From Anaerolineae bacterium (GTDB lineage: Bacteria > Chloroflexota > Anaerolineae > 4572-78 > J111): a stretch of DNA of 64,000 bases. Shown in pieces: positions 1-64,000 of the stretch. Positions within the stretch are counted from its first letter, which is position 1. Every line of letters starts with the position of its first letter. Location of the stretch: assembly GCA_023382535.1 (NCBI GenBank), contig JAHDWA010000002.1, positions 124,001 to 188,000 of the forward strand, read 5' to 3'. A model generated the notes under the pieces. That model was not told the origin of the DNA. It did no database searches and was given only the letters and a program-made list of their open reading frames with translations. Position numbers and translations under genes: made by a program.

Positions 1-94
1 AGACGGCTGCTAATTTTGCAAGATGATGTTGAGAGATCATTATTCATGACACTGGTTGTCAGATTTGGAGTGCGGGTTGTAAGATGCTGCCCGG

Positions 95-349
95 TTACTT
101 ACCGTTTTTGTTTTTCTGGAACAGGGGTTGTAACGCCGGCAGTAAGTTACCGTTAACTTGTGCCGCTAACGTTGCTGCATACAAGTTCTCTTGTTTTACG
201 GTTTCATACAACTCCTGGCGCAGGATCGTCACTTGGGCGGGAGCATTTATACCAATCTTGACCTGATCGCCGTCCACGGCCAGAATGGTGATGACAATTT
301 CTTCGCCAATCATGATACTTTGGTTGGTTTTACGTCCCAGGACCAGCAT
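95..349 (-). CDS. csrA: Carbon storage regulator CsrA
   Basis: Small RNA-binding translational regulator; in flagellated bacteria it typically represses flagellin translation and is sequestered by FliW. The protein (84 aa) opens MLVLGRK and continues into GEEIVITILAVDGDQVKIGI, the conserved beta-strand core of the family. It is longer than the usual 60-75 aa, with a C-terminal tail of unknown use. I chose the ATG at 349 rather than the GTG one codon upstream because AAAGGAG sits 8 nt before it and the first residues then match the family. The ATG overlaps the fliW stop by one base (TGATG), so the two are translationally coupled. It lies last in the visible fliW-csrA unit. Confidence 0.96.
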   Translation of the reverse strand: MLVLGRKTNQSIMIGEEIVITILAVDGDQVKIGINAPAQVTILRQELYETVKQENLYAATLAAQVNGNLLPALQPLFQKNKNGK

Positions 350-846
350 CACTCCGTCTCCTTTCCTGGGGCCGAATTTAACCCCTCGAACAAAGGCTCA
401 CTGGCGATAGGAAAGCGGGGATTGTAACCGGAGTTTGATAAGATCACCTGCCGGCCCAGCCCAGCCGGCCAATTGATGACAACAGGCCCCAGCAGATTAG
501 CGGTCACCTTGAACGGCTCCGCCTGGACCGATAGAATACAGTAGACACCGGCCTGCCCTCCGTCTAGGACAGGCACTTTGTATCCTGCCGGCAACTGGAG
601 GGCCTGCATATCGGCTTCAGACAGGGAGAGTTGGTAATCAGAGACAACCTGCCTGGGGTCCACAACAATAAGGGACATCGGCGCATCGTCCAGGGACTGC
701 AGAAGGCCAAGCGGTCCACTGTCAGGGTGAGTGACTAAAACAAAGTGTTTCCATTCGTTCAAGCCAATCAAACCGGCAGGGAACTCGATAGGTTTACTCT
801 CTTCAAAAAGTTCAGACATAGCAGTTGATTCAAGCGGTGTGGTCAT
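349..846 (-). CDS. fliW: Flagellar assembly factor FliW
   Basis: FliW binds flagellin and CsrA in a partner-switch: free flagellin titrates FliW, leaving CsrA to block flagellin translation. The protein (165 aa) has the family pattern IEFPAGLIGLNEWKHFVLV near residues 20-38, VVDPRQVVSDYQL near 80-93 and NLLGPVVINWPAGLGRQVIL near 117-136. The start at 846 is supported by GGGAG about 8 nt upstream; an in-frame ATG nine codons later is possible. Unusually it is not simply read through from flgL: it has its own conserved repeat-box promoter in the 97-bp gap after flgL. It precedes and overlaps csrA, the canonical pairing. Confidence 0.94.
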   Translation of the reverse strand: MTTPLESTAMSELFEESKPIEFPAGLIGLNEWKHFVLVTHPDSGPLGLLQSLDDAPMSLIVVDPRQVVSDYQLSLSEADMQALQLPAGYKVPVLDGGQAGVYCILSVQAEPFKVTANLLGPVVINWPAGLGRQVILSNSGYNPRFPIASEPLFEGLNSAPGKETE

Positions 847-880
847 TCAATAGGCTCCCAAAAATTTTTCTCTACCGCTC

Positions 881-946
881 ACTTTAGCACACAAACCCAT
901 CTTTTTGCATAAACTTTGGGTCAAGGTAAGGTAAAAGAAGGGTAAA
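881..946 (-). promoter_or_regulatory. Four-repeat flagellar operator and promoter of fliW-csrA
   Basis: Reading the minus strand there are four pentamers at exact 11-bp period: TTTAC (946-942), TTTAC (935-931), TTGAC (924-920), TTTAT (913-909). The last is followed by GC, then 18 nt, then GCTAAAGT with the extended -10 TGC-TAAAGT (886-881). It begins two bases after the flgL stop codon and leaves a leader of about 28 nt before fliW. The same architecture occurs five more times in the window. The binding protein is unknown. Confidence 0.75.
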
Positions 947-947
947 C

Positions 948-1850
948 TCACTTGAGAAAATCCAGTAGTGACATATTTAACGTGCGGGCATTGACTTGAA
1001 GCGCCGCTTGATAGGCAAACTGCTGTTGATTTAGTTGGCTGATAACCTCGGCCATATCGGCATCCTCAGCTTTGGATAACAGTTCTTGAAGCCCTATCTG
1101 AGCTGCCTCAACCCGGTCGGCGGTATTCTCCAGGCGGCGAAGCTTGGTCCCTACGGCAGCTTGTAAATCGGATAAACTACTCGCCTGGTTCTGGATGTCT
1201 GTCACTTTGCTGGCCACATCTCCGACTATAAAAGGGCTGGCCTTGAGGGCATCGCGCAACCTGATGAGGGTATCATAAATACCGGCAAAGGCCTGGTCGC
1301 CCAAAACGTTAACCCCCATATTAATTCCCGGTTCGATCTCACGCATAATTTGCCCGCTATCGCCCTCGTAAGCAACCGAAGTGATAAGGCCGGTGGTGGC
1401 ATCGCGGTTGGTGGTAAAGGCAGGCTGATCTACCTGGAACCCGGCAAAAATGTAATTGTCGCCATGGCGGGTGTTGCCCAGGGCCACCGCCTCTTCCAGA
1501 ATTCCCTCAACTTCGCTGGCCAGGGATTGGCGCTCATCCGGCCCCATCGCCTCGTTGGATCCCTGCAAAGCCAGGTTCTGGCTGCGCATTAATAGCATGT
1601 TCATGTCGCTCAGAGTCCGGTCGGTAGCATTTAGCCAATCGGAACTCATGCTGACATTGTGCAAAATAGCCTCGCCGTTTTGCAGCCGGGCGCGGAAGCC
1701 GAGAGATTGTTCGACGGCAAAGGGGTCATCTTCCGGGCGGCTGACCCGCTTGGTGGTTACAGCTTGCTTTTGAATATCGGCCAGCCGGCGCATGTTGGCC
1801 TGCATCCCCTCGACAGCAGTTTGATCAAGCATTTTGTGGGTAATTCGCAT
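948..1850 (-). CDS. flgL: Flagellar hook-associated protein 3 FlgL
   Basis: Second hook-filament junction protein, exported through the flagellar type III system and placed between FlgK and flagellin. The 300-aa sequence starts MRITHKMLD and has the flagellin-like N-terminal coil with SRPEDDPFAVEQSLGFRARL (residues 37-56) and LNATDRTLSDMNMLLMRSQ. The C-terminus DMAEVISQLNQQQFAYQAAL ends in MSLLDFLK, as in FlgL. A GAGGAG site precedes the ATG. It follows flgK by 20 nt in the order flgM-flgN-flgK-flgL and is presumably read from the sigma-28 promoter upstream of flgM. Confidence 0.95.
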   Translation of the reverse strand: MRITHKMLDQTAVEGMQANMRRLADIQKQAVTTKRVSRPEDDPFAVEQSLGFRARLQNGEAILHNVSMSSDWLNATDRTLSDMNMLLMRSQNLALQGSNEAMGPDERQSLASEVEGILEEAVALGNTRHGDNYIFAGFQVDQPAFTTNRDATTGLITSVAYEGDSGQIMREIEPGINMGVNVLGDQAFAGIYDTLIRLRDALKASPFIVGDVASKVTDIQNQASSLSDLQAAVGTKLRRLENTADRVEAAQIGLQELLSKAEDADMAEVISQLNQQQFAYQAALQVNARTLNMSLLDFLK

Positions 1851-1870
1851 AATTGAGTCTCCTCAAGAAT

Positions 1871-4042
1871 TTAGCGACCGACAACGCCCATGCCATTGAT
1901 GACTTTGTCCAGCATTTCATCAACCGTGGTCATGACCCGGGCCGCCGCCTGGTAGGTCCGTTGATAGGCTGTCAGGGCAACCATCTCTTCATCCAATGAC
2001 ACCCCGGCAATCTCCTCCTGCCGGGTCTGTAGATGCTGGGTCAACAGGCCGTGGTTGTCCGTCATGGTTCCAGCCTGCTGCGCTTCCTGGCCCAATTTGG
2101 CGATGGTGATCTGGTAGAAGTTGCCAATCGTGGCCGTACCGCCGTTGAGCAGCATGGCGCTTTGAAGCTGGCTAATCTTTAAGGCCACAGAGCCATCGCC
2201 GGGACTGCTGGCTGAGGCAGCCGTGGCGATCCGGCTGTAATCGGTAGTGATATAACTGCTGAGAGCAATATCTCGCGCGCCGGTACCGCTAAAAAAGTTA
2301 TTAAAGCTGACCCTGGCCGCTCCGGAGCTGTAAGTTCCTACCTGCGTCCCGCGGGCCGTGTAAGCCACACTGGCTGCCGGGATGGGAGGCGGTGTGGCCG
2401 AACCGCCGCGCACCGCATCAACATACGGCCCGCCGCTAAACTGGATGGTTAAGCCTCGGCCTGTATCAAAACTATTGCTTGCCGGAATGGTCTGCCAGGC
2501 GGTGGTCAGAGAGCCATTGCCGGCTGCGCTGTCAAGAATTTGGGCCGGATTACCCGCCGCGTCTACCAGGCGGAATTCGGAGATACCACTGTTGGTACGA
2601 ATTTCCAGGTAATAGGTACTGCTTGATAATTCAGCCGTTCCCGGGGCTACCCCGCTGATGGTAAAGTTGCTGACATCAGAGTTGGTATTAATGCTGCCCA
2701 GACTATGATCGGCCACAGGAGCGAAACTTACAGCCAACCCCCGCCCGGTGTCAAAAGTTGTTCCATCCACCAGGCCGAAAGGCTGCCAGTTGCTGGTGCT
2801 GGCCGCTCCCCCGGTGCTGGCATCGTCAACAGCGACAGCCTGACCGGCGGCGTCAACCAGGCGAAATTCAAGGGTATTGTTGTTATCGCGCATTTCGACA
2901 TAGTAAGTTCCATCAGGCAAACCGGCCTGCCCCGCCCAGGGCGCAACCGCAGAGAAACTATTAACCGTACCCGGGACAGTGGTCGCACTGGTCGCTCCAC
3001 CGCCAACTGTGCCATTTAAGCCATAACCGGTCTGGTGGAGGCCGTTGACCGCCCCAATCAGCGCGCTGGCTGTCTGATCGAGCTGAGCCATTTTGCCGGG
3101 CAAAATGAGATCGCGGGCAATGAGCGTTCCACCCAGTTTGCCGCCCAATCGCTCGGCTGCCAGCGCCGAAAGGCTGCCTTCCAGGGTGATGCCATTGACC
3201 TGCACGGCCGCCCCTGTATCGGCCCAGATTATTCGCTTGAGCATCTGCCCGCCGCCGGCCTGGGTATTGTTGGGGTCGGCCTGAGCTTCCAGCTCTGAAA
3301 CTGCCTTATCGCTGATGAGCCACTTGCCGCCCAGGTTGACTGTCACCGAGCCGGACTCGCTTTCAAAGGTGTCAACATCAATAATGCTGGCCAGTTCGGT
3401 CAGCAGCTTGTTCCGTTCGTCGCGTAAATCATTAGGTTGTTGGCCCAAACCCTGCACCTGCCGAATGGTTCCATTGAGGTCAGCAATCTGGTGGGCCAGG
3501 TCATTAATTTGCTGCACCTGCAGCCCTACCTGATCATCTAACTCGCCTTGCAGATTGTTAAGCTGACGATATGTCTCGCGCATGGTGGCGCTCAGGCTGG
3601 CGGTGCTTCCGGCCACTTGGGCGCGGGTGGAGACGCTGTCAGGCGAAGTTGCCAGATTGCTCCAGGCGCTCCAGAATTCGCCGAGGTAATGGTTGATGCC
3701 AACTTCTGAAGGTTCGTTGAAGGCCACTTCAATCTGTTGGAGAGTATCCCGGCGGACTTCCCAACCCTTTTGCATTAACGTTTCCTGGCGGATCTGGCTG
3801 TCGAGGAAGTCGGAACGATAACGCTGAAGCTTCTCGACAATAACGCCGGTACCGACCTGTCCCAGTTGTTGGCGGTTGTTGGCCGGTACGGAATAGGGGT
3901 CGCCGGCCGTGAGCAGCGCTTTCTGGCGCGAGTAGCCTGCTGTCTCCACATTGGAGACATTGTGACCGGTCACTTCAATAGCGCGCTGCATGGACCGGAG
4001 CGCGCCGAGCGGTATATTGAGACTACCAAAGGTCGAGGTCAT
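1871..4042 (-). CDS. flgK: Flagellar hook-associated protein 1 FlgK
   Basis: First hook-filament junction protein. The N-terminus (ALRSMQRAIEVTGHNVSNVETAGYSR, residues about 14-39) and C-terminus (LDEEMVALTAYQRTYQAAARV) carry the rod-hook family signatures that form the inner D0/D1 core. At 723 aa it exceeds the roughly 500-550 aa of well-studied FlgK. The excess is a surface insertion at about residues 345-595 holding two tandem related modules, each with a YY-E-R...EFRLVDAAG strand and an FDTGRGL strand (about 374-455 and 471-545). GGGAGG sits 6 nt before the ATG. Confidence 0.96.
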   Translation of the reverse strand: MTSTFGSLNIPLGALRSMQRAIEVTGHNVSNVETAGYSRQKALLTAGDPYSVPANNRQQLGQVGTGVIVEKLQRYRSDFLDSQIRQETLMQKGWEVRRDTLQQIEVAFNEPSEVGINHYLGEFWSAWSNLATSPDSVSTRAQVAGSTASLSATMRETYRQLNNLQGELDDQVGLQVQQINDLAHQIADLNGTIRQVQGLGQQPNDLRDERNKLLTELASIIDVDTFESESGSVTVNLGGKWLISDKAVSELEAQADPNNTQAGGGQMLKRIIWADTGAAVQVNGITLEGSLSALAAERLGGKLGGTLIARDLILPGKMAQLDQTASALIGAVNGLHQTGYGLNGTVGGGATSATTVPGTVNSFSAVAPWAGQAGLPDGTYYVEMRDNNNTLEFRLVDAAGQAVAVDDASTGGAASTSNWQPFGLVDGTTFDTGRGLAVSFAPVADHSLGSINTNSDVSNFTISGVAPGTAELSSSTYYLEIRTNSGISEFRLVDAAGNPAQILDSAAGNGSLTTAWQTIPASNSFDTGRGLTIQFSGGPYVDAVRGGSATPPPIPAASVAYTARGTQVGTYSSGAARVSFNNFFSGTGARDIALSSYITTDYSRIATAASASSPGDGSVALKISQLQSAMLLNGGTATIGNFYQITIAKLGQEAQQAGTMTDNHGLLTQHLQTRQEEIAGVSLDEEMVALTAYQRTYQAAARVMTTVDEMLDKVINGMGVVGR

Positions 4043-4058
4043 AATCGGCCTCCCATCA

Positions 4059-4571
4059 CTAAATTTGCCAGTTCAAAACATTGCCGGCGGTAGGCAGCCG
4101 GGGGGTCTGGCTTGAACCGCCGCCTGAATAGGCGCCGTCGGAGGCAAGCGTGGCCAGCACAAAATTAAGGGTGGCATTAACCCGCACCAGTTCCGTTTGC
4201 ATGAGGAGCTGATTGCCCTGATTGAGCAAGCGCAATTGCTCAGCCAGACCGACAAACTCCTGGCGCAACAATGACAATTTCTGGCCGATAACCTGGTCAC
4301 AATGAGCCAGCAGGTCTGATAAGGAAGCGGCGGGTAGCTGCAGCCGATCCGCCAGGCTGCTCAAAATTCGACTGCGGGCCTGTTCCCATTGAGCCAGGCG
4401 GTTCAACAGGCTCTCTTTGCCCTGAATCGCTGCCATCAGATCGGCCAGGTTGCCGTTTTGCAAAGCGGCTCGTTCGGATTGGGTAAGGGAGACAAGCCGG
4501 CGAAAATCTTCAACCTCGTTGACCAGGGTCTGGAGTAGTGCCTCAAGGAGAGAAGAGTTTTGAGAGGACAT
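4059..4571 (-). CDS. flgN: Flagellar export chaperone FlgN
   Basis: Predicted cytoplasmic chaperone of FlgK and FlgL. The 170-aa protein is mostly helical with heptad character (LLEALLQTLVNEVEDFRRLV at residues 8-27, then LTQSERAALQNGNLADLMA), the usual FlgN form. FlgN sequences are weakly conserved, so identity rests on size, the N-terminal helix pattern and position directly between flgM and flgK. The C-terminal 30 residues (Gly/Ser/Pro-rich) look disordered. AAGGGTGA lies just before the start. Confidence 0.85.
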   Translation of the reverse strand: MSSQNSSLLEALLQTLVNEVEDFRRLVSLTQSERAALQNGNLADLMAAIQGKESLLNRLAQWEQARSRILSSLADRLQLPAASLSDLLAHCDQVIGQKLSLLRQEFVGLAEQLRLLNQGNQLLMQTELVRVNATLNFVLATLASDGAYSGGGSSQTPRLPTAGNVLNWQI

Positions 4572-4580
4572 AAGTCACCC

Positions 4581-4862
4581 TTAGCTCAACAGGGGTAATA
4601 ATTTTTCGGCCAGGCTGGTCGCATTGACCTGATAGGTTCCGGCTTCCAATTGAGCGCGAATGGCCCTGACGACATCAACACGAACATCAGGTGTTTCTTT
4701 GACTGCCTGGGTCACACGCTGCAAGGCCAGCGCGTCGCCTGACAAGCTGACCTGGGCCGTATCCCCATGCGCTTTGATCTGGGCTGCTTCCAGTTTGCCC
4801 TCAACGCGATGTGCTCCGTTGGTGTAACGGGTCGGTTGGGTGGGTTGAACTTTATTGATCAT
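4581..4862 (-). CDS. flgM: Anti-sigma-28 factor FlgM
   Basis: FlgM holds FliA (sigma-28) inactive until it is exported through the finished hook. The 93-aa protein has a disordered polar N-terminus and the FlgM C-terminal pattern: VSLSGDALALQRV (about 38-50), DVRVDVVRAIRAQLEAGTYQV (about 60-80), then SLAEKLLPLLS. It is the first gene of flgM-flgN-flgK-flgL and has a consensus sigma-28 promoter about 80 bp upstream. This gives the usual feedback loop in which FliA drives its own inhibitor. The target fliA lies 3.3 kb away in the neighbouring operon. Confidence 0.93.
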   Translation of the reverse strand: MINKVQPTQPTRYTNGAHRVEGKLEAAQIKAHGDTAQVSLSGDALALQRVTQAVKETPDVRVDVVRAIRAQLEAGTYQVNATSLAEKLLPLLS

Positions 4863-4941
4863 CTATTGTCTGCGCCTTTCGATAGCCAAAGACAAAGAGG
4901 CGGGCCGCTCTGGCGCGTCGCCTGTATCTTTGTCTATCAAG

Positions 4942-4968
4942 TTATCGGCAGAAGTGGGGAAAACTTTA
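4942..4968 (-). promoter_or_regulatory. Sigma-28 (FliA) promoter of flgM-flgN-flgK-flgL
   Basis: On the minus strand this reads TAAAGTTT, 11 nt (TCCCCACTTCT), GCCGATAA. Both boxes and the spacing are identical to the classical enterobacterial FliA consensus. It lies in the gap between flgG and flgM, about 80 nt upstream of the flgM ATG, so flgM through flgL should be late genes. Confidence 0.9.
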
Positions 4969-4993
4969 GCCCAATTGCTTAAAACTCTAGCAA

Positions 4994-5779
4994 TCAGGAG
5001 CGCATCTGGTTGACCAGACCCAGCATCTCGTTAGACGTTTCCATGGCCCGGACCATGAGGGTGTAGGCCCGCTGGGCGCTGATGAGGTCAACCATCTGCT
5101 GGCTGAGATCCACATTAGAACCTTCGAGGGCGTGACTGATAATTTTACCCAGGCCGTTCTGGCCGGGTTGGCCGGCCTGGGCCGGGCCGGACACGTCGGT
5201 GGGTTGGTACAGATTATCGCCAATTTTGTTGAGGCCGGCAAAGTTGGCAAAGCGGGCCAGATTGATGGTGGCAATGGCTTGAGGTTCAGTTTGGCTTTTC
5301 CGGCGAACCATAATCTCACCGTTGGAATTAACCATCGCCTCTTCCATATCGGGCGGAAGGGTGATAACGGGTAAAAGCAAAAATCCATCCGCGGTCGTCA
5401 GGCGGCCTTCACCGTCAAGGCGAAAAGAGCCGTCACGCGTGTAAGCAACGGACCCATCCGGCTGCTGAATCGGGAAAAAGCCATCCCCTTCAATGGCCAT
5501 GTCCCAGGGCTGGTCGCTGGTTTGGATTTCACCCTGAGAAAAAATGCGCTGTGTCGCTGCCAGGAGGGTTCCATCGGCCTGGCCGGCCGGGCGATTGCTG
5601 CCGGCGGGTGGTGCTTGCAGTTGAGCGTTGAGCAGTTCGTGAAACTCGGCTCGATTATATTTGTAGCCGGTAGTATTAAGGTTGGCAATGTTATTGGCAA
5701 CGGTATCAATGCCAATCTGCTGTGAGAGCAGTCCGGAACGGGCAATGTGAAGCAAAGAGGTTAGTGAAATTGAAGGCAT
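4994..5779 (-). CDS. flgG: Flagellar distal rod protein FlgG
   Basis: Rod protein of the FlgEFG family, 261 aa as usual for FlgG. N-terminus: SGLLSQQIGIDTVANNIANLNTTGYK (residues about 15-40), the rod signature. Middle: DMAIEGDGFFPIQQPDGSVAYTRDGSF. C-terminus: LEGSNVDLSQQMVDLISAQRAY. The start ATG overlaps the stop of the preceding rod gene by one base (TAATG). It is last in the long fliR-to-flgG operon. With no flgH or flgI in the window, this rod would cross only the cytoplasmic membrane and wall, as in FlhP of Bacillus. Confidence 0.9.
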   Translation of the reverse strand: MPSISLTSLLHIARSGLLSQQIGIDTVANNIANLNTTGYKYNRAEFHELLNAQLQAPPAGSNRPAGQADGTLLAATQRIFSQGEIQTSDQPWDMAIEGDGFFPIQQPDGSVAYTRDGSFRLDGEGRLTTADGFLLLPVITLPPDMEEAMVNSNGEIMVRRKSQTEPQAIATINLARFANFAGLNKIGDNLYQPTDVSGPAQAGQPGQNGLGKIISHALEGSNVDLSQQMVDLISAQRAYTLMVRAMETSNEMLGLVNQMRS

Positions 5780-6528
5780 TAGACTCTCCCCAGATCGGCG
5801 ACGGCCTGACCATTGATTTGATCTTGAAACTGTACCAGGCGCTGGCTGGCCTGATAAGCGCGCAAGACGCTCATCATTTCGGTAACCACCTGAGAGGCAT
5901 CAACATTCGACTCTTCCAGATAACCCTGGTGAACTTGCATCTCGTTTGCTGCCATTAATTGCGGTTCCGGTCCGCGCGGGGTGAAAGTGGTTTCCCCGTC
6001 TTTGAGAATATTGGCCGGGTCGTCAAAGCGGGCTAAACTTAACTGGTCAACAAAGGCATCATTGACAAAAAGCTGGCCGTTAGGTGTGGCGGTTAACTGG
6101 CCTTCCGGCAGGGTGATCGGGCCGTTAGCGCCGAGCACCGGATAACCCTCGGCGGTGATGAACCGGCCATCCACATCCCGGTGGAAACGGCCATCGCGGG
6201 TGTAGCGCACGCCATTGGGTGTCTGCAGGCGAAAGAAGCCGTCGCCGGAAATGGCAAAGTCAAAAGGATGGTCGGTCAATTTTAGAGGGCCATCATTGAA
6301 GTTAGTGGTCAGCGCTGCCAGGGAAACGCCCGTGCCGGCCCGGCCAATTTCCGGGCCAGGTTCAGCTCCGTTGATCCGCGTTAGCAGTAAGGCCGGAAAA
6401 TCAGTTACAGTCGCCCGGTCGGCTTTGTAGCCCACCGTGCGCAGATTGGCCAGGTTGTGGACAATGGTTTCGTGGCGGAACAGGTCGCTGAGCATACCAG
6501 CCGCCGAAGTGTACAGGCCGCGAATCAT
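5779..6528 (-). CDS. flgF: Flagellar proximal rod protein FlgF
   Basis: Second FlgEFG-family rod protein, 249 aa. It starts MIRGLYTSAAGMLSDLFRH, then HNLANLRTVGYKADR in place of the usual NNIANVNTTGYK. It has DFAISGDGFFRLQTPNGVRYTRDG in the centre and LEESNVDASQVVTEMMSVLRAYQ at the end. FlgF is favoured over a second FlgG by length and by gene order flgF-flgG; FlhO of Bacillus is the closest Gram-positive equivalent. AGGAGA lies 8 nt upstream, and the ATG overlaps the previous stop (ATGA). Confidence 0.87.
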   Translation of the reverse strand: MIRGLYTSAAGMLSDLFRHETIVHNLANLRTVGYKADRATVTDFPALLLTRINGAEPGPEIGRAGTGVSLAALTTNFNDGPLKLTDHPFDFAISGDGFFRLQTPNGVRYTRDGRFHRDVDGRFITAEGYPVLGANGPITLPEGQLTATPNGQLFVNDAFVDQLSLARFDDPANILKDGETTFTPRGPEPQLMAANEMQVHQGYLEESNVDASQVVTEMMSVLRAYQASQRLVQFQDQINGQAVADLGRV

Positions 6529-7148
6529 GAGTTATTTCTCCTGGAATAAAACAGTCCGGTTAGGATGAAAATCATGCCCAGGCTCACCGCACCCAAAACC
6601 AGGGGCCAATACAGGATTTTTAAATTACCGGTCACCGGCAGCGCCGCCGGCGCGCCTGGGGTCGGCGTCACTCCCGGCGCGAGGGTGGGCGTAGGCGTTC
6701 CGGTGACCTGGATTACCTCGGCATTAGGAAAGACGCCGGCAAGGGTCCGGCGAGCATCGGCCTCGAGGCTGGGGTCGGGATCAGGTTCGACGCTGATAAA
6801 AAAGTAGCGATAATCTGCTTCGGGCAGTTGCTCAAATTCGACGTGGTAGGCGACCTGTCCACTGGCGTCCGCATTGAATTTGCCCAGGCTGATCATGTCG
6901 CTTGTTTCAGTTCTGGCCAGCCAGGCTTCGTAAAGCTGCCCGCTTAACTGCGGCAGACCCTGGGCCTGGATGTCTACCCATGCTTCCCCAAAGCTGACCA
7001 GGGCCACGCCGGTTGCCTGAGCTGAGCCATAGTTGGAGAATTCGGGCAGATAGTTTAGAAATATTTTGACGGGCGCCCCATTAGCGGCCGCGGGAATGGC
7101 CGAAAATAAGATGATGAGAGGGCAAATTAACCACTTTAAAGATTTCAC
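6525..7148 (-). CDS. Secreted RskA-like protein with LPVTG wall-sorting signal
   Basis: The 207-aa protein starts at GTG with a signal peptide (hydrophobic residues about 5-20, AAANG cleavage region). The exported core resembles the extracellular domain of anti-sigma-K (RskA) proteins: GQLYEAWLART, LGKFNADASGQV, YFFISVEPDPDPS. It ends in a Pro/Thr linker, LPVTG at 170-174, a membrane segment and the basic tail RRNNS, the layout of a sortase substrate. It sits between the SwrB-like gene and flgF and overlaps flgF (ATGA). Role is unknown; a wall- or membrane-anchored protein made with the rod is inferred. No sortase gene is visible here. Confidence 0.75.
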   Translation of the reverse strand: MKSLKWLICPLIILFSAIPAAANGAPVKIFLNYLPEFSNYGSAQATGVALVSFGEAWVDIQAQGLPQLSGQLYEAWLARTETSDMISLGKFNADASGQVAYHVEFEQLPEADYRYFFISVEPDPDPSLEADARRTLAGVFPNAEVIQVTGTPTPTLAPGVTPTPGAPAALPVTGNLKILYWPLVLGAVSLGMIFILTGLFYSRRNNS

Positions 7149-7178
7149 CGTTACTTATTCTCCTCTTGCAGCAGGGCG

Positions 7179-8147
7179 TTAAAACGCATTCTGACGCGCC
7201 GATTTCCTCATCGGGGAGGACGGCCCCATTGATAATAAAAGCCGGACGGCTTCTCGTTCCAAACCGGTCTGAGCTGTGATGGCTGCCGAATCTACCCCCT
7301 GGTCAGCCAGGATAAAGACGCTGCGATAGCGGTCCGCTCCCTGGGCTAAAGGCACTGCTGATCCGGTAGATTGAGTGGGAGAGGGTAAGACAGGAACAGA
7401 ACGGTTTAATTCTACCCCATCTGGCGGCTGCTGACAATCACACAATTCATTAATCCAGGCGGCAAAAATCTTGATGGCTACTAATTCCCGCTCAAGATTA
7501 AAGCCGGCCTGATCAGGCTGAACCGTTATATAGCTGCCATAGTCCTTTATTTCGTCAGAATTTATCGGGCGCAAAGGAACCCGGGCTGACCCCCGTTCTT
7601 CTAACCAGGCAACAAAATGCTGCGCCCGGCTGGCAGTGCGGATGATGGTTACCTGGCTGTAATTGTTCTCGCGCAGATGGTCGGAAAAGGCCAGGACAGC
7701 TTCAGCCATGGCAGCGGGTAAAGAGGGTAAAATCTCCCGTTCCTCTGAAGGGCAAACGGCAGGCGGCAGGGCGTGGTCGGACTCCATGGATAGATTTGCC
7801 CCGTAACGGACCGAACTCGACATCTCCTGCCGGGCCAGACTCTCTTTTGAGGTCTCGGATTGAGCAATCAGGCCGCGCAGTTCGGCTATGGTTTTTTCAG
7901 TCTGCTGCCGAGTCGCTTGCAGGCTAACCTGTTGGCGGTGAAACTCCTCGTGAGCGGCGCTGGCGGCGGCTTGCCACTCATTCAACAAGGCGGCAACACC
8001 CTGCATCTTTTCCACCTGATTCTGGTTGGCAATTTCGCTTTCACTATCTGCCTGATAACGGGTTAGCAGTTGGCGGGTCAGCCAGTACAGGTAGGCGGTG
8101 GCGGCTAAAAGAGCTATTTCAATGAGCAACGGCAAATACGGTAGCAC
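7179..8147 (-). CDS. SwrB-like membrane coiled-coil protein after fliA
   Basis: Layout: an N-terminal membrane segment (about residues 2-20), a charged coiled coil (about 25-95), a central helical segment resembling the N-terminal SAM-like domain of tyrosine recombinases (DHLRENNYSQVTIIRTAS), and a C-terminal ILADQGVDSAAITAQTG...AVRLLLSM module like that ending YlxL/DUF6115 proteins. Directly after the sigma-28 gene, this matches SwrB of Bacillus, which activates flagellar export, in position and overall form. No catalytic recombinase residues are visible. I place the start at GTG 8147, where AGGAGG lies 7 nt upstream; this leaves a 29-nt overlap with fliA. ATG/GTG codons at 8165-8168 are alternatives. 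Confidence 0.72.
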   Translation of the reverse strand: MLPYLPLLIEIALLAATAYLYWLTRQLLTRYQADSESEIANQNQVEKMQGVAALLNEWQAAASAAHEEFHRQQVSLQATRQQTEKTIAELRGLIAQSETSKESLARQEMSSSVRYGANLSMESDHALPPAVCPSEEREILPSLPAAMAEAVLAFSDHLRENNYSQVTIIRTASRAQHFVAWLEERGSARVPLRPINSDEIKDYGSYITVQPDQAGFNLERELVAIKIFAAWINELCDCQQPPDGVELNRSVPVLPSPTQSTGSAVPLAQGADRYRSVFILADQGVDSAAITAQTGLEREAVRLLLSMGPSSPMRKSARQNAF

Positions 8148-8931
8148 TGATTCCCCTCCTGTCATCACGGGTTAGGTTGGGTTCGGCCCGGTTTCTGATC
8201 TGGCTGCGCAGGGCCAATACAGCTCGGGCATGCATCTGGCTGACGCGCGACTCGGAGATGCCAATAGACTGGCCAATTTCTTTCATAGTCAAGCCATCAT
8301 TGTAATAGAGTGAAAGGATAACCTGCTCCCGTTCAGGCAGCGTTTGAATGGCCCTGACTAACTCGGTTTTTGTTTCCTTGTCATCTACTAGGGCAACTGG
8401 GTTGGGGATGTGATTGTCCTCTACCGAATCGTATAAGGTGAGGGCCTCATCACTCTGTTCGGCCAATGGTTTGTCCAGGGAAATAATGGTCGAGTTGGAG
8501 TTGAGAAGGCGCTCATAGTACTGCTCAAGATCAAGACCCAGGTGGCTCGCTACTTCGGCATCGCTGGGCCAGCGGCCCAACGATTGGGTCAGGTCAGCCA
8601 TGGCTTGTTCAAGTTCCCGGGCCTGACGGCGGGCCGAACGGGGAAGAAGATCCAAATGGCGTAACGAGTCGAGGATTTGGCCGCGAATCCGGCCGACGGC
8701 AAAAGTTTCAAATTTAACGCCTCGAGCCGGGTCGAACCGATCTATCGCTTCAATCAGCCCCAGAACCCCATAACCAATCAGGTCTTCTTCTTGCAGACTG
8801 GGTGGCAAAGTTAGCGCCAGCCGGCCGACTACGAATTTAACCAGGCGGGCATAGTGAAGAATTAACGTCTCGCGGGCCTGGCGGTCATTTTGTTGAGTAT
8901 AACAGGTCCATAGCTGGGTTAAGTCGTCCAT
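8119..8931 (-). CDS. fliA: Flagellar sigma factor FliA (sigma-28/SigD)
   Basis: Alternative sigma factor for late flagellar and chemotaxis genes. Region 2 is clear: HYARLVKFVVGRLALTLPP, then EEDLIGYGVLGLIEAIDRFDPARG and FETFAVGRIRGQILDSLR (residues about 25-92). Region 3 follows (ARELEQAMADLTQSLGRWPS) and region 4 has LPEREQVILSLYYNDGLTMK with EIGQSIGISESRVSQMHARA. The length (270 aa) fits. AAGGAA lies 9 nt before the ATG. Its inhibitor FlgM and a perfect sigma-28 promoter are in the same window. The gene follows flhF-flhG, the classic Gram-positive order. Confidence 0.96.
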   Translation of the reverse strand: MDDLTQLWTCYTQQNDRQARETLILHYARLVKFVVGRLALTLPPSLQEEDLIGYGVLGLIEAIDRFDPARGVKFETFAVGRIRGQILDSLRHLDLLPRSARRQARELEQAMADLTQSLGRWPSDAEVASHLGLDLEQYYERLLNSNSTIISLDKPLAEQSDEALTLYDSVEDNHIPNPVALVDDKETKTELVRAIQTLPEREQVILSLYYNDGLTMKEIGQSIGISESRVSQMHARAVLALRSQIRNRAEPNLTRDDRRGISATVFAVAH

Positions 8932-8990
8932 CTGGCACCATTCCTTAAATCGTTTATCAAACAGTTACCGACTGAAATGAGAGGGTGAAG

Positions 8991-9251
8991 TCAATTCTCT
9001 GGGACCGGTTCGTTACTTTCTGCTGGCTCATTTTCGGCTTCAACCGGAACTTCTGACGGCGCGGGCACTTGCCAGATTAATGAGACAGCCCAACCCAGGC
9101 TGACAAAGACAAAAAAGATGAGGCCGCTACGCCACAAAGCAGTCAGTGGGGCCACATTCATCACCAGACCAAGCACAAGTGTGCTCAGGCAGATGGCAAC
9201 GGCGAGTTGCATAGCCAGGTTAAAAATCCAATCAGGGTGATATTTCGTCAT
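8991..9251 (-). CDS. Small two-helix membrane protein between flhG and fliA
   Basis: I do not recognise this 86-aa protein. Two hydrophobic segments (about residues 12-32 and 40-60) are followed by an acidic Pro/Glu tail (EVPVEAENEPAESNEPVPEN). It lies 31 nt after flhG and 59 nt before fliA in the same direction. Position suggests a minor membrane partner of export or of FlhF/FlhG placement, but nothing in the sequence shows this. The ribosome site is weak. Confidence 0.65.
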   Translation of the reverse strand: MTKYHPDWIFNLAMQLAVAICLSTLVLGLVMNVAPLTALWRSGLIFFVFVSLGWAVSLIWQVPAPSEVPVEAENEPAESNEPVPEN

Positions 9252-9282
9252 CTTCGAAGCTCTCTGGAAAAAGTCTCAGGCA

Positions 9283-10164
9283 TCATGTAGCCATTTTCAT
9301 CGTTTTTGAAAGGGTTCCTAACGACAACAACCGTTTGAAGAATTGGCTGACTTCGGTAATCGAGTCCACCTCCGCCGAGCCGGCCCACAATCGTTCTCCC
9401 AGCCGATTAATGGCTACTGCCGCCGGAGAGCGAGGATAGCTTTGCAGGAGTGGTGATTGCCGCTTGACGGCCTCGACCACACTTTGATCGTGAGGAACCG
9501 TGCCGATCATGTCCACCCGCCGGCCCAAAAATTGTTCCGTCACTGCTGCCAGTTTACGCCCGGTGATGTCCCCTTCAGGGCCGTTTCGGGCATTGTTAAC
9601 GACCAGCTTGGTCAAGACAGGCCATTGGTAGTTGGCCAGTACTTTGAGCAAGGCGTAAGCGTCGGTCAGGGCGGTTGGCTCCGGGTTCGTGACCAGCAAC
9701 AATTCACTCGCGGCCAAGATGAACTGGACGACATTGCGCCCTACCCCGGCGCAAGTGTCAATCAGCAAGAGGTCAATATTTCCTTCCAGAACTAACAGCG
9801 CCCGTAGCAGCAGGTCGCGCTGTACCTCAGGCAGGTCGGCCAGGTCAGGCAGACCCGATGCACCGGGGATGACCTGCAAGCCAAAAGGCCCGTTAACGAT
9901 TATCTCGGCCAGCGATTTTTGCCCGGTGACAACGTGATGCAGGTGATAACGCGGATGCAAACCCAGCACGATGTCCACATTGGCAGTGCCCAGGTCGGCG
10001 TCAAGCAGGGCCACCCGTAAGCCACGCCGGGCCAGGGCCAAGCCCAGGTTAACCACCACGTTGGTTTTGCCCACGCCGCCCTTACCACTAGCCACCGCGA
10101 TAACTCGGCTGCGGAATGTTTGAATCATAGAATTTTGGGCGCTTCTCTCAACTGGGTAATCCAT
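9283..10164 (-). CDS. flhG: Flagellar number regulator FlhG (MinD/ParA-type ATPase)
   Basis: FlhG/YlxH controls flagellar number and position with FlhF, stimulating its GTPase and aiding C-ring assembly. The deviant Walker A of MinD-like ATPases, ASGKGGVGKTN, is at residues 25-35; the switch motif DADLGTANVDIVLGL follows at about 55-69, and LLIDTCAGVGRNV contains the second acidic residue. An N-terminal stretch before the ATPase core may carry the FlhF-activating element, though no clear DQAxxLR motif is visible. The gene overlaps the end of flhF by 17 nt, the standard adjacency. Confidence 0.93.
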   Translation of the reverse strand: MDYPVERSAQNSMIQTFRSRVIAVASGKGGVGKTNVVVNLGLALARRGLRVALLDADLGTANVDIVLGLHPRYHLHHVVTGQKSLAEIIVNGPFGLQVIPGASGLPDLADLPEVQRDLLLRALLVLEGNIDLLLIDTCAGVGRNVVQFILAASELLLVTNPEPTALTDAYALLKVLANYQWPVLTKLVVNNARNGPEGDITGRKLAAVTEQFLGRRVDMIGTVPHDQSVVEAVKRQSPLLQSYPRSPAAVAINRLGERLWAGSAEVDSITEVSQFFKRLLSLGTLSKTMKMAT

Positions 10165-11332
10165 ACGAATTTCTTCTGGTCTGACTTTGGCTAAAATCGG
10201 CCCCCATCAAATCATTGGATGCAGGACTGACCTGGGTTGGCAACGGTCCAAGCATAAAATTAACCAAACGATCCGCCGTAGCTGCTTCGATATCTTCAGG
10301 GATGCGCTGGCCGGTAGTGAAATAACTGAGGGGCAATCCGGTTTCACAGGCCAGGGTATAAGCCGGCCCCAGCGAGGCAGTTTCATCAAGTTTGGTAAAA
10401 ATCAGGCCATCAATTGAGAGCGGGCGGAAGCTCTCAACCGTTTGCCGCATCGTCTCATATTGTGTTCCAGCGGACAGGGTTAAATGGACAAGCTTATCCG
10501 GTACGGCTGAAAGATAGCCGCCCAATTCAGCCAGGGCAGCCGTGTCGCGCTGGCTGCGGCCCGGTGTATCAACAAGAATAAAGTGATGCTGGCGATGAAC
10601 TGCTACTGACGCCGCCAGTTGTTCAGGGGTGTAAGCTGTTACAAGGGGCACGCCCAGGATTTCGGCAAAGGTAACAATTTGCGAGAGTGCGCCCAAGCGG
10701 AAAGTGTCCACAGTGATGATGAGGACACCCTCTTTAGAACTAGGCTGGCGCGCAGGTGAGTGGGCCAGAGCCGCGGCCAGTTTGGCAATGGTGCTTGTTT
10801 TGCCCACACCCGTTGGGCCGATGAGGAATAGAACATCCGGCTGGCCGGAGGCAAAGGATAAGGAGGCCAGGGGGAGCCGGCGCTTCAGTTGCGAGTGTAC
10901 ATGCTGGCCGACTGTGTTGGGATTGTCCAAGGCCCACAGGTTTAATTCATCGGCCAGGGTGCGGATGATTTGCCAGGCGAGCGTACTGGCGATACCCTGC
11001 TGCTGCAACCGCCGGTACCAATCGTCAAGGCTGAGAGGTAGATCAGGCTGTCGTTGAGCCTGGGCAGCCTGGCCTGTAGCCAGTTTCAGGGCAGCCAGCT
11101 CATTTTGCAGTTGTTGAATAGCTTCCGTCATAGCTGCTGTCGGTTGAGGAAAATCACGCAGGTCCTTATCAACTGCCGCCGTAACTTCCAGAATGGGTTG
11201 TTGCGCCCAGCCCAGCAAATTTTTCTGAGATACCTTCTGGGAATGAATAATAAGCGCGTCAGGTCCCAGCTCAGCGCGGATCAACTTCATGGCTTCGGGT
11301 AGATTATGGGCGCGGTACTTTTTGACTTGCAT
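10148..11332 (-). CDS. flhF: Flagellar SRP-type GTPase FlhF
   Basis: FlhF positions the flagellum and recruits early basal-body proteins to the membrane. The N-terminus MQVKKYRAHNLPEAMKLIRAEL is the family's conserved opening. A variable linker leads to the NG domain with P-loop LIGPTGVGKTSTIAKLAAAL (about residues 165-184), DTFRLGAL, DTPGRSQRD and TKLDETASLG. Length 394 aa is normal. No Shine-Dalgarno is visible before the ATG; the upstream gap instead holds short ATTTAC repeats. It lies between flhA and flhG as usual. Confidence 0.95.
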   Translation of the reverse strand: MQVKKYRAHNLPEAMKLIRAELGPDALIIHSQKVSQKNLLGWAQQPILEVTAAVDKDLRDFPQPTAAMTEAIQQLQNELAALKLATGQAAQAQRQPDLPLSLDDWYRRLQQQGIASTLAWQIIRTLADELNLWALDNPNTVGQHVHSQLKRRLPLASLSFASGQPDVLFLIGPTGVGKTSTIAKLAAALAHSPARQPSSKEGVLIITVDTFRLGALSQIVTFAEILGVPLVTAYTPEQLAASVAVHRQHHFILVDTPGRSQRDTAALAELGGYLSAVPDKLVHLTLSAGTQYETMRQTVESFRPLSIDGLIFTKLDETASLGPAYTLACETGLPLSYFTTGQRIPEDIEAATADRLVNFMLGPLPTQVSPASNDLMGADFSQSQTRRNSYGLPS

Positions 11333-11338
11333 CTGATG

Positions 11339-11359
11339 ATTTACAATTTACGATTTACC
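11339..11359. repeat. Three 7-bp ATTTACN repeats in the flhA-flhF gap
   Basis: Three tandem heptamers (ATTTACA, ATTTACG, ATTTACC) fill most of the 48-bp gap between flhA and flhF. They differ from the 11-bp flagellar operator in period and have no -10 box nearby. Similar degenerate heptamers occur near 43094 and 20185. They look like non-coding sequence drift rather than a binding site, but this is uncertain. Confidence 0.5.
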
Positions 11360-11380
11360 ATTGCCGGCGTCCAACAGCTC

Positions 11381-13471
11381 TTACGCGTTGGGTAAGTCAA
11401 CCATGCCTTCGGCGTGCACGTCAATCCCTGGCACAATCTCGCTGTAGGAGAGCACCGCCAGGTTGGCTAAAACACGTTCGGTCAGCCGCTTAAAAGCCAG
11501 CCGCACCGCCGCGGAACAGAGCACGGTAGGGATATAGCCCTTGGCTGCCATCTCTTCCATCTGTTTAGCCGTCGCTTCCAGTAATTGTTGGGCCAGACGC
11601 GGCTCCAGGTGTAAGATAATACCTCGGCTGGGGTCATCCATGGCTTCGCCCAACATGCGTTCAACCCGCGGGCTGAGGGTAATAACGTGAATAGCCCCAT
11701 CAGCGGAACGATACTGGTTTGAGATAGTCCGAGCAATGACGCGGCGGGTAGCTTCGCTCAATAGGTCCGGGTCCTTTACGCTTTGAGCCAAGCCGCTGAT
11801 CGTCTCCAGAATGGTCACCAGGTCGCGGATAGAAATTCGCTCGCGCAAGAGGTTCTTCAACACTTCCTGGACACCGCTGAGCGACAGCAAACCGGGCACA
11901 ACATCTTCGACCAGGGCCGGATAATCTTTCTTTAAGTTGTCGAGCAGGTTACGCACGTCCTGCCGCGTCAGGATTTCAAAGGCGTGGCTCTTGATGATCT
12001 CGGTCAAGTGGGTCGCGATGACAGAGGCGGGATCTACCACGGTGTAGCCGAGAGTTTCGGCCCGTTCCTTACGGGTTGCGTCAATCCAGAGGGCAGGCAG
12101 GCCAAAGGCCGGTTCAGTGGTCGGAATACCGGCCAACTCCTCCGTCACCAGGCCGGTGGCCATGGCCAGGAAGTGGTTGGGCATTAGATTGCCCCGGGCG
12201 ATTTCTTCGCCGCGCAGCTTGATGGTGTAGGTGTTAGGGGGAAGCTGTAAATTGTCGCGAATGCGGATCTTGGGCAGGATAAAACCCAACTCCAGGGCAA
12301 TCTGGCGGCGGATCATGGTGATACGGTTGAGCAGGCCGGTGCCGGGGCCGCCTTCAACGAGGGGGATGAGGCCATAGCCAATTTCGACTTCCAGGGTATC
12401 AATTTGAAGTAAATCGGTTACGGTCTCAGTTTCGAGAGCGGCAGGGGATACCGGCGCTTTTTCTTCGGCTTCGATCTGAGCCTGGCCGGCTTGTTTTTCT
12501 TTTTGCAAGAAAAAAGCGGCTACGCCGGCAACTACCCCCATGGCGATAAAGGGGATCTTGGGCAGACCGGGCATCAAAGCAAAGCCAAGCATCAACCCGG
12601 CGGCGATCATCAGCGCGCGGGGTTTGCCGATGAGCTGGCGGATGACATCGCTGCCCATACTTTCGTCGGCGGCGGTGCGGGTGACAATGATGCCGGTAGC
12701 CGTGCTAATCAGCAGTGCCGGTATCTGGGAAACCAGGCCATCGCCAACGGTTAGCAAGGTGTAGGTTTGCAGCGCTTGCAGCAGCGACATGTCCTTCTGG
12801 AGGATGCCGATAACGAAGCCGCCGAGGATATTGACCAGCACAATGGCGATGCCGGCGATGGCATCGCCTTTGACAAACTTGCTGGCCCCATCCATCGCAC
12901 CATAAAAGTCGGCTTCATGCTGGATGGCCTTGCGCCGCTTGCGGGCCTCGTCTTCGGTCAACAAGCCGGCGTTGAGGTCAGCGTCAATGCTCATCTGCTT
13001 GCCGGGCATCGCATCCAGGGTGAAGCGAGCCGATACTTCGGCCACGCGCCCCGCGCCGTTGGTGATGACGATGAATTGGATAATCATCAGGATGATAAAG
13101 ACGACGACGCCGACCGTGTAATTGCCCCCCACCACAAAGTTGCCAAAGGCCGAAATTACATTTCCGGCATGAGCTTCCAGTAAAATCAGGCGGGTACTGG
13201 AAATGTTGAGCCCCAGCCGATAGAGGGTCAAGATAAGCAGCAACGAAGGAAAAACCGAGAAGTCAAGCGGCTCCTGAATGTAAAGGGAAACCAGGACAAT
13301 CGTCACCGCCAGCCCAATGTTGAAGGCCAGCAGAATGTCCAACATGAGGGGCGGCACGGGAATAACCATCATGGCGACAATGGCCACGACGGCAATCGCT
13401 AAAATGACATCACTGTTGTTGAGCAGACGGCGCAGGCCGACGGTTGGGGCAATACTGGTGTTGGCAGTCAT
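11381..13471 (-). CDS. flhA: Flagellar export gate protein FlhA
   Basis: Largest export-gate component; its membrane half uses the proton motive force and its cytoplasmic nonamer receives substrate-chaperone complexes. The N-terminal third has about eight membrane segments, with the FHIPEP-type region containing GAGRVAEVSARFTLDAMPGK, then DADLNAGLLTEDEARKRR and DFYGAMDGASKFVKGDA. The cytoplasmic domain begins near residue 330 and includes IDTLEVEIGYGLIPLV and a conserved C-terminus. The length of 696 aa is canonical. It is followed by flhF and preceded by an HDOD gene that interrupts the usual flhB-flhA pair. Confidence 0.97.
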   Translation of the reverse strand: MTANTSIAPTVGLRRLLNNSDVILAIAVVAIVAMMVIPVPPLMLDILLAFNIGLAVTIVLVSLYIQEPLDFSVFPSLLLILTLYRLGLNISSTRLILLEAHAGNVISAFGNFVVGGNYTVGVVVFIILMIIQFIVITNGAGRVAEVSARFTLDAMPGKQMSIDADLNAGLLTEDEARKRRKAIQHEADFYGAMDGASKFVKGDAIAGIAIVLVNILGGFVIGILQKDMSLLQALQTYTLLTVGDGLVSQIPALLISTATGIIVTRTAADESMGSDVIRQLIGKPRALMIAAGLMLGFALMPGLPKIPFIAMGVVAGVAAFFLQKEKQAGQAQIEAEEKAPVSPAALETETVTDLLQIDTLEVEIGYGLIPLVEGGPGTGLLNRITMIRRQIALELGFILPKIRIRDNLQLPPNTYTIKLRGEEIARGNLMPNHFLAMATGLVTEELAGIPTTEPAFGLPALWIDATRKERAETLGYTVVDPASVIATHLTEIIKSHAFEILTRQDVRNLLDNLKKDYPALVEDVVPGLLSLSGVQEVLKNLLRERISIRDLVTILETISGLAQSVKDPDLLSEATRRVIARTISNQYRSADGAIHVITLSPRVERMLGEAMDDPSRGIILHLEPRLAQQLLEATAKQMEEMAAKGYIPTVLCSAAVRLAFKRLTERVLANLAVLSYSEIVPGIDVHAEGMVDLPNA

Positions 13472-13485
13472 CTTTATCCCAATTA

Positions 13486-14358
13486 CTAGGCTGTAGCTGG
13501 AGCCAGACTTTCTTCGGAAATCAGTTGCGTGCTTAACATATCCTGGTAAAGCTCAGTTAACTCGTCAACATCCTCGAACTCAAGGGAAAGCAGGCGCAGC
13601 CCTTCGACGCTGAGATCAGGCAAGAAATCGGGATGCGGCAGGCCAAGGTTGAGGCGCAAACAAATGTGATCGGCTATCTGCACAATTGCCGCTAACTTCG
13701 GAGCAGCGCCGCTAAACGTGGGCGCATGATGATAAGCGATCGCTTCAACCAGACGGGAAGGCAGCTCCCACTTTTTAGCCAGCTCACTGCCTACTTGGGC
13801 ATGATTTAACCCTAACAAATATTCCTCGGCTTCGATCAATGAAAAGTTATATTTCTGCCCAAGCTCCAGTAAGTGGTCCCAATTGACTTTAAAAAATTGG
13901 TCTAGCATCAATTTGCCGATATCGTGCAAAAGGCCGGCTACATAAGCTTCATCCGGGGCAGGATAGGCAACCCGCTCCGAGAGACGCTGGCTGGCCAACC
14001 CCACGGCAACAGAGTGCCGCCACAACTCCCCATTCCCCAGGTTGTAACCGGCGACACGCCGGCCCAAGAGACTTGAGTAGGATAGGGTAAAAAGGATATT
14101 TTTGGTTCGGCGAAAGCCAAGGCGGGTGATAGCCTCATGCAGCGTGGTGGCCGGGTGGGCGAAACCAAAGAGAGCTGAATTAGCCCAGCTCAAGATGCGG
14201 GCAGTCAGCGCCTGGTCCACGGAGATAACCAAGACGATGTCTCGAATGGAAACGTCCGGTTCTTCGAGCAGCTTTAGCGCCCGCGTTACTGTCGAGGGAA
14301 GTGGTTTGAGGCCATCCACACTCTTTAGGACAGACTTAATGAGGTTGGTATTTGCCAT
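13486..14358 (-). CDS. HDOD-domain signalling protein between flhB and flhA
   Basis: The protein of about 290 aa is essentially one HDOD domain: LKPLPSTVTRALKLLEEPDV near the start, DQALTARILSWANSALFG, LGFRRTKNILF, then HSVAVGLASQRLSE and LLHDIGKLMLDQF. HDOD proteins regulate motility, biofilm and virulence in several bacteria, usually by protein contacts rather than catalysis. Here the HD pair in LLHDIGK is kept. I chose ATG 14358, with AGGA just upstream; GTG at 14370 is possible. Placement inside the export-gate operon argues for a role in flagellar control. Confidence 0.88.
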   Translation of the reverse strand: MANTNLIKSVLKSVDGLKPLPSTVTRALKLLEEPDVSIRDIVLVISVDQALTARILSWANSALFGFAHPATTLHEAITRLGFRRTKNILFTLSYSSLLGRRVAGYNLGNGELWRHSVAVGLASQRLSERVAYPAPDEAYVAGLLHDIGKLMLDQFFKVNWDHLLELGQKYNFSLIEAEEYLLGLNHAQVGSELAKKWELPSRLVEAIAYHHAPTFSGAAPKLAAIVQIADHICLRLNLGLPHPDFLPDLSVEGLRLLSLEFEDVDELTELYQDMLSTQLISEESLAPATA

Positions 14359-14376
14359 TTTTTCCTGCACTGTCTC

Positions 14377-15477
14377 TTAACCTGCTTGCCTTGATCCTTT
14401 ATGACCGGCTTTGATTCGGTAAACAAATGCCAGCACCTCGGCTACTGCCTGATAGAGGTCTAATGGCACTTCCTGGCCGATTTCCACCGTTTTGAACAGG
14501 GCACGGGCCAAAGGTTTGTTTTCCACCAACGGTACGCGATGCTCACGGGCCTTTTCTTTAATTCGTTCTGCTACCAACCGTTCGCCTTTGGCGACTACCT
14601 GGGGAGCGCGCATTTTGCCGTGTTCGTAAATCAAGGCGATAGCCAGGTGCGTCGGGTTGGTGATAACCACATCGGCCTTGGGAACCGCGGCCATCATCCG
14701 GTTCATGGCTAACTGGCGTTGCCGGGAGCGAATACGGGCTTTAAGCTGCGGATTTTCATAACGTTTCATTTCTTCGATGACCTCCTGCCGGGTCATCCGC
14801 AAGCTTTTGTCAAACTCGCGCCGCTGAAAGAGATAATCAGCCGCCGCCAGAACCAGCATAGCTGCGGAGACCCGCAGGCCGACACTTATCCCCACCTGGG
14901 TCAGACTGCCAGCCGCTGCGGCAAGACTCATCCGGCTGGTCGAAGCAAGGGTCAAGGAGTTGTCACAGAGCGTGGTGTAGACGACAAAGCCGATGACCGT
15001 CAGTTTGAGCAATGATTTGAGCAGTTCAACCAGCCCGCGCTTGGAGAAGATTCGCTTCAAACCCGACCAGGGATTGACCCGGTTGAAATCCGGCTTAAAA
15101 ACCTCTTGGCTAAACATAAGGCCCACCTGCACCACATTAACGGCGATACCGACCAGCATCAACGTCCCCAGCAGCGGGGTAACAGCCTGCAAGGTAAGCT
15201 GGCCAACCGCTAAACCACCGGCGCGCACACTGTTGAAGGTGAGGTCGGCGGTGGCGTTGTGAGTACCCGGCATAAAGACAGGAGCAGCCAGGGCAGTAAA
15301 GCTGCGCTGCATCAGTACGCGCAGGCTTTCAACCGAATTAGGGCCAAGCACACTTAACAGCCAGAAGCTGGCCAGTAATATAGCCGCGGAATTGATTTCA
15401 ATGCTTTTGGCTACTTGACCTTTGCGGCGCGCTTCCTCGCGCCGGCGAGGGGTGGGGGCTTCGGTTCGTTCAGACAT
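14377..15477 (-). CDS. flhB: Flagellar export substrate-switch protein FlhB
   Basis: Export-gate protein that switches specificity from rod/hook to filament substrates. It opens SERTEAPTPRRREEARRKGQV, has four membrane segments (about residues 30-210), and a cytoplasmic domain with the self-cleavage motif NPTH at 274-277, followed by the LAIALIYEHGKMRAPQVVAK strand. The length of 366 aa is usual. It lies between fliR and the HDOD gene. A second, shorter homologue of its cytoplasmic domain without NPTH is at 46005-46313. Confidence 0.97.
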   Translation of the reverse strand: MSERTEAPTPRRREEARRKGQVAKSIEINSAAILLASFWLLSVLGPNSVESLRVLMQRSFTALAAPVFMPGTHNATADLTFNSVRAGGLAVGQLTLQAVTPLLGTLMLVGIAVNVVQVGLMFSQEVFKPDFNRVNPWSGLKRIFSKRGLVELLKSLLKLTVIGFVVYTTLCDNSLTLASTSRMSLAAAAGSLTQVGISVGLRVSAAMLVLAAADYLFQRREFDKSLRMTRQEVIEEMKRYENPQLKARIRSRQRQLAMNRMMAAVPKADVVITNPTHLAIALIYEHGKMRAPQVVAKGERLVAERIKEKAREHRVPLVENKPLARALFKTVEIGQEVPLDLYQAVAEVLAFVYRIKAGHKGSRQAG

Positions 15478-15491
15478 TTATTCCATCGTCT

Positions 15492-16277
15492 TTATTGGCC
15501 GCTGATAGCCAGTACATTTGTGACCATGTTTGCCAACAAATCTTTAACCAAAGGGAGAGTGATGATCATTGTTAAAGCTAAAACTATAAGCCCCAGGCCC
15601 ATCTTAAGCGGCAGTCCTAAAAAGAAGACCTGAACTTGTGGAACAGCCCGGGCTACCAATCCCAGGCCTAGATCGGCCAGCAATAATGTCCCCATAACCG
15701 GCAGGGCAATCCGGGTAGCAGCGATAAAAGTTTCATTTGTCAAGACCATCAAGCGCTCGATGGTCAGGCGGGTCATAACAAAGGTACCCAGGGGAGCTAT
15801 CTCAAATGTGCGGGCCAGGGCGGCGATAAGCCAGTGATGGCCGTTGATGGCCAGGAATAACAGCAAAGCCAGCAAGGTGTAGAATTGTTCCAGGGCGGTG
15901 CTCGGCGCATTGCTCAGCGGGTCGAACAGGTTACCTGCCTGGAAACCAATTTGCAGCCCCATCATTTTTGCGGCCATATCCAGGGCAACAAAAACCAGGT
16001 TGCTGACAAAGCCGATCAAGACTCCGATCAGGATTTCTTGGGCCACAACCAGAAGAAATCGTGGCAGGTCTTGGGGTAAAGGGCTTGAAATGCCCCCAGC
16101 TGGGGGCAGGGCCACTGGCAGGAGCAGCAGCGACAGCAGGGCGGCCAGACCAATTTTAGCCGGCGCGGGGATGCTCCGCTGGCTGAAAATCGGGGCGGTC
16201 ATCAAGATAGCCAAAACGCGCACGAAGATTAAAAACAGGCTGAGAAGTTGAACTGTTGAGGGTATTTTGGTGAGCAT
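15492..16277 (-). CDS. fliR: Flagellar export gate protein FliR
   Basis: Integral membrane component of the FliPQR export gate. The 261-aa protein has six or so hydrophobic segments. Family motifs include LFLIFVRVLAILMTAPIFSQ at the start, EILIGVLIGFVSNLVFVALD and MGLQIGFQAGNLFDPLSNAP in the centre, and the C-terminal hydrophobic pair. It is the first gene of the long minus-strand operon and lies about 30 nt below a repeat-box promoter. FliQ and FliP, its obligate partners, are 9 kb away beyond an inserted regulatory block. Confidence 0.95.
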   Translation of the reverse strand: MLTKIPSTVQLLSLFLIFVRVLAILMTAPIFSQRSIPAPAKIGLAALLSLLLLPVALPPAGGISSPLPQDLPRFLLVVAQEILIGVLIGFVSNLVFVALDMAAKMMGLQIGFQAGNLFDPLSNAPSTALEQFYTLLALLLFLAINGHHWLIAALARTFEIAPLGTFVMTRLTIERLMVLTNETFIAATRIALPVMGTLLLADLGLGLVARAVPQVQVFFLGLPLKMGLGLIVLALTMIITLPLVKDLLANMVTNVLAISGQ

Positions 16278-16313
16278 AATTGCCGGTACAGGACTCCCCT
16301 TGAGTACACCACA

Positions 16314-16379
16314 GTTATATCACACCCAGCGGTGGGAATCAGTAAAGTTCTGGTCAAGGGGGCATAAAAAGCACGTAAA
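16314..16379 (-). promoter_or_regulatory. Four-repeat flagellar operator and promoter of the fliR operon
   Basis: On the minus strand: TTTAC (16379-16375), TTTAT (16368-16364), TTGAC (16357-16353), TTTAC followed by TG (16346-16340), each start 11 bp from the next. Then come 18 nt and GATATAAC, giving the extended -10 TGA-TATAAC (16319-16314). The leader to fliR is about 30 nt. It probably drives fliR through flgG, since no other strong promoter is seen in that operon. Confidence 0.78.
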
Positions 16380-16405
16380 GACGGGCGATTTTAGCCGTTC
16401 AGAGG

Positions 16406-16432
16406 TAAAGCCTGGCTCCAAAGTGCCGAAAC
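16406..16432 (+). promoter_or_regulatory. Probable sigma-28 promoter of the HD-GYP block
   Basis: TAAAGCCT, 11 nt, GCCGAAAC. This matches the FliA consensus in the conserved cores TAAAG and GCCGA-A with exact spacing. It sits back to back with the fliR operator and about 170 bp before the HD-GYP gene, implying a leader of about 165 nt. The stretch 16433-16603 holds no convincing gene. Near-consensus only, hence moderate confidence. Confidence 0.6.
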
Positions 16433-16603
16433 AAATAAAGGCAATGGATCTAACTCAAGCTAAAATCTGCGGATTCTTCGATATGGCCTTCGGCCAATTC
16501 AGGAGGCCACGGATTGGCTATCGCATTCTGAGTAGCGCAACGTGCGTATTGAAGGATACCTCTGCTGAATAGTTGCTCGTTTCCAAAAATTTTGAGATAA
16601 GTG

Positions 16604-17785
16604 ATGCTTAGACTTCCGACCGAAATGCTCCAACCCGGGATGATCCTAGCCAAGCCAGTTATTAATGAACGCGGTCAGGTATTGCTGCGTCACAACGTTC
16701 CGTTAACACCTGATTATATTAACGTTCTCAAACGTAAAGGCTTCGCCAGTGTTTTCGTCAAAGATAGAGATACTGAAGACATTGTGGCCGAGGATGTTCT
16801 GTCGCAAGAGATTCGTCAAACTGCCCAGGCTGCACTGGTCCAGGTTTTTGACTTTGTACAGCAAGTCTCGGCCGATTTCAACCAGACTAATGGCAAAACA
16901 GTCATCGCCGGCCTCGGTGATGCAACGGTTACCAATGCCTTACGCAGCCATGACGGTTTTAAACAACTTGAGCAAATGGTTGTGACTATCCTGGATAACC
17001 TTCTGGACACAAACTTGCTCAACAGTATTACCCAAATTCGAAATCATAACGATGTCCTCTTTAGCCACTCGATCAATGTGACGGCCACAGCGCTGATGAT
17101 TGGCAAGAGGCTTCACCTCAACCGGCGCGATCTCGAACAATTAGGCGCGGGTTGTATGCTCCACGATATTGGCAAGGTTTTTCTGGATCAAACTGCAACG
17201 ACCGGCCCGTCAACGACTCTGGCTCAACGACATTCTTTGCTGCGGGAACATCCCCGGTTAGGTTATGAACTGCTCCGGACCCGCAACCCTGACGCGGTGC
17301 TGGTCAACCACGTAGCTCTGGAACATCATGAACGCCAGGACGGTTTGGGCTACCCTCGTAATCTACGCGGCACTAACAAAATTGATCGCCCCATGCAAGA
17401 CGCTCAAAACATCAAGCTCATAGCCGAAATTGCCGCCGTAGCCGATGTCTATGACATGCTCAACACGCACCGGCCCAATCGCCCCGCCCTTACCCCCCCG
17501 CAAATTTCCGACACGATGCGCCGTATGACTGGAACATTCCTCAATCGTGAAATCACCGAACATTTCCTGTCTCTCTTGACTATACTGCCAGTTGGCCTGG
17601 GGGTCATCGTTCAAGGTGGGCGTTACGTCGGCTATAAGGGGGTCATCGTTAAAGTCAATCATAAACAACCCTACCGGCCCCTGATTCGTCTGCTTTACAA
17701 TTCTCAGGGAGGGCGGATTCTACCCATCGAGCTAGACCTGGCTCGCGAATTAAGTATGAGCGTGGAGGCCACCTTAGCTCTATGA
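16604..17785 (+). CDS. HD-GYP domain protein, probable c-di-GMP phosphodiesterase
   Basis: The HD-GYP core has all marker motifs: HSINVTATALMIGK, MLHDIGKVFLD (HD pair near 187-188), HPRLGYELLR, EHHERQDGLGYP (near 240-251), and ADVYDMLNTHRPNRPA. An N-terminal 130-aa DUF3391-like region precedes it, and a C-terminal beta module (VGYKGVIVKVNHKQPYRPLI) is typical of stand-alone HD-GYP enzymes. It should hydrolyse cyclic di-GMP, favouring motility. ATG 16604 is chosen over the adjacent GTG. Its stop overlaps the next start (ATGA). Confidence 0.9.
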   Translation: MLRLPTEMLQPGMILAKPVINERGQVLLRHNVPLTPDYINVLKRKGFASVFVKDRDTEDIVAEDVLSQEIRQTAQAALVQVFDFVQQVSADFNQTNGKTVIAGLGDATVTNALRSHDGFKQLEQMVVTILDNLLDTNLLNSITQIRNHNDVLFSHSINVTATALMIGKRLHLNRRDLEQLGAGCMLHDIGKVFLDQTATTGPSTTLAQRHSLLREHPRLGYELLRTRNPDAVLVNHVALEHHERQDGLGYPRNLRGTNKIDRPMQDAQNIKLIAEIAAVADVYDMLNTHRPNRPALTPPQISDTMRRMTGTFLNREITEHFLSLLTILPVGLGVIVQGGRYVGYKGVIVKVNHKQPYRPLIRLLYNSQGGRILPIELDLARELSMSVEATLAL

Positions 17786-20184
17786 CCGGCCCACTCCTCA
17801 TCTGCCCTGCGTGTAATAAATCACTCCCTTTCGGGGCTGCTTACTGCCCCCTTTGCGGCCAACGCCAGATCAACACCGCGCCACTGTCGCTGGGCGAGCG
17901 CAGACTCGTGACCATTTTGTTTGCCGACCTGGCCTCCTTTACCGCCGTAAGTGAGAATGCCGATCCGGAAGACGTGATTGACATGCTCAACCACGTTTTT
18001 ACCCGGCTGATGGCTGAGTGCGACCGTGAGGGCGGCTATTTGGATAAAACCGTGGGAGATCAACTCATGGTCCTTTTCGGTGCTCCCCGTGCCCACGAGG
18101 ATGACCCGGTTCGGGCGGTTCGGGCGGCTTTGGCCATGCAGGCAGCTATAGAGGAACTGGCGCCAGTCATGCGAGAAAAAGTGGGCGCTGCCTGCAAGTT
18201 AAATATCGGCATCCACACCGGCAGCGTTGTTTGGGGCCAGGCCGGTCCAGCCGGTAAAACTGCACCCACTGTTATCGGCGATGTGGTCAACCTGGCGGCT
18301 CGCTTGCAACAAGCCGCCAAGGACGGCCAAATTTACGTGTCGGAAGCTATCTATCTACGTACCCGGCGTATCTTTGAATTTAAGGTTCTTGATCCCATCA
18401 CGGTGAAAAACAAGACGGGGACAATTCCGATTTATTCTCCCCTTCACCTTCACCAGCGAATTACTACCGGCCAAGAATTAATTGAAACCCATATTCCCCT
18501 GGTCGAGCGGGACCATGAGCTGCAATCACTGCACACCTACTGGTCGCGGGCAATTGCCGGCGCTCCGCAGATCGTTCTCCTCCGGGGCGATGCCGGATTG
18601 GGCAAGAGCCGCCTTCTGACTGAGTTTGCCAATAGCCTGGACACCTATGCCATAGACAAGCAGCCCTTAGTTTTACATGCCAACTGTAAATCTGTCTCTC
18701 ATGAGGACTATCATCCCCTGGCCGAACTGCTTTATCAACTTTTTGGCCTGACCCCGGAAGATACCAGCCTGATCTACCGGCGAAAGATAGAAGACCGGGC
18801 GCGCGTTTTGAGCATTAATGAGCCTGGTTTTGTGCCCCTGATGGGTTATCTCCTGGGCTGGTACCGAGATGATCCCCGTTTAACCGGTTTAGAAGCGAAC
18901 ATTGACGCCTCACTGCGGGACTATAGTATCGAAATGGCGGCGACTGTTTTGTTGAGGCAAGCAAGCCATCGCCCCTCTTTGCTGATTATTGATGATCTCC
19001 AGTGGGCTGGTTCCGAAACCCTGAGATGGCTGGCCCAACTGCATACGGCTATTGAAGCCATTCGCCGGGATGGCTTGCGGATTCCGTATCGCTTGTTGGT
19101 TCTGCTGGCCTCGCGGCCTCAAAGCGAGATCTTGGCCGAAATCCCGGCTGCCACCGCGACGCTGGTGCTCGCGCCGCTCAGCGACCTGGCCAACCGTGAC
19201 TTGATTGAACATCTGTTGCCCGGGCGCAGCCTGCCCCTGTCGCTGGTCGAGCAGTTGAGCCAGGAGTCCCAGGGTAACCCGCTCTACTTGGTCGAAGCGA
19301 CACGGAGTATCATTCAATCCAAGCAGTTGGTCCGGGAGAACGGAGCCTGGCGTTTCACCCGCCCCGATAAGCAGCTTGAATTGCCGCAGAGCATCGAGGG
19401 CTTGATCCTGGCGACCCTCGACGCGCTTGACCCGCTAACCCGAACTTTGCTGCAATACGCTGCGGTCATTGGTCCCCAGTTCAGCTATTCAATGCTGGCT
19501 GCTATCAGCCCGGTTGAGGACCTGGACAGCCGGTTAGCCGATTTGGAACAGCGGGGTCTTATAACGGCTCTGCCCGGCGAGGATGAAAACACGGCTCGCT
19601 CTTTTGCTTTTACCAATACGATGATGCGCAAAGTGGCCTACCGGAGCATTTTACGTAAAACACGTCAGGAGTTGCACAACCGTATTGCCCGGCAGGCTGA
19701 GGCTGAAATCGCCTCTGGTCAGGAGGATTTAAGGAGACTGGCTCATCACTTTGCTGCCGGCGGCGACCAAGAAAAACTGGTCGCTTACAATTGGTTAGTG
19801 GGTCAATGTGCGCTTGACGAGTTTAAATTTGAGGAGGCTTACCACCACTTGCAACTGGCCTGGACGACTCTGAAAGCCATTCCCAACCCCAGCGGTGATA
19901 TTTATCTGAATGTATCCAACGCTTTGGGAGATGCCGCTACTTTTAGCGGTAAATTTGCTGAAGCCGAGCTGGGTTATGAAGCAGTGAAAGAATGGGGTGA
20001 GGATAAAGCCGGCGAGTTGGCCTACCTCAATTACAAGTCAGGGCGTTTGCACTTCTACCAGGCTGATGTCGAAACAGCGCAGGCCTTTTATGCGCAAGCC
20101 TTAAATTTAGCCGTAGATAATCTCCCCCTGAAGGCCCAAATCGAGGCTGAAATGGCATTACTGAGCGATGGCCAGGATTTCTGA
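17782..20184 (+). CDS. Class III adenylate cyclase with AAA ATPase and TPR-like tail
   Basis: Layout: zinc ribbon (C8, C11, C22, C25), class III cyclase domain at about 38-210 (RRLVTILFADLASF with metal-binding Asp, GGYLDKTVGDQLMVLFGAP, NIGIHTGSVVWGQ), then an AAA/STAND-type ATPase with Walker A RGDAGLGKSRLL and Walker B LLIIDDLQWAG, then helical TPR-like repeats. Such proteins are abundant in Chloroflexota and often exceed 1,000 aa. This one stops at 800, so the repeat region is short. It is coupled to the HD-GYP gene by ATGA, linking cAMP and c-di-GMP signalling in one transcript. Confidence 0.88.
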   Translation: MTGPLLICPACNKSLPFGAAYCPLCGQRQINTAPLSLGERRLVTILFADLASFTAVSENADPEDVIDMLNHVFTRLMAECDREGGYLDKTVGDQLMVLFGAPRAHEDDPVRAVRAALAMQAAIEELAPVMREKVGAACKLNIGIHTGSVVWGQAGPAGKTAPTVIGDVVNLAARLQQAAKDGQIYVSEAIYLRTRRIFEFKVLDPITVKNKTGTIPIYSPLHLHQRITTGQELIETHIPLVERDHELQSLHTYWSRAIAGAPQIVLLRGDAGLGKSRLLTEFANSLDTYAIDKQPLVLHANCKSVSHEDYHPLAELLYQLFGLTPEDTSLIYRRKIEDRARVLSINEPGFVPLMGYLLGWYRDDPRLTGLEANIDASLRDYSIEMAATVLLRQASHRPSLLIIDDLQWAGSETLRWLAQLHTAIEAIRRDGLRIPYRLLVLLASRPQSEILAEIPAATATLVLAPLSDLANRDLIEHLLPGRSLPLSLVEQLSQESQGNPLYLVEATRSIIQSKQLVRENGAWRFTRPDKQLELPQSIEGLILATLDALDPLTRTLLQYAAVIGPQFSYSMLAAISPVEDLDSRLADLEQRGLITALPGEDENTARSFAFTNTMMRKVAYRSILRKTRQELHNRIARQAEAEIASGQEDLRRLAHHFAAGGDQEKLVAYNWLVGQCALDEFKFEEAYHHLQLAWTTLKAIPNPSGDIYLNVSNALGDAATFSGKFAEAELGYEAVKEWGEDKAGELAYLNYKSGRLHFYQADVETAQAFYAQALNLAVDNLPLKAQIEAEMALLSDGQDF

Positions 20185-20222
20185 TAACTGATTACTGAAA
20201 ACTATTTTTGGAGAAGTATAAA

Positions 20223-22142
20223 ATGACAATTGATTACCGCATGAAAATTTTGTTGGTCGAAGATTCCAACTTTGTGCGCCGGTCGGCCAAGAAAGGCTTA
20301 AATGGGCTGGGTTTCGAAAATGTTATTGAGGCCGAAGATGGCATTGAGGCTATCAAGAAGCTCCAGCAAGGGGAAAACATTGATATCATCGTCAGCGATT
20401 GGGTGATGCCCAACAAAGATGGTTACGAACTCCTGCTCTGGGTCCGGGCGAGTGAAAAATACCGGGAAGTTCCTTTTATTATGGCCACAGCCCGGGGTGA
20501 AAAGAAGCAGGTAACCAAAGCAATTGAGGCTGGCGTCACCGATTTTATTACCAAACCTTTCAGCGCAAATGAGCTGCTTGAACTCATCCAAAAGGTCTTT
20601 GAGGTGAAGGGTAAGCCGGAAAAGGTAACGGATCTCAAAGCGATGCAACCCCGTAAGACCGCAGCCGGAAAGTTACTTTTGAAAGTTTCTCACATTCAAA
20701 TCACCGACCATTTAGCCCTGGGAGTTTTAAAACATCTGATTACGACCGGCAAGTGTGAACCGCAATATTTTGAACTTGAAACCGTCTGTATGCCAAGCTG
20801 GAATCCCGTCCAACAGACCCTGGAAAAGGGTGAAGTGGATGCGGCCTTTATTTTAGCTCCGATTGCCATGGACCTTTTTGGTTTCGGTGTGCCGATTAAA
20901 TTGGTGCTGTTAGCCCACAAGAACGGCAGTATTTTTGTGCGGAAAAGAAGCGAAGACAACGGGAAATCTCTGGCTGAATTTTTCAGAAACAAAACCTTCT
21001 ACCTGCCTCACGAATTGTCTATCCACCACATGATCTCGCACATGTTTTTGCGCGGCCTCGGCCTGCGGCCGGGTTTTCGCGGCCAGGGGGACTTTGATAC
21101 CTTCTTTGAGGTAGTGCCGCCGATCAATATGCCGGAATATCTGGCTAAGAATCCCGACGCGGGGGGATATTTAGTGGCGGAACCGTTGGGCACAAAAGCC
21201 ATTGCCGAAGGCATTGCCGACCTCATGTTTCTTTCGGGCGAATTTTGGGAGAATCATCCCTGCTGTGTGGTGGCGCTGCGCGACGAGATTGTGCAACAGC
21301 ACCCGGAAGCGGTCCAGGAATTTGTCAGCATGCTGGTTCAGGCCGGGCAGTTTATTGAGCAAAGACCGGAGACGGCTGCGGCGATTGGCGTCCCATTTTT
21401 AGATCCTCACGGAAAATTGGGATTAAAGGAGTCGGTGCTGCGGGATGTGCTGAAGGAAGCTCAAGGGATCAAAACCAACGATTTGTTTCCGGTGATTGAA
21501 GATTTGGAGCGGATGCAGCGATACATGGTCAATGAAATCGGCATTGGCAGTCTGATTGATTTGCATAAATTTGTTGACACCCGCTTTGCCGAGGTCGCCT
21601 GCAAGAGCAGGACCGGTCGAACATCTGTGCTGCATGATGTTTCTGAAATTGTCGCAGCGCTGACAGGTCATCAAGCCAGCAGTCGTGGAGCTAAGGCCAA
21701 TTTGAATCTGGAAGGGAAATATCTCAGTTTTATGGTTGGAAACGGTGAATTCGCTTTTAATGTCACCGGAGTTAAGGAAATCACCGTGATGAAGCCGGTG
21801 ACGATTGTGCCCCATGCCCCAGCTTTTGTGCAAGGGGTCATTAATCTACGGGGCGAGATTGTGCCTATTGTTGATCTCGGCTGCCGGCTGGGTATGGCGG
21901 CAAGCGAGTACAACAAACGCGCCCGGATCATCATTGTGGAAGTTGCCACGAATAAAGGGTCTATTCCCGTGGGAATTGCGGTCAATTCGGTGTCGGATGT
22001 GATAGACATCCGGGCGAAAGAGATTGAAGAGGTTAGCGCAGTTGAAAAAAACCCGCGGGCAAGTTTTATTCTTGGCTACGCTAAGGCAAACGGAAAAATC
22101 AGAATCTTGCTTGATACGGCCCGTTTGTTTGGTGAAGTTTGA
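20223..22142 (+). CDS. CheY-solute-binding-CheW fusion protein
   Basis: Three domains in 639 aa. Residues 7-130: CheY-like receiver (ILLVEDSNF, phosphorylatable D59 in VSDWVMP, K111). Residues about 150-450: a cytoplasmic relative of NrtA/SsuA/NMT1 solute-binding proteins (LLKVSHIQITDHLALGVL, MPSWNPVQQTLEKGEVDAAF, then ENHPCCVVALRDEIVQQHPE). Residues about 500-639: CheW (LSFMVGNGEFAFNVTGVKEI, VQGVINLRGEIVPIVDL). No signal peptide is present, so ligand would bind in the cytosol and CheW could link it to a CheA array. ATG 20223 is chosen (GGAG 8-9 nt upstream). The next genes are a DUF169 protein and a desulfurase fusion. Confidence 0.87.
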   Translation: MTIDYRMKILLVEDSNFVRRSAKKGLNGLGFENVIEAEDGIEAIKKLQQGENIDIIVSDWVMPNKDGYELLLWVRASEKYREVPFIMATARGEKKQVTKAIEAGVTDFITKPFSANELLELIQKVFEVKGKPEKVTDLKAMQPRKTAAGKLLLKVSHIQITDHLALGVLKHLITTGKCEPQYFELETVCMPSWNPVQQTLEKGEVDAAFILAPIAMDLFGFGVPIKLVLLAHKNGSIFVRKRSEDNGKSLAEFFRNKTFYLPHELSIHHMISHMFLRGLGLRPGFRGQGDFDTFFEVVPPINMPEYLAKNPDAGGYLVAEPLGTKAIAEGIADLMFLSGEFWENHPCCVVALRDEIVQQHPEAVQEFVSMLVQAGQFIEQRPETAAAIGVPFLDPHGKLGLKESVLRDVLKEAQGIKTNDLFPVIEDLERMQRYMVNEIGIGSLIDLHKFVDTRFAEVACKSRTGRTSVLHDVSEIVAALTGHQASSRGAKANLNLEGKYLSFMVGNGEFAFNVTGVKEITVMKPVTIVPHAPAFVQGVINLRGEIVPIVDLGCRLGMAASEYNKRARIIIVEVATNKGSIPVGIAVNSVSDVIDIRAKEIEEVSAVEKNPRASFILGYAKANGKIRILLDTARLFGEV

Positions 22143-22173
22143 GAGGCCGTCCTGTTCCTGGAGGATTTGCAGT

Positions 22174-23046
22174 ATGACCACATTTACGCGGATGTACCAG
22201 CGGATGATGGCGGCAATGGAGCAAGAAAATCTTGAGATCCCCATAACCGCGGTAAAATTCTACCGGCTTGGTGAAGATATTCCCCGCCAGGTTTTGGATA
22301 ATCATCCCACGACCATCACCTTAACCAGTTGTCAGGCCAGCAAACAGGCTTCATTAGGAGATGCGGTCCTCTTGACTCTGGCTAACATCGGCTGCATTGC
22401 CGCTGCCGTTAGCCTGGGCCTGGTTGACGCCAACCAGGAAACCCCGCTTTGCGGGCCGCGGGTTTACACGGATCTCATGTACGATCAATCCGGTTTGGGT
22501 GATAGCTTTGAACCACCGACACCCAACGATTTCACCGAGGGGATCGTTTACGCCGCGCCTGAGGCGAACCGGCCTGAGTTCAACCTGTTTGGCAAAGAGG
22601 ACAGCGGGCGGTACAGGGATGTCAATACGGCCAAACAGGCGGTAGCCGGCATGCTGGCGATTCAGCCTCCCACTATGCAGGCAGTCTTCTTCTACTCCGT
22701 AGATTTTGTGGAACTTGATGTTATCCCTGATGTGGTGGTGCTGAGTGTCAGGCCCGTCGAGTTGACTCGCCTCATCCAGGGCTACCAGTATAACACCGGC
22801 AAAAGAGTCACTGCTAGTATGGGCGGGTTAAGGGCAGTCAGCTCTGACCTGATTGTGCGCCCTTATCTGACCCAGGATATTAACGTTTCTCCCTACTGTT
22901 TGGGAGCCAGGCTAATTGCCCAGTACGAAGCCAATCGTCTCGGGCTGGGGCTGCCCTTCAGACTGTTTGAAATTGTGGTGAAAGGTCTGGAGGACTCCCG
23001 AACCGGCTTCCCCTTCCCGCTTTATCCGGGGGCGGCTGAAAAATGA
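22174..23046 (+). CDS. DUF169 (COG2043) family protein
   Basis: The 290-aa protein fits the DUF169 pattern: TSCQASKQASLGD (C53), NIGCIAAAVSLGL (C74), a further cysteine at 93 (PLCGPR), and the late block MGGLRAVSSDLIVRPYLTQD. DUF169 proteins are uncharacterised, common in anaerobes, and keep these cysteines, which would suit metal, cluster or sulfur binding (inference). The start at 22174 has GGAGG 9 nt upstream. Its stop overlaps the next ATG (ATGA), so it is co-translated with the desulfurase fusion. Confidence 0.85.
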   Translation: MTTFTRMYQRMMAAMEQENLEIPITAVKFYRLGEDIPRQVLDNHPTTITLTSCQASKQASLGDAVLLTLANIGCIAAAVSLGLVDANQETPLCGPRVYTDLMYDQSGLGDSFEPPTPNDFTEGIVYAAPEANRPEFNLFGKEDSGRYRDVNTAKQAVAGMLAIQPPTMQAVFFYSVDFVELDVIPDVVVLSVRPVELTRLIQGYQYNTGKRVTASMGGLRAVSSDLIVRPYLTQDINVSPYCLGARLIAQYEANRLGLGLPFRLFEIVVKGLEDSRTGFPFPLYPGAAEK

Positions 23047-24470
23047 ATAATTTGGTCAGAACCTTGATTAATCGAATGTCCGCGATGACCGGTACGGTTC
23101 TAACTGACCATCATATGCGGATCCTCGAATATGCTCACATTTACTATGAGCAAAATAAAGTTGGACCTGTGTATCAGAATCTCAAAAGGAACACTGGGGC
23201 AAGCAAAGAAGAGATCGAGCGCTTATTTCCCCACGGCCTCAATTCCGTTTACACCTGGATAGGAATTCCCATTCATTCAACCAGCAGCTTGTGCAAACCG
23301 CTGGCAAGCGTAGCTGTGGCAGATTTCAGAGAGGTCTATCTCGATTATAATGCCACTACGCCACTGCGAGCGGAAATTGTTGACACGTTAGCCAGACACC
23401 TTGCCGCCCCCTCTGATTTTGGAAACCCTAGCAGCAGCACAAATCTGGGGAAAAAGGCGTATGATTTGATCTACAGAGCGCGCACCGAAATCGCCGAGTG
23501 TTTGCAGGTTAAGCCCGCGGAAATAGTTTTTACCGGCTCCGGTTCAGAAGCCAATAACCTGGCCTTGAAAGGCATTGCGTTTCAACATCTTGAAAAAAAA
23601 GGACACTTTATCAGCAGCAAGGTTGAGCATCCCTCCGTTTTACTCACCTTGAATTTTTTAGAGAAGATTGGTTTTGACGTCACTTATCTGGGGGTGAATA
23701 ACGAAGGCCGTGTTTTACCGCAGACAGTTCGAGACCACCTGCGGAAAGATACCCTTTTGGTGGCATTGATGGCCGCCAACAACGAGATAGGGGTGATCAA
23801 TCCTGTGGGTGAGATTGGCCAGATTTGCCGGGAAGCTGGCGTACCCTTGCTGGTAGATGCCATGCAGGCCTTTGGTAAAGTACCATTGCGACCAAAAGAA
23901 CTGGGTATTTCGATTCTGACGATGTCAGGGCATAAGATTTATGCCCCCAAGGGAGTCGGGGCGGCTTATGTTGACGAAAGCATCCCGCTCACTCCCCTCA
24001 TCCACGGGGGTGGTCAAGAGTTTGGTCTGCGTTCGGGCACGGAAAATGTCGGTTCAATTATGGCCTTTGGCCAGGCGGCTAAGTTGAGCCATCGGGAAAT
24101 GGACCGGGAAAACAGGCGCCTGCTCTCTTTAAGAGATTTTTTCCTCGCCGAGCTGCGAGCAATTGTTCCTGATTTTGCCGTGAACGGCTCGCTTGAAGGC
24201 CGCCTGGCCAATAACTTAAATATTGGGTTTCCGCATGTAGACAGCGGTTCGCTCCTGCTCAGTCTGAACCAGATCGGCGTTTACGTTTCGGCCGGCTCGG
24301 CCTGTAGCGCCGGCAGCAAAGAAGCATCTCACGTGATCAAGGCTTTGGGAGTTGATACCGACCGTTATGGTATCATTCGTTTCAGTTTTGGCCGGCAGAC
24401 CTCCAGAGAAGATTTGGAGTATCTGTTTAGATATTTGCCAGAAATTTTGTCCCAGTTATCACATCGTTAA
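23043..24470 (+). CDS. TusE/DsrC-like domain fused to group I cysteine desulfurase
   Basis: Residues 97-475 are a NifS/IscS-type desulfurase: VYLDYNATTPLR, GSGSEANNLALKG, PLP stacking H196 in KVEHPS, PLP lysine K298 in SGHKIY, and catalytic C421 in AGSACSAGSKEASHVIKALG (group I loop). Residues about 18-86 resemble TusE/DsrC sulfur carriers: LTDHHMRILEYAHIYYE, then LFPHGLNSVYTWIGIP, then C84. Relative to DsrC, the inner cysteine is replaced by Y70 and one C-terminal cysteine remains, as in TusE. A desulfurase joined to its own persulfide acceptor is inferred. It overlaps the DUF169 gene. Confidence 0.85.
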   Translation: MNNLVRTLINRMSAMTGTVLTDHHMRILEYAHIYYEQNKVGPVYQNLKRNTGASKEEIERLFPHGLNSVYTWIGIPIHSTSSLCKPLASVAVADFREVYLDYNATTPLRAEIVDTLARHLAAPSDFGNPSSSTNLGKKAYDLIYRARTEIAECLQVKPAEIVFTGSGSEANNLALKGIAFQHLEKKGHFISSKVEHPSVLLTLNFLEKIGFDVTYLGVNNEGRVLPQTVRDHLRKDTLLVALMAANNEIGVINPVGEIGQICREAGVPLLVDAMQAFGKVPLRPKELGISILTMSGHKIYAPKGVGAAYVDESIPLTPLIHGGGQEFGLRSGTENVGSIMAFGQAAKLSHREMDRENRRLLSLRDFFLAELRAIVPDFAVNGSLEGRLANNLNIGFPHVDSGSLLLSLNQIGVYVSAGSACSAGSKEASHVIKALGVDTDRYGIIRFSFGRQTSREDLEYLFRYLPEILSQLSHR

Positions 24471-24490
24471 CAGGCGGTATTTCCTGCCTG
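24471..24490. terminator. Short inverted repeat between convergent genes
   Basis: CAGGC and GCCTG flank a 10-nt loop immediately after the desulfurase stop and just before the convergent response-regulator stop. It could end transcripts from both sides, but there is no strong U-run. Confidence 0.4.
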
Positions 24491-24492
24491 CT

Positions 24493-25197
24493 CTATTCTT
24501 CAATTATCTTATAGAAATCAGATTCTAAATCAACCACCTCACGCAAGAAGGTATCTACCTGTTCTTGCCTCACTTCACCCGCACTGGCCATTTCTTTAAC
24601 TAAATTATGCAGGTGACAGGTGTTATGCAACGCAATTTGGATGAGTCTTTTTTGCTGCTGAATGTTACCGGCGAAACGTTCGGTTAACGTCAGCGTCAGC
24701 GCAGCCAGGATTTGTTCCAACAAGGGGCGTAGTTCCTGGCTGGCTTCACTTAAAATGGTGGTGCGGAGTGTTTCCATCGCCGCTTGGGCTTCGGCTAAGC
24801 CCTGCTGGCGGCTCAAAGCGACGCGGCGAAAAACCGCATTGATCCTGGCCAGTAATTCTTCCCGGTCAAAGGGCTTGGTAATGTAGTCGTCTGCGCCAGC
24901 CTCGATGCCATACAGTTTGTCTACTGGCGCCGACCGTGCAGTCAAAAAGATAAAGGGAATGGCTGCTGTAAGCGGGTCGCGAGCCAGGATTTTCCGCACT
25001 TCAAAACCATTCAGATAGGGCATCATAACATCGCATAAAATAAGATCGGGCTGCTCCTGCTGGGTTAAGCGCAGCCCCTCGTCGCCGTTGAGTGCGGTTA
25101 TAACTTGATACCCCGCCTTCTTTAAAATAAAGGTAAGGTACAATAACGCCTCTTTATCATCATCAATGACCAGAATAGTTGAGGATTGAGCTTTCAT
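24493..25197 (-). CDS. Response regulator with helical output, downstream of fliQ
   Basis: Receiver domain at residues 7-127: TILVIDDDKEALLYL, phosphorylatable Asp in LILCDVMMPYLNGFE, FLTARSAPVDKLYG, and TKPFDREEL. The C-terminal 105 residues are helical (LRPLLEQILAALTLTLTERF) with no recognisable DNA-binding or enzymatic domain; a histidine in the IALHNTCHLHNLV helix hints at an HPt- or HisKA-like dimer, unproven. It ends the flbD-mot-fli operon, 8 nt after fliQ, where fliR would be expected. Confidence 0.82.
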   Translation of the reverse strand: MKAQSSTILVIDDDKEALLYLTFILKKAGYQVITALNGDEGLRLTQQEQPDLILCDVMMPYLNGFEVRKILARDPLTAAIPFIFLTARSAPVDKLYGIEAGADDYITKPFDREELLARINAVFRRVALSRQQGLAEAQAAMETLRTTILSEASQELRPLLEQILAALTLTLTERFAGNIQQQKRLIQIALHNTCHLHNLVKEMASAGEVRQEQVDTFLREVVDLESDFYKIIEE

Positions 25198-25205
25198 AGG
25201 AGTAG

Positions 25206-25475
25206 TCAGCGCACCATATAGGGCAGCAATTCAAATAACCTGGCTGTAAACCCGACCGCCTGCTCCAGCATCCAGGGGCCTAGGGCCAGTAAGACCAAAG
25301 CCAATCCGACAAGTTTGGGGACAAAGGTCAGGGTCATCTCGTTAATTTGAGTTACGGCCTGGAATAGGCTGATTATTAACCCTATCAGCAAACTTATCCC
25401 CAGCATCGGCGCACCCAACAATAAGACCATCAGCATGGCGTCGCGCCCGACGGTCATCACGAAAGATTCAGTCAT
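25206..25475 (-). CDS. fliQ: Flagellar export gate protein FliQ
   Basis: Small export-gate subunit, 89 aa with two hydrophobic hairpin segments (about 15-40 and 50-75). The family signature LIGLIISLFQAVTQINEMTL and the following TFVPKL are present. AAGGAG lies 8 nt before the ATG. It follows fliP by 34 nt as in other genomes, but fliR does not follow; a response regulator does. Confidence 0.95.
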   Translation of the reverse strand: MTESFVMTVGRDAMLMVLLLGAPMLGISLLIGLIISLFQAVTQINEMTLTFVPKLVGLALVLLALGPWMLEQAVGFTARLFELLPYMVR

Positions 25476-25509
25476 TTCAGTAACTCCTTTTCATAATCCT
25501 TTAATGGAT

Positions 25510-26337
25510 TTATCCCCCGCCAAAACTTAGCATCAACGACCTTACAATCAAGTGCCAGCCATCAACCATGACGAACAACAGCAGCTTGAAAGGCAGTGAG
25601 ATAATCGAGGGCGGCAGCATCATCATCCCCATTGACATCAGGGCGCTGGATACGACCATATCAATAATGAGAAAAGGGATAAAAACAATGACGCCCATCT
25701 GAAAGGCGGTTTTTAATTCGCTGATGATAAAGGCCGGGATGAGGACATAGGTCGGTATGTCCGCTTGAGCTTTGGGACGAGGCAGTTTAGCCAGGTCAAC
25801 AAAGAGGGCCAGGTCACGCTCACGGGTTTGTCGAAATAAGAATACACGTATCGGTTCAACTCCCCGCTCGTAAGCCGTCTTTTGGTCAATTTCCTCGTTG
25901 AGATAGGGTTGTAGTGCCTGCTCATTAATCTGATTCCAGGTTGGGGCCATCACAAAAAAGGTCAGAAACAGCGCCATACCAATCAAGACCTGGTTAGGTG
26001 GAAGTTGAGGCACGGCCAGGGCGCTGCGCACAAAAGATAAGACGATGATAATGCGGGTGAAGGCGGTGACCATCACCAACACCGCCGGAGCCAGGCTCAA
26101 AACGGTGAGGAGCAGCATAATCTGCAAGCCGCCGCTCACCACCTGGGGATTATCAAGGTTTATGGATGGTTGGCCCAAATTCGTCAGGGGATTAGCAGCC
26201 GTACTTTCGCCAGCGCAGGCTGTGGTCGCCAACAGGACAGCCAGCATCAGGAGGCCCAACAGAAAATTTCGCCGGCATTTGGCCTGACCACTAGCGGTAT
26301 TGGTTGGGCCAGAGAGCGGTGGCTCAGGGTTGAACAT
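25510..26337 (-). CDS. fliP: Flagellar export gate protein FliP
   Basis: Core export-gate subunit. The signature FTRIIIVLSFVRSALAVPQL is at about residues 94-113, LFLTFFVMAPTWNQI follows, and IPAFIISELKTAFQMGVIVF with the ALMSMGMMMLPPSIISLPFK segment close the family pattern. FliP proteins often begin with a signal peptide. Here there is a charged 25-aa lead, a hydrophobic stretch and LLATTACAGES, which looks like a degenerate lipobox. The start overlaps the end of a small upstream ORF by 14 nt. Confidence 0.96.
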   Translation of the reverse strand: MFNPEPPLSGPTNTASGQAKCRRNFLLGLLMLAVLLATTACAGESTAANPLTNLGQPSINLDNPQVVSGGLQIMLLLTVLSLAPAVLVMVTAFTRIIIVLSFVRSALAVPQLPPNQVLIGMALFLTFFVMAPTWNQINEQALQPYLNEEIDQKTAYERGVEPIRVFLFRQTRERDLALFVDLAKLPRPKAQADIPTYVLIPAFIISELKTAFQMGVIVFIPFLIIDMVVSSALMSMGMMMLPPSIISLPFKLLLFVMVDGWHLIVRSLMLSFGGG

Positions 26338-26563
26338 TAAAAAAGTAATCCTTCCCGTTTTCCGGCGCGTCCTCCCAGGGTAGCTGAGAGGAGTTTTTTG
26401 AGGGGGCCGCTATCTCGATCATATGCCAACGATGGCAGATCGAACAACGCCACCAGACCGCCCATCCCCCGGGAATCGGGTACACCGTGACCGGTTCTCC
26501 GGCCTTCTGTCGCCCCGTGTTCGGGCAGATAAGCCACTTATTAAGATGCTGTTTGGTGTTCAT
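26324..26563 (-). CDS. Small cysteine-containing protein between fliO and fliP
   Basis: A 79-aa ORF I do not recognise. It contains CPNT and CSICHRWH, which could form a zinc ribbon (three Cys plus His), and is rich in Trp. It has a plausible GGGGA site 9 nt upstream and overlaps fliP by 14 nt, suggesting translational coupling. It lies in the export-gate part of the operon. It could be a small structural or regulatory protein; the family is unknown. Confidence 0.6.
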   Translation of the reverse strand: MNTKQHLNKWLICPNTGRQKAGEPVTVYPIPGGWAVWWRCSICHRWHMIEIAAPSKNSSQLPWEDAPENGKDYFFNVQP

Positions 26564-26604
26564 TGGTTGTTCCCCAATCTCAGAGATCTGATTTGCCTCA
26601 AAAT

Positions 26605-26634
26605 GGATTTGCCAATTCCTTTAGGGGCAAATCC
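26605..26634. repeat. 9-bp inverted repeat upstream of the small cysteine protein
   Basis: GGATTTGCC and GGCAAATCC flank a 12-nt loop in the 117-bp gap between fliO and the small cysteine-containing gene. In the minus-strand transcript it would form a stem shortly before the next gene. With no U-run it is more likely a processing or partial-termination hairpin than a full terminator. Confidence 0.5.
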
Positions 26635-26680
26635 GGGGTTCCTGATCTATCTTTTAACGAAATCTTTTACTTTTTGTTCC

Positions 26681-27361
26681 TTACCCTGGCCCAGTTGGTC
26701 GAATACGCTGAACACTGGTCCGCAAATTATCGAAGGCGGTCTGCCAATCGAGTGAAGAAGAGGCATTGCTTTGCCTTTGGGTAGCGGCCAAGGTTTCAGC
26801 AAAAGGAGAGCCTTCCTCGTTTAAGGGGGTCGCTACATCGGCCAGCTCGGCTAACAGGGAGAGTTGGTGGTCGGTTGCTCCTATCAGCAGTGTCTTTTCT
26901 CCGACCACGATCAGGTGCAGGGCGCGACCCGGCGCCAGGCCGGCTGTCTCTAAGACTCGGATCGTGGCCCCGCTGGTCACAAGTTTACGCTGGCCCCGCT
27001 GCAGCCAGCGCAATCCCAGCAGGGCCAGGTAAACCAGGCCAAGCACCAGGAACAGTTTTAGAGCCAGTTCCCCGCCACTTAGCCAAAGAGGGCGCTCATC
27101 CTCGGCATTGCCAGCCAGGAAAGGGATGGCACTTGGATCGTACTCGGCTAAGAATGGCTGCTCTGCTTGAGGTTCTTTTGAACCACTTTCGACAGAGATT
27201 TTTGTTGGGATGTTCGATGCCTCTGCCTTATCCTGGGCCTGAGGGGAGGTAAAAGAGGTTTGCTGGACAAAAAAAAGCAGCAGCCCCAGTCCAAAGATAA
27301 ACAGCCAGATGCCCCAACCAAAAAATGAGCGCTTATCGGCTAATTGTTGGTTGCCAAACAT
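26681..27361 (-). CDS. fliO: Flagellar export protein FliO
   Basis: FliO helps assemble the FliP ring. The 226-aa protein has an N-terminal membrane segment (about 15-35), a polar linker, a second membrane segment (ALKLFLVLGLVYLALLGLRW, about 100-119) and the cytoplasmic FliO domain: TIRVLETAGLAPGRALHLIV, then EKTLLIGATDHQLSLLAEL. The ATG at 27361 is chosen over an upstream TTG because AGGG lies 7 nt before it. It follows fliN and precedes fliP. Confidence 0.88.
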   Translation of the reverse strand: MFGNQQLADKRSFFGWGIWLFIFGLGLLLFFVQQTSFTSPQAQDKAEASNIPTKISVESGSKEPQAEQPFLAEYDPSAIPFLAGNAEDERPLWLSGGELALKLFLVLGLVYLALLGLRWLQRGQRKLVTSGATIRVLETAGLAPGRALHLIVVGEKTLLIGATDHQLSLLAELADVATPLNEEGSPFAETLAATQRQSNASSSLDWQTAFDNLRTSVQRIRPTGPG

Positions 27362-27370
27362 GGTCAAACC

Positions 27371-27757
27371 CTATTGCAGCGAATTAACCCGCTGGGCCGG
27401 GGGTAAAATATCGGTAATGCGCACCCCAAAACGATCGTCAATAACAACCACCTCTCCCCGCGCAATCAGCCGGTCGTTGACTAACACATCTACCGGTTCA
27501 CCCGCCAGCTTATCCAATTCCAAAACAGCACCAGGCCCCAGTTTGAGAATACTCTCAATACTCATCTTGGTTCGCCCCAATTCGACGGCTACTCGCAGGG
27601 TCACACCAAGCAGCAGATCGAGATTGGTCGGAGTGGAAACCGAATTGGCCGGCTTCAGGGGCGCAAACTGAACCGGACGAGCCGTAATTTCTTTTTGGCC
27701 TCCCATTTCACCTGTTAGCTGGGCTAATTCTTCAGGGGTTATGGCTAACTGATCCAT
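27371..27757 (-). CDS. fliN: Flagellar switch protein FliN
   Basis: C-ring component. The C-terminal SpoA domain is clear: LGVTLRVAVELGRTKMSIES, LKLGPGAVLELDKLAGEPVD, DRLIARGEVVVIDDRFGVRI, residues about 48-116. The protein is short (128 aa), a true FliN rather than the long FliY of Bacillus, so no CheC-like phosphatase domain is fused. It overlaps fliM by 26 nt and has GGAGG 9 nt upstream of its ATG. Confidence 0.95.
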   Translation of the reverse strand: MDQLAITPEELAQLTGEMGGQKEITARPVQFAPLKPANSVSTPTNLDLLLGVTLRVAVELGRTKMSIESILKLGPGAVLELDKLAGEPVDVLVNDRLIARGEVVVIDDRFGVRITDILPPAQRVNSLQ

Positions 27758-28736
27758 TACTCTTTACCTCCATAACGTTCATAATCTGCACGGCCAGGTG
27801 ACGACTCGATTGGCCGGGCTGGGCTTGAAATTTAGGACACTCACCCACCAAAACGGGGAGAGAGCGCCCTACCACTGTGTTCAGCATCAGCACGTCACCC
27901 AGGTGCAGGTGTAACAAATCTTCAAAACTGGCGCTTATCTCTCCCAGCAGCACCGACACATCTACTTCCATTTCCTGGACGTGCCGGCGTAACGCGTCGG
28001 AATGAGCACCTGTCTCTTTGGTTTCCCCGGCTACCCAGGTGTGAGGACTTAACGCCGAGGCAATGGGTTTCAGCAGTGAGTACGGCAGGCAGATGCTCAT
28101 CATGCCGGTGTTTTCTCTTGCTTTGATTTCAAACCCCAAAAAAACAGCCGCATCGGACGGCAAAGCAACCTGGGCAAATTCGGGATTTAGGGTGGTTTCT
28201 GAGACGCCAATATTGAGTTCAATCACGTTTTTCCAGGCTTCCTGTAAATCCTGGGAGATATATTCATTAACCCCGTACATGAGGGTCTGCTCAAGGTCGG
28301 TAATATCGTGACTCTCGTCGGCCGGACGGCCAAAACCGCCTAGCAGCCGGTCAATGATGATGGTCACGGTCGGCGCATCTATCGCCAGCATCATGCGGCC
28401 GGGGAGTGGTTCCATTTGGAAAATATTAATAAGTGAGGGCGAGGCAATGTTCTGCATAAAATCGGCAAAGCTGCCCTGCTCAAGGTGAACGCACATCACC
28501 TGAACTGTGGCGCGCATATACGCGGACAAAGACGAACTAATCCGGCGGGCAAAGTTTTCGTGGATCATCTGCAAGGTGCGGATTTGCTCTTTGGAAAACT
28601 TGTCCGGCGAGCGAAAATCGTAAGCTCGTACCGAGCCGATGATGTGTTCTCCACCGGGCAGGGGAGTTCCGTCTGTTGGCAAAATGGATAGAAGCGCATC
28701 AATCTCTTTTTGGGTTAGAGATTTTTCTTTGGTCAT
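27732..28736 (-). CDS. fliM: Flagellar switch protein FliM
   Basis: C-ring protein that binds phospho-CheY. The N-terminal CheY-binding motif is present (SLTQKEIDALLSIL, residues 5-18). Next come the FliM middle domain (HIIGSVRAYDFRSPDKFSKE, IHENFARRISSSLSAYMRAT, MEPLPGRMMLAIDAPTVTII) and a C-terminal SpoA-like domain (VLLGEISASFEDLLHLHLGD). Its presence implies a CheA/CheY pathway in this organism even though cheA is not in the window. It lies between fliL and fliN. Confidence 0.96.
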   Translation of the reverse strand: MTKEKSLTQKEIDALLSILPTDGTPLPGGEHIIGSVRAYDFRSPDKFSKEQIRTLQMIHENFARRISSSLSAYMRATVQVMCVHLEQGSFADFMQNIASPSLINIFQMEPLPGRMMLAIDAPTVTIIIDRLLGGFGRPADESHDITDLEQTLMYGVNEYISQDLQEAWKNVIELNIGVSETTLNPEFAQVALPSDAAVFLGFEIKARENTGMMSICLPYSLLKPIASALSPHTWVAGETKETGAHSDALRRHVQEMEVDVSVLLGEISASFEDLLHLHLGDVLMLNTVVGRSLPVLVGECPKFQAQPGQSSRHLAVQIMNVMEVKSNGSVSHNP

Positions 28737-28781
28737 AACCAGTTATCACCATCAAATTCTCAATAAAAGCCTGGATGGGGA

Positions 28782-29438
28782 TCATTGAACAACAAATTCG
28801 GTGAAATAAATATTGACGATGCCTTGATAACCCAGGACCGCATTTATCTTTGTAATCAGTTCTTGTTTCAGGACCTGTTTCCCCTCGATGGTGGAAATTT
28901 CATTAAAGGTTTTGCTGGATAGAACCGTGGTCACAATATCGTCTATAACAGGACGCATGGCGTCAATAGCTCCTTGAAAAGGATCAAGGGCTGAGTCCTC
29001 GCTCCCGCTGCCGTGAGCAGGAGCAGTTTCGCCGGACATCCTGGCCTGGTAGTACTCTTTTACCGTGGGATGGAACTCTAACACGATGCCGGCCTGCAAA
29101 TAGCGCAAGCCCCCCGGCTCAGCCAGATTGACCACCTTGGGTTCAAGCTGATACATTACACCCTGGCCCGGCTGAATTGCGGGCATCACAAGTTGCGGCG
29201 CCGCACTGGCCGGCTCTAAATGACCCGGCTCAATTGCCGGAATCATTTCTGGGGCCTGGCTTTCCGGGGTGGCGGCCGGAGGTGTGCTGGTGTTGGCTGA
29301 GGCAGCCTCGGCGTCAAATTCGATGTAGATAGGCTTCCACCATGTTTCCGGGGCCAGCAAAACATAGGCAACCATGCCCAGGAGGAGGACCGTAACGACG
29401 GCCGGGATGAGAATTTTAGGATTTGAGAATTTTTTCAT
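28782..29438 (-). CDS. fliL: Flagellar basal body protein FliL
   Basis: Stator-associated single-span membrane protein. It has one N-terminal membrane helix (about 8-29), then a periplasmic/extracytoplasmic part ending in the FliL domain (YQLEPKVVNLAEPGGLRYLQ, GIVLEFHP, TTVLSSKTFNEISTIEGKQV, VNIYFTEFVVQ). At 218 aa it is longer than most FliL because of a Pro/Ala/Glu-rich linker (about 45-95). It follows motB by 16 nt. Confidence 0.92.
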   Translation of the reverse strand: MKKFSNPKILIPAVVTVLLLGMVAYVLLAPETWWKPIYIEFDAEAASANTSTPPAATPESQAPEMIPAIEPGHLEPASAAPQLVMPAIQPGQGVMYQLEPKVVNLAEPGGLRYLQAGIVLEFHPTVKEYYQARMSGETAPAHGSGSEDSALDPFQGAIDAMRPVIDDIVTTVLSSKTFNEISTIEGKQVLKQELITKINAVLGYQGIVNIYFTEFVVQ

Positions 29439-29454
29439 TAGGAATCACCTTGTC

Positions 29455-30243
29455 TTAATGAGAGGTTGCAGCAACAGACGTGTCTTTTATCGAAAATTGG
29501 CGAGACTCGTTCGGATAGATGATGATAATATCGGCCCGGCGATTCAGGGTTCGATTGGCCCGGCTGTCATTGGGGGCAACCGGAGCATATTCGGCATGGC
29601 CCGCCGGAAGCAATCGCTCCGGGGCAATACCCTCTTGTTCTATCAAATAGCGCACAATGCTCACGGCTCTAGCCACCGATAGCTCCCAATTGGTCGGATA
29701 ACGAGGATCATTTGTCGGTGTATTGTCAGTATGACCTTCGATCCGAACCGGATTGTTAATGGTTCTGAGAACCTCGGCAATCTTGTGCAAGGTTTCCAGC
29801 GACTCTGGCTTTAACTCGGCGCTGCCTGACTCGAAGATCAACCCATTGGAGAGGCTAATAATCACCCCTTCCAGGTTCATATTGACACTAATCTCCCCGG
29901 TGAGATTGGCCTGCGAAGCAAAAGCGGTCAACTCAGATGTCACCGAGACAAAATCCCGCTGCCGGGGCGACAGCATCTCAAAAAAATTAGGCGAAGGCTG
30001 TTGGCTGCTGCCCCCTTTGGATTGGCCAACAATGACCGCGCCTGGTTTTGTGCCAATATTGATCACATGAAAAGCTTCGCTCATCGACTCGGCCACCTGG
30101 GCAAATTTCTTTAGGTCGGTATTAGCCATCGAAAACATGACGACAAAAAAAACCATCAGCAGGGTGATCATGTCGGCGTAGGTAAGCAGCCAACGCTCCT
30201 CATTTTCATGCTCTTCGTGAGTGGGTTTATGTTTTGCAGACAT
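29455..30243 (-). CDS. motB: Flagellar motor stator protein MotB
   Basis: Stator subunit anchoring the motor to peptidoglycan. The single membrane helix carries the ion-binding Asp (D24 in TYADMITLLM). The C-terminal OmpA-like domain has EGHTDNTPTNDPRYPTNWEL and RANRTLNRRADIII. The TYAD-ITLLM form is shared by proton and sodium stators, so I do not assign the ion. It directly follows motA (2-nt gap). Confidence 0.96.
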   Translation of the reverse strand: MSAKHKPTHEEHENEERWLLTYADMITLLMVFFVVMFSMANTDLKKFAQVAESMSEAFHVINIGTKPGAVIVGQSKGGSSQQPSPNFFEMLSPRQRDFVSVTSELTAFASQANLTGEISVNMNLEGVIISLSNGLIFESGSAELKPESLETLHKIAEVLRTINNPVRIEGHTDNTPTNDPRYPTNWELSVARAVSIVRYLIEQEGIAPERLLPAGHAEYAPVAPNDSRANRTLNRRADIIIIYPNESRQFSIKDTSVAATSH

Positions 30244-30245
30244 AG

Positions 30246-31025
30246 TTACTCTTTATGAGCGTTACCTTCGTGTCCACGTAATTTCGGAGCCAGGAATGAT
30301 TCCAGTTTCTCACGAACAATGCGCGGGTTTTCGCCGGCCTGGACCGCCAGCACGCCTTGCAGAGCTACTTCACGCGCATTCATTTCACTCTGGTTTTTTT
30401 GCTTTAACTTATTGGCCATTGGCAGCCAGAGGATATTGGCGCTGGCTACCCCGTAAAGGGTTGCAATAAAAGCGGTTGCAATCGAGTGGCCCAGGTTTTC
30501 CGGGTCCGATAGGCGGCTGAGGACGTTGACCAGCCCCATGACCGTTCCGATAATACCCATGGTCGGGCCATACCCACCCAACGCTTTGAGCATCTCGATC
30601 CCCTCTTTATGCCGCTCGGCGACCTGGCTCGTATCTATTTCCATGACTTCTTGGACTACGGCCGGGTCTACCCCATCAACAATCAGCATGACCCCTTTTT
30701 TGATAAAGTCGTCTTCTATTTTGCGAGCCTCTTCTTCCAGGGATAAGAGACCATCACGACGGGCCTGGTCGGCCAGCTTAACAAATAAATCAATCAGAGC
30801 CTGGGGATCGCCTTTGTAAGGCTGAAAGCATTGGGCAATGGTCGCCGGGAGCCTTAAAACCTGTTTTAGCGGAAAAGCGACAAACAAAGCACCGGCGCAG
30901 CCACCAAAAACGATGACCGATGCCGGTACATTTAAGAGGGACATGGGGTTGCCGCCTTCAATAACCATTGAGCCGATCATTGCCCCCAATCCCAGAACCA
31001 AGCCGATTACTGTTGCTATTTCCAT
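30246..31025 (-). CDS. motA: Flagellar motor stator protein MotA
   Basis: Torque-generating stator subunit with four membrane segments, 259 aa. Motifs: GGNPMSLLNVPASVIVFGGC near the start, the cytoplasmic loop with charged helices (DQARRDGLLSLEEEARKIED), and GGYGPTMGIIGTVMGLVNVL at about 150-170. The second gene of the flbD-motA-motB set, a common order in Gram-positives and spirochaetes. Confidence 0.96.
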   Translation of the reverse strand: MEIATVIGLVLGLGAMIGSMVIEGGNPMSLLNVPASVIVFGGCAGALFVAFPLKQVLRLPATIAQCFQPYKGDPQALIDLFVKLADQARRDGLLSLEEEARKIEDDFIKKGVMLIVDGVDPAVVQEVMEIDTSQVAERHKEGIEMLKALGGYGPTMGIIGTVMGLVNVLSRLSDPENLGHSIATAFIATLYGVASANILWLPMANKLKQKNQSEMNAREVALQGVLAVQAGENPRIVREKLESFLAPKLRGHEGNAHKE

Positions 31026-31027
31026 AG

Positions 31028-31240
31028 TTATGCTTCTGCCTCTACAATTTGAGGGCGTTGGCTAAAAATACGCTGCCGGTAGGCCACCACCGCCTCGACG
31101 ATGACTTCGGGCGATTCTTTAACCACAAGTTTGGTATGGCTGATGAGCGAAATCACGGTATCAGGCGTCGCTTCCACAAATTCAATCATTTCGGCGTTCA
31201 CCCACAATGCGCTGTTATTGAGGCGGGTCACTTTGATCAT
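31028..31240 (-). CDS. flbD: FlbD family flagellar protein (SwrD)
   Basis: A 70-aa protein with the whole FlbD pattern: MIKVTRLNNSALWVNAEMIE and FVEATPDTVISLISHTKLVV, then KESPEVIVEAVVAYRQR. In Bacillus the homologue SwrD raises motor torque for swarming. It is the first gene of the mot-fli operon, with GGAGG just before the ATG and a repeat-box promoter ending about 25 nt upstream. Not related to the sigma-54 regulator of Caulobacter that shares the name. Confidence 0.93.
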   Translation of the reverse strand: MIKVTRLNNSALWVNAEMIEFVEATPDTVISLISHTKLVVKESPEVIVEAVVAYRQRIFSQRPQIVEAEA

Positions 31241-31265
31241 ATATCCTCCAGATGATTCAATTCTG

Positions 31266-31331
31266 ACTATATCACCCCCACGGGTAATTTTCAGTAAATG
31301 GCGCGTGAACGGAGGATAAAATCTACGTAAA
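31266..31331 (-). promoter_or_regulatory. Four-repeat flagellar operator and promoter of flbD-motA-motB-fli operon
   Basis: Minus strand: TTTAC (31331-31327), TTTAT (31320-31316), TTCAC (31309-31305), TTTAC followed by TG (31298-31292), all at 11-bp period. Then 18 nt and GATATAGT, forming the extended -10 TGA-TATAGT (31271-31266). The predicted transcript starts about 20 nt before flbD. It is back to back with the operator of the glycosidase-flgC operon, 16 bp away. Confidence 0.8.
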
Positions 31332-31347
31332 AGGGACTGGGGCTGGC

Positions 31348-31413
31348 TTTACGCAAAATTCATGGGCGTTTCACGTCAACTTTACTGAAATATCAGGCCA
31401 GGCGTGCTATATT
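31348..31413 (+). promoter_or_regulatory. Four-repeat flagellar operator and promoter of glycosidase-flgC-fliEFGH operon
   Basis: Plus strand: TTTAC (31348), TTCAT (31359), TTCAC (31370), TTTAC followed by TG (31381-31387), exact 11-bp period. Then 18 nt and GCTATATT, giving extended -10 TGC-TATATT (31408-31413). The leader before the ATG at 31445 is about 25 nt. The rest of the 204-bp gap is explained by this and the divergent operator. Confidence 0.8.
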
Positions 31414-31444
31414 TTTGCTCAGTAAAGATGGGAACCACTTAACA

Positions 31445-32710
31445 ATGAACGAAATCAAAACCCTTAGCTCTGCTCCATTTCCCTCAATCCAAGAGACACT
31501 CTCTTCAACTCGATCCATCTTTACTGCGGACACTGCGGGTGTCCGGCTATCCTCCTCCATCCCCTCCCCCTCGGGGAGGGGACAAGGGGTAGGGGACTTT
31601 GCCCAGGTTCTGGCTCAGGCCCAACAACCCGTAGCAGTCACACCCTCGAAAGCACCGGTAAATATCTGGCGGAGCCTTAACTTTCTGGCTACCCAGTCAG
31701 TAGCACCCGTCTCCTGGCCCTGGACGCAGAGCACCCTTGCCCTAAGCGAACCTTCTTTTAATAATGAAGCCTCCGCCGTTGAGTCCAGCCTTCCTACCGC
31801 CTTATCTACTGCGCCGCAGCTCGCCCTGGCCGACTACCCTCATCCGTCTGGCGATAATGGCCGGGGCATCCACTGGGTGCCGACGGTCAGCCAGACCCCT
31901 GAAACGGTAGATCGCCTGGTTGATGAAGCCGTGGCAATGGGTATGAAATGGGTTGTGTTTCTTAACGAAGGCGCCCAGGTCGGGGCCAATGATTACCTGG
32001 TTAAACGGCTGACCCAGTCCGGTATCGAGCCGGTAATGCGGGTTTACACGCCTGGCCTGACCCCGATCAATGGTGATTTGGAAGAAATGGTTAGCCATTA
32101 TACTGAGCTGGGGGTGCGCTACTTTCAACTTTACAATGAACCGAACTTAATGGTCGAAACGGGGGGCCAGTACCCCAACGTAGACCGGTATCTTGATCTG
32201 TGGGTACCGGCGGCGCGGCAGGTTATCGAGGCGGGCGGCTTGCCTGGCTTTGGCGCCCTCAGCCCGCAAGGGGAAATGGATGATCGAAGCTTTTTGAGCG
32301 AGGCCCTTATTAATCTTAAAGCCCGGGGACAGGCCGGTTTGTTGGGACGCTCATGGCTGGCCATGCATAACTATACCGGCCCGCGCCCCCTGAATGACCC
32401 CGATGGTTTCATGCGTTTTAAGCAGTACGATACCATCATCCGTTCGGCGCTGGGCCGCTCCCTGCCGATTATCGGCACGGAAGGCGGCACCCATATCACC
32501 GAACAGGTGCCGGAACAAAAACAGATTGAGATGGTAACCGGCGCTTACAATTACATGCGCCACCGCGAACCCTACAACTTCGCCTATACCTATTGGATTA
32601 TTGCCAACGGCCACGACGCCGCCTGGGACGAGCACGCGCTGCTTCGCCCCGGAGGTCCGACAGGTTTGGCCCAGGCTCTGAAGAAGATGAACGCGGGAGG
32701 AACGGTATGA
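31445..32710 (+). CDS. Clan GH-A glycosidase heading the flgC-fliE operon, no signal peptide
   Basis: Residues 1-125 are low-complexity with GVGDFAQVLAQAQ at 49-60, similar in style to N-termini of flagellar exported proteins (compare FliE GFGQML and FliK VFGQVL). Residues about 130-410 form a TIM-barrel-like domain with the clan GH-A acid/base in LYNEPN (E232) and a probable nucleophile in GTEGG (E346). No signal peptide or membrane segment is seen. I infer a wall-active or glycan-active enzyme exported by the flagellar apparatus, filling the FlgJ role, but substrate is unknown. It is coupled to flgC by ATGA. The same domain occurs twice more at 46310-49285. Confidence 0.8.
   Translation: MNEIKTLSSAPFPSIQETLSSTRSIFTADTAGVRLSSSIPSPSGRGQGVGDFAQVLAQAQQPVAVTPSKAPVNIWRSLNFLATQSVAPVSWPWTQSTLALSEPSFNNEASAVESSLPTALSTAPQLALADYPHPSGDNGRGIHWVPTVSQTPETVDRLVDEAVAMGMKWVVFLNEGAQVGANDYLVKRLTQSGIEPVMRVYTPGLTPINGDLEEMVSHYTELGVRYFQLYNEPNLMVETGGQYPNVDRYLDLWVPAARQVIEAGGLPGFGALSPQGEMDDRSFLSEALINLKARGQAGLLGRSWLAMHNYTGPRPLNDPDGFMRFKQYDTIIRSALGRSLPIIGTEGGTHITEQVPEQKQIEMVTGAYNYMRHREPYNFAYTYWIIANGHDAAWDEHALLRPGGPTGLAQALKKMNAGGTV
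31527..31582. repeat. Two adjacent perfect palindromes inside the glycosidase gene
   Basis: CGGACAC and GTGTCCG (31527-31533, 31539-31545) flank a 5-nt loop. TCCCCTCCCC and GGGGAGGGGA (31560-31569, 31573-31582) flank a 3-nt loop. The second is translated as part of a Ser/Pro/Gly stretch, as seen when an intergenic palindromic repeat lands in a coding region. Both lie in the disordered N-terminal part, where insertion would be tolerated. Confidence 0.75.
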
Positions 32711-33183
32711 GCGGCATTTTCTCCGCTTTTCGGATCGCGGCTTCAGCTCTTACGGCTCAACGCCTCCGGATGGATGTCATCGCCAACAATGTAGCCAACG
32801 TCGAGACGACGCGGACCGAGGCAGGCGGCCCTTACCAACGGCAGCAAGTTGTATTTGCTGCCAATCAAGTTGATACTTTTGCCTCTCGTCTTACCACTAC
32901 AGCTCAGGCCCCTACATTTCCTCTGGACAATGCCCAGGGTGAAACACAATTGGCCGGGGTACGTGTAGAGATCATCCTGACCGACGACGCCCCCGGCAAT
33001 CGTGTCTATGATCCCGACCATCCTGACGCGGACGCAGAAGGTTTCGTTGCTTACCCAAACGTTAATCTGGCCACCGAAATGACCGATATGCTGTCGGCCA
33101 CCCGCTCCTACGAAGCCAATGTGACCGTTTTCAATGCCCTCAAGGGAATGGCGCTCAAAGCCCTTGATATTGGACGTGGTTAA
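32707..33183 (+). CDS. flgC: Flagellar proximal rod protein FlgC
   Basis: Rod protein, 158 aa. N-terminus: FSAFRIAASALTAQRLRMDV and IANNVANVETTRT, the FlgC rod signature. C-terminus: EGFVAYPNVNLATEMTDMLS and ATRSYEANVTVFNALKGMAL, typical of FlgC. The ATG at 32707 overlaps the glycosidase stop and has GGAGG 6 nt upstream. Its usual partner flgB is not adjacent but ends the next operon at 40313. Confidence 0.95.
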   Translation: MSGIFSAFRIAASALTAQRLRMDVIANNVANVETTRTEAGGPYQRQQVVFAANQVDTFASRLTTTAQAPTFPLDNAQGETQLAGVRVEIILTDDAPGNRVYDPDHPDADAEGFVAYPNVNLATEMTDMLSATRSYEANVTVFNALKGMALKALDIGRG

Positions 33184-33197
33184 AGAAAAGGAAAAAT

Positions 33198-33509
33198 ATG
33201 CCGATTGATCCCATCACCAGCGTCAACCGTATTGGCCGCCTGACCGGCCCGGACGAAATTGGTAAAACCAGCCTGCCAGGCGCAGCCCCGGCTGGTTTTG
33301 GTCAAATGTTGAACAACGCTCTGAATCGTTTGAATCAAACGGAGAGCGCCGCCAACGACGCAGTTACCCGCCTGGCCGCCGGCGAAGATATAGATTTGCA
33401 TCAGGTCATGTTGACCATGCAAGAAGCCGACCTCTCCTTCCAATTGGCTTTGCAAATCCGCAACAAACTCGTTGAAGCCTACCAGGATGTAATGCGGATG
33501 CAGGTTTAG
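33198..33509 (+). CDS. fliE: Flagellar hook-basal body complex protein FliE
   Basis: Rod/MS-ring adaptor, first substrate of the export apparatus. The 103-aa protein has GFGQMLNNALNRLNQTESAA near residues 34-53, LAAGEDIDLHQVMLTMQEAD and LSFQLALQIRNKLVEAYQDV, ending VMRMQV, as in FliE. AAGGA precedes the ATG. It follows flgC by 14 nt. Confidence 0.95.
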   Translation: MPIDPITSVNRIGRLTGPDEIGKTSLPGAAPAGFGQMLNNALNRLNQTESAANDAVTRLAAGEDIDLHQVMLTMQEADLSFQLALQIRNKLVEAYQDVMRMQV

Positions 33510-33550
33510 CCGCCTCTTTGACAAATTCCCCATCGTAAACTAAAACGCAC

Positions 33551-35212
33551 ATGACTCAAGCCATTACTTCTCTCAATCAAACCAAATTAGGGGACGTTTG
33601 GGGCCACTTAAGTCTAACCCGAAAGGTCAGCCTGGCTGCCCTGCTTGTAGCCGCTGTCACCGGGCTGGTTTTATTAAGCACCTGGGTCCAAACCCCCGAC
33701 TATGCCGCCGCCTTCACCGACTTGCAGGCCGAAGACGGCGCGGCTATTGTCGAGTATCTTAAGGAAAATAGCATTCCTTATGAAGTGACAAACAATGGCC
33801 AGAGCATTCGTGTGCCAGCCAGCCAGGTCCATGAAGTCCGCCTGGCGCTGGCCGGCCAGGGCTTGCCGGGTAAAGGGACGGTTGGTTTTGAACTGTTCGA
33901 CACTCCCAGCCTGGGCATGACCGACTTTACCCAGCAAATCAACTACCAACGCGCTCTGGAAGGGGAGTTGGCCCGGACGATTAGCAGCCTTTCAGCAGTC
34001 CAATCGGCGCGGGTCCACATTGTTATCCCGCAGCAGACGCTGTTCAGCGATGAGGAAAAACAGACGACGGCCTCGGTTGTCGTGGAATTGAAACCCGGCC
34101 AGCAGTTGAGCCGAGAGCAGGTCCAGGCGATTAGTCATCTGGTTTCCAGCGCGGTGGAGGGTCTCAAGCCCGCCAATCTGACCATTGTGGACATGGATGG
34201 CAATATGCTGGCCAATGGCAGCGACACCACCGGTTCGGCCTCCCTTGTACTCACCGCCACTCAACTGGAAGCCCAGCACAATTTTGAAAGAAATCTGGAG
34301 CGGCGGATCGAAGGGATGCTGCAAAACGTGTTAGGCCCTAACCGGGCGGTCGTGGGTGTGGCAGCCGTGATGAATTGGGACCAGGTAGAAACCGAAAGCG
34401 AAACTTACCAACCGGGCCCGGAGGGGAGTGTCATCCGCAGCTCCCGCTACATCACCGAAACCCAGGCGGCAGGCGATAACGCTGCTGCCGGAATTCCAGG
34501 CACAGCCAGTAACATTCCTGATGCGGCCTCAACCTACCAAACTGCTATCTCGGGGACGAATGGCAGCGGCTATGCCCGGACTGATTTGACCACAAATTAT
34601 GAAGTCTCACGCTCCGTTTCTCATATCAAGCCGGCCACCGGGAAATTAGAGCACCTGTCGGTTTCAGTGATGGTAGACAATATTACCGATACGGTCACGC
34701 TCAATGCCATCCAGCAAGCCACCATCGCCGCTGCCGGGATTGACCAGGCGCGGGGCGATGTGCTGACGGTGAGCAGTGTGCCGTTTGACCGAAGCCTGGA
34801 CCTCGAGCAGCAAGCCACCCTGGCATCGGCCCAACAGCAGGAGTTTTATCTCAAGCTGGCCCAATGGGGGGCAGTGGCGATAGCCTTGTTGTCGCTCCTC
34901 TTTGTTGGACGCGGCATCCAGCGCCATCTACATCCTCCACCTCTGGTAGAAACAATCACACCCCAGCTAACGGTTCCAACCGACCCGCGGACGGTTCTGC
35001 TCCAGGAAGTAAGCCGGGCAGGTGGGTTAGGGGAGGACGACAAAACACTTGGTCTGGAACCAATTGGCCCGCCCACCTTTGACAGCAAACAACAGGCCGC
35101 TTCTGAAAAAGCGCAAATGTTGCGCCAGTTGCAGTTAATGGCTAAAAATCGTCCAGAAACCCTGGCCCAAATTATCGAATTCTGGATTACTGAAGACGGG
35201 AATAAACAATGA
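33551..35212 (+). CDS. fliF: Flagellar MS-ring protein FliF
   Basis: Forms the MS ring in the membrane. Two membrane helices (about 30-47 and 440-460) flank the ring-building motifs: YAAAFTDLQAEDGAAIVEYL, AGQGLPGKGTVGFELFD, QINYQRALEGELARTISSLS, ARVHIVIPQQTLFSDEEKQT, then ASVVVELKPGQQLSREQVQA. The C-terminus carries the FliG-binding tail. The length (553 aa) is usual. It overlaps fliG by ATGA. Confidence 0.97.
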   Translation: MTQAITSLNQTKLGDVWGHLSLTRKVSLAALLVAAVTGLVLLSTWVQTPDYAAAFTDLQAEDGAAIVEYLKENSIPYEVTNNGQSIRVPASQVHEVRLALAGQGLPGKGTVGFELFDTPSLGMTDFTQQINYQRALEGELARTISSLSAVQSARVHIVIPQQTLFSDEEKQTTASVVVELKPGQQLSREQVQAISHLVSSAVEGLKPANLTIVDMDGNMLANGSDTTGSASLVLTATQLEAQHNFERNLERRIEGMLQNVLGPNRAVVGVAAVMNWDQVETESETYQPGPEGSVIRSSRYITETQAAGDNAAAGIPGTASNIPDAASTYQTAISGTNGSGYARTDLTTNYEVSRSVSHIKPATGKLEHLSVSVMVDNITDTVTLNAIQQATIAAAGIDQARGDVLTVSSVPFDRSLDLEQQATLASAQQQEFYLKLAQWGAVAIALLSLLFVGRGIQRHLHPPPLVETITPQLTVPTDPRTVLLQEVSRAGGLGEDDKTLGLEPIGPPTFDSKQQAASEKAQMLRQLQLMAKNRPETLAQIIEFWITEDGNKQ

Positions 35213-36216
35213 GCGAACTCGATATGACCGGGCGGCAAAAAGCGGCTGCCCTTCTCATCACCTTAGGTCCAGAAGCCGCTTCATATATCATGAAGCACTT
35301 TGACGATGACGAAATTGAACAGTTGACCCTGGAAATCTTTAATATGGGTTCTGTGCCGGGGGCCGTGAAGGAAACGTTGCTCCAGGAGTGCTACCACATG
35401 TCTTTTGTCAGCGAAGGGGTGGCCTCGGGCGGCGTGGAATATGCGCGCGATATCCTATCACGGGCGTTGGGCAGCCAAAAGGCGGTGGAGTTTATGGAGC
35501 GGGTGCGGCTGCGCACCCAGGGCGCTCCTTTCGATTTTCTTGACGGGGCTGACCCTGCGCAGTTAGCCAATGCCTTAAAGAATGAACATCCGCAGATTAT
35601 CGCCCTGATTGTCTCTCATCTCAAGGCGACGAAAGCAGCCGCCGTTATCTCTAACCTGGATGAACAGCGGCAGGGTGAAGTTGCCAACCGCGTCGCCGTG
35701 ATGGATCGGGTCTTACCCGATGTGATTAAAACTGTGGAAGCCGGCATGAAAGGCAAGTTATCGTCACTCATCACCCAGGATTATGCCACCAGCGGCGGGG
35801 TGTCCTCCCTGGTCAGTATCCTGCACCAGGTGGATCGCGGAACTGAAAAAGTCATCATGGATGCGCTGGATGAAAAGCATCCCCAACTGGCCGAAGAAGT
35901 CCGCCAGAAGATGTTCGTCTTTGAGAATATTATTACTCTTGACGACCGGGCCATCCAGCGTATTTTGCGTGAGGTAAACAACAAAGATTTGATTTTAGCC
36001 CTCAAAGGCGCCAGCGAAGAGGTGCGGCAACTCATCTTCCGCAACCTGTCGAAACGGGCGGCCGAAGTGCTCAAGGAAGATCTGAGCATGAGCGGTCCTG
36101 TCCGGCTGCGCAATGTGGAAGAAGCTCAACAACGAATAGTCAATGTCATCCGGCAACTGGAAGCCGCGGAACAGATTGTTATCTCCCGCGGCGGTGAAGA
36201 CGAGATTATCTCCTGA
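35209..36216 (+). CDS. fliG: Flagellar motor switch protein FliG
   Basis: Rotor protein that meets the stator. The N-terminal domain starts LDMTGRQKAAALLITLGPEA. The middle domain has the EHPQ motif (LKNEHPQIIALIVSHLK). The C-terminal torque helix includes FVFENIITLDDRAIQRILRE, with charged residues that face MotA. 335 aa is the standard size. Co-translated with fliF. Confidence 0.97.
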   Translation: MSELDMTGRQKAAALLITLGPEAASYIMKHFDDDEIEQLTLEIFNMGSVPGAVKETLLQECYHMSFVSEGVASGGVEYARDILSRALGSQKAVEFMERVRLRTQGAPFDFLDGADPAQLANALKNEHPQIIALIVSHLKATKAAAVISNLDEQRQGEVANRVAVMDRVLPDVIKTVEAGMKGKLSSLITQDYATSGGVSSLVSILHQVDRGTEKVIMDALDEKHPQLAEEVRQKMFVFENIITLDDRAIQRILREVNNKDLILALKGASEEVRQLIFRNLSKRAAEVLKEDLSMSGPVRLRNVEEAQQRIVNVIRQLEAAEQIVISRGGEDEIIS

Positions 36217-36220
36217 ACCT

Positions 36221-36952
36221 ATGTCCAGAATATTTAAATCGGTTAATTTTGCCTCCGAACACAGCGTGACTCTGGATACCCCCAAGCTAAGAATGCCTCC
36301 GCCTCCCCAATTTGATCAGGACGAGGCGTTGGATGCGGTGGCAATCCCTTCCTCCGCTGCGCATGAACCGGCTAACCCTGATCCGGCATCGGCAGACTTG
36401 CTGCTGGAGGCGCAAAAGCATGTCGAGATGATGCTTAGCCAGGCCCAGGTACAAGTGACCGCCTGGCAGGAAGAAGCTCACCAGGCCGGCTGGGAAGCCG
36501 GTTATACGGAAGCGCGCCAGGCGCTTGAGGCTGAATTGTCTGAGGCCCTGGCCTCGGCCCGGCGCCTGGCTGAAGCAGCAGCGGCAGCTCACGAGCAGTT
36601 TTTGCGGGATAATCAGGCCGAACTGGGCCGGTTAGCCGTAGCCGTGGCCGAAAAAATCATTGGCAAAGAGTTAGCCCTGAATCCCAAAACTATCACCGAC
36701 ATCGTGGCCACTGCGATCCGGGCGGCCAGTATCAGAGGGGCTTGCCGCATTCGGGTCAATCCAAAAGATTATGAGGTTATCGAGCCGTACTGGAATGCAG
36801 TCCCCTCATTACAACCCCCTGGGTATGCCTGGGAATTGGCGCCTGATCCCCGGGTTAATCCGGGCGGCTGCCTGATTGAGGTAGGCGGCGGCACCATTGA
36901 CGCTCAACTGGAGACCCAATTAGAGCAGGCCGCCCTGGCCCTGCAAAGCTGA
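36221..36952 (+). CDS. fliH: Flagellar export stator protein FliH
   Basis: Peripheral stalk of the export ATPase. The 243-aa protein has a Glu/Ala-rich coiled-coil centre (AEDL-like AQVQVTAWQEEAHQAGWEAG, then ARQALEAELSEALASARRLA). The FliH/YscL C-terminal domain follows: AVAVAEKIIGKELALNPKTI, IRVNPKDYEVIEPYW, DPRVNPGGCLIEVGGGTIDA. ATG 36221 lies 4 nt after the fliG stop. FliI, its partner, is in the next operon. Confidence 0.93.
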   Translation: MSRIFKSVNFASEHSVTLDTPKLRMPPPPQFDQDEALDAVAIPSSAAHEPANPDPASADLLLEAQKHVEMMLSQAQVQVTAWQEEAHQAGWEAGYTEARQALEAELSEALASARRLAEAAAAAHEQFLRDNQAELGRLAVAVAEKIIGKELALNPKTITDIVATAIRAASIRGACRIRVNPKDYEVIEPYWNAVPSLQPPGYAWELAPDPRVNPGGCLIEVGGGTIDAQLETQLEQAALALQS

Positions 36953-36972
36953 TACCCTGCCCGGCCCATCTC

Positions 36973-37038
36973 TTTATCCATTCTTTACTTGCCCTTGACG
37001 TCCCGTTTACTGACATTCCCGGCCTAATCAAGTATCAT
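36973..37038 (+). promoter_or_regulatory. Four-repeat flagellar operator and promoter of phosphoesterase-fliI operon
   Basis: Plus strand: TTTAT (36973), TTTAC (36984), TTGAC (36995), TTTAC followed by TG (37006-37012), 11-bp period. After 18 nt comes AGTATCAT; the -10 hexamer TATCAT (37033-37038) has the same register but, unlike the other five copies, lacks the upstream TG. The leader is about 66 nt. It starts 20 nt after the fliH stop. Confidence 0.72.
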
Positions 37039-37110
37039 CAGGTTATAAATTTGTCTCAACAATCCGTCGTTTATTGGCTTCACCCAGCCGCAACTCACCC
37101 ACAATAACCT

Positions 37111-37959
37111 ATGACAAAACTCGCCGTGCTATCTGATATTCATGGTAACAGTATTGCCCTTAAAGCCGTACTTGCCGACGTGGCGAAGCAGGGCGGGGTG
37201 GATTACGTGATTGTACTTGGCGATTTGGCTGTTTTCGGGCCGGATCCTTTAGGTGTGCTCATGCTGCTCCAGGAGTATGGCTTCATCTACCACCTCTGCG
37301 GCAATACCGACCGCTACCTGGTGGAGGGAAAATATCCCGGTCACCCGAATGGTCAGGACTGGCAGTCACAAGTCCTGTCCAGTTTTCCCTGGACGGCCGA
37401 GGTCTTGGGCCAAACGGGGTTACAATTCCTGGCCCAACTACCCTCCCAGCAGTTGCTTCGCTTTAGCCCGAACCATGCCATTCTGGCCGTGCATGGCTCC
37501 CCGCGCAGCGACGAAGAAAATATCCGGCCCGGCACTCCCGATTTTGAACTGGCCGCTATGCTGGATATTCCCCTGACTCCTTCCGGGCAAGAAGCTGAAG
37601 GGCAGTACAATTTGTTGCTCTGCGCCCATACCCATGTTCCGGTTGATCGAAAACTTGGCAGGCGGCGGATTATGAACACCGGCAGTGTGGGTCTACCCTT
37701 TGACGGTGACCCGCGCGCCTGTTACGTTTTGCTGCACTTGCAGCCGCAAGGCGGCTATCAGGCCGAGTTCCGGCGGGTGAGTTATGATCTGGAAAGAGTT
37801 ATCGCCCAATTGAAAGCGGCTGACCATCCTACGGCTGACATCTCGGCCTATAACCTGCGGACAGCCCGGCCTCTCAGCCACGACCTTATTTACCCTGCGC
37901 GCATGCGCGGCGGCTTAAACCCACAAGCACAGAGCTTGGTCCAGGAATATCAAGCTTAA
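37111..37959 (+). CDS. Metallophosphoesterase at the head of the fliI operon
   Basis: Calcineurin-like YfcE/MJ0936-type phosphoesterase, 282 aa. All metal-binding motifs are visible: SDIHGN (D, H), LGDLAVFGPDP, CGNTDRYL, AVHGSPRS, and CAHTHVP. The family hydrolyses phosphodiesters or phosphomonoesters, with cyclic nucleotides among known substrates. It stands between fliH and fliI, 14 nt before fliI, and shares their repeat-box promoter. A signalling role, for instance on cAMP from the nearby cyclase, is only inference. Confidence 0.88.
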   Translation: MTKLAVLSDIHGNSIALKAVLADVAKQGGVDYVIVLGDLAVFGPDPLGVLMLLQEYGFIYHLCGNTDRYLVEGKYPGHPNGQDWQSQVLSSFPWTAEVLGQTGLQFLAQLPSQQLLRFSPNHAILAVHGSPRSDEENIRPGTPDFELAAMLDIPLTPSGQEAEGQYNLLLCAHTHVPVDRKLGRRRIMNTGSVGLPFDGDPRACYVLLHLQPQGGYQAEFRRVSYDLERVIAQLKAADHPTADISAYNLRTARPLSHDLIYPARMRGGLNPQAQSLVQEYQA

Positions 37960-37973
37960 CCGTTGAGCCGATA

Positions 37974-39296
37974 ATGGTCACTGTTAACTGGGAAGCGTAT
38001 CACCAAAAGCTCGCCAGGGCCGCCACCCTCGTCAAGCGCGGCCGTGTCACTCAAGTCATCGGTCTGACCATCGAAGCCCAGGGCTTGAATGCTCAAGTGG
38101 GCGAACTCTGTTACATCATTTCCGAAGAATGGCAGACCGAAATACCGGCCGAGGTGATGGGCTTCCGCGACGAGCGCACCCTGCTGATGCCGCTCGGCGA
38201 AATGCGGGGAATTGGGCCTGGCAGCGCCGTGCGAGCGACCGGCTCATATTTGAGCGTTCCGGTCGGCGATTCCCTGCTGGGCCGGGTTTTGGATGGCTTA
38301 GGCCAGCCGCTGGATGGCAAAGGCCCCATTTTTTGTCCCACCAGTTACTCTGTCGCCGGCGCTGCGCCGCCACCTTTGGGCCGTATCCCAATCGGCCAAC
38401 CCCTGGAAACCGGCGTGCGGGCCATTGACGCCTTCCTGACGGTCGGCAAAGGGCAGCGTATGGGTATTTTTGCCGGCAGCGGCGTGGGCAAGAGCACCAC
38501 GATGGGCATGATTGCCCGCCACGCCCGGGCGGATGTCAGCGTGATCGCCCTCATCGGCGAGCGAGGCCGGGAAGTCCAGGAATTTATTCAGCGCGACCTG
38601 GGGCCGGAAGGGTTAGCCCGCTCCGTGGTGGTGGTTTCCACCAGCGACCAGCCGGCCCTCGTCCGGCTGAAAGGAGCCTGGGTCGCCACGGCCATTGCCG
38701 AATATTTCCGGGATCAGGGCCGGGATGTCACTTTTCTGATGGACTCGGTAACCCGTTTTGCCATGGCCCAGCGCGAGATTGGTCTGGCTATTGGCGAGCC
38801 GCCGGCGATGAAAGGGTACACCCCCTCTGTCTTTGCCTTGCTCCCGAAATTGATGGAGCGCACCGGCACCAGCGAACACGGCACGATTACCGGTTTTTAT
38901 ACCGTCCTGGTAGAAGGCGATGACCTGACCGAACCGATCACCGACGCCGTCCGCTCCATTCTCGACGGGCACATTGTGCTGTCGCGGGAATTGGCCACGC
39001 AGAACCATTACCCGGCCGTGGACGTGCTGGAGAGCATCAGCCGGGTCATGCCGGCCATCACCGACTCAACTCATCGCGCCGCCGCCGCCCGCCTGCGTGA
39101 TTTGCTGGCGACCTACCACAAGGCCAGCGATTTGATCAATATTGGCGCGTACGTGGCTGGTTCCAATCCGGCTATTGACCAGGCGATTGCCTTAATGCCC
39201 TCTCTCCTGGATTTTTTGCGCCAGGATGCCCACGCGCCCACGCTTTACTCTGAAACCTTAAACCGGCTGCAATCCATCAGTAAGGCCGAATTTTAG
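37974..39296 (+). CDS. fliI: Flagellar export ATPase FliI
   Basis: Hexameric ATPase that helps feed substrates into the export gate. P-loop GSGVGKS at 168-174, Walker B region VTFLMDSVTRFAMAQREIGL, and the type III signature GEPPAMKGYTPSVFALLPKL. 440 aa is standard. The ATG lies within GCCGATAATGG, an accidental likeness to a sigma-28 -10 box. FliJ follows. Confidence 0.97.
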   Translation: MVTVNWEAYHQKLARAATLVKRGRVTQVIGLTIEAQGLNAQVGELCYIISEEWQTEIPAEVMGFRDERTLLMPLGEMRGIGPGSAVRATGSYLSVPVGDSLLGRVLDGLGQPLDGKGPIFCPTSYSVAGAAPPPLGRIPIGQPLETGVRAIDAFLTVGKGQRMGIFAGSGVGKSTTMGMIARHARADVSVIALIGERGREVQEFIQRDLGPEGLARSVVVVSTSDQPALVRLKGAWVATAIAEYFRDQGRDVTFLMDSVTRFAMAQREIGLAIGEPPAMKGYTPSVFALLPKLMERTGTSEHGTITGFYTVLVEGDDLTEPITDAVRSILDGHIVLSRELATQNHYPAVDVLESISRVMPAITDSTHRAAAARLRDLLATYHKASDLINIGAYVAGSNPAIDQAIALMPSLLDFLRQDAHAPTLYSETLNRLQSISKAEF

Positions 39297-39318
39297 TCAG
39301 CGAGGAAAAAGTTAACTT

Positions 39319-39780
39319 ATGTCCGGTTTAGAAGAATTTCGCTTACAACCTGTACTCAACCTCAAGTCAAATCTGGCCGACACTCTCGAAGTCGAATTTG
39401 CCCACCTGAAAATGGCTCATCAAGAAGAAGTGACCCGCCTGGAGAAACTTCAGCGCCGCAAAACCGAGGAAATGGAGGTTTTGAGCCGGCAGCAGCAAAA
39501 CGGCCCGCTCGACTGCTGCTCCATCGAACTGAGCCAGCAGTATCTCCAAACCCTGGCCGAACACGAAAGCATCCAGACCGCCCGTGTTAAAGAAGCCGAG
39601 CGCCAGGTGGAAACCAAACGCGAGGAACTGGTCAAGATGGTGCAGGACCAGAAAACCCTGGAAAAGCTGCGCGATCAACACGTGGCCAGGCAGCGCCAGG
39701 TTTTGCAGCATCGCGAAGCCAATATGGTTGACGACCTTGTCACCACCCGTTACACCCGGAAAGGTAAACCTGATGCTTGA
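39319..39780 (+). CDS. fliJ: Flagellar export protein FliJ
   Basis: Coiled-coil stalk of the export ATPase. The 153-aa protein is almost wholly helical with charged heptads (EFRLQPVLNLKSNLADTLEV at the start, KEAERQVETKREELVKMVQD near 90-110). This start, with residues resembling FRLQ-VLxxK, is typical of FliJ. It follows fliI by 22 nt and overlaps the next gene by 8 nt. Confidence 0.9.
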   Translation: MSGLEEFRLQPVLNLKSNLADTLEVEFAHLKMAHQEEVTRLEKLQRRKTEEMEVLSRQQQNGPLDCCSIELSQQYLQTLAEHESIQTARVKEAERQVETKREELVKMVQDQKTLEKLRDQHVARQRQVLQHREANMVDDLVTTRYTRKGKPDA

Positions 39781-40288
39781 ACCGATCATGGCCCAACTCC
39801 AGCAGCAAATGCTGCAATCCCTCCTGGCCGACCTGCGCGGCCTGCTCAGCAGCGCTTATGGCAGTGCCGGCAGCAGTGGGCTGAAAGCGCACCCCTCTGC
39901 CTTTGACGACACGCTTCAGGCCGCCGCGGAGCGCTATGGCCTGGACCCGGCCCTGCTCAAGGCCATCGCTCAGGCCGAGTCGGGCTTCTCGCCCCTGGCC
40001 GTTTCTCACGCCGGAGCCAAAGGGATTATGCAATTGATGGACGCCACCGCCCGTCACCTCGGCGTCGAAGACTCCTTCGATCCGGCCCAAAACATTGATG
40101 GCGGCGCTCGCTTTTTGCGCCAACTGCTCGACCGCTACAATGGCGACGAACTCCTGGCCGTCGCCGCCTACAATGCCGGCCCCGGCGCGATTGATCGCTG
40201 GGGCGGCCTGCCCCCCTACAGCGAAACCCGCGCCTATGTTCCGCGGGTGATGGATTTAAGAGAGCAGTATCGGGGATGGTCCGCGTAA
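39773..40288 (+). CDS. Lytic transglycosylase between fliJ and flgB, no signal peptide
   Basis: The 171-aa protein carries a complete SLT domain at about 48-165: LLKAIAQAESGFSPLAVSHA with catalytic E69, GAKGIMQLMDATARHLGV, NIDGGARFLRQLLDRYNGDE, AVAAYNAGPGAIDRWGGLP. The N-terminal 40 residues are helical and polar, without a signal peptide. It should cleave peptidoglycan for rod passage, and the lack of a Sec signal suggests export by the flagellar apparatus itself, as for FlgJ/SltF-type enzymes (inference). The ATG overlaps the fliJ end. Confidence 0.88.
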   Translation: MLEPIMAQLQQQMLQSLLADLRGLLSSAYGSAGSSGLKAHPSAFDDTLQAAAERYGLDPALLKAIAQAESGFSPLAVSHAGAKGIMQLMDATARHLGVEDSFDPAQNIDGGARFLRQLLDRYNGDELLAVAAYNAGPGAIDRWGGLPPYSETRAYVPRVMDLREQYRGWSA

Positions 40289-40312
40289 ATCTTTAAGTTG
40301 AGGAGTCTCATC

Positions 40313-40732
40313 ATGCCCAATCCCATCTCCAACAACACCACCCTCCGCGCCCTCTCCTTTGCCCTCGACGGCCTGTCGCTGCGGCAGAAGGCGACGGCGC
40401 ACAATATCGCCAACGTGGACACGCCGGGTTACAAAGCCCAGCAGGTCAGCTTTGAGACCCAATTGCAGCAGGCCCTGCGGGATAAACCGGAAAGCAGCCT
40501 GCCCCTCGAAGTGACCCACACCGGCCACATTGATTTGCATGGCCCTTCGGCCAGATCGGCGGTCATCAGCATGGATCACCAGGACAACCAACTGCGCAAC
40601 GACGGCAACAACGTGGACATTGACCTGGAGATGACCAGCCTGGCCGAAACTTCCCTGCGCTACCAGAGTTTGACCCAACTGGCCGGAATGAAACTGTCGC
40701 TGCTCAAAACGATCATTCGTGAGGCGCGCTGA
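40313..40732 (+). CDS. flgB: Flagellar proximal rod protein FlgB
   Basis: Rod protein, 139 aa. LRALSFALDGLSLRQKATAH and NIANVDTPGYKAQQVSFETQ form the FlgB signature (residues about 12-50); the C-terminus has NDGNNVDIDLEMTSLAETSL and RYQSL. GAGGAG lies 7 nt before ATG 40313. Normally flgB opens flgB-flgC-fliE; here it ends the fliI operon, 7 kb from flgC. Confidence 0.95.
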   Translation: MPNPISNNTTLRALSFALDGLSLRQKATAHNIANVDTPGYKAQQVSFETQLQQALRDKPESSLPLEVTHTGHIDLHGPSARSAVISMDHQDNQLRNDGNNVDIDLEMTSLAETSLRYQSLTQLAGMKLSLLKTIIREAR

Positions 40733-40733
40733 G

Positions 40734-40799
40734 TTTACCCGGATTTTACGTTACGTTGACCCATCTTTTACTGCAAATCCCCCCGGCCTGTGCTAAATT
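40734..40799 (+). promoter_or_regulatory. Four-repeat flagellar operator and promoter of fliK-flgD-flgE operon
   Basis: Plus strand: TTTAC (40734), TTTAC (40745), TTGAC (40756), TTTAC followed by TG (40767-40773), 11-bp period. Then 18 nt and GCTAAATT with extended -10 TGC-TAAATT (40794-40799). It starts two bases after the flgB stop codon. Leader to fliK about 42 nt, containing a strong AAAGGAGGTG ribosome site. Confidence 0.8.
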
Positions 40800-40847
40800 G
40801 ATAATCAAGCTTATCCACTCAAACTATTGAGGAAAGGAGGTGAAACC

Positions 40848-42182
40848 ATGAATATCCCTAATCTTTTAAGCACACCTAACCCGTCACCCCCCGCTGATGG
40901 GCAAAACACAACCCCTGGCAGCGAAGAGGATGCCGGCGTTTTTGGTCAAGTGCTGGCGTTGAAAACGGCCGGCGAACAGGCGCTCATGTCAACTGACCCC
41001 CTGCTGGATACAACGAACCCACCCGCCTGGCCAGCCGCCTGGTTTAAGATTTTCGGCCAGGAGCCGGGTGCAGCCGATACGGCGTTGGACCTTCTTCAGG
41101 AGACGCCAGACCCAGGTGGGAAGTCGCCTGAGCTGTCGGTCACGTTGACTGAACTCATTGCTGCCTTACAGCCCGTCGTCAATCAGGGCAGTATAGCCTT
41201 ACCTCCTGCTGCCCCGGCAGATGATGAACCGGGTGACCTTCCCGGTGACGAGCAGGCCCGCGACGAGTTCGATCTGAAGGCTTTAAGTACCCTGCCCGGC
41301 GCAGCGCTTGTCCAGCCGCCGGCCGTCTTTTCTCCACCCCCGGCCCTGGAAGTCACGCTAACACCCACTGTCAGCCCGGCGGCCGAAGTTGGACCGGACG
41401 GAAAAAAGATCACCACCCCCGGTTCAACGATGCCCTTTGCCCGTGTGGTTCCGGGTGAACAATCCGAACTCAGCGGCCCGCCAGCAGGAGCTGCTCCAGT
41501 GAACGCGGCGTCACAATCGGCCGCTTCGTTCGTTCAAGAACTGGCTCAGCAGGCGCTTCCTGGAAGCGAAGCTGTTGAAACGGAACGTTCACCCGCGCCC
41601 GCTCCGGGCGGCGAGGCTAAACCTATCCCTCAGCCTGAAGTTAAAAGTTTGCCGGAGGCCCCGCAGCCCGTTTTGCAGTCTGCCTCCACCCCTCCCGCAA
41701 CGGTGACAGGTGAAGTTAAGACGGCGGCCACCCCGCCTGCTTTGCAGTTGCCTGATGTGCCGGCCCTGCACCAGATCGTCGAAAAGATGAGTCTGATCAG
41801 CCGCCAGGGCGAAACCGAAGTCCGGCTGCAACTGCACCCCGAGTCGCTGGGCCAGGTTATCATCCAACTCCATGTTACCCGCGATGAAACGTCGGTGCGG
41901 ATGCTGGCCGAAACGGCGCAGGCGCGCCATCTGATCCAGGAGCATCTACCCCAACTCAGGGCTGCTTTTTCGGACCAGGGTTTGCAGTTGGACAACCTGG
42001 CTGTCAGTATCGGCAGCGACGCCTCGGCCTTCGACATGCAGCGCCGCCAACCGGGTGACTGGCCCCAACCAGCGTCTCATCCGCCGAGTGTTGTCCCGAT
42101 CCGCGAGACCGATCCGGCGGCCAGCCCTGGACCTGTCTCCAGAGCGGGCAGCAGTTTGTACCGGGTTGATTACCAGGTTTAA
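40848..42182 (+). CDS. fliK: Flagellar hook-length control protein FliK
   Basis: Molecular ruler that sets hook length and triggers the FlhB switch. The first 300 residues are Pro/Ala-rich and disordered, as expected of the ruler part. The C-terminal Flg_hook domain is clear: ALHQIVEKMSLISRQGETEV, RLQLHPESLGQVIIQLHVTR, VRMLAETAQARHLIQEHLPQ. 444 aa. AAAGGAGGTG precedes ATG 40848. A second FliK-like protein lies at 44503. Confidence 0.9.
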   Translation: MNIPNLLSTPNPSPPADGQNTTPGSEEDAGVFGQVLALKTAGEQALMSTDPLLDTTNPPAWPAAWFKIFGQEPGAADTALDLLQETPDPGGKSPELSVTLTELIAALQPVVNQGSIALPPAAPADDEPGDLPGDEQARDEFDLKALSTLPGAALVQPPAVFSPPPALEVTLTPTVSPAAEVGPDGKKITTPGSTMPFARVVPGEQSELSGPPAGAAPVNAASQSAASFVQELAQQALPGSEAVETERSPAPAPGGEAKPIPQPEVKSLPEAPQPVLQSASTPPATVTGEVKTAATPPALQLPDVPALHQIVEKMSLISRQGETEVRLQLHPESLGQVIIQLHVTRDETSVRMLAETAQARHLIQEHLPQLRAAFSDQGLQLDNLAVSIGSDASAFDMQRRQPGDWPQPASHPPSVVPIRETDPAASPGPVSRAGSSLYRVDYQV

Positions 42183-42226
42183 TCAAAAGCGCGGCAAAAA
42201 ATTTGCTGCTTAAGTAAGGAGGTTTT

Positions 42227-42649
42227 ATGTCAGTAAGTGCAGTCTCTTCTACCGGCTCAACGACGACGCCTGAGACAAAACCGGCCAAATCCAGCTCAGC
42301 CGGCATGGAAGGATTGGGGCAGGAGGCTTTTATGACCCTGCTGCTGGCTCAGATGAAAAATCAAGACCCGCTCAAACCTATGGAAGATAAGGATTTCATC
42401 GCCCAGTTGGCTCAATTCAACTCGCTCAGCCAGCTCACCGAGATGAATAAAACGATAAAAGAGTTGATGGCCTCGCAAACTCTGGCCCAGGGAAGCGCCC
42501 TCATTGGCAAAACCGTGAGCGGCCTTTCCGGCGACGGCGGCACGGTGACGGGACTTGTCTCTGCGGTGCGCCTGGCGGGCGGCCAAGTTACGCTGGACGT
42601 AGACGGGCATGAGATGGCGCTTGACCGGGTCAAGTCGGTCCAGGGGTAA
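42227..42649 (+). CDS. flgD: Flagellar hook assembly scaffold FlgD
   Basis: Hook-cap protein needed to polymerise FlgE. The 140-aa protein contains the conserved N-terminal block EAFMTLLLAQMKNQDPLKPM and FIAQLAQFNSLSQLTEMNKT, then a short C-terminal beta part (GSALIGKTVSGLSGDGGTVT, HEMALDRVKSVQG). It is of the short Gram-positive type without the FNIII/tudor extension. GGAGG lies upstream. Confidence 0.94.
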   Translation: MSVSAVSSTGSTTTPETKPAKSSSAGMEGLGQEAFMTLLLAQMKNQDPLKPMEDKDFIAQLAQFNSLSQLTEMNKTIKELMASQTLAQGSALIGKTVSGLSGDGGTVTGLVSAVRLAGGQVTLDVDGHEMALDRVKSVQG

Positions 42650-42664
42650 AGGAAAGGTGAGGTA

Positions 42665-43075
42665 ATGGTAGATAAAATTGACCCCACTTCAACCTTCGTT
42701 CAGGGTTTGGCCGGTCCCAAAAATGTAAGTAACTTGCCGGCCCCTGCGGGCAGTTCAGGCGGCCAGGGTACGGCTCAGGCCAGTTTTGAGGACCTGCTGC
42801 AAACTCAGTTGGGACGGCCGCCAGATTTCCGGCTGTCGGCCCACGCCCAGCGCCGCCTGGAAGCGCGCCAGATCCCCTTTGGCGGCGATGAAGCAGTTCG
42901 CCTGGAACAGGCGGTCGAAAAAGCGGCCCGTAAAGGCTCGCGTGAATCCCTCATCCTGATGGATGACCTGGCCCTGGTCGTAAATATCAAAAATCGTGTC
43001 GTCGTTACGGCAGTTGATGCGAACAGCAGAAAGGATAATGTCTTCACTAACATTGACAGCGTAGTTCTAATGTAG
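42665..43075 (+). CDS. Flagellar operon protein of the TIGR02530 type
   Basis: 136 aa, between flgD and flgE, the usual place of this family in Gram-positive flagellar operons. Family features: SFEDLLQTQL in the N-terminal part, FRLSAHAQRRLEARQIPFGG, LEQAVEKAARKGSRESLILM, then DDLALVVNIKNRVVVTAVD and a C-terminal NVFTNIDSVVLM. Function is not established; a role in hook assembly or export is inferred from position. Confidence 0.88.
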   Translation: MVDKIDPTSTFVQGLAGPKNVSNLPAPAGSSGGQGTAQASFEDLLQTQLGRPPDFRLSAHAQRRLEARQIPFGGDEAVRLEQAVEKAARKGSRESLILMDDLALVVNIKNRVVVTAVDANSRKDNVFTNIDSVVLM

Positions 43076-43079
43076 CAAG

Positions 43080-43125
43080 TTGCAGGTAACTGCAATCGTA
43101 AATCCAAAATCGAAATCCCAATTCG
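43080..43125. repeat. Palindrome and degenerate heptamer repeats before flgE
   Basis: TTGCAG and CTGCAA flank GTAA just after the upstream stop. They are followed by ATCGTAA, ATCCAAA, ATCGAAA units at 7-bp period. This accounts for about half of the 105-bp gap before flgE. No promoter box is seen. The type resembles the short repeats at 11339. Confidence 0.4.
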
Positions 43126-43180
43126 TACCCGGCTGGCCCTCTGCGAGGAGGCTGGGGAATCAATAAGGAGTACCCAAACA

Positions 43181-44416
43181 ATGATGCGTTCAATGTCTTT
43201 AGCAATTTCAGCGCTGCGCAACCACCAGGTCTATATGGATGTGGTGGCCAGCAATATTTCAAACGTCAATACCACCGGCTTTAAAGCCAGCCGCATTTCC
43301 TTTCAGGAACTGCTAAACCAGACTTTGCGCGGCAGCAGTGCGCCGCGCGGCGGCGTCGGCGGTCTTAACCCCATTCAGATCGGGCTGGGGATGGCTATCG
43401 GCGGGGTGGATACCCTTTTTACCCAGGGCAGCTTGCAAGACACTGGCAAGCAAACCGATCTGGCCATTCAGGGTGATGGTTTCTTTGCGCTCGACAGCGG
43501 TAACGGCTTGCAGTATGCCCGTGATGGCGGCCTTGATATCGGGGTTGATGGCTCCTTGCTTCACCTGGCCACAGGGATGAGAGTGATGGGCTGGCCGGCT
43601 GATAATTCAGGCAATATTGATACCACTCAGCCCCTGGCCGCCATCAAAATTCCTTATGGCCAGAGCATGGCTCGCGCCACCAGCGAGATGAATTTGCAGG
43701 GCAATCTTGATGCCGAAGCGGTGGCCGGGACCACGGTGACTGCCACCGCCAATATCTATGATTCGTTAGGCGTGGCCCATGATGTCACCCTGACTTTTAC
43801 TAAAACAGGCACGGCCAACCAATGGACCTGGACAGCCAGTTCGACGGATCCAACTATCAGCGGAATTACGCCAACAGGCACTACCATTAGTTTCAATTCC
43901 GATGGTAGTTTCAGCCAGACCAATCCGGCCACCTCACTCTCGCTTACCTTTACCAATGGTTCGACCAGCCCTAACGCCACCACGCTAAACATTAGCGATT
44001 TAACTCAACTGATGGGGCTGAGCGATATTAATACAGCCAATCAGGATGGCTTGCCTCCGGGGGACCTTACCACCTTCACGGTAGGCAGCACCGGCGAACT
44101 TGTCGGCATCTTTTCTAACGGCCTTAACCGGAAATTGGGCCAGGTCGCGCTGGCCAAGTTTCTGAATCCTGGCGGTTTGTTAAAGATGGGCCAGAGCCTC
44201 TTTGCACCCTCGGCCAATTCTGGATCAGCTCAAATTGGGATGCCGGGGCAGGATGGCCTCGGCCAGATTTCGGCTGGTTATTTGGAAATGTCGAACGTAG
44301 AGTTGGCCCAGCAGTTTACCAGTATGATCGTGGCTGAACGGGGTTTTCAAGCCAACAGCCGGGTCATTACGACGTCTGATGAAATGCTGCAAGACCTGGT
44401 TAATCTCAAACGGTAG
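43181..44416 (+). CDS. flgE: Flagellar hook protein FlgE
   Basis: Major hook subunit, 411 aa. N-terminus: MSLAISALRNHQVYMDVVAS and NISNVNTTGFKASRISFQEL. Middle: DLAIQGDGFFALDSGNGLQY. C-terminus: YLEMSNVELAQQFTSMIVAE and RGFQANSRVITTSDEMLQDL. The surface domain (about 180-290) is Thr/Ser-rich. GGAG lies 10 nt before the first of two adjacent ATG codons. It is followed by a large perfect hairpin. Confidence 0.96.
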   Translation: MMRSMSLAISALRNHQVYMDVVASNISNVNTTGFKASRISFQELLNQTLRGSSAPRGGVGGLNPIQIGLGMAIGGVDTLFTQGSLQDTGKQTDLAIQGDGFFALDSGNGLQYARDGGLDIGVDGSLLHLATGMRVMGWPADNSGNIDTTQPLAAIKIPYGQSMARATSEMNLQGNLDAEAVAGTTVTATANIYDSLGVAHDVTLTFTKTGTANQWTWTASSTDPTISGITPTGTTISFNSDGSFSQTNPATSLSLTFTNGSTSPNATTLNISDLTQLMGLSDINTANQDGLPPGDLTTFTVGSTGELVGIFSNGLNRKLGQVALAKFLNPGGLLKMGQSLFAPSANSGSAQIGMPGQDGLGQISAGYLEMSNVELAQQFTSMIVAERGFQANSRVITTSDEMLQDLVNLKR

Positions 44417-44437
44417 TTATAAAAGCAGCCCCTCGTG

Positions 44438-44489
44438 ATAAGCGGTCAGTTTTCCAGCTTGCACCTCACGGCTGAGACTGACCGCTTAT
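44438..44489. repeat. 13-bp perfect inverted repeat between flgE and the second FliK-like gene
   Basis: ATAAGCGGTCAGT and ACTGACCGCTTAT flank a 26-nt loop that can itself pair CAGC with GCTG. It ends 13 nt before the next ATG. No U-run follows, so it may attenuate, process or stabilise the transcript rather than terminate it. Confidence 0.8.
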
Positions 44490-44502
44490 GTTATAAACAC
44501 TT

Positions 44503-46002
44503 ATGCATCCGGTTACACCTGACCTAACGAATTTAGTCAAAATTCTGCCAGCACCCGCGCCCGGTACGGAAACTGTTCAATCCCTGCCCGGCAAGCCGGA
44601 TGCATTTATTGCCGGCCAGCTCATCAAGGCTACGGTGCAGCAGGTGCTTGACTCAGTCGTCTGGCTCAAGCTGGACGGGCAGATGGTCCAGGCTCACACC
44701 CAGATACCGTTGCGGCCAGATCAGCAGGTTTTGCTCAAGGTGGTCGAGGCCAGTCCGCTGCGGGTTCACTTACAAGTGCAACACCCTGCTCCACAGAACC
44801 CCTCGCTCGATTTCACAACCCTGCTGCCCACCTGGGGCCTTGAAGCTGACGACGTCAATCTGGCTATTGCTCAGGCCTTGCTCACCCAGGCCCGCACCGT
44901 TACGCCCGCTGATGTCGAGGCCATTCGGACTGTGTGGCGGGCACTTCCTGCTCTCGACCGTGGCCTCGCCGGTACCCTAAACGGCGCGACCAAAGCCATA
45001 GAAGCATTAACTTATCTGCATCTGGCCAAACTTCCGCTCAACGGCGAGACACTGGCCTTAGCCCGGCATTGGCTCAATGGCCTGCCTCCCCTAACTGAAC
45101 GACTGGCCGGTTTGCAGCAAAGTTTGGACGATGTTTTGCAGCAGCTCTACCGTTTTGAAGGGAGTCTGCCGGCGCGGGATGAATTACGCGAGACATTATT
45201 ATCGGTGCGGACTCAGATCGCCAACTGGCCTGTTTCGCCAGACCAGACCAGGGAAAAGGTTGTTGCCGGCCTGGTCACGCTGGCCCGCCACTTGGGGATG
45301 CCAGCCGAAGCAAAAGTGGCCAGCTCACCGCTCATTACTTCGACTGCCCTGCCCCCTGCTAATCCGGCGGCGGAGCTGGTCCCCGCAAATCTGGCAGCAT
45401 TTCTTGAAAAGGGCGCCTGGCCCATTTCTATCACAAAAACAGAAGAATCTATCCAGCCCGAACCCCTTGAGCGCCTGATCTCGGCAGTGAACAAGGCCCT
45501 GGGGCAAGACAATCTGGACGCGTCCACCACCCGGGCTTTACACCGGCTGGCCGGTCATCTTGATCAGCTTGCCAATGATCTAAACGCCGGCCACTTAGCC
45601 AACCTGGCCAATACCCTGAACCCAACTGTCGAACCCTGCTATGCTTTTCCCCTGCTGCTGGCGACCCCCAACGGGCCGCGCCAGGCCCAGCTCAAAATCT
45701 ATCCGCAGCCGGGGCAGGCCCACGTAGACCCGCAGAATGTCCGGCTGGCGATCCTGCTTGATCTGCCTTCGCTGGGGGAAATTGCCATAGACTTGACTGT
45801 TTTCGAGCAGCATCTCAGCGGTAAAATTCTCAGCCGCCAACCCCAGACGCACCGGCTGGTGGAGGTCGAGTTAGGCCATCTGTCTGCCGGTTTAAGCAGC
45901 CTGGGCTACCAGATTGATGCCCTGACCAGTGGCTTACTTACCACTCTCGCCAGCCCACCGAACCAGCCCCCGGACTTTAGTGGCATAGATCTGAGCGCCT
46001 GA
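44503..46002 (+). CDS. Second FliK-like flagellar protein (YlqG type)
   Basis: 499 aa. The C-terminal part has a FliK/Flg_hook-like fold signature (FPLLLATPNGPRQAQLKIYP, VRLAILLDLPSLGEIAIDLT, RLVEVELGHLSAGLSSLGYQ), while the N-terminal part has a small beta domain (FIAGQLIKATVQQVLDSVVW) and helices. Together with the FlhB-like gene that follows by 2 nt, it matches the ylqG-ylqH pair of Bacillus. A role in hook length or export switching is inferred. There is no visible Shine-Dalgarno; the start lies 13 nt after a hairpin. Confidence 0.78.
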   Translation: MHPVTPDLTNLVKILPAPAPGTETVQSLPGKPDAFIAGQLIKATVQQVLDSVVWLKLDGQMVQAHTQIPLRPDQQVLLKVVEASPLRVHLQVQHPAPQNPSLDFTTLLPTWGLEADDVNLAIAQALLTQARTVTPADVEAIRTVWRALPALDRGLAGTLNGATKAIEALTYLHLAKLPLNGETLALARHWLNGLPPLTERLAGLQQSLDDVLQQLYRFEGSLPARDELRETLLSVRTQIANWPVSPDQTREKVVAGLVTLARHLGMPAEAKVASSPLITSTALPPANPAAELVPANLAAFLEKGAWPISITKTEESIQPEPLERLISAVNKALGQDNLDASTTRALHRLAGHLDQLANDLNAGHLANLANTLNPTVEPCYAFPLLLATPNGPRQAQLKIYPQPGQAHVDPQNVRLAILLDLPSLGEIAIDLTVFEQHLSGKILSRQPQTHRLVEVELGHLSAGLSSLGYQIDALTSGLLTTLASPPNQPPDFSGIDLSA

Positions 46003-46004
46003 CT

Positions 46005-46313
46005 GTGAAACACCGACCCTACCGCCCCCTTTTATCCCGTCTTCCCGATGTCTCAAAGAAGCGGCCTCGCGCAGTGGCTCTCAGTTACGATGCGGCAGCT
46101 ATGCCTGCCCCAACTGTCAGCGCGACCGGACAAGGTGAAATTGCTGCCCGTATCATTGCTGTGGCCAAAGAAAACAACGTCCCTATTCGCCATGATCCCG
46201 ACCTCGTGGCGCTGCTGGCCCAACTCGACGTGGGCCAGATTATCCCCCCGGAGCTATACGCCCTGGTGGCCGAGGTGTTGGCTTTTGTTTACAGGTTAAA
46301 AAAGACGCCATGA
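46005..46313 (+). CDS. FlhB C-terminal-domain homologue (YlqH/FhlB type)
   Basis: 102 aa, GTG start. It aligns with the cytoplasmic domain of FlhB in this window: AVALSYDAAA against AIALIYEHGK, IAARIIAVAKENNVPI against VAERIKEKAREHRVPL, then PPELYALVAEVLAFVYRLKK against PLDLYQAVAEVLAFVYRIK. It lacks the NPTH cleavage motif and the membrane half. Such proteins can replace the FlhB C-terminus in some bacteria. Overlaps the next gene by ATGA. Confidence 0.9.
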   Translation: MKHRPYRPLLSRLPDVSKKRPRAVALSYDAAAMPAPTVSATGQGEIAARIIAVAKENNVPIRHDPDLVALLAQLDVGQIIPPELYALVAEVLAFVYRLKKTP

Positions 46314-49285
46314 GACCGACACCGTTTAAGCTCATTAAGGAGTCCGAAGTCTCCCGGCTACGGACAAAATCAGCAGGTTTTGCAGGCCACTTCTACCTAT
46401 TTGAAACGTGCTGGGCCTATCTGCTCATCACGCTCTTTTTAGTCACCACCAGCATATCTCCCGCGCAGGCTCAAGCGCCCGTTGGCCCGCCCACCCCGGG
46501 TGGCCCCGGCATTGATGGCCCGCTGCCGCTTTCGGCCTATCCCCGGCCCAAAAATGATAACGGCATGGGTATTCACTGGAGCACCACGCCTTACGGCGAA
46601 GACCCGGCGGTGACCGATTACTTCGTGGCCGAAGTTAAGGCGATGAATATTAAATGGGTCAAGTTCCTCAATGACCAGACCGAAGGCCGCCATCACGATT
46701 ACCTGGTACAGCAACTGGTGGCGAACGATATTATGCCGGTGGCCCGGCTCTACATTGGCTGTAATGACGCGTTAGACCTGGGGTCACTGGCGCGTATGGT
46801 CGAGCATTATGTACTGCTGGGGCTTTATTACTACGAGTTATACAACGAACCCGACATCCCCGGGAACGACGGCGGCTGGTGCGATGATCCTGAGCCTGAC
46901 CCGGAATACCTGGCCCGGATTTGGGCCCCGGCCGCCCGCGAAATTCAAGCCCACGGCGGTTATCCTTCCCTGCCCTCCATTTTCCCGATGGGTAAGAATG
47001 TTCCCGGCTGGGAGCACAGCTTTTTCCAACGCTTCCTCCAGGCCATCAAGGCCAACGGCGATGCCCCGCTTCTTTACCGCAGTTGGGGCGCGGTTCACAA
47101 CTATTTCATCAACCACCCTCCCAACTATCCCCTGGATGAGGTCAACCTGACCGGGCGTTTGCTGACTGCCGAAGAAATTACCCGCTATCACCTGGACCCA
47201 GGCCATGTCCAGGCCATCAACCAGGCCCGGACCACCATGCACGAGCAGGGCGGCTATTACGTCGGCAGCGATCCGACCCTCGACGTGACCGGCTTTCTGC
47301 AGTTTATTGGCTATCACGACCAGTTTGTCGAGCTGTTCGGCTTTGAAATTCCGCTCATCAGCACCGAAGGGGGCGCAACCGTCGGCTCCTGCGAAGACCC
47401 GCGTTACCCCTGTGTAGACGAGCAGCTTCAGATGGAGTGGACCCTGGCCGCTTACGAGTACATGCTTGACGAGGCGCCGGCCTACTACTTTGCCACCTGC
47501 ACCTGGCTGATTGCGAACCGCGCCCTCGATTTTGGCGGCGGGACCGTTTGGGAGAGCAATGCCTGGTACCACGACCGCGAAGGTAACCACCTGCCCATCG
47601 TTGACGCCCTGAAGAATCACCCCCGCCAGGGACAGGCCCGCTGGGATCAAGGCTCCAGCGGACTGGTTCAGCCCGTTTCCACCGGCCCGGCCTTTTCCTC
47701 TTTGTCCCCGGACTCCGCGACAATCTCAAAACTGTCGGCGCTGGGACGGCTGGCCCACTATCCCCGTCCGGCCAATGACAACGGCCGCGGCGTCCACTAT
47801 GCCCCGACCATCCTGGCTCAACCTGCGGGCATGGTTGACTTTTTTATTAACGAACTGCTGGCTTTGAATATCAAATGGGTCAAGGTCATGCAGGGCGACC
47901 TGCCCAAGGTTGAACACCAGTACCTGATTGAGCAACTGGTCGCCCATAACATCGAGCCGATCCTGCGGGTTTATAAGCCCTACAATGAACCTTACGAACA
48001 CCTGGGAGAATTGGTCAAAGCGGCGCTGCCGCTGGGCGTCCATTACTATGAACTGTATAACGAACCGAATATTGGCGGCTTTCCCGGCGGCTGGCATGAC
48101 GGCGAGACGATCAGCGTAGAGCGTATCTTTGCCCTGTGGTTCCCGGCGGCTGAGGCCATTCACCAGGCCGGCGGCTATCCCGGTCTGCCCTCCCTGGCTG
48201 CCGGTGGTGACTACGAGGACATGGCTTTTCTGCGGGCTTTTTTGGATTTGCTGCTGGCCCAACAGCGCCCCGACCTGCTCGACCGGGCCTGGCTGCCGCT
48301 GCACAACTACTTTTTCAATCACCCCTTTGATTACCCGGCCGACCCGGTCAATTTGAATAATGTCCTCTTGAGCGCCGCTGAAATTGCTCAGCGCGGGCTG
48401 ACCCCTGACCAGGTGCAGAGGATCAATACCGCCCGGGCCAACGCTCGCCAGCCTGGCGGCTATTACGTCGGCGATACGATCCATGAAGACTCGAACGGCT
48501 TTTACAAATTTGAAGCCTACGCCAAGATTTTCCACGATCGTTTTGGTTATTACATTCCGGTCATCTCAACCGAAGGTGGGCCGCTCGCCGGCGACCAGCA
48601 AGATCCGCGTTATCCCGCCGTTACCGACGAGGATGTCGCCAATCTGACCCTGCGGGGGTACCAGACCATGCTCGACAGCGCCCCGGCCTACTACTTTGCC
48701 TTCACTCCCTGGCTGTTAGCCAACGGCGCGGGCGGTCACTGGGATGGCGCGTGGGAAGGGGCGGCCTGGTACAAGCTCGACGGCACGACTCTGCCGGTGG
48801 TGGACCTGCTGAAAAATGACCCCCGCCGTTTGGAGGTCAGAAACTGGAGCTACCAACCGCTGCTGAATCCGCCCGCCGACAACCCGCTGCCCCTGACCGA
48901 AACCGCCCCGCCCGGCAATCCAGGCGAACCGCCGGTCGAAACCACAGCCAGCCAGCCTCTCGCTGCTCTCAATACGGAGATTGTTCCAATCATTGGACCC
49001 GGCCCGGCGCAAGAAGTCACCGAGGCCAAGTGGCAGACGGCAGCCAGCCCCTATCCACGCCTGCGGGTCAATTTGCTGAATAACAACGGCCAACAGGTGC
49101 GGGTAGCCTGGTCAGACGGCTGGACCCTGCTCGTTCCCGAAGCGGGGGGCAGCGCCTCCATGTTCCTGGCCAATCCTAAAGAAACCTACACTATCAGCGT
49201 CGCCGGGGGCAGCGGCCAGGCAGTCCAGGCTACCGGCACGGATGGTTACGACCTGCATGTGGCCTTTCGGCAGGTGGGCCAATAA
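46310..49285 (+). CDS. Secreted tandem clan GH-A glycosidase
   Basis: 991 aa with an N-terminal signal (hydrophobic about 33-50, AQAQA). Two copies of the domain seen at 31445 follow. Copy 1 (about 74-440): acid/base E180 in LYNEPD, nucleophile E353 in STEGG. Copy 2 (about 480-850): E585 in LYNEPN, E755 in STEGG. Both start with YPRP-NDNG-G-H and contain the LHNY or VHNYF motif. A C-terminal beta domain (about 900-991) ends the protein. Both catalytic pairs are intact. Substrate unknown. It is coupled to the FlhB-like gene (ATGA), at the end of the hook operon. Confidence 0.85.
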   Translation: MRPTPFKLIKESEVSRLRTKSAGFAGHFYLFETCWAYLLITLFLVTTSISPAQAQAPVGPPTPGGPGIDGPLPLSAYPRPKNDNGMGIHWSTTPYGEDPAVTDYFVAEVKAMNIKWVKFLNDQTEGRHHDYLVQQLVANDIMPVARLYIGCNDALDLGSLARMVEHYVLLGLYYYELYNEPDIPGNDGGWCDDPEPDPEYLARIWAPAAREIQAHGGYPSLPSIFPMGKNVPGWEHSFFQRFLQAIKANGDAPLLYRSWGAVHNYFINHPPNYPLDEVNLTGRLLTAEEITRYHLDPGHVQAINQARTTMHEQGGYYVGSDPTLDVTGFLQFIGYHDQFVELFGFEIPLISTEGGATVGSCEDPRYPCVDEQLQMEWTLAAYEYMLDEAPAYYFATCTWLIANRALDFGGGTVWESNAWYHDREGNHLPIVDALKNHPRQGQARWDQGSSGLVQPVSTGPAFSSLSPDSATISKLSALGRLAHYPRPANDNGRGVHYAPTILAQPAGMVDFFINELLALNIKWVKVMQGDLPKVEHQYLIEQLVAHNIEPILRVYKPYNEPYEHLGELVKAALPLGVHYYELYNEPNIGGFPGGWHDGETISVERIFALWFPAAEAIHQAGGYPGLPSLAAGGDYEDMAFLRAFLDLLLAQQRPDLLDRAWLPLHNYFFNHPFDYPADPVNLNNVLLSAAEIAQRGLTPDQVQRINTARANARQPGGYYVGDTIHEDSNGFYKFEAYAKIFHDRFGYYIPVISTEGGPLAGDQQDPRYPAVTDEDVANLTLRGYQTMLDSAPAYYFAFTPWLLANGAGGHWDGAWEGAAWYKLDGTTLPVVDLLKNDPRRLEVRNWSYQPLLNPPADNPLPLTETAPPGNPGEPPVETTASQPLAALNTEIVPIIGPGPAQEVTEAKWQTAASPYPRLRVNLLNNNGQQVRVAWSDGWTLLVPEAGGSASMFLANPKETYTISVAGGSGQAVQATGTDGYDLHVAFRQVGQ

Positions 49286-49305
49286 ACCGATAAGGAAGAC
49301 GAACT

Positions 49306-52300
49306 ATGAAGCATATCCTCTTAACCACTCTCACCCTCTTGACCCTGATCGGCGTTTCCGGCTGCAAGATTGCTCTTGCTCGTCCGGTAACTCCCACTTC
49401 CGAACCAACCACTGTCCCCCTGGCATCCTCCGCGCCCTCGGCTAACCTGTCTCAGCTTCTGCCGATTCAGCCGACGTCCACTGACGTGCCCAGCCCAACG
49501 CCAACGGCAACCCTGCCGGCGGCTGACCCGCCGGAAACCCAGCCCGCACCGGACCTTAAGGACGTCACTCCCACTCCGGCAGCAACTGAGGCTGTGGCAA
49601 CTGCTCTTCCAGGCGCTGTTAAGGGGGAAGAGGCTGGATATGTGCCGGAGATATCCCCCGCCGGTGGGGTTGCCTCGATCAGCTCGCCGACGATAAGCGC
49701 CAGCATAACAGCCGCCGCCGCTTTATCTTCTCCATCACTTCCGGTTACTTCGACGCCAACGCTGCCGCGTCAATTGCAGAACCCGGTTATTATTTCAACT
49801 TCAACCTCGACGGTCAGTCTATCCTTACCAACGCCTGCGCCACTGCCTCCCGCTGCTCCGACCCCGCCCGCCCCAACGCCGCTGCCCGTCCAGCCTACAG
49901 CAGCACCGGTGGAGGCAGCGCCTTCGCCGGTACTGGCCCAACCATCCATTCCAAACCAGGCCGCAGCGCCGCTTGTCGAACCTCAAAGCCAGACCGCTGA
50001 CCCTGGCGCAAATTCGGCCTGTTCCGCGCCCAGCATCAGCGAGACCGCCCTTTCTCTCACTACCTATAACTACCAGGCCGCCCTGCTGCCCACCGCGCCC
50101 GACGATCCGGTCTATCCCTACCCGCGCCTGAACCACGACCAGGTAGGTCCGCCAGCTCCCCAACTTTACCGGGCAGTCATCATGGAGAATTGCTATCTCC
50201 AACTGACCATCCTGCCCGACCTGGGCGGGCGAATTTATCGCTGGCTTGACAAGGCCAGCGGGCAAAATCTCTTTTATCAAAACCCGGTCATTAAACCGAC
50301 GGGATGGGGAAATCGCGGCTGGTGGCTGGCGACCGGCGGGATGGAGTGGGCTTTGCCGGTTGACGAGCACGGTTTGAGTGAGGCGTCAGCCTGGACGTAC
50401 ACGCTGCACCAGGGAGGTGATCAGGTGGGGGTAAACCTGAGCGATACCGAAGATCATTCCGGCCTTATTTCCGAAATCATGATTACCCTCGACGCCCACC
50501 ATGCCTACTTTACCCTGGCTCCGCGCCTGATCAATCCCACCAACGCGCCGGTCAGTTACAAATTCTGGCTCAACGCTATGTTCAGCCTGGGATCGCCTCA
50601 GCCCGGCGCGGGGATCGAATTTGTCCTGCCGGGTGGCGGGGTCACGATCCACTCCAGCGGAGACTCCTCCCTGCCCGGCCAGAACCAGCCTATGTCATGG
50701 CCGGTTTTTAACGGGCGTAATCTCAGCGATTACGGCACGTGGACGAGCTACCTGGGCTTCTTTGCCGCGCCGGCCGCTCAGGACGACTTCATGGGCGCAT
50801 ACAATCACCCTGCTAATCTGGGTGTGGCCCGCATCTTTCCTCATTTGGTGGCTCGCGGCGCAAAAGTTTTTGGCCCGGCCAATTTAGATCCCAATCTCTG
50901 GACGACGGATGGCAGCAGTTACTTTGAGTTGTGGGGCGGATTGGCCCCCACCTTTGCCGACACTGTTACCCTCAACCCCGGCGAATGGGTTACCTGGCAG
51001 GAGCGTTGGTACGCGGTAGGTAATACGGGCGGTTTTACCTTTGCCAACGAAGCGGCTGCGCTCAAGGTCAAGCCGGAAATCACCGCTGTGCCCGTGGCCG
51101 CGGTCAGCACCTATCCCCTCGACGGTCAACTGGTGTTATGGCGTGATGGCCTCGAGGTCACCCGCTGGCCGGTTTCGCTGGCTCCTAACCGGCCTTTCCA
51201 GGATAGTTATCTTCCCCCCACCCCCATAAACGGGGGCGCGTGGGGGCTGACTTTAATAGACGAGACAGGCCAGACCTTAGCCGCCACCGACCCGGCCGCC
51301 GGCCCTCAAAATCCTGCCACCCAGGGCGTGCGGGCCGCTCCCAATGCCCAAACGGCGGCCCTGTACTCGCCGGCTCCCACCCAGGCAGAGCCTGTACCGG
51401 CCCCGGTCCCATCCATGCCGCCAACGCCGCTTATCATCACCGTGACGCCCATCTCCAGCGTGGCGCCGACATCCACACCGGCGCCGGCCCCGGCTACTCC
51501 AACGCTAACCTCAACCCCGATAATGACCAATACTCAGGGGCAGGTATTGTGGGACCCCCGGCTTGACATGCTGGGTATCAAGTTGAACCGCGCCCAGGTT
51601 GAACCCGGACAGATGGTCTACCGGCTGGTGGCAGCCCGCTTTCAGGATGAAAACGAGGCCAGAGGGCTTCACCATGTCTTCGTTGAGGTGTTGGATGAAA
51701 ACGGCCAGCGCATCGTCGGCCAGCCGGTTAGCCTGGCCTGGAAAGATGGCCGCAGTACGCTGATAACCGAGAACAAACCGGCTCCTGAGTACGCGGCCAA
51801 TGCGCCCCTGTATGGCGAAATGTCCGACGGGACTTACGAGGTCTACGTGGATGGCGCGCCCAGCGACCATGTCAGCGGTTTAGGACTGCCGGGTAAGCAT
51901 CACGTCAGCTATCAGCTTACGTTTCAACGCCAGGCGGCGGCTGCCGGGGAGCCTGCCGTCGTTTCGCCCTACCCGGTCACGCCGACGCCGGCAGCTTCTC
52001 CGACCCCCACGCCGGCAGCTACTACCCAGAACAACAATGGCGCCACCAGGTTGTGGGACCCGCGCCTGGATGCGGTGGGGGTCAAAGTGAATCAAGCCCA
52101 AACGCAGCCAGGACAGCCCGTCTACCGGCTGGTCGCGGCTCATTACTGGGATGAGAACGAGTCTCAAGGTTTACATCATGTTTTTGTCGAAGTGGTTGAC
52201 GAGCATGGCCAGCGGATTCTGGGCCAGCCGGTAATCCTGGCCTGGGGCAATGAAAAAGCCACGATGATGACTGAGAACAAACCCACGCCTGAATATGCGG

Positions 52301-52446
52301 CCAACGGCGCCTTATACGGCGCCTTGCCCGATTCGGTCTACCGGGTTTATGTGGACGGCGCTCCAAGCGATGTAGTTGAAGGTATAGGCTTACCAGCCAA
52401 GCACCACGTTAGCTATCTGCTCACGTTTCAGCGCAAAGGTAATTGA
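49306..52446 (+). CDS. Large lipoprotein with mutarotase-like domain and two C-terminal repeats
   Basis: 1,046 aa. Lipobox VSGC places the lipidated cysteine at C20. Residues 26-245 are a Pro/Thr/Ala stalk. Residues about 255-590 resemble DUF5107/galactose mutarotase-like carbohydrate domains (LQLTILPDLGGRIYRWLDKA, ATGGMEWALPVDEHG). A second Pro/Thr linker leads to two homologous modules of about 125 aa (about 748-875 and 916-1043) with LWDPRLD, YRLVAA, LHHVFVEV and VYVDGAPSD in each. With the tandem glycosidase 20 nt upstream it looks like a surface glycan-handling pair (inference). Confidence 0.82.
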   Translation: MKHILLTTLTLLTLIGVSGCKIALARPVTPTSEPTTVPLASSAPSANLSQLLPIQPTSTDVPSPTPTATLPAADPPETQPAPDLKDVTPTPAATEAVATALPGAVKGEEAGYVPEISPAGGVASISSPTISASITAAAALSSPSLPVTSTPTLPRQLQNPVIISTSTSTVSLSLPTPAPLPPAAPTPPAPTPLPVQPTAAPVEAAPSPVLAQPSIPNQAAAPLVEPQSQTADPGANSACSAPSISETALSLTTYNYQAALLPTAPDDPVYPYPRLNHDQVGPPAPQLYRAVIMENCYLQLTILPDLGGRIYRWLDKASGQNLFYQNPVIKPTGWGNRGWWLATGGMEWALPVDEHGLSEASAWTYTLHQGGDQVGVNLSDTEDHSGLISEIMITLDAHHAYFTLAPRLINPTNAPVSYKFWLNAMFSLGSPQPGAGIEFVLPGGGVTIHSSGDSSLPGQNQPMSWPVFNGRNLSDYGTWTSYLGFFAAPAAQDDFMGAYNHPANLGVARIFPHLVARGAKVFGPANLDPNLWTTDGSSYFELWGGLAPTFADTVTLNPGEWVTWQERWYAVGNTGGFTFANEAAALKVKPEITAVPVAAVSTYPLDGQLVLWRDGLEVTRWPVSLAPNRPFQDSYLPPTPINGGAWGLTLIDETGQTLAATDPAAGPQNPATQGVRAAPNAQTAALYSPAPTQAEPVPAPVPSMPPTPLIITVTPISSVAPTSTPAPAPATPTLTSTPIMTNTQGQVLWDPRLDMLGIKLNRAQVEPGQMVYRLVAARFQDENEARGLHHVFVEVLDENGQRIVGQPVSLAWKDGRSTLITENKPAPEYAANAPLYGEMSDGTYEVYVDGAPSDHVSGLGLPGKHHVSYQLTFQRQAAAAGEPAVVSPYPVTPTPAASPTPTPAATTQNNNGATRLWDPRLDAVGVKVNQAQTQPGQPVYRLVAAHYWDENESQGLHHVFVEVVDEHGQRILGQPVILAWGNEKATMMTENKPTPEYAANGALYGALPDSVYRVYVDGAPSDVVEGIGLPAKHHVSYLLTFQRKGN

Positions 52447-52468
52447 TGGGGTTTAGAGTGACTGCCAT

Positions 52469-52513
52469 GTCATTTCGAGTGAGAACGGGAATTCTCCCTT
52501 CGGTCGAAATGAC
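52469..52513. repeat. Inverted repeat after the lipoprotein gene
   Basis: GTCATTTCGA and TCGAAATGAC are perfect 10-bp arms, with a nested GGGA-ATTC-TCCC hairpin in the loop. This sequence type is a common dispersed palindromic element. It may also terminate the hook-lipoprotein operon. Confidence 0.7.
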
Positions 52514-52582
52514 GAGCGGAGAGGTTTAGCGATATTGAAATCCAACTTAACCAAAGTCAGAGAGAATAGGATCAACAAAGCT

Positions 52583-54166
52583 ATGAACCACCTAACTACT
52601 ATCCTTATAGTTGACGACGAGCCGGCAGGTCTTGAAACGTTGGAAGGATTGTTGATTAATCAGGGATACAATTTGGTCTTTACCAATAGCGGTGTAGAAG
52701 CTCTGAAAAAAGCGCAAGAATTTACCCCCGACCTGATTTTACTCGACGTAATGATGCCAGGCATGGATGGTTTTGAAGTTTGCCGGTATCTACGGGCCGA
52801 TTCCCTTCTGGCCGAGATACCCATCATCTTCGTCACGGCCCTGGACGACCGTGACTCCCGCTTACAGGGTATTGAGGCCGGCGCCGATGATTTTGTGACC
52901 AAGCCCTTCGACCGAGTTGAGCTGCGCACCCGGGTGCAGACGATCACTCGCCTCAATCGCTTCCGTCGTTTGCTGAGCGAGCGCAATAAATTTGAGTGGG
53001 TGGTTGACCAGGCTGAGGATGGCTACTTGATCGTCGGTGACCAGGGTGAAATCCACTACGCCAATCAAAAGGCGCGCCTGTACCTTAACCTCACCGGCGA
53101 CCGGAACCGCACGATTAGCAAAAGATTTCAAGAGTTGATTCATGAGCAGTATCGCTGTGAACCCCAGGAAGCCTGGACCCACGGAGGCTGGCCGCAGCAA
53201 TCCCCCCTGGCCGAACAAATGCCCCGCTACCTGGTGCGTCCGGAATCAGCCTTGGCTAACGCTTTTTGGCTGCAAGTGGATTTGCTTCAGGTTGACCTGG
53301 CTTTGGGATCAGATACCACCTGGGTTATCCGTTTGCGTGATGTAACCGAGCAAATGAATATGCAGCGAAGTACCTGGCAATTTCAGGCGATGGTCTCTCA
53401 TAAACTGCGCACCCCCCTTGTTCATATGATCGGCGGGATGGAGTTGTTAGCTAACTATGCCCAAGACCTTTCGCCGGATGAAGTGGCGCAACTGGCAAAA
53501 CGGGCGCTTCAAAGTGTCCAGCGTCTCCGCAGTGAAGTAGATGATATCATTCAACATACAAGTATTTCCACCAGGCCGCAGCCGGGCTTGGGACAGGAAT
53601 TTGAGCTAGGCCAACTCGAAGCTCTGGTCATCGAACTTTGCGCCGATTTGGAACTACCGCATGCGATCCTGTTCAAGGATCAAGCCTTAAACGGGAGTAA
53701 AGTAATGCTTGGTATCTCTCGTCCGGCGATCAAACTAATTATGCGCGAACTTTTGGAGAACACTAAAAAGTTTCATCCTGAAAAGAAGCCCCGGATAGAG
53801 ATTTCTGTCGAGATCCGGAATCCTGGCGAGGCTGTTATTCGAATAACCGATGATGGATTAACCTTATCACCGGAGCAGCTCCAACAAGTTTGGACGCCGT
53901 ACTATCAAGGCGAGAAGTATTTTACCGGTGAAGCAGCCGGTATGGGGTTGGGGTTGCCTATGGTTGCGGCGACGGTTTGGAGTGCCGGGGGTACATGCCG
54001 CATGTATAACCGGGAATCTGGATCAGGGATTACGGTAGAACTGGTACTACCATTGGAGGCGTCACGAGCCTCCTGCATACCCCCGCTAACGAAAATGTCT
54101 TTCAGGGAGCGGCGGCCGGCCTTTGGTGGTCTATTGATGAAGGAGAAACACAATGGCAGAATTTAA
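52583..54166 (+). CDS. Receiver-PAS-histidine kinase hybrid
   Basis: Receiver domain at about 5-125 (TILIVDDEPAGLE, phosphorylatable Asp in LILLDVMMPGMDGFE, TKPFDRVEL). A PAS-like region follows (VVDQAEDGYLIVGDQGEIHY), then HisKA with MVSHKLRTPLVHMI (His near residue 272) and an HATPase (LLENTKKFHPEKKPRIEI, TDDGLTLSPEQ, GMGLGLPM). The receiver precedes the kinase, so it probably receives rather than donates within the protein. ATG 52583 was chosen; TTG 52535 is possible. The last 35 residues extend past the ATPase fold. Confidence 0.88.
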   Translation: MNHLTTILIVDDEPAGLETLEGLLINQGYNLVFTNSGVEALKKAQEFTPDLILLDVMMPGMDGFEVCRYLRADSLLAEIPIIFVTALDDRDSRLQGIEAGADDFVTKPFDRVELRTRVQTITRLNRFRRLLSERNKFEWVVDQAEDGYLIVGDQGEIHYANQKARLYLNLTGDRNRTISKRFQELIHEQYRCEPQEAWTHGGWPQQSPLAEQMPRYLVRPESALANAFWLQVDLLQVDLALGSDTTWVIRLRDVTEQMNMQRSTWQFQAMVSHKLRTPLVHMIGGMELLANYAQDLSPDEVAQLAKRALQSVQRLRSEVDDIIQHTSISTRPQPGLGQEFELGQLEALVIELCADLELPHAILFKDQALNGSKVMLGISRPAIKLIMRELLENTKKFHPEKKPRIEISVEIRNPGEAVIRITDDGLTLSPEQLQQVWTPYYQGEKYFTGEAAGMGLGLPMVAATVWSAGGTCRMYNRESGSGITVELVLPLEASRASCIPPLTKMSFRERRPAFGGLLMKEKHNGRI

Positions 54167-54338
54167 TTTAACCGAAAGGTACGGCAGGCCAGGATAAGGA
54201 TTGCTATCAATTCTTATCTGCTTATTTGCTAAACATGGGACATCACGCTATTTTACTTCAAAATGGTAGCAAAGCCATTGGTTATAATTGAGAACCGGGG
54301 CGGGGGTTTTGGTAGAAGCGGTTAGTATAGGAAAAACA

Positions 54339-55490
54339 GTGGCAAAAAAGCGAGCGAACCAAACTCAAGAAATACCGACTCAAAGCCAAAGAGATAAGAT
54401 GCGCGTCTTGATTGTTGACGATGAACCCAGCGCTCGTATCACCCTTGAAGCGCTGTTATTCCCGGAGGGGTATGAGTTAACTCTTGCCACCAGCGGCCTG
54501 GTCGCCCTTGATCTGCTTGATCAATTCAAGCCCGACACGATCCTGCTTGACGTAATGATGCCTGAAATGGATGGTTTTGCCGTTTGCCAGCAGCTCAAAG
54601 CGCACAAATTATGGCGGCACATTCCCGTGATCCTGGTGACAGCTCTGGACTCCAAGGAAGACCTGGTGCGCGGCCTTGAGGCCGGCGCGGACGAATTTTT
54701 GTCCAAGCCGGTGAATGGGTTTGAACTACGGGCGCGTGTACGCTCGATGTTACGCATAAAAAAGCAGTACGATGAATTGGCTGCGACCATGCGCCTGCGT
54801 GAGGACTTAACCAGCATGATGGTGCATGACATGAAAAACCTGTTGAGTCCCATTATGGGGTTTAGCCAGCTATTGACGGTAAATAGCACTACTCTGGCCG
54901 AAGCCTTCGAATATGGCGAACTGATCAACTCTCAGGCTGATCGTTTGAGTTCGTTCATCAACGATATTTTACTGCTGACCAAAATGGAACAGGGACGGCT
55001 CTTGTTGAACACTGCGCCGGTGGATATAAACTCGCTCGTCCGGGAAGTGGGACTTACTTATGAAGTCGTGGCGCAATCAAAAGAAATTACTCTGGCTGTT
55101 GATTTACCCCCTGTGTCTCGCCAGGTTGTTGTTGACAAAAACCTGTTGCAAAGACTGCTTGACAATTTAGTTTCAAACGCCTTAAAATTTGCCCCGCTTA
55201 AAAGTACTGTCACCTTACAGGTGGAATATCCTCCGGTTTCAGCCCGTCGGTCTCAAAGGGAAAACGTCCCTCTAATGCGCGCCAAAGTTATAGATGAAGG
55301 CCCTGGCATCGCCGCAGAATATCGCCACCGTATTTTTGAAAAGTTTGAAACACTGGCCTTGAAAAAAAGTGGCGTTCTGCAAGTGGGGTTGGGCCTGGCC
55401 TTTTGTAAAATGGTGGCTGAGGCGCATGGGGGCCGCGTCTTTGTAGAAGACAATCAGCCAGCCGGGTCTATCTTTGTTGTGGAAATATAA
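54339..55490 (+). CDS. Receiver-histidine kinase
   Basis: 383 aa. Receiver at about 17-135 (MRVLIVDDEPSARITL, Asp in TILLDVMMPEMDGFAV, SKPVNGFEL), then HisKA (SMMVHDMKNLLSPIMGFSQL) and HATPase (LLDNLVSNALKFAPLKS, DEGPGIAAEYRHRIF, VGLGLAFCKM). GTG 54339 is chosen since AGGA lies just upstream. A TATAAT at 54283-54288 could be its -10, without a clear -35. The 121 bp before that hold no other clear gene. Confidence 0.87.
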   Translation: MAKKRANQTQEIPTQSQRDKMRVLIVDDEPSARITLEALLFPEGYELTLATSGLVALDLLDQFKPDTILLDVMMPEMDGFAVCQQLKAHKLWRHIPVILVTALDSKEDLVRGLEAGADEFLSKPVNGFELRARVRSMLRIKKQYDELAATMRLREDLTSMMVHDMKNLLSPIMGFSQLLTVNSTTLAEAFEYGELINSQADRLSSFINDILLLTKMEQGRLLLNTAPVDINSLVREVGLTYEVVAQSKEITLAVDLPPVSRQVVVDKNLLQRLLDNLVSNALKFAPLKSTVTLQVEYPPVSARRSQRENVPLMRAKVIDEGPGIAAEYRHRIFEKFETLALKKSGVLQVGLGLAFCKMVAEAHGGRVFVEDNQPAGSIFVVEI

Positions 55491-55493
55491 ATT

Positions 55494-55916
55494 ATGCCGT
55501 GCTTCCCATCGCCCTGCTCATACCTAAAGTGGCTCATCCTCCCCTTACTTATCCTAACCTTCAGCGCTTGTAGTTCGGTCAGCGACCTGTCTCTGGAAGG
55601 CCAAATCCGCGAATATCTTTACAAGTACCAACCGACGACTGGCGACCAGTTTATCAAGTGGGCCAACCAAAACTTGCTCCCCCGGTATTCGCCCCGGCAA
55701 ATTTATGCCGCTTTGCACAAAGAAGCTAAGTTCCAGGCCGAATTGGAGCATCCTAATGTTGTGGGAGTTCTCAGCTTTGCCGCGCGCGCCTGGGCTAAAG
55801 AAAATGATTTCCAGTACGACGATAAACAATGGCTGGCTTTACAACAAGAAGCAATAACCCATCTAAAAAACACGCCTGAGAAACTTCAACTCTGGCCGGA
55901 TACAGCGGGCCAGTAA
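55494..55916 (+). CDS. Small predicted lipoprotein
   Basis: 140 aa with a signal sequence and lipobox FSAC. The mature part is helical and charged (LEGQIREYLYKYQPTTGDQF, YSPRQIYAALHKEAKFQAEL). No family recognised. It starts 3 nt after the kinase gene, so it may be an outer-face partner of that kinase; this is position only. Confidence 0.68.
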   Translation: MPCFPSPCSYLKWLILPLLILTFSACSSVSDLSLEGQIREYLYKYQPTTGDQFIKWANQNLLPRYSPRQIYAALHKEAKFQAELEHPNVVGVLSFAARAWAKENDFQYDDKQWLALQQEAITHLKNTPEKLQLWPDTAGQ

Positions 55917-56051
55917 CTCAAACTCCTCCTATTTTTTCTCAATTCAACTCTAACAAAAACTGAATATTCCGCCTATATATTTCGACGCCAATCTGGGCTA
56001 ACCTTAGATTATTAGCATTAAAGGCGCTGTTTTCGGAGGCGGATATTTAGC

Positions 56052-58007
56052 ATGCGGCCAGCCAGACCGGTCAAAAAGGTTTTTTTAGCCCTGTTTTTGA
56101 CCGTTATCATCATCAATTTACGGCTCGAACTTCCACCTGTCCAGGCTCAAAACAGTTCGCCAGCACCGATCTTTATCTTGCTGGCCCCCCAACCTAACCC
56201 TGCACCGGCAATGTCCCAGTTACAGGCAGCTATCAAGGCGGGTCAGGGGCAGGCTACCCATACCTTCCCCGGCCAGGCGATTATCGCCCAGGGACCGGCG
56301 AGTATGGCGGCCCAACTTGTCACCCTGCCCGGAGTGGCAGCGGTGTACACCGGTCCGGTTGAACTGGCCACGCTGCCTGTCCATGGGCCAGGCGCCCGGC
56401 GGATTGCGCTTGTCTGGAATAACCTGCTGTCGCCGTCAGCCTCGCCGCTAGACGCGGCTGCTCAGGTTCATGGGGATGAGCCTAATGACGCCTTGACTCC
56501 TCCAGATTGGCCGGCTGAGGACAACCTGAGCGCGGCCGGCGATATTACCCCCGGCTACCTTCAAACAAGCGAGTTTATGGCCGGCTCAGTAGCGGTGGGA
56601 GTCATCCTGGTTGAAAGCAGCGGCCAGGTAGACCCGTCTACCGAAAACTGGACGGACGACGAAAAGGATGTGGTTTTTAGCGAAATTGTGGCTGCCTTAG
56701 AATGGTGGTCTAACCTGGAACCACGGGCGCATCTCAGTTTTGTTTATGACGATCATTTTTCCAACCCGCTGCCCACCGGCTACGAACCTATCACCCGTCC
56801 CTACTTCCACCAGCAGTACTGGATTGCCGACGCGATGGGCGCGCTAGGCTTTCGAGCTTTGTCCTATTTTACCCAGGTGCGCGATTATAATAACCATTTA
56901 CGAGACACGTATCAAACGGATTGGGCTTTTACCATTTTTGTAGTTGATAGCTCCGCTGACCTTGATAATCGCTTTAGTGATGGTCATTTTGCTTATGCAT
57001 ACCTGGGTGGACCATTTTTGGTGATGACATCTGAAAACAATGGTTACGGCCCGACCAACATGGATGCGGTTGCCGCCCACGAAATTGGACATATCTTCCT
57101 GGCTCTGGACCAATATTACTCGGCGGCTCAGCCTTGTACTTCCAGCTCAGGTTATCTCAATATTCAAAATCAGAACAGCCAATTTGGCGCCTGCACCTCT
57201 CATGTTACCAGCATCATGCAGGGGCAGATATACCCCTATTCGATAAAAGCAATTGACCTCTACGCCGCCGGACAGATTGGCTGGCGAGATGGCGACGGCG
57301 ACGGGATTTTTGACCCTTTAGATACCGACCTGCCTATCAATATCAACAGCTTCTCTCAAGCCGGCAATGTGGTAACTGTCACCGGTACAGCCAGGATTAT
57401 TCCGTATCCTTCCCCTGCTCGCGCCGATATAACGATTAATCACTTAACCCAGGTGCAGTATCGGCTGAACCAGGGGAGCTGGCAGCAGGCCAACGCCAGT
57501 GATGGCACATTTGATGGCCTGGCTGAGGTTTATAATTTGACCACACCACCACTGCCTGTGGGTAGTTACACCCTTCAAGTGGCAGCAAAAGACTCGGCCG
57601 GTAATATGTCGGCTGCCTACGCCCGCCAGGTCTTCACCGTGCTTGACCCGGTGGATGGTGGTCTTAACACCGAACTTTACCCGATAAACGGTGTTGCCGC
57701 GAATAATGCGGCGATCACGATCAAGGGGGCCGCTTATCATCTCTCAGGTAATCTGATTACTGGCGTAGAGTACCGAATAAGTGGGAAGGAATGGCAGCCG
57801 GCCCAAGCCACCGATGGGGCGTTTAACAGCAGTTATGAAGCTTTTTCGGCAACCATTGCCCCAAACACATTGTCGTCTGGCCAATACCTGGTTGAAGCCC
57901 GCGCCTATGACAACAGCGGCAGGGTAGAAGCGAATTATGCCAGCAATCAATTTAACATTGGAGCAACCTTGACTACTTTTTTCCCGTTTATTTTCCTGGG
58001 CCAATAG
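56052..58007 (+). CDS. Secreted zinc metalloprotease-like protein
   Basis: 651 aa with a signal peptide (hydrophobic about 9-24, VQAQ). A central domain has the zinc site AAHEIGHIFLALDQY (HEXXH near residue 343), preceded by FSDGHFAYAYLGGPFLVMTS. Two C-terminal beta modules follow (VQYRLNQGSWQQANASDGTF and GVEYRISGKEWQPAQATDGA), each like the Ig-like repeats of surface proteins. It ends in a short hydrophobic stretch. GGAGG precedes the ATG. A protease is likely; substrate unknown. Confidence 0.78.
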   Translation: MRPARPVKKVFLALFLTVIIINLRLELPPVQAQNSSPAPIFILLAPQPNPAPAMSQLQAAIKAGQGQATHTFPGQAIIAQGPASMAAQLVTLPGVAAVYTGPVELATLPVHGPGARRIALVWNNLLSPSASPLDAAAQVHGDEPNDALTPPDWPAEDNLSAAGDITPGYLQTSEFMAGSVAVGVILVESSGQVDPSTENWTDDEKDVVFSEIVAALEWWSNLEPRAHLSFVYDDHFSNPLPTGYEPITRPYFHQQYWIADAMGALGFRALSYFTQVRDYNNHLRDTYQTDWAFTIFVVDSSADLDNRFSDGHFAYAYLGGPFLVMTSENNGYGPTNMDAVAAHEIGHIFLALDQYYSAAQPCTSSSGYLNIQNQNSQFGACTSHVTSIMQGQIYPYSIKAIDLYAAGQIGWRDGDGDGIFDPLDTDLPININSFSQAGNVVTVTGTARIIPYPSPARADITINHLTQVQYRLNQGSWQQANASDGTFDGLAEVYNLTTPPLPVGSYTLQVAAKDSAGNMSAAYARQVFTVLDPVDGGLNTELYPINGVAANNAAITIKGAAYHLSGNLITGVEYRISGKEWQPAQATDGAFNSSYEAFSATIAPNTLSSGQYLVEARAYDNSGRVEANYASNQFNIGATLTTFFPFIFLGQ

Positions 58008-58048
58008 TCAATCTTATTCAGTTAAGACCTGGGGCCAGAAGCGGCTTA

Positions 58049-58771
58049 TTAATCTTCAGGGAAACTTAAGCGATAGCCTACTCCGCGAACATTTTCAATA
58101 CAGTTACCTAACTTCTGGCGAATGGCGTGAATGAACGAACGAACCAAGGCTCCGGCTTCAAGGGAGTCTGTATCCATCCCGTGAGTAACTTTGATCAGCT
58201 CTTGCGGAGAAACGATCTTGCCCTCCTGACGCGCCAGGTATTCCAGCAAAGTAAATTCCCTGGCCGACAGGTTCACCTCTTGATCATTCAACCAAATTTG
58301 GTGGCGATGCAGGTCAATTTTTAACTGCCCCGCAATCAAGAAACGCCGACCTGCTTTAGCCGGGGGATGCAGGTAGGCGCTTGACTGGCGAAGTTGTTGC
58401 GCCCGGCGTAATTTGCCCCGGACAACGGCCAGTAAATCGGCGGCCCGGATAGGCTTGGTAAGATAATCGTCAACTCCTAACTCTTTACCATAACGAATAT
58501 CGCTGTCCAACTTGCGGGCCGTCAAAAAAATGAAGGGAAGCGCTCCCCAGGCCGGATTGTCTCGGACCCGCTCATACAATTGATAGCCGTTAATATCGGG
58601 CATAGCAATATCGGCCAGGATAAGGTCCACGGGCTGCACGGGCAGAATGGCCAGGGCTTCACGCCCATCGCCGGCCGTGATAACTCCGTAGCCTTCGGCC
58701 TCCAGCGCCAGCCGGAGGTTATCCAGCAAATCCGGCTCATCATCTACTACCAAAATTGTGGCTATACTCAT
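58049..58771 (-). CDS. OmpR/PhoB-family response regulator
   Basis: 240 aa. Receiver at 1-120 (TILVVDDEPDLLDNLRLALE, Asp in LILADIAMPDINGYQLY, TKPIRAADL). The winged-helix DNA-binding domain follows at about 145-238 (VNLSAREFTLLEYLARQEGK, SLEAGALVRSFIHAIRQKLG, VRGVGYRLS). Its kinase partner is 3 nt upstream. This is the only DNA-binding response regulator in the window, and OmpR/PhoP proteins bind 11-bp direct repeats, so it is a candidate for the flagellar repeat boxes (inference). Confidence 0.92.
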   Translation of the reverse strand: MSIATILVVDDEPDLLDNLRLALEAEGYGVITAGDGREALAILPVQPVDLILADIAMPDINGYQLYERVRDNPAWGALPFIFLTARKLDSDIRYGKELGVDDYLTKPIRAADLLAVVRGKLRRAQQLRQSSAYLHPPAKAGRRFLIAGQLKIDLHRHQIWLNDQEVNLSAREFTLLEYLARQEGKIVSPQELIKVTHGMDTDSLEAGALVRSFIHAIRQKLGNCIENVRGVGYRLSFPED

Positions 58772-58774
58772 TAT

Positions 58775-60292
58775 TTACTCCTCGTCCAGCAGCGGTAAAT
58801 AGATGGCAAAAATACTGCCCTGGCCCGGTTTAGAAGTAACACCGATGTGCCCGGTGTGTAGTTCAATTAACTCCCGTACAATAGCGAGGCCCAGGCCCGT
58901 TCCCCGGATATTTCCCTGGGTTTTAACCCGGAAGAAACGTTCAAATATACGGGGCAGATCAGTCTGGCTGATACCACAGCCTGTATCTACCACCCGGAAA
59001 GCGGCCCACCGGCCATTTGGGAGATTAGCGCTGTAGGGCCAGCCCTTATGATTGGCTCCTGCTGTAGTGAGACAACGGCACTCACAATTAATCTGCCCGG
59101 TCTCGGGTGTGTATTTAATCCCATTTTCCAGCAGGTTACGGATAACCTGCCGCAACTGGTTCTCATTGCCCCAGACCAGAAATCTCTCGGTGCAGTTTAT
59201 ACTCAGGCCCTGGGCTTTTTCTTGAGCCAGAGGGAGCAGTTTATCCACCTCGTCATGGGCTAATTGAGCCAGGTCAAGGGGTTGGCGTTCCATGGAAACC
59301 CGGCGGTTATCCAGGCGAGATACTTCTAATATCCCGCCAACCAGGTCATTCAGCGTCTGGGCATGTTTCTGGATATCCTGCACCATTTTTCGCCGCCTGT
59401 TTTTGTTCAAGCGATCGTATAGACCATCCAGGTTGTCAGCCAGCAGCGTAATCACCGAAAGAGGTGTACTCAACTCGTGCGAAACATCGGAAACAAATTG
59501 ATCTTTCAAACGTTCCGTTTCCTTTAAAGGAGTGATGTCCCGCTGGACGCTGACAAAACCAACCGGCCGATCACTTTCAGACGCCTGAAACAGGGGGGCG
59601 ACTGTCAGCATAGCCTCGTACAGGGTTCCATCTTTACGGCGGTGCGTGACCTCACCGTGCCAGATTTGGCCGGCCTGGACTGTGGCTTCGATATGGCTAT
59701 AGAAATCTGCTGATTGCCGATCGCTCTGGCAAATCCGCCAATTCTGCCTCAGTAACTCCTTGCCGGTAAAACCGGTCAAGATTATGGTTGCCGGATTGAC
59801 ATACTGAATAATGCCGGCCGGGTCGGTGACGATGACCGCCTCGCCCAGTGCCTCCAGGATAGCCCGGGTGCGGTCTCGTTCATTTTGTAGTTCAAGCGTG
59901 CGCAGCCGGCGCTGGCGGTTGAGCCGGGTAATGGCCCGCACGCGGGCGCGCAATTCAAGCCGGTCAAAAGGTTTGCAGATAAAATCATCAGCGCCTACTT
60001 CGAAACCCCGTAAGCGCGAGTCCCGATCGTCCAGGGCAGTGACCATAATCACCGGCACATCGGCCAACAGGGGATCCAGGCGCAGGCGGCGGCAGACCTC
60101 AAAACCATCCATATCGGGCATCATTACGTCAAGCAGGATTAAATCTGGAACCAATTGAGCCGCCTGGGTTAATGCTTCGGACCCACGGCTGGCAAGAAAC
60201 AGTTCGTAACTTTGATTAGCCAGTAATCCCGCCAGAGTTTCCTGGCTAACCGGATCATCATCCACAATTAAAATCGTACTGGCGGATATCAT
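58775..60292 (-). CDS. Receiver-PAS-histidine kinase paired with the OmpR-type regulator
   Basis: 505 aa. Receiver at about 5-125 (TILIVDDDPVSQETLAGLLA, Asp in LILLDVMMPDMDGFEV), PAS (ALGEAVIVTDPAGIIQYVNP, GFTGKELLRQNW), HisKA (FVSDVSHELSTPLSVITLLA) and HATPase (RNLLENGIKYTPETGQIN, DTGCGISQTDLPRIFERF, GTGLGLAIVREL). ATG 60292 is chosen since AAGGAA lies 8 nt upstream. It should phosphorylate the adjacent regulator, and its own receiver allows input from another kinase. Confidence 0.9.
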   Translation of the reverse strand: MISASTILIVDDDPVSQETLAGLLANQSYELFLASRGSEALTQAAQLVPDLILLDVMMPDMDGFEVCRRLRLDPLLADVPVIMVTALDDRDSRLRGFEVGADDFICKPFDRLELRARVRAITRLNRQRRLRTLELQNERDRTRAILEALGEAVIVTDPAGIIQYVNPATIILTGFTGKELLRQNWRICQSDRQSADFYSHIEATVQAGQIWHGEVTHRRKDGTLYEAMLTVAPLFQASESDRPVGFVSVQRDITPLKETERLKDQFVSDVSHELSTPLSVITLLADNLDGLYDRLNKNRRRKMVQDIQKHAQTLNDLVGGILEVSRLDNRRVSMERQPLDLAQLAHDEVDKLLPLAQEKAQGLSINCTERFLVWGNENQLRQVIRNLLENGIKYTPETGQINCECRCLTTAGANHKGWPYSANLPNGRWAAFRVVDTGCGISQTDLPRIFERFFRVKTQGNIRGTGLGLAIVRELIELHTGHIGVTSKPGQGSIFAIYLPLLDEE

Positions 60293-60522
60293 CTCCAAAG
60301 TTCCTTCGTAACTTATCACTGTTCGCTTTACCCTTCAGTCCGGACCATGTTTCTGGAAATTCTTGCCGAATCTTCCTGTTTTGACTCTAGCACATATGAG
60401 GGGGTGATTATATAGCAGAAATGTTTGAACTATGTTGAGGTTACATAGAAAAAATTTAAAGTCGTAGAAATTCCCTGAAGTTTAACCAATCTCTTCAAAT
60501 TCTACCAAAATTATAGTATAGG

Positions 60523-60531
60523 TGATATAAT
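60523..60531 (+). promoter_or_regulatory. Extended -10 promoter of the multi-PAS kinase
   Basis: TGATATAAT, a perfect extended -10, ends 18 nt before the ATG, giving a very short leader. No TT(T/G/C)A(C/T) repeats at 11-bp period precede it, so it is not one of the flagellar boxes. The rest of the divergent gap 60293-60549 shows no gene. Confidence 0.5.
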
Positions 60532-60549
60532 TGTGGAATTAAATAAGTT

Positions 60550-63500
60550 ATGGCTGAACTGCAAGAGGACCAAAACCTATATAGCCTGCTGCTGGAAAAT
60601 GTTTCCGATGTCATCTGGATTCTGGATCTGGATACGGGTCGTTTTCGCTATGTCAGCCCTTCGGTGCAGCGGCTGCGCGGCTATACCCCAGCCGAGGTGC
60701 TGGAACAGAGCCTGGCCGAGGCCCTGACCCCCGACTCGTTCCAATACTTGCAGCAGGTCCTGCCGCAACGATTGCATAGCTTTCAGCAAGGACAGACAAA
60801 GAGCTATGTTGACGAAATTGGTCAGCCCTGCCGCGATGGTACGATAGTCTGGACTGAGACGACGACCCGCTTTTTTGCCAATGACAACACCGGCCACCTG
60901 GAAGTTTATGGCGTGTCGCGCGACATCAGCGAACGCAAGCAGGCGGAAGAAACCATCCGGCTTAAAGAAGAGTTACTGCAACTGACGGGCGAAATGGCCA
61001 AAGTGGGCGGCTGGGAGTTCGATTCCCTGACATTACAAGGAACGTGGACGGACGAAGTGGCCCGCATCCATGAGCTTGACCCTGGCCAAGAAACCAACGT
61101 TGAACTAGGAGTCAGCTTCTATGTGGGCAACTCACGGGAAAAAATTGAGCAGGCCATCAAGGAAGCGATTGAAAAGGCCCAGCCCTACGATTTAGAGTTA
61201 GAGCTGGTAACGGCGAAGGGTAAGCACAAATGGGTGCGAAGCATGGGTACGCCGATCATCCAAAATGGCAGGGTTGTTAAAGTCAGAGGAATTTTCCAGG
61301 ATATTACCGAGCGTAAGGAGACCGAGCAGGCCCTGCGTGAGAATGAAGAACGACTCCGGCTGGCCCTGACCGTATCGGGAATGGGTGTTTGGGAGCGGGA
61401 ATTGCAAAACGATGCCGTTTTCTGGTCACCTGAGTGTTACGAGATTTTTGGCGTAGAACACTTTGGGGGAACCCTGGAATCTTTCTTGGACTTCATACAT
61501 CCCGATGATATTGTTCCCATGAGGTCGCTAGTAGAACAGGCTCTGGTTAAAAAGGGGAGTTTCGTCGTGGAATTTCGTATCATCCGGCCTGACGGAGTGA
61601 TACGTTGGATATCCAACTTTGGGCGGGTAACTTACGACGCATGCGGTCAGCCATTACGATTGGTCGGCACTGTCCAGGATATTACCGAGCGCAAGCTGGC
61701 TGAGGAGGCGCTGCGCCAGAGTGAGCAAAAATATCGCAGTATTATCGAAAGCTCGGTAGAGGGTATTATGCTGGTAGGCGGGGATGGGGTGGTTCTTGAG
61801 TGGAATCAGGCCCAGGAAGAGATTACCGGGCTGGCGCGAAGTGCTGCTTTAGGCCAACACATCTGGGAGGTGCAGTTTAGCCTGGCCCTGCCCGGCCGGC
61901 AGACGCCGGAAGTTTATGAGCGGATAAAGGCTTTCTATCATCGGCTGTTGAAGACTGGAAAAAAGGAGATGGAGCTCGCTCGCCCACTTGAACAGATAAT
62001 CCAGCATTTAAACGGCGAGCAGCGTTTCGTCCAGGGTATACTTTATCCGATTCCCACCGCCCAGGGCTTCATGTTGACCGGCATGTTCCGCGATATTACC
62101 GATCTCAAGCGCACGGAAAATGTACTGCGCGAGAGTGAGGAGTGGCTGCGCCTGGCCTACGAGGCGGGCGACCTTGGCACGTGGCGGCACGATCTTACCA
62201 CAGGCATGCTCCATCTTGATGCGCGTGCCCGCACCCACTTTGGGTTTGACGCCGGCGCCGTTTTACTGGCAGACCTGCTCACCCGGGTGCATCCCGATGA
62301 CCTGGCTCGGCTCCGGCAAGAGATTGCCGCCTCGCTTGACCCGGCGAGTGACGAGCACTACACCACGGAATATCGAATTATTCATCCCGGCGGCGCAATT
62401 CGATGGGTGTCTATCTATGGGAGAGTTTACTTTGAAGGCGAGGGTTCGGAGCGCCATCCGGTTTTGGGGGTCGGGACAAGCCAGGATATCACTGCCCGCA
62501 AACAGGCCGAAATGGAGCTGAAGGCGGAACGGGCTTCCCTGGCCCGGCGGGTAAAAGAGCGTACTGCCGAGCTTAGCCGGGCCAACGCCGAACTGGCCCA
62601 GGCCATGCGGGCCAAAGACGAGTTTTTGGCCAATATGAGCCACGAACTCCGCACGCCGCTCAACGCCATTCTGGGGCTTTCGGAAAGCTTGCAGGAGGAG
62701 CAGATTTTTGGCTCACTCAACGAGCACCAACTCAAATCGGTCAGGACGATTGAACAGAGCGGCCACCATCTGCTGGAATTGATCAATGATATCCTCGACC
62801 TGGCCAAGATCGAAGCCGGCAAATTGGAACTGCAACCCGAGCTGGTTTCGGTGATAGACGTCTGCCAGGCCAGCCTGGCCTTTGTGAAAGAAACGGCCAG
62901 CAAGAAAAACCAGCAACTCTCTTTCGATTTGAGCGACTGGCAGGTGAACGTGAAGGCTGACCCGCGGCGCTTGAAACAGATTCTGGTCAACCTGTTGAGC
63001 AATGCGGTCAAGTTTACCCCGGTCGGCGGGCGGGTGAGTTTAGAAGTGACGCCTAGCCCGGAGGAGGGCGCCATTCGTTTTGCCGTCCAGGACAATGGCA
63101 TTGGGATTGCGGCCGAAGATATGGCCAAACTGTTCAAACCTTTCATCCAATTGGATGCCAGCCTGTCGCGGCACTTTGAAGGCACCGGGCTTGGCTTAGC
63201 CCTGGTGCGCCGGCTGGCGGACCTGCACGGGGGGAGTGTGAGCGTGGAGAGCGCGGGTGTGCCGGGTCAGGGCAGCCGTTTTACGCTGTCCCTGCCCTGG
63301 GCTGGCCCTGCTGAGATTACGGCCAAGCCCCCCGCTCAGACCACAGAAGGAATCCGTCCCCTCCGTTCCGGGATTGGGCCGGGGGCAACTCCGCCAGAAA
63401 AAAAGGGGACGATTTTGTTGGCTGAGGACAATGAAATGAGCAGCGAGGTCGTCGGCGATTATCTGGAGTATCAAGGCTATCAACTTATCGTCGCCCGTGA

Positions 63501-63768
63501 TGGTCGAGAAGCGTTGCAGCAGGCCGTCGAATGCGAGCCGGATTTGATCCTGATGGACATCCAGATGCCGCTGCTGGATGGGCTGCAAGCCATCCAACAA
63601 CTGCGGGCCAGCTCTCAATTTGCCCGCACGCCGATCATCGCTTTGACGGCCCTGGCCATGCCCGGCGACCGGGAACGCTGCCTGGCGGCTGGGGCGAATG
63701 ACTATATTACCAAACCGGTCAGCTTGAAAGGGCTGGTCGCCACGATTGAGGCGCTATTGGGCGGATGA
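60550..63768 (+). CDS. Multi-PAS hybrid histidine kinase with C-terminal receiver
   Basis: 1,072 aa. Five PAS or PAS-like units in series (from VSDVIWILDLDTGRFRYVSP, several ending in the PAC-type DITERK motif), a short coiled coil, HisKA (MSHELRTPLNAILGLSESLQ, near 696-715), HATPase (NLLSNAVKFTPVGGRVSLEV, GTGLGLALVRRLADLHGGSV), then a receiver at about 952-1072 (ILLAEDNEMSSEVVGDYLEY, Asp near 1001 in LILMDIQMP, TKPVSLKGL). No membrane segment, so a soluble sensor. It would pass phosphate through an HPt protein; one is encoded just downstream. Confidence 0.92.
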   Translation: MAELQEDQNLYSLLLENVSDVIWILDLDTGRFRYVSPSVQRLRGYTPAEVLEQSLAEALTPDSFQYLQQVLPQRLHSFQQGQTKSYVDEIGQPCRDGTIVWTETTTRFFANDNTGHLEVYGVSRDISERKQAEETIRLKEELLQLTGEMAKVGGWEFDSLTLQGTWTDEVARIHELDPGQETNVELGVSFYVGNSREKIEQAIKEAIEKAQPYDLELELVTAKGKHKWVRSMGTPIIQNGRVVKVRGIFQDITERKETEQALRENEERLRLALTVSGMGVWERELQNDAVFWSPECYEIFGVEHFGGTLESFLDFIHPDDIVPMRSLVEQALVKKGSFVVEFRIIRPDGVIRWISNFGRVTYDACGQPLRLVGTVQDITERKLAEEALRQSEQKYRSIIESSVEGIMLVGGDGVVLEWNQAQEEITGLARSAALGQHIWEVQFSLALPGRQTPEVYERIKAFYHRLLKTGKKEMELARPLEQIIQHLNGEQRFVQGILYPIPTAQGFMLTGMFRDITDLKRTENVLRESEEWLRLAYEAGDLGTWRHDLTTGMLHLDARARTHFGFDAGAVLLADLLTRVHPDDLARLRQEIAASLDPASDEHYTTEYRIIHPGGAIRWVSIYGRVYFEGEGSERHPVLGVGTSQDITARKQAEMELKAERASLARRVKERTAELSRANAELAQAMRAKDEFLANMSHELRTPLNAILGLSESLQEEQIFGSLNEHQLKSVRTIEQSGHHLLELINDILDLAKIEAGKLELQPELVSVIDVCQASLAFVKETASKKNQQLSFDLSDWQVNVKADPRRLKQILVNLLSNAVKFTPVGGRVSLEVTPSPEEGAIRFAVQDNGIGIAAEDMAKLFKPFIQLDASLSRHFEGTGLGLALVRRLADLHGGSVSVESAGVPGQGSRFTLSLPWAGPAEITAKPPAQTTEGIRPLRSGIGPGATPPEKKGTILLAEDNEMSSEVVGDYLEYQGYQLIVARDGREALQQAVECEPDLILMDIQMPLLDGLQAIQQLRASSQFARTPIIALTALAMPGDRERCLAAGANDYITKPVSLKGLVATIEALLGG

Positions 63769-63811
63769 ATCAGGCCCTATCAAGTTTATTAGCTTTCGCC
63801 GGCCCCATGCT

Positions 63812-64000
63812 CTACTCGGGGACTTTCTCCCCTTTTTCAATTTCCAGGGCTGGCTTAACCCGGTTAAACTCAATTTCGAGCTGCCTTTGCGTCGCGGCTG
63901 CCTTTTCCAGTTGACCGGTCTTACCTAACGTTTCCAACTCCTCACACAAAGCTGCCAAATAAACAGCTCCCAGGTGGGCGCTGCTTGGTTTTAAGGTGTG
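63812..64000 (-). CDS. C-terminus of an HPt-domain protein, cut by the window edge
   Basis: Sixty-two codons and a TAG stop read on the minus strand from the window end. The translation begins HTLKPSSAHLGAVYLAALCE, the phosphotransfer-domain motif with its histidine at the first visible residue. It then runs through QLEIEFNRVKPALEIEKG. This is the classic HPt C-terminal helix pair. The gene starts outside the window. It is convergent with the multi-PAS hybrid kinase, 43 nt apart, and is a plausible phosphate acceptor. Confidence 0.82.
   Translation of the reverse strand, partial: HTLKPSSAHLGAVYLAALCEELETLGKTGQLEKAAATQRQLEIEFNRVKPALEIEKGEKVPE

Follow-up and report, generated by a model that had tools for sequence, protein, structure and literature searches.

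Six copies of a 66-bp element stand before flagellar operons in the window (the whole 64,000-nucleotide stretch of an Anaerolineae contig analyzed here). Each probably combines the operator of an activator with a sigma70 promoter, and sequence comparisons point to what we call family A as the most likely reader, an as yet unnamed response regulator with REC and winged-helix domains that is close to MtrA and RpaB. The layout is four TTTAC/TTCAC boxes in 11-bp phase, the last of which overlaps a sigma70 -35 (CTGAMA), followed after 17 bp by an extended -10 (Table 1); the four boxes at 11 bp are found in all six copies, and a profile drawn from 73 sites shows them too. Coordinates and strands agree with the initial annotation, as do the exact 11-bp spacing of the four TTNAY boxes, the fixed place of the -10 and the extension of five of the six -10 boxes. 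The gap to the -10 is constant, as it had described, but comes to 17 nt from the TG after box 4 to the extended TGN (20 nt to the -10 hexamer) and not 18, and the leaders it gave as 18-70 nt measure 25, 31, 34, 36, 48 and 72 nt from the -10 to start codons picked by eye. Site columns 38-43 read CTGA-A/C-A in most copies, 17 bp 5' of the -10, the place of a sigma70 -35; neither this element nor the non-flagellar targets described below figured in the initial annotation.

Table 1. Features of the window; positions are those of the 64-kb stretch
Feature	Position	Strand	Context	Boxes 1 to 4	-10 and other details
Operator-promoter copy 1	881..946	(-)	before fliW-csrA	TTTAC, TTTAC, TTGAC, TTTAT, then GC	extended -10 TGCTAAAGT
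Operator-promoter copy 2	16314..16379	(-)	before fliR-flhB-HDOD-flhA-flhF-flhG-fliA...	TTTAC, TTTAT, TTGAC, TTTAC	-10 TGATATAAC
Operator-promoter copy 3	31266..31331	(-)	before flbD-motA-motB-fliL-fliM-fliN	TTTAC, TTTAT, TTCAC, TTTAC	-10 TGATATAGT
Operator-promoter copy 4	31348..31413	(+)	before flgC-fliE-fliF-fliG-fliH operon	TTTAC, TTCAT, TTCAC, TTTAC	-10 TGCTATATT
Operator-promoter copy 5	36973..37038	(+)	before metallophosphoesterase gene and fliI-fliJ	TTTAT, TTTAC, TTGAC, TTTAC	-35-like CTGACA; -10 TATCAT, not extended
Operator-promoter copy 6	40734..40799	(+)	before fliK-flgD-flgE	TTTAC, TTTAC, TTGAC, TTTAC	-10 TGCTAAATT
flbD	31028..31240	(-)	first gene behind copy 3, then motA		70 aa; Pfam FlbD 1.1e-25
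fliA-type sigma factor	8119..8931	(-)	in fliR operon		sigma-70 regions 2, 3 and 4; sigma28 class by context
sigma28-type promoter	4942..4968	(-)	before flgM		TAAAGTTT-N11-GCCGATAA; 0 mismatches
flgM (anti-sigma28)	4581..4862	(-)	first gene of putative late operon flgM-flgN-flgK-flgL		Pfam FlgM 4.2e-17

Scanning the window for the four-box pattern with at most two mismatches returned nine matches, comprising the six sites at zero mismatches and three frames that overlap these sites with a shift (one with one mismatch, two with two), against a mean of 0.14 and a maximum of 2 matches in 100 shuffles of the window, which bears out the earlier claim that chance hardly accounts for the spacing. Copies 3 and 4 form a divergent pair, and copy 1 scores 47 bits with the operator model. 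An RNA-level reading of the sites was set aside, Rfam giving no match at gathering thresholds across the whole window. Control of the six sites by sigma28 was rejected, the sigma28 pattern occurring once in the window and elsewhere. That single occurrence, a perfect match to what we take to be the sigma28 consensus, lies before flgM, against 0.37 matches expected by chance at up to three mismatches, and suggests that the flagellar genes are under two-tier control; from gene order and strand, fliA in the fliR operon would fall under copy 2.

The operator model, built from the six window sites and run on 396 genomes of the class, matches in 36 of them. At least two matches occur in 12 of the 24 FliG-bearing genomes versus 6 of the 372 others. 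The refuting condition set in the initial annotation, a lack of enrichment before flagellar genes elsewhere, was checked on relatives and did not hold. Homologous operons carry the element in other genomes: it precedes fliR in ten, motA in ten, fliI in four, fliK in five, and in twelve the homologue of the gene at 31415-32710 that leads the flgC-fliE-fliF operon. In relatives sharing the layout at the same operons, the identity of flagellar proteins to those of the window is about 30-80%, and even the fliW-specific variant TTTATGCAAAAA recurs before fliW in G305, G105 and G319, with TTTATTCAAAAA in G178. One site type is thus found before most early operons and kept in relatives, as expected of a flagellar master regulon. 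The proposed early-flagellar regulon accordingly stands for these operons but is too narrow as a description of the targets, since flagellar genes lie directly behind 49 of the 93 operator matches examined and no flagellar homologue lies within 450 nt downstream of the other 44, some of which are at contig ends. Sugar-modification genes and sensor kinases are among the non-flagellar genes behind matches, and pilus genes perhaps belong there as well. When a FliG alignment was used as a contig probe, one Anaerolineae locus was among the best 80, and the rest, mostly from Firmicutes groups, were left out.

An OmpR/PhoB-type operator would be expected to have at least two direct repeats spaced by 10-11 bp, placed 5' of the -35 or overlapping it, and the sites have this form. 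The earlier OmpR-type reading now gains a concrete REC/winged-helix candidate near operators. REC and Trans_reg_C domains were found in all six regulators scanned, and D8, D9, D52, T82 and K104 are invariant in six sequences of family A and its sister family B. The nearest solved structure to the profile of families A and B is RpaA, and the second is MtrA (2gwr). A large hybrid histidine kinase gene often follows the family A gene. No family A gene lies within the 64-kb window; in G319 one is found some 14 kb past the fliW operator, and by that gene order the window genome's copy would sit just left of the window, from which we infer that the window's own genome has one. Two window proteins were rejected as the operator's regulator. 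The OmpR-type response regulator at 58049..58771 (-), with REC and Trans_reg_C domains, was set aside because, with 30 genomes searched, its full-length relatives of at least 50% identity are confined among the matches listed to G319, G105, G191 and G305, the other operator-rich genomes having no such relative among them. The REC protein at 24493-25197 showed no DNA-binding domain.

Family A genes lie near operators in a number of genomes. Searching 36 family A loci with R2 (operator match threshold E 0.05) gave a nearby match at 12. G151, G305 and G023 have the operator 11-24 nt 3' of the regulator gene and on its strand, and in G185, G258, G154 and G060, with the same arrangement, the distance is 151-220 nt; the order is regulator, operator, motAB in G024 and G059 and regulator, hybrid kinase, operator, motAB in G035, placing the candidate before motAB in three genomes. 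In G236 the family A regulator adjoins flgN-flgK-flgL-fliW on the opposite strand. All of the 11 best-scoring family A genomes have an operator, as do 8 of 8 once the three training genomes are removed. An operator was nearby at 5 of 30 family A loci versus none of 30 for a matched control family (4 of 30 versus none in a model-free version). Among flagellated genomes, 13 of the 14 having family A at 275 bits or more carry the operator versus 3 of the 10 without it, a count in which more loci were inspected in some family A genomes than in others; several of the loci searched had been chosen for operators or flagellar genes already known there.

Other results weigh against a simple association. 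Family A at 275 bits or more was not found in the assemblies of G001, G178 and G372, where operators stand at flagellar operons. Assembly gaps of this kind occur, as G105 illustrates with fliW and fliR-flhB behind operators and no FliG match. The G001 and G178 assemblies are fragmented. No operator was found near 24 of the 36 family A loci, including those of G105, G125, G242, G191, G005, G297 and G162, and of the 73 genomes in which family A scores at least 300 bits, 48 have no operator match (E 0.01). Without training genomes the contrast with the control family is 3 of 27 versus 0 of 27 (p 0.12), and the comparison of FliG flanks is weak by itself (5/8 versus 1/8, p 0.06). The control family is also linked to operator genomes (4/8, p 0.002), so that part of the co-occurrence reflects shared phylogeny. 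Individual loci are imperfect as well: the operator behind the G305 regulator has only two clear boxes (15 bits), the G258 regulator frame contains a stop, and G117 has family A with an operator match of only 12.8 bits. In G178 an operator of 23.3 bits lies near a regulator of another group.

In the mechanism that we propose, two phosphorylated OmpR/PhoB-type response regulator dimers would bind the four 11-bp direct repeats, lined up head to tail along the same side of the helix. Since the promoter-proximal box overlaps the -35 region, the bound regulator could touch sigma region 4, and would thereby bring RNA polymerase to a promoter whose -35 is imperfect and whose -10 is extended. The early flagellar operons, in their presumed extents and including the fliA operon, would be switched on together, after which FliA would drive the late flgM-flgN-flgK-flgL operon from its sigma28 promoter.

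The identity of the regulator is where this proposal meets its most substantial competitor, namely that a different, widely kept OmpR-type protein (such as sister family B or a regulator found in all four surveyed genomes) binds the operator and that family A is only a member of the regulon. G178 has operators and family B without family A, the four compared genomes all share several regulator groups, adjacency to an operator is to be expected of a target no less than of a regulator, and the operator in G151 and G305 is oriented towards the gene that follows the regulator and not towards the regulator itself. We nevertheless consider this unlikely, if well short of negligible: among 64 PF00486 loci in four genomes an operator (E 0.05) was close to 2 of the 3 family A loci and to 1 of the 61 others, the gene before the motAB operators is family A in G024, G059 and, via a kinase, G035, and in G151, which has operators, the best family B match is the family A protein itself. 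SARP-type activators likewise act through phased direct repeats near the -10, and geometry alone cannot tell them from response regulators; that a SARP-like or other non-phosphorylated winged-helix activator reads the 11-bp direct repeats just 5' of the -10 is, however, very improbable, as the regulator gene recurring near operators encodes a REC domain with the key residues.

The boxes could alternatively be repressor operators, the regulator covering the -35 and blocking the promoters, and the overlap of box 4 with the -35, together with a good share of -35s near consensus (CTGACA), would suit such a role. We regard it as rather improbable, because all four boxes lie 5' of or touch the -35 and leave the -10 and start uncovered. 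A TTTATGC box 4 (fliW) goes with a poor -35, and no -35 is recognizable in the sites of G024 and G059, which keep three boxes; such weak -35 regions suit an activator better. Six near-identical layouts in one window might also suggest dispersed copies of one recent repeat rather than a selected operator; this explanation is hardly tenable, being contradicted by inter-box spacers that are unlike at nearly every position among the six sites, by the recurrence at the same operons despite the divergence of the flagellar proteins, and by the keeping of the fliW variant across genomes. Activation by family A through the four boxes therefore remains the reading that we prefer.

We also entertain, more tentatively, a wider role in which family A might act throughout the class as master switch for a cell-surface programme. 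It would govern the early flagellar operons through the four-box operator; glycan-modification genes and sensor kinases, and possibly Flp/Tad-type pili, would be further targets, either in the same relatives or in ones that have no flagella. The regulon would then be older than its flagellar part, which was either recruited later or is a branch that has been lost. According to the Chloroflexota paper PMC10284905, flagella had been directly observed only in Tepidiforma; it also mentions flagellar 'regulatory genes' in Dehalococcoidia. Titles and abstract openings in the open-licence PMC literature describe no transcriptional master regulator of Chloroflexota flagella that we saw. The operator, its target set and a candidate protein make this gap directly testable by binding, and the fixed register between boxes and promoter over many sites provides a clean natural set of phased OmpR-type boxes driving a sigma70 promoter.

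Among named regulators, the closest to family A by NCBIfam are MtrA of Actinobacteria (2gwr; NF040689), best or second match in three family A proteins at 207, 198.2 and 186.7 bits against a cut-off of 300, and RpaB (NF045944), one of the two best matches in three proteins at 198, 195.9 and 215.9 bits against 330; PhoB (TIGR02154) scores 191.1, 177.8 and 172.7 bits in three proteins against 296.2, and the OmpR-type CtrA (NF045991) 140.2 and 139.5 bits in two proteins against 350, while the third protein's list of the 25 best families does not include it. In Brucella, the OmpR homologue FtcR is described in PMC9456535 as a master regulator of flagellar genes acting at its own promoter, but its motif there is the 8-bp TGTGGGCA and not phased repeats, and it belongs to a different phylum. 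CtrA controls motility in Alphaproteobacteria, and its full site TTAA-N7-TTAAC has an 11-bp step like that of our operator, with two half-sites as against four boxes and a fixed -10; PMC3692519 reports no close CtrA-site matches before the motility genes checked there. The cyanobacterial HLR1 element of RpaB, part of a redox-responsive system, consists of two (G/T)TTACA(T/A)(T/A) direct repeats 2 nt apart, close in letters to TTTACGC here and spaced, by the wording of PMC9241938, at a 10-bp step as against four boxes at 11 bp. The PHO boxes of PhoB/PhoP-type regulators, as outlined in the review PMC4415409, bind winged-helix effector domains head to tail on 11-nt direct repeat units, with contact between regulator and sigma; they differ from the operator described here in its flagellar, surface and sensor targets, and resemble it in the 11-nt unit and, for the Streptomyces unit GTTCACC, in the likeness to TTCACGC.

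Reading of the window sequence bore out the initial annotation's description of six sites, in which four pentamers recur at an exact 11-bp step and are followed by a -10 box at a constant distance. With up to two mismatches allowed, the four-box pattern has nine matches in the window, comprising the six sites and three overlapping frames thereof, against a chance level of 0.14 on average and 2 at most in 100 dinucleotide-preserving shuffles. R1, a sequence-only model built from the six window sites, likewise matches only these sites (44-52 bits). The letters between the boxes differ among the six copies, so the sites did not arise recently by copying of a single repeat. Pfam and NCBIfam identified the genes behind each copy, and operons were delimited by inference from strand and the order of genes; flhF (SRP54-type GTPase), flhG (ParA-type ATPase), flgF and flgG (rod proteins) of the copy 2 operon are named by context.

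Positions of operator-promoter copies and other features in the window and in loci (L) of genomes of the same class (G)
Feature	Position	Strand	Downstream genes or context
Copy 1	881..946	-	fliW, csrA
Copy 2	16314..16379	-	fliR, flhB, HDOD protein, flhA, SRP54-type GTPase, ParA-type ATPase, fliA-type sigma factor, two rod proteins
Copy 3	31266..31331	-	flbD, motA, motB, fliL, fliM, fliN; farther along fliP, fliQ, REC protein
Copy 4	31348..31413	+	protein without Pfam match, flgC, fliE, fliF, fliG, fliH
Copy 5	36973..37038	+	metallophosphoesterase, fliI, fliJ, transglycosylase, flgB
Copy 6	40734..40799	+	fliK, flgD, flgE
Sigma28-type promoter	4942-4968	-	before flgM
Orphan protein	7179-8168	-	directly behind fliA
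Full-length flhB	14377-15477		
REC/NMT1-like/CheW fusion	20208-22142	+	
Leader of flgC-fliE-fliF operon	31415-32710	+	
Stand-alone FlhB C-terminal domain	46005-46313	+	
991-aa protein	46310-49285	+	
Operator match of the 991-aa protein's homologue	G191 L155:3260-3325		
Site of about six boxes	G154 L346:2398-2458		behind family A gene
Ornithine carbamoyltransferase	G162 L147:4671-5606		after operator match
Ornithine carbamoyltransferase	G242 L166:2430-3353		after operator match

The protein leading the flgC-fliE-fliF operon has no Pfam or NCBIfam match and appears glycoside-hydrolase-like by eye; homologues hold the same position in 12 other genomes, and the protein may serve the rod as a wall-cutting partner. 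Inspection by eye of the orphan behind fliA, which has no Pfam match, suggests a C-terminal helix-turn-helix in addition to a membrane segment and a coiled coil; its gene lies where Bacillus has swrB. Elsewhere in the window, one single protein fuses REC, an NMT1-like substrate-binding domain and CheW, the FlhB C-terminal domain occurs alone in addition to full-length flhB, and the 991-aa protein, lacking a Pfam match, has a 67% identical homologue in G191 with an operator match of its own.

The nearest named relatives of FliG include bins of Chloroflexota and Anaerolineae, and one Anaerolineae contig among the 80 loci kept (L001, FliG 76% identical) has two divergent sites of 36.5 and 29 bits in the matching intergenic gap. 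R1 was run on 396 genomes of L001's class, drawn from a larger group, with stricter filters and at most 13 candidates scored per genome, and gave matches at E 0.01 or better in 36, ten genomes having four to ten matches each. FliG is present in 24 of the 396 (the same draw by handles), and at least two R1 matches were found in 12 of these 24 versus 6 of the 372 others (Fisher p 1.6e-12, ignoring kinship). The scan of relatives that the initial annotation had proposed as a check thus returned enrichment in FliG genomes and flagellar genes downstream. Since at least G105, one of the genomes without a FliG match, has fliW and fliR-flhB behind operators, absence of FliG is partly a matter of incomplete assemblies. 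Downstream genes were counted for 93 matches (91 from class genomes, two from L001) on stretches around many, not all, R1 matches; a flagellar homologue, judged against the window's flagellar genes, starts within 450 nt downstream of 49, a fraction that describes matches and not genomes because stretches were chosen for holding them. The targets of these 49 are the flgC-fliE-fliF operon (12 genomes), motA (10), fliR (10), fliK (5), fliI (4), fliW (4), fliA (2) and flgC directly (2). By score, the flagellar fraction is 17/24 at 30 bits or more, 20/30 at 25-30, 7/28 at 20-25 and 5/11 below 20; some of the remaining 44 matches lie at contig or stretch ends.

A profile of 73 sites, the six of the window and 67 from relatives (at least 18 bits, TT at column 1), reads TTTACGC-N4, TTTACG-N5, TTCACGC-N4, TTTACTGA(A/C)A, spacer, TGTGNTATAAT, and somewhat favours conservation outside the window copies because its sites were picked by model. 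CTGAMA stands at columns 38-43, 17 bp upstream of the -10 hexamer; the TG that the initial annotation correctly noted after box 4 therefore belongs most plausibly to a sigma70 -35, which had been missed and which shares the last base of that box. The fliW sites retain a variant of their own (TTTATGCAAAAA in G305, G105 and G319, TTTATTCAAAAA in G178). Sites in G024 and G059 have three clear boxes only and no recognisable -35, with the last box starting 27 bp from the -10 (counted by eye) and the step kept. Matches in G258 and G310 (L179-L181, L187) are variant sites with TTCAC boxes and a last box TTTGCTGACA; they may represent a shifted specificity that merits comparison with the regulator's recognition helix.

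Among 64 PF00486 winged-helix loci surveyed in four operator-bearing genomes (14, 18, 16 and 16), three lie near a match at E 0.05 to R2, the refined model of 68 sites, and two of the three belong to one candidate OmpR/PhoB-type response-regulator family, family A. Their sites, in G151 (37.3 bits; one of R2's 68 sites, found earlier by R1) and G305 (15 bits, two clear boxes), are 11-24 nt behind the regulator gene. The third match (23.3 bits) adjoins a G178 regulator from a different group, while R2 gave nothing at E 0.05 near the remaining family A locus, in G162. A profile of the three family A proteins (G151, G162 and G305) was run on the 396 genomes with seven candidates scored per genome; 385 match at E 1e-50, and the family is delimited by bit score, not presence. 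The eleven best genomes (at least 366 bits) all fall within the 36 with R1 matches, or 8/8 without the three training genomes (p 1e-9). Of 36 family A loci, some chosen for an operator or flagellar genes known in the vicinity beforehand, 12 have an R2 match at E 0.05 and 24 have none. No family A gene was found within the window.

A second regulator group, A6, from the same three genomes and of like divergence (58-61% identity), was processed identically as a control. Its best eleven genomes, minus training genomes, include 4/8 operator genomes (p 0.002); because A6 too over-represents them, the genome-level association of family A is partly common ancestry. In the A6 flanks (30 loci, 107,661 bases) R2 has no match even at E 1, versus matches at E 0.05 in five of 30 family A loci (103,864 bases; p 0.026), two of which (G151, G305) had already been seen when the control was selected; with the training genomes removed the contrast is 3/27 for family A versus 0/27 for A6 (p 0.12). 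Counting, independently of any model, three TT[TC]A[CT] boxes spaced at 11 bp gave 4/30 family A versus 0/30 A6 loci, with about none expected. Family A reaches at least 275 bits in 14 of the 24 FliG genomes and not in 10, absence verdicts being soft because genome completeness figures were not given. Operators occur at flagellar or regulator loci in 13/14 versus 3/10 (G001, G178, G372; p 0.002), some family A genomes having had more loci inspected; the exception among the 14, G117, has a 12.8-bit match only, and if a doubtful 21-bit match in G341 is included, the genomes without family A rise to 4/10 (p 0.009). For FliG flanks alone in 16 genomes, the figures are 5/8 with and 1/8 without family A (p 0.06), no R2 match being found in these flanks in seven genomes without it (G027, G111, G155, G374, G379, G087, G341).

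The stronger part of the evidence for family A is gene order before motAB. In G024 and G059 the regulator is followed by a weak operator (19.9 and 20.2 bits) and motA-motB-fliL-fliM, and in G035 by a hybrid kinase, an operator (41.4 bits) and motA-motB. The site lies behind the regulator on its strand, at 11-24 nt in G151, G305 and G023 and at 151-220 nt in G185, G258 (where the family A reading frame contains a stop), G154 and G060. The G154 site, about 200 nt behind the gene, has roughly six TTNAC-type boxes at 11 bp, the usual number being four. In G236 the regulator adjoins flgN-flgK-flgL-fliW on the opposite strand, and in G319 it shares a contig with the flagellar genes, some 14 kb past the fliW site. 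In G105, G125, G319, G191, G061, G035, G382 and G340, BLAST to window kinases and REC proteins places a long kinase-like gene after the regulator, on its strand; Pfam was used to check the domains in G035 and G319 only.

The matches extend beyond flagella, since sugar/glycan, REC, pilin-like, metabolic and kinase-like genes also follow them. These include UDP-galactopyranose mutase (G001), cytidylyltransferase (G191), nucleotidyl transferase (G178), epimerase (G035) and hexapeptide transferase (G319), a REC protein with a weak ParA-type match (G105), PrkA and a weak Flp pilin match (both G162; the latter 23.1 bits, below Pfam's 32.2), and kinase-like proteins; our guess is that the sugar genes decorate flagellin. 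Two ornithine carbamoyltransferase genes, with no obvious motility link, lie some 300-520 nt after an operator match. It is conceivable, at somewhat short of even chances, that family A is the master switch of a class-wide cell-surface programme of early flagella, glycan-modification genes, sensor kinases and possibly Flp/Tad-type pili, a reading whose odds are held down by the weak matches behind the pilus link.

A search with the sigma28 consensus gave a single window match at up to three mismatches, a promoter before flgM with none. With fliA in the copy 2 operon, the simplest reading is that the operator and sigma70 would drive the early operons including fliA, after which sigma28 would drive a late flgM tier, the order of events being inferred. 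Our best explanation as a whole is that the six sites are probably activator operators with sigma70 promoters, most likely read by family A; our confidence, though good, is tempered by a control contrast that loses significance once the training genomes are left out and by the 24/36 family A loci that show no operator.

REC and Trans_reg_C domains are present in all six regulators scanned, and key REC residues are invariant in six sequences of family A and its sister family B. None of the three family A proteins reaches a curated NCBIfam cut-off among its best 25 families, the nearest models being MtrA and RpaB, and the solved structures nearest to a profile of both families are RpaA, MtrA and PhoP. 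As its domains fit the OmpR/PhoB type and its scores fall below all curated cut-offs shown, family A is by sequence classed as an OmpR/PhoB-type regulator outside those named families.
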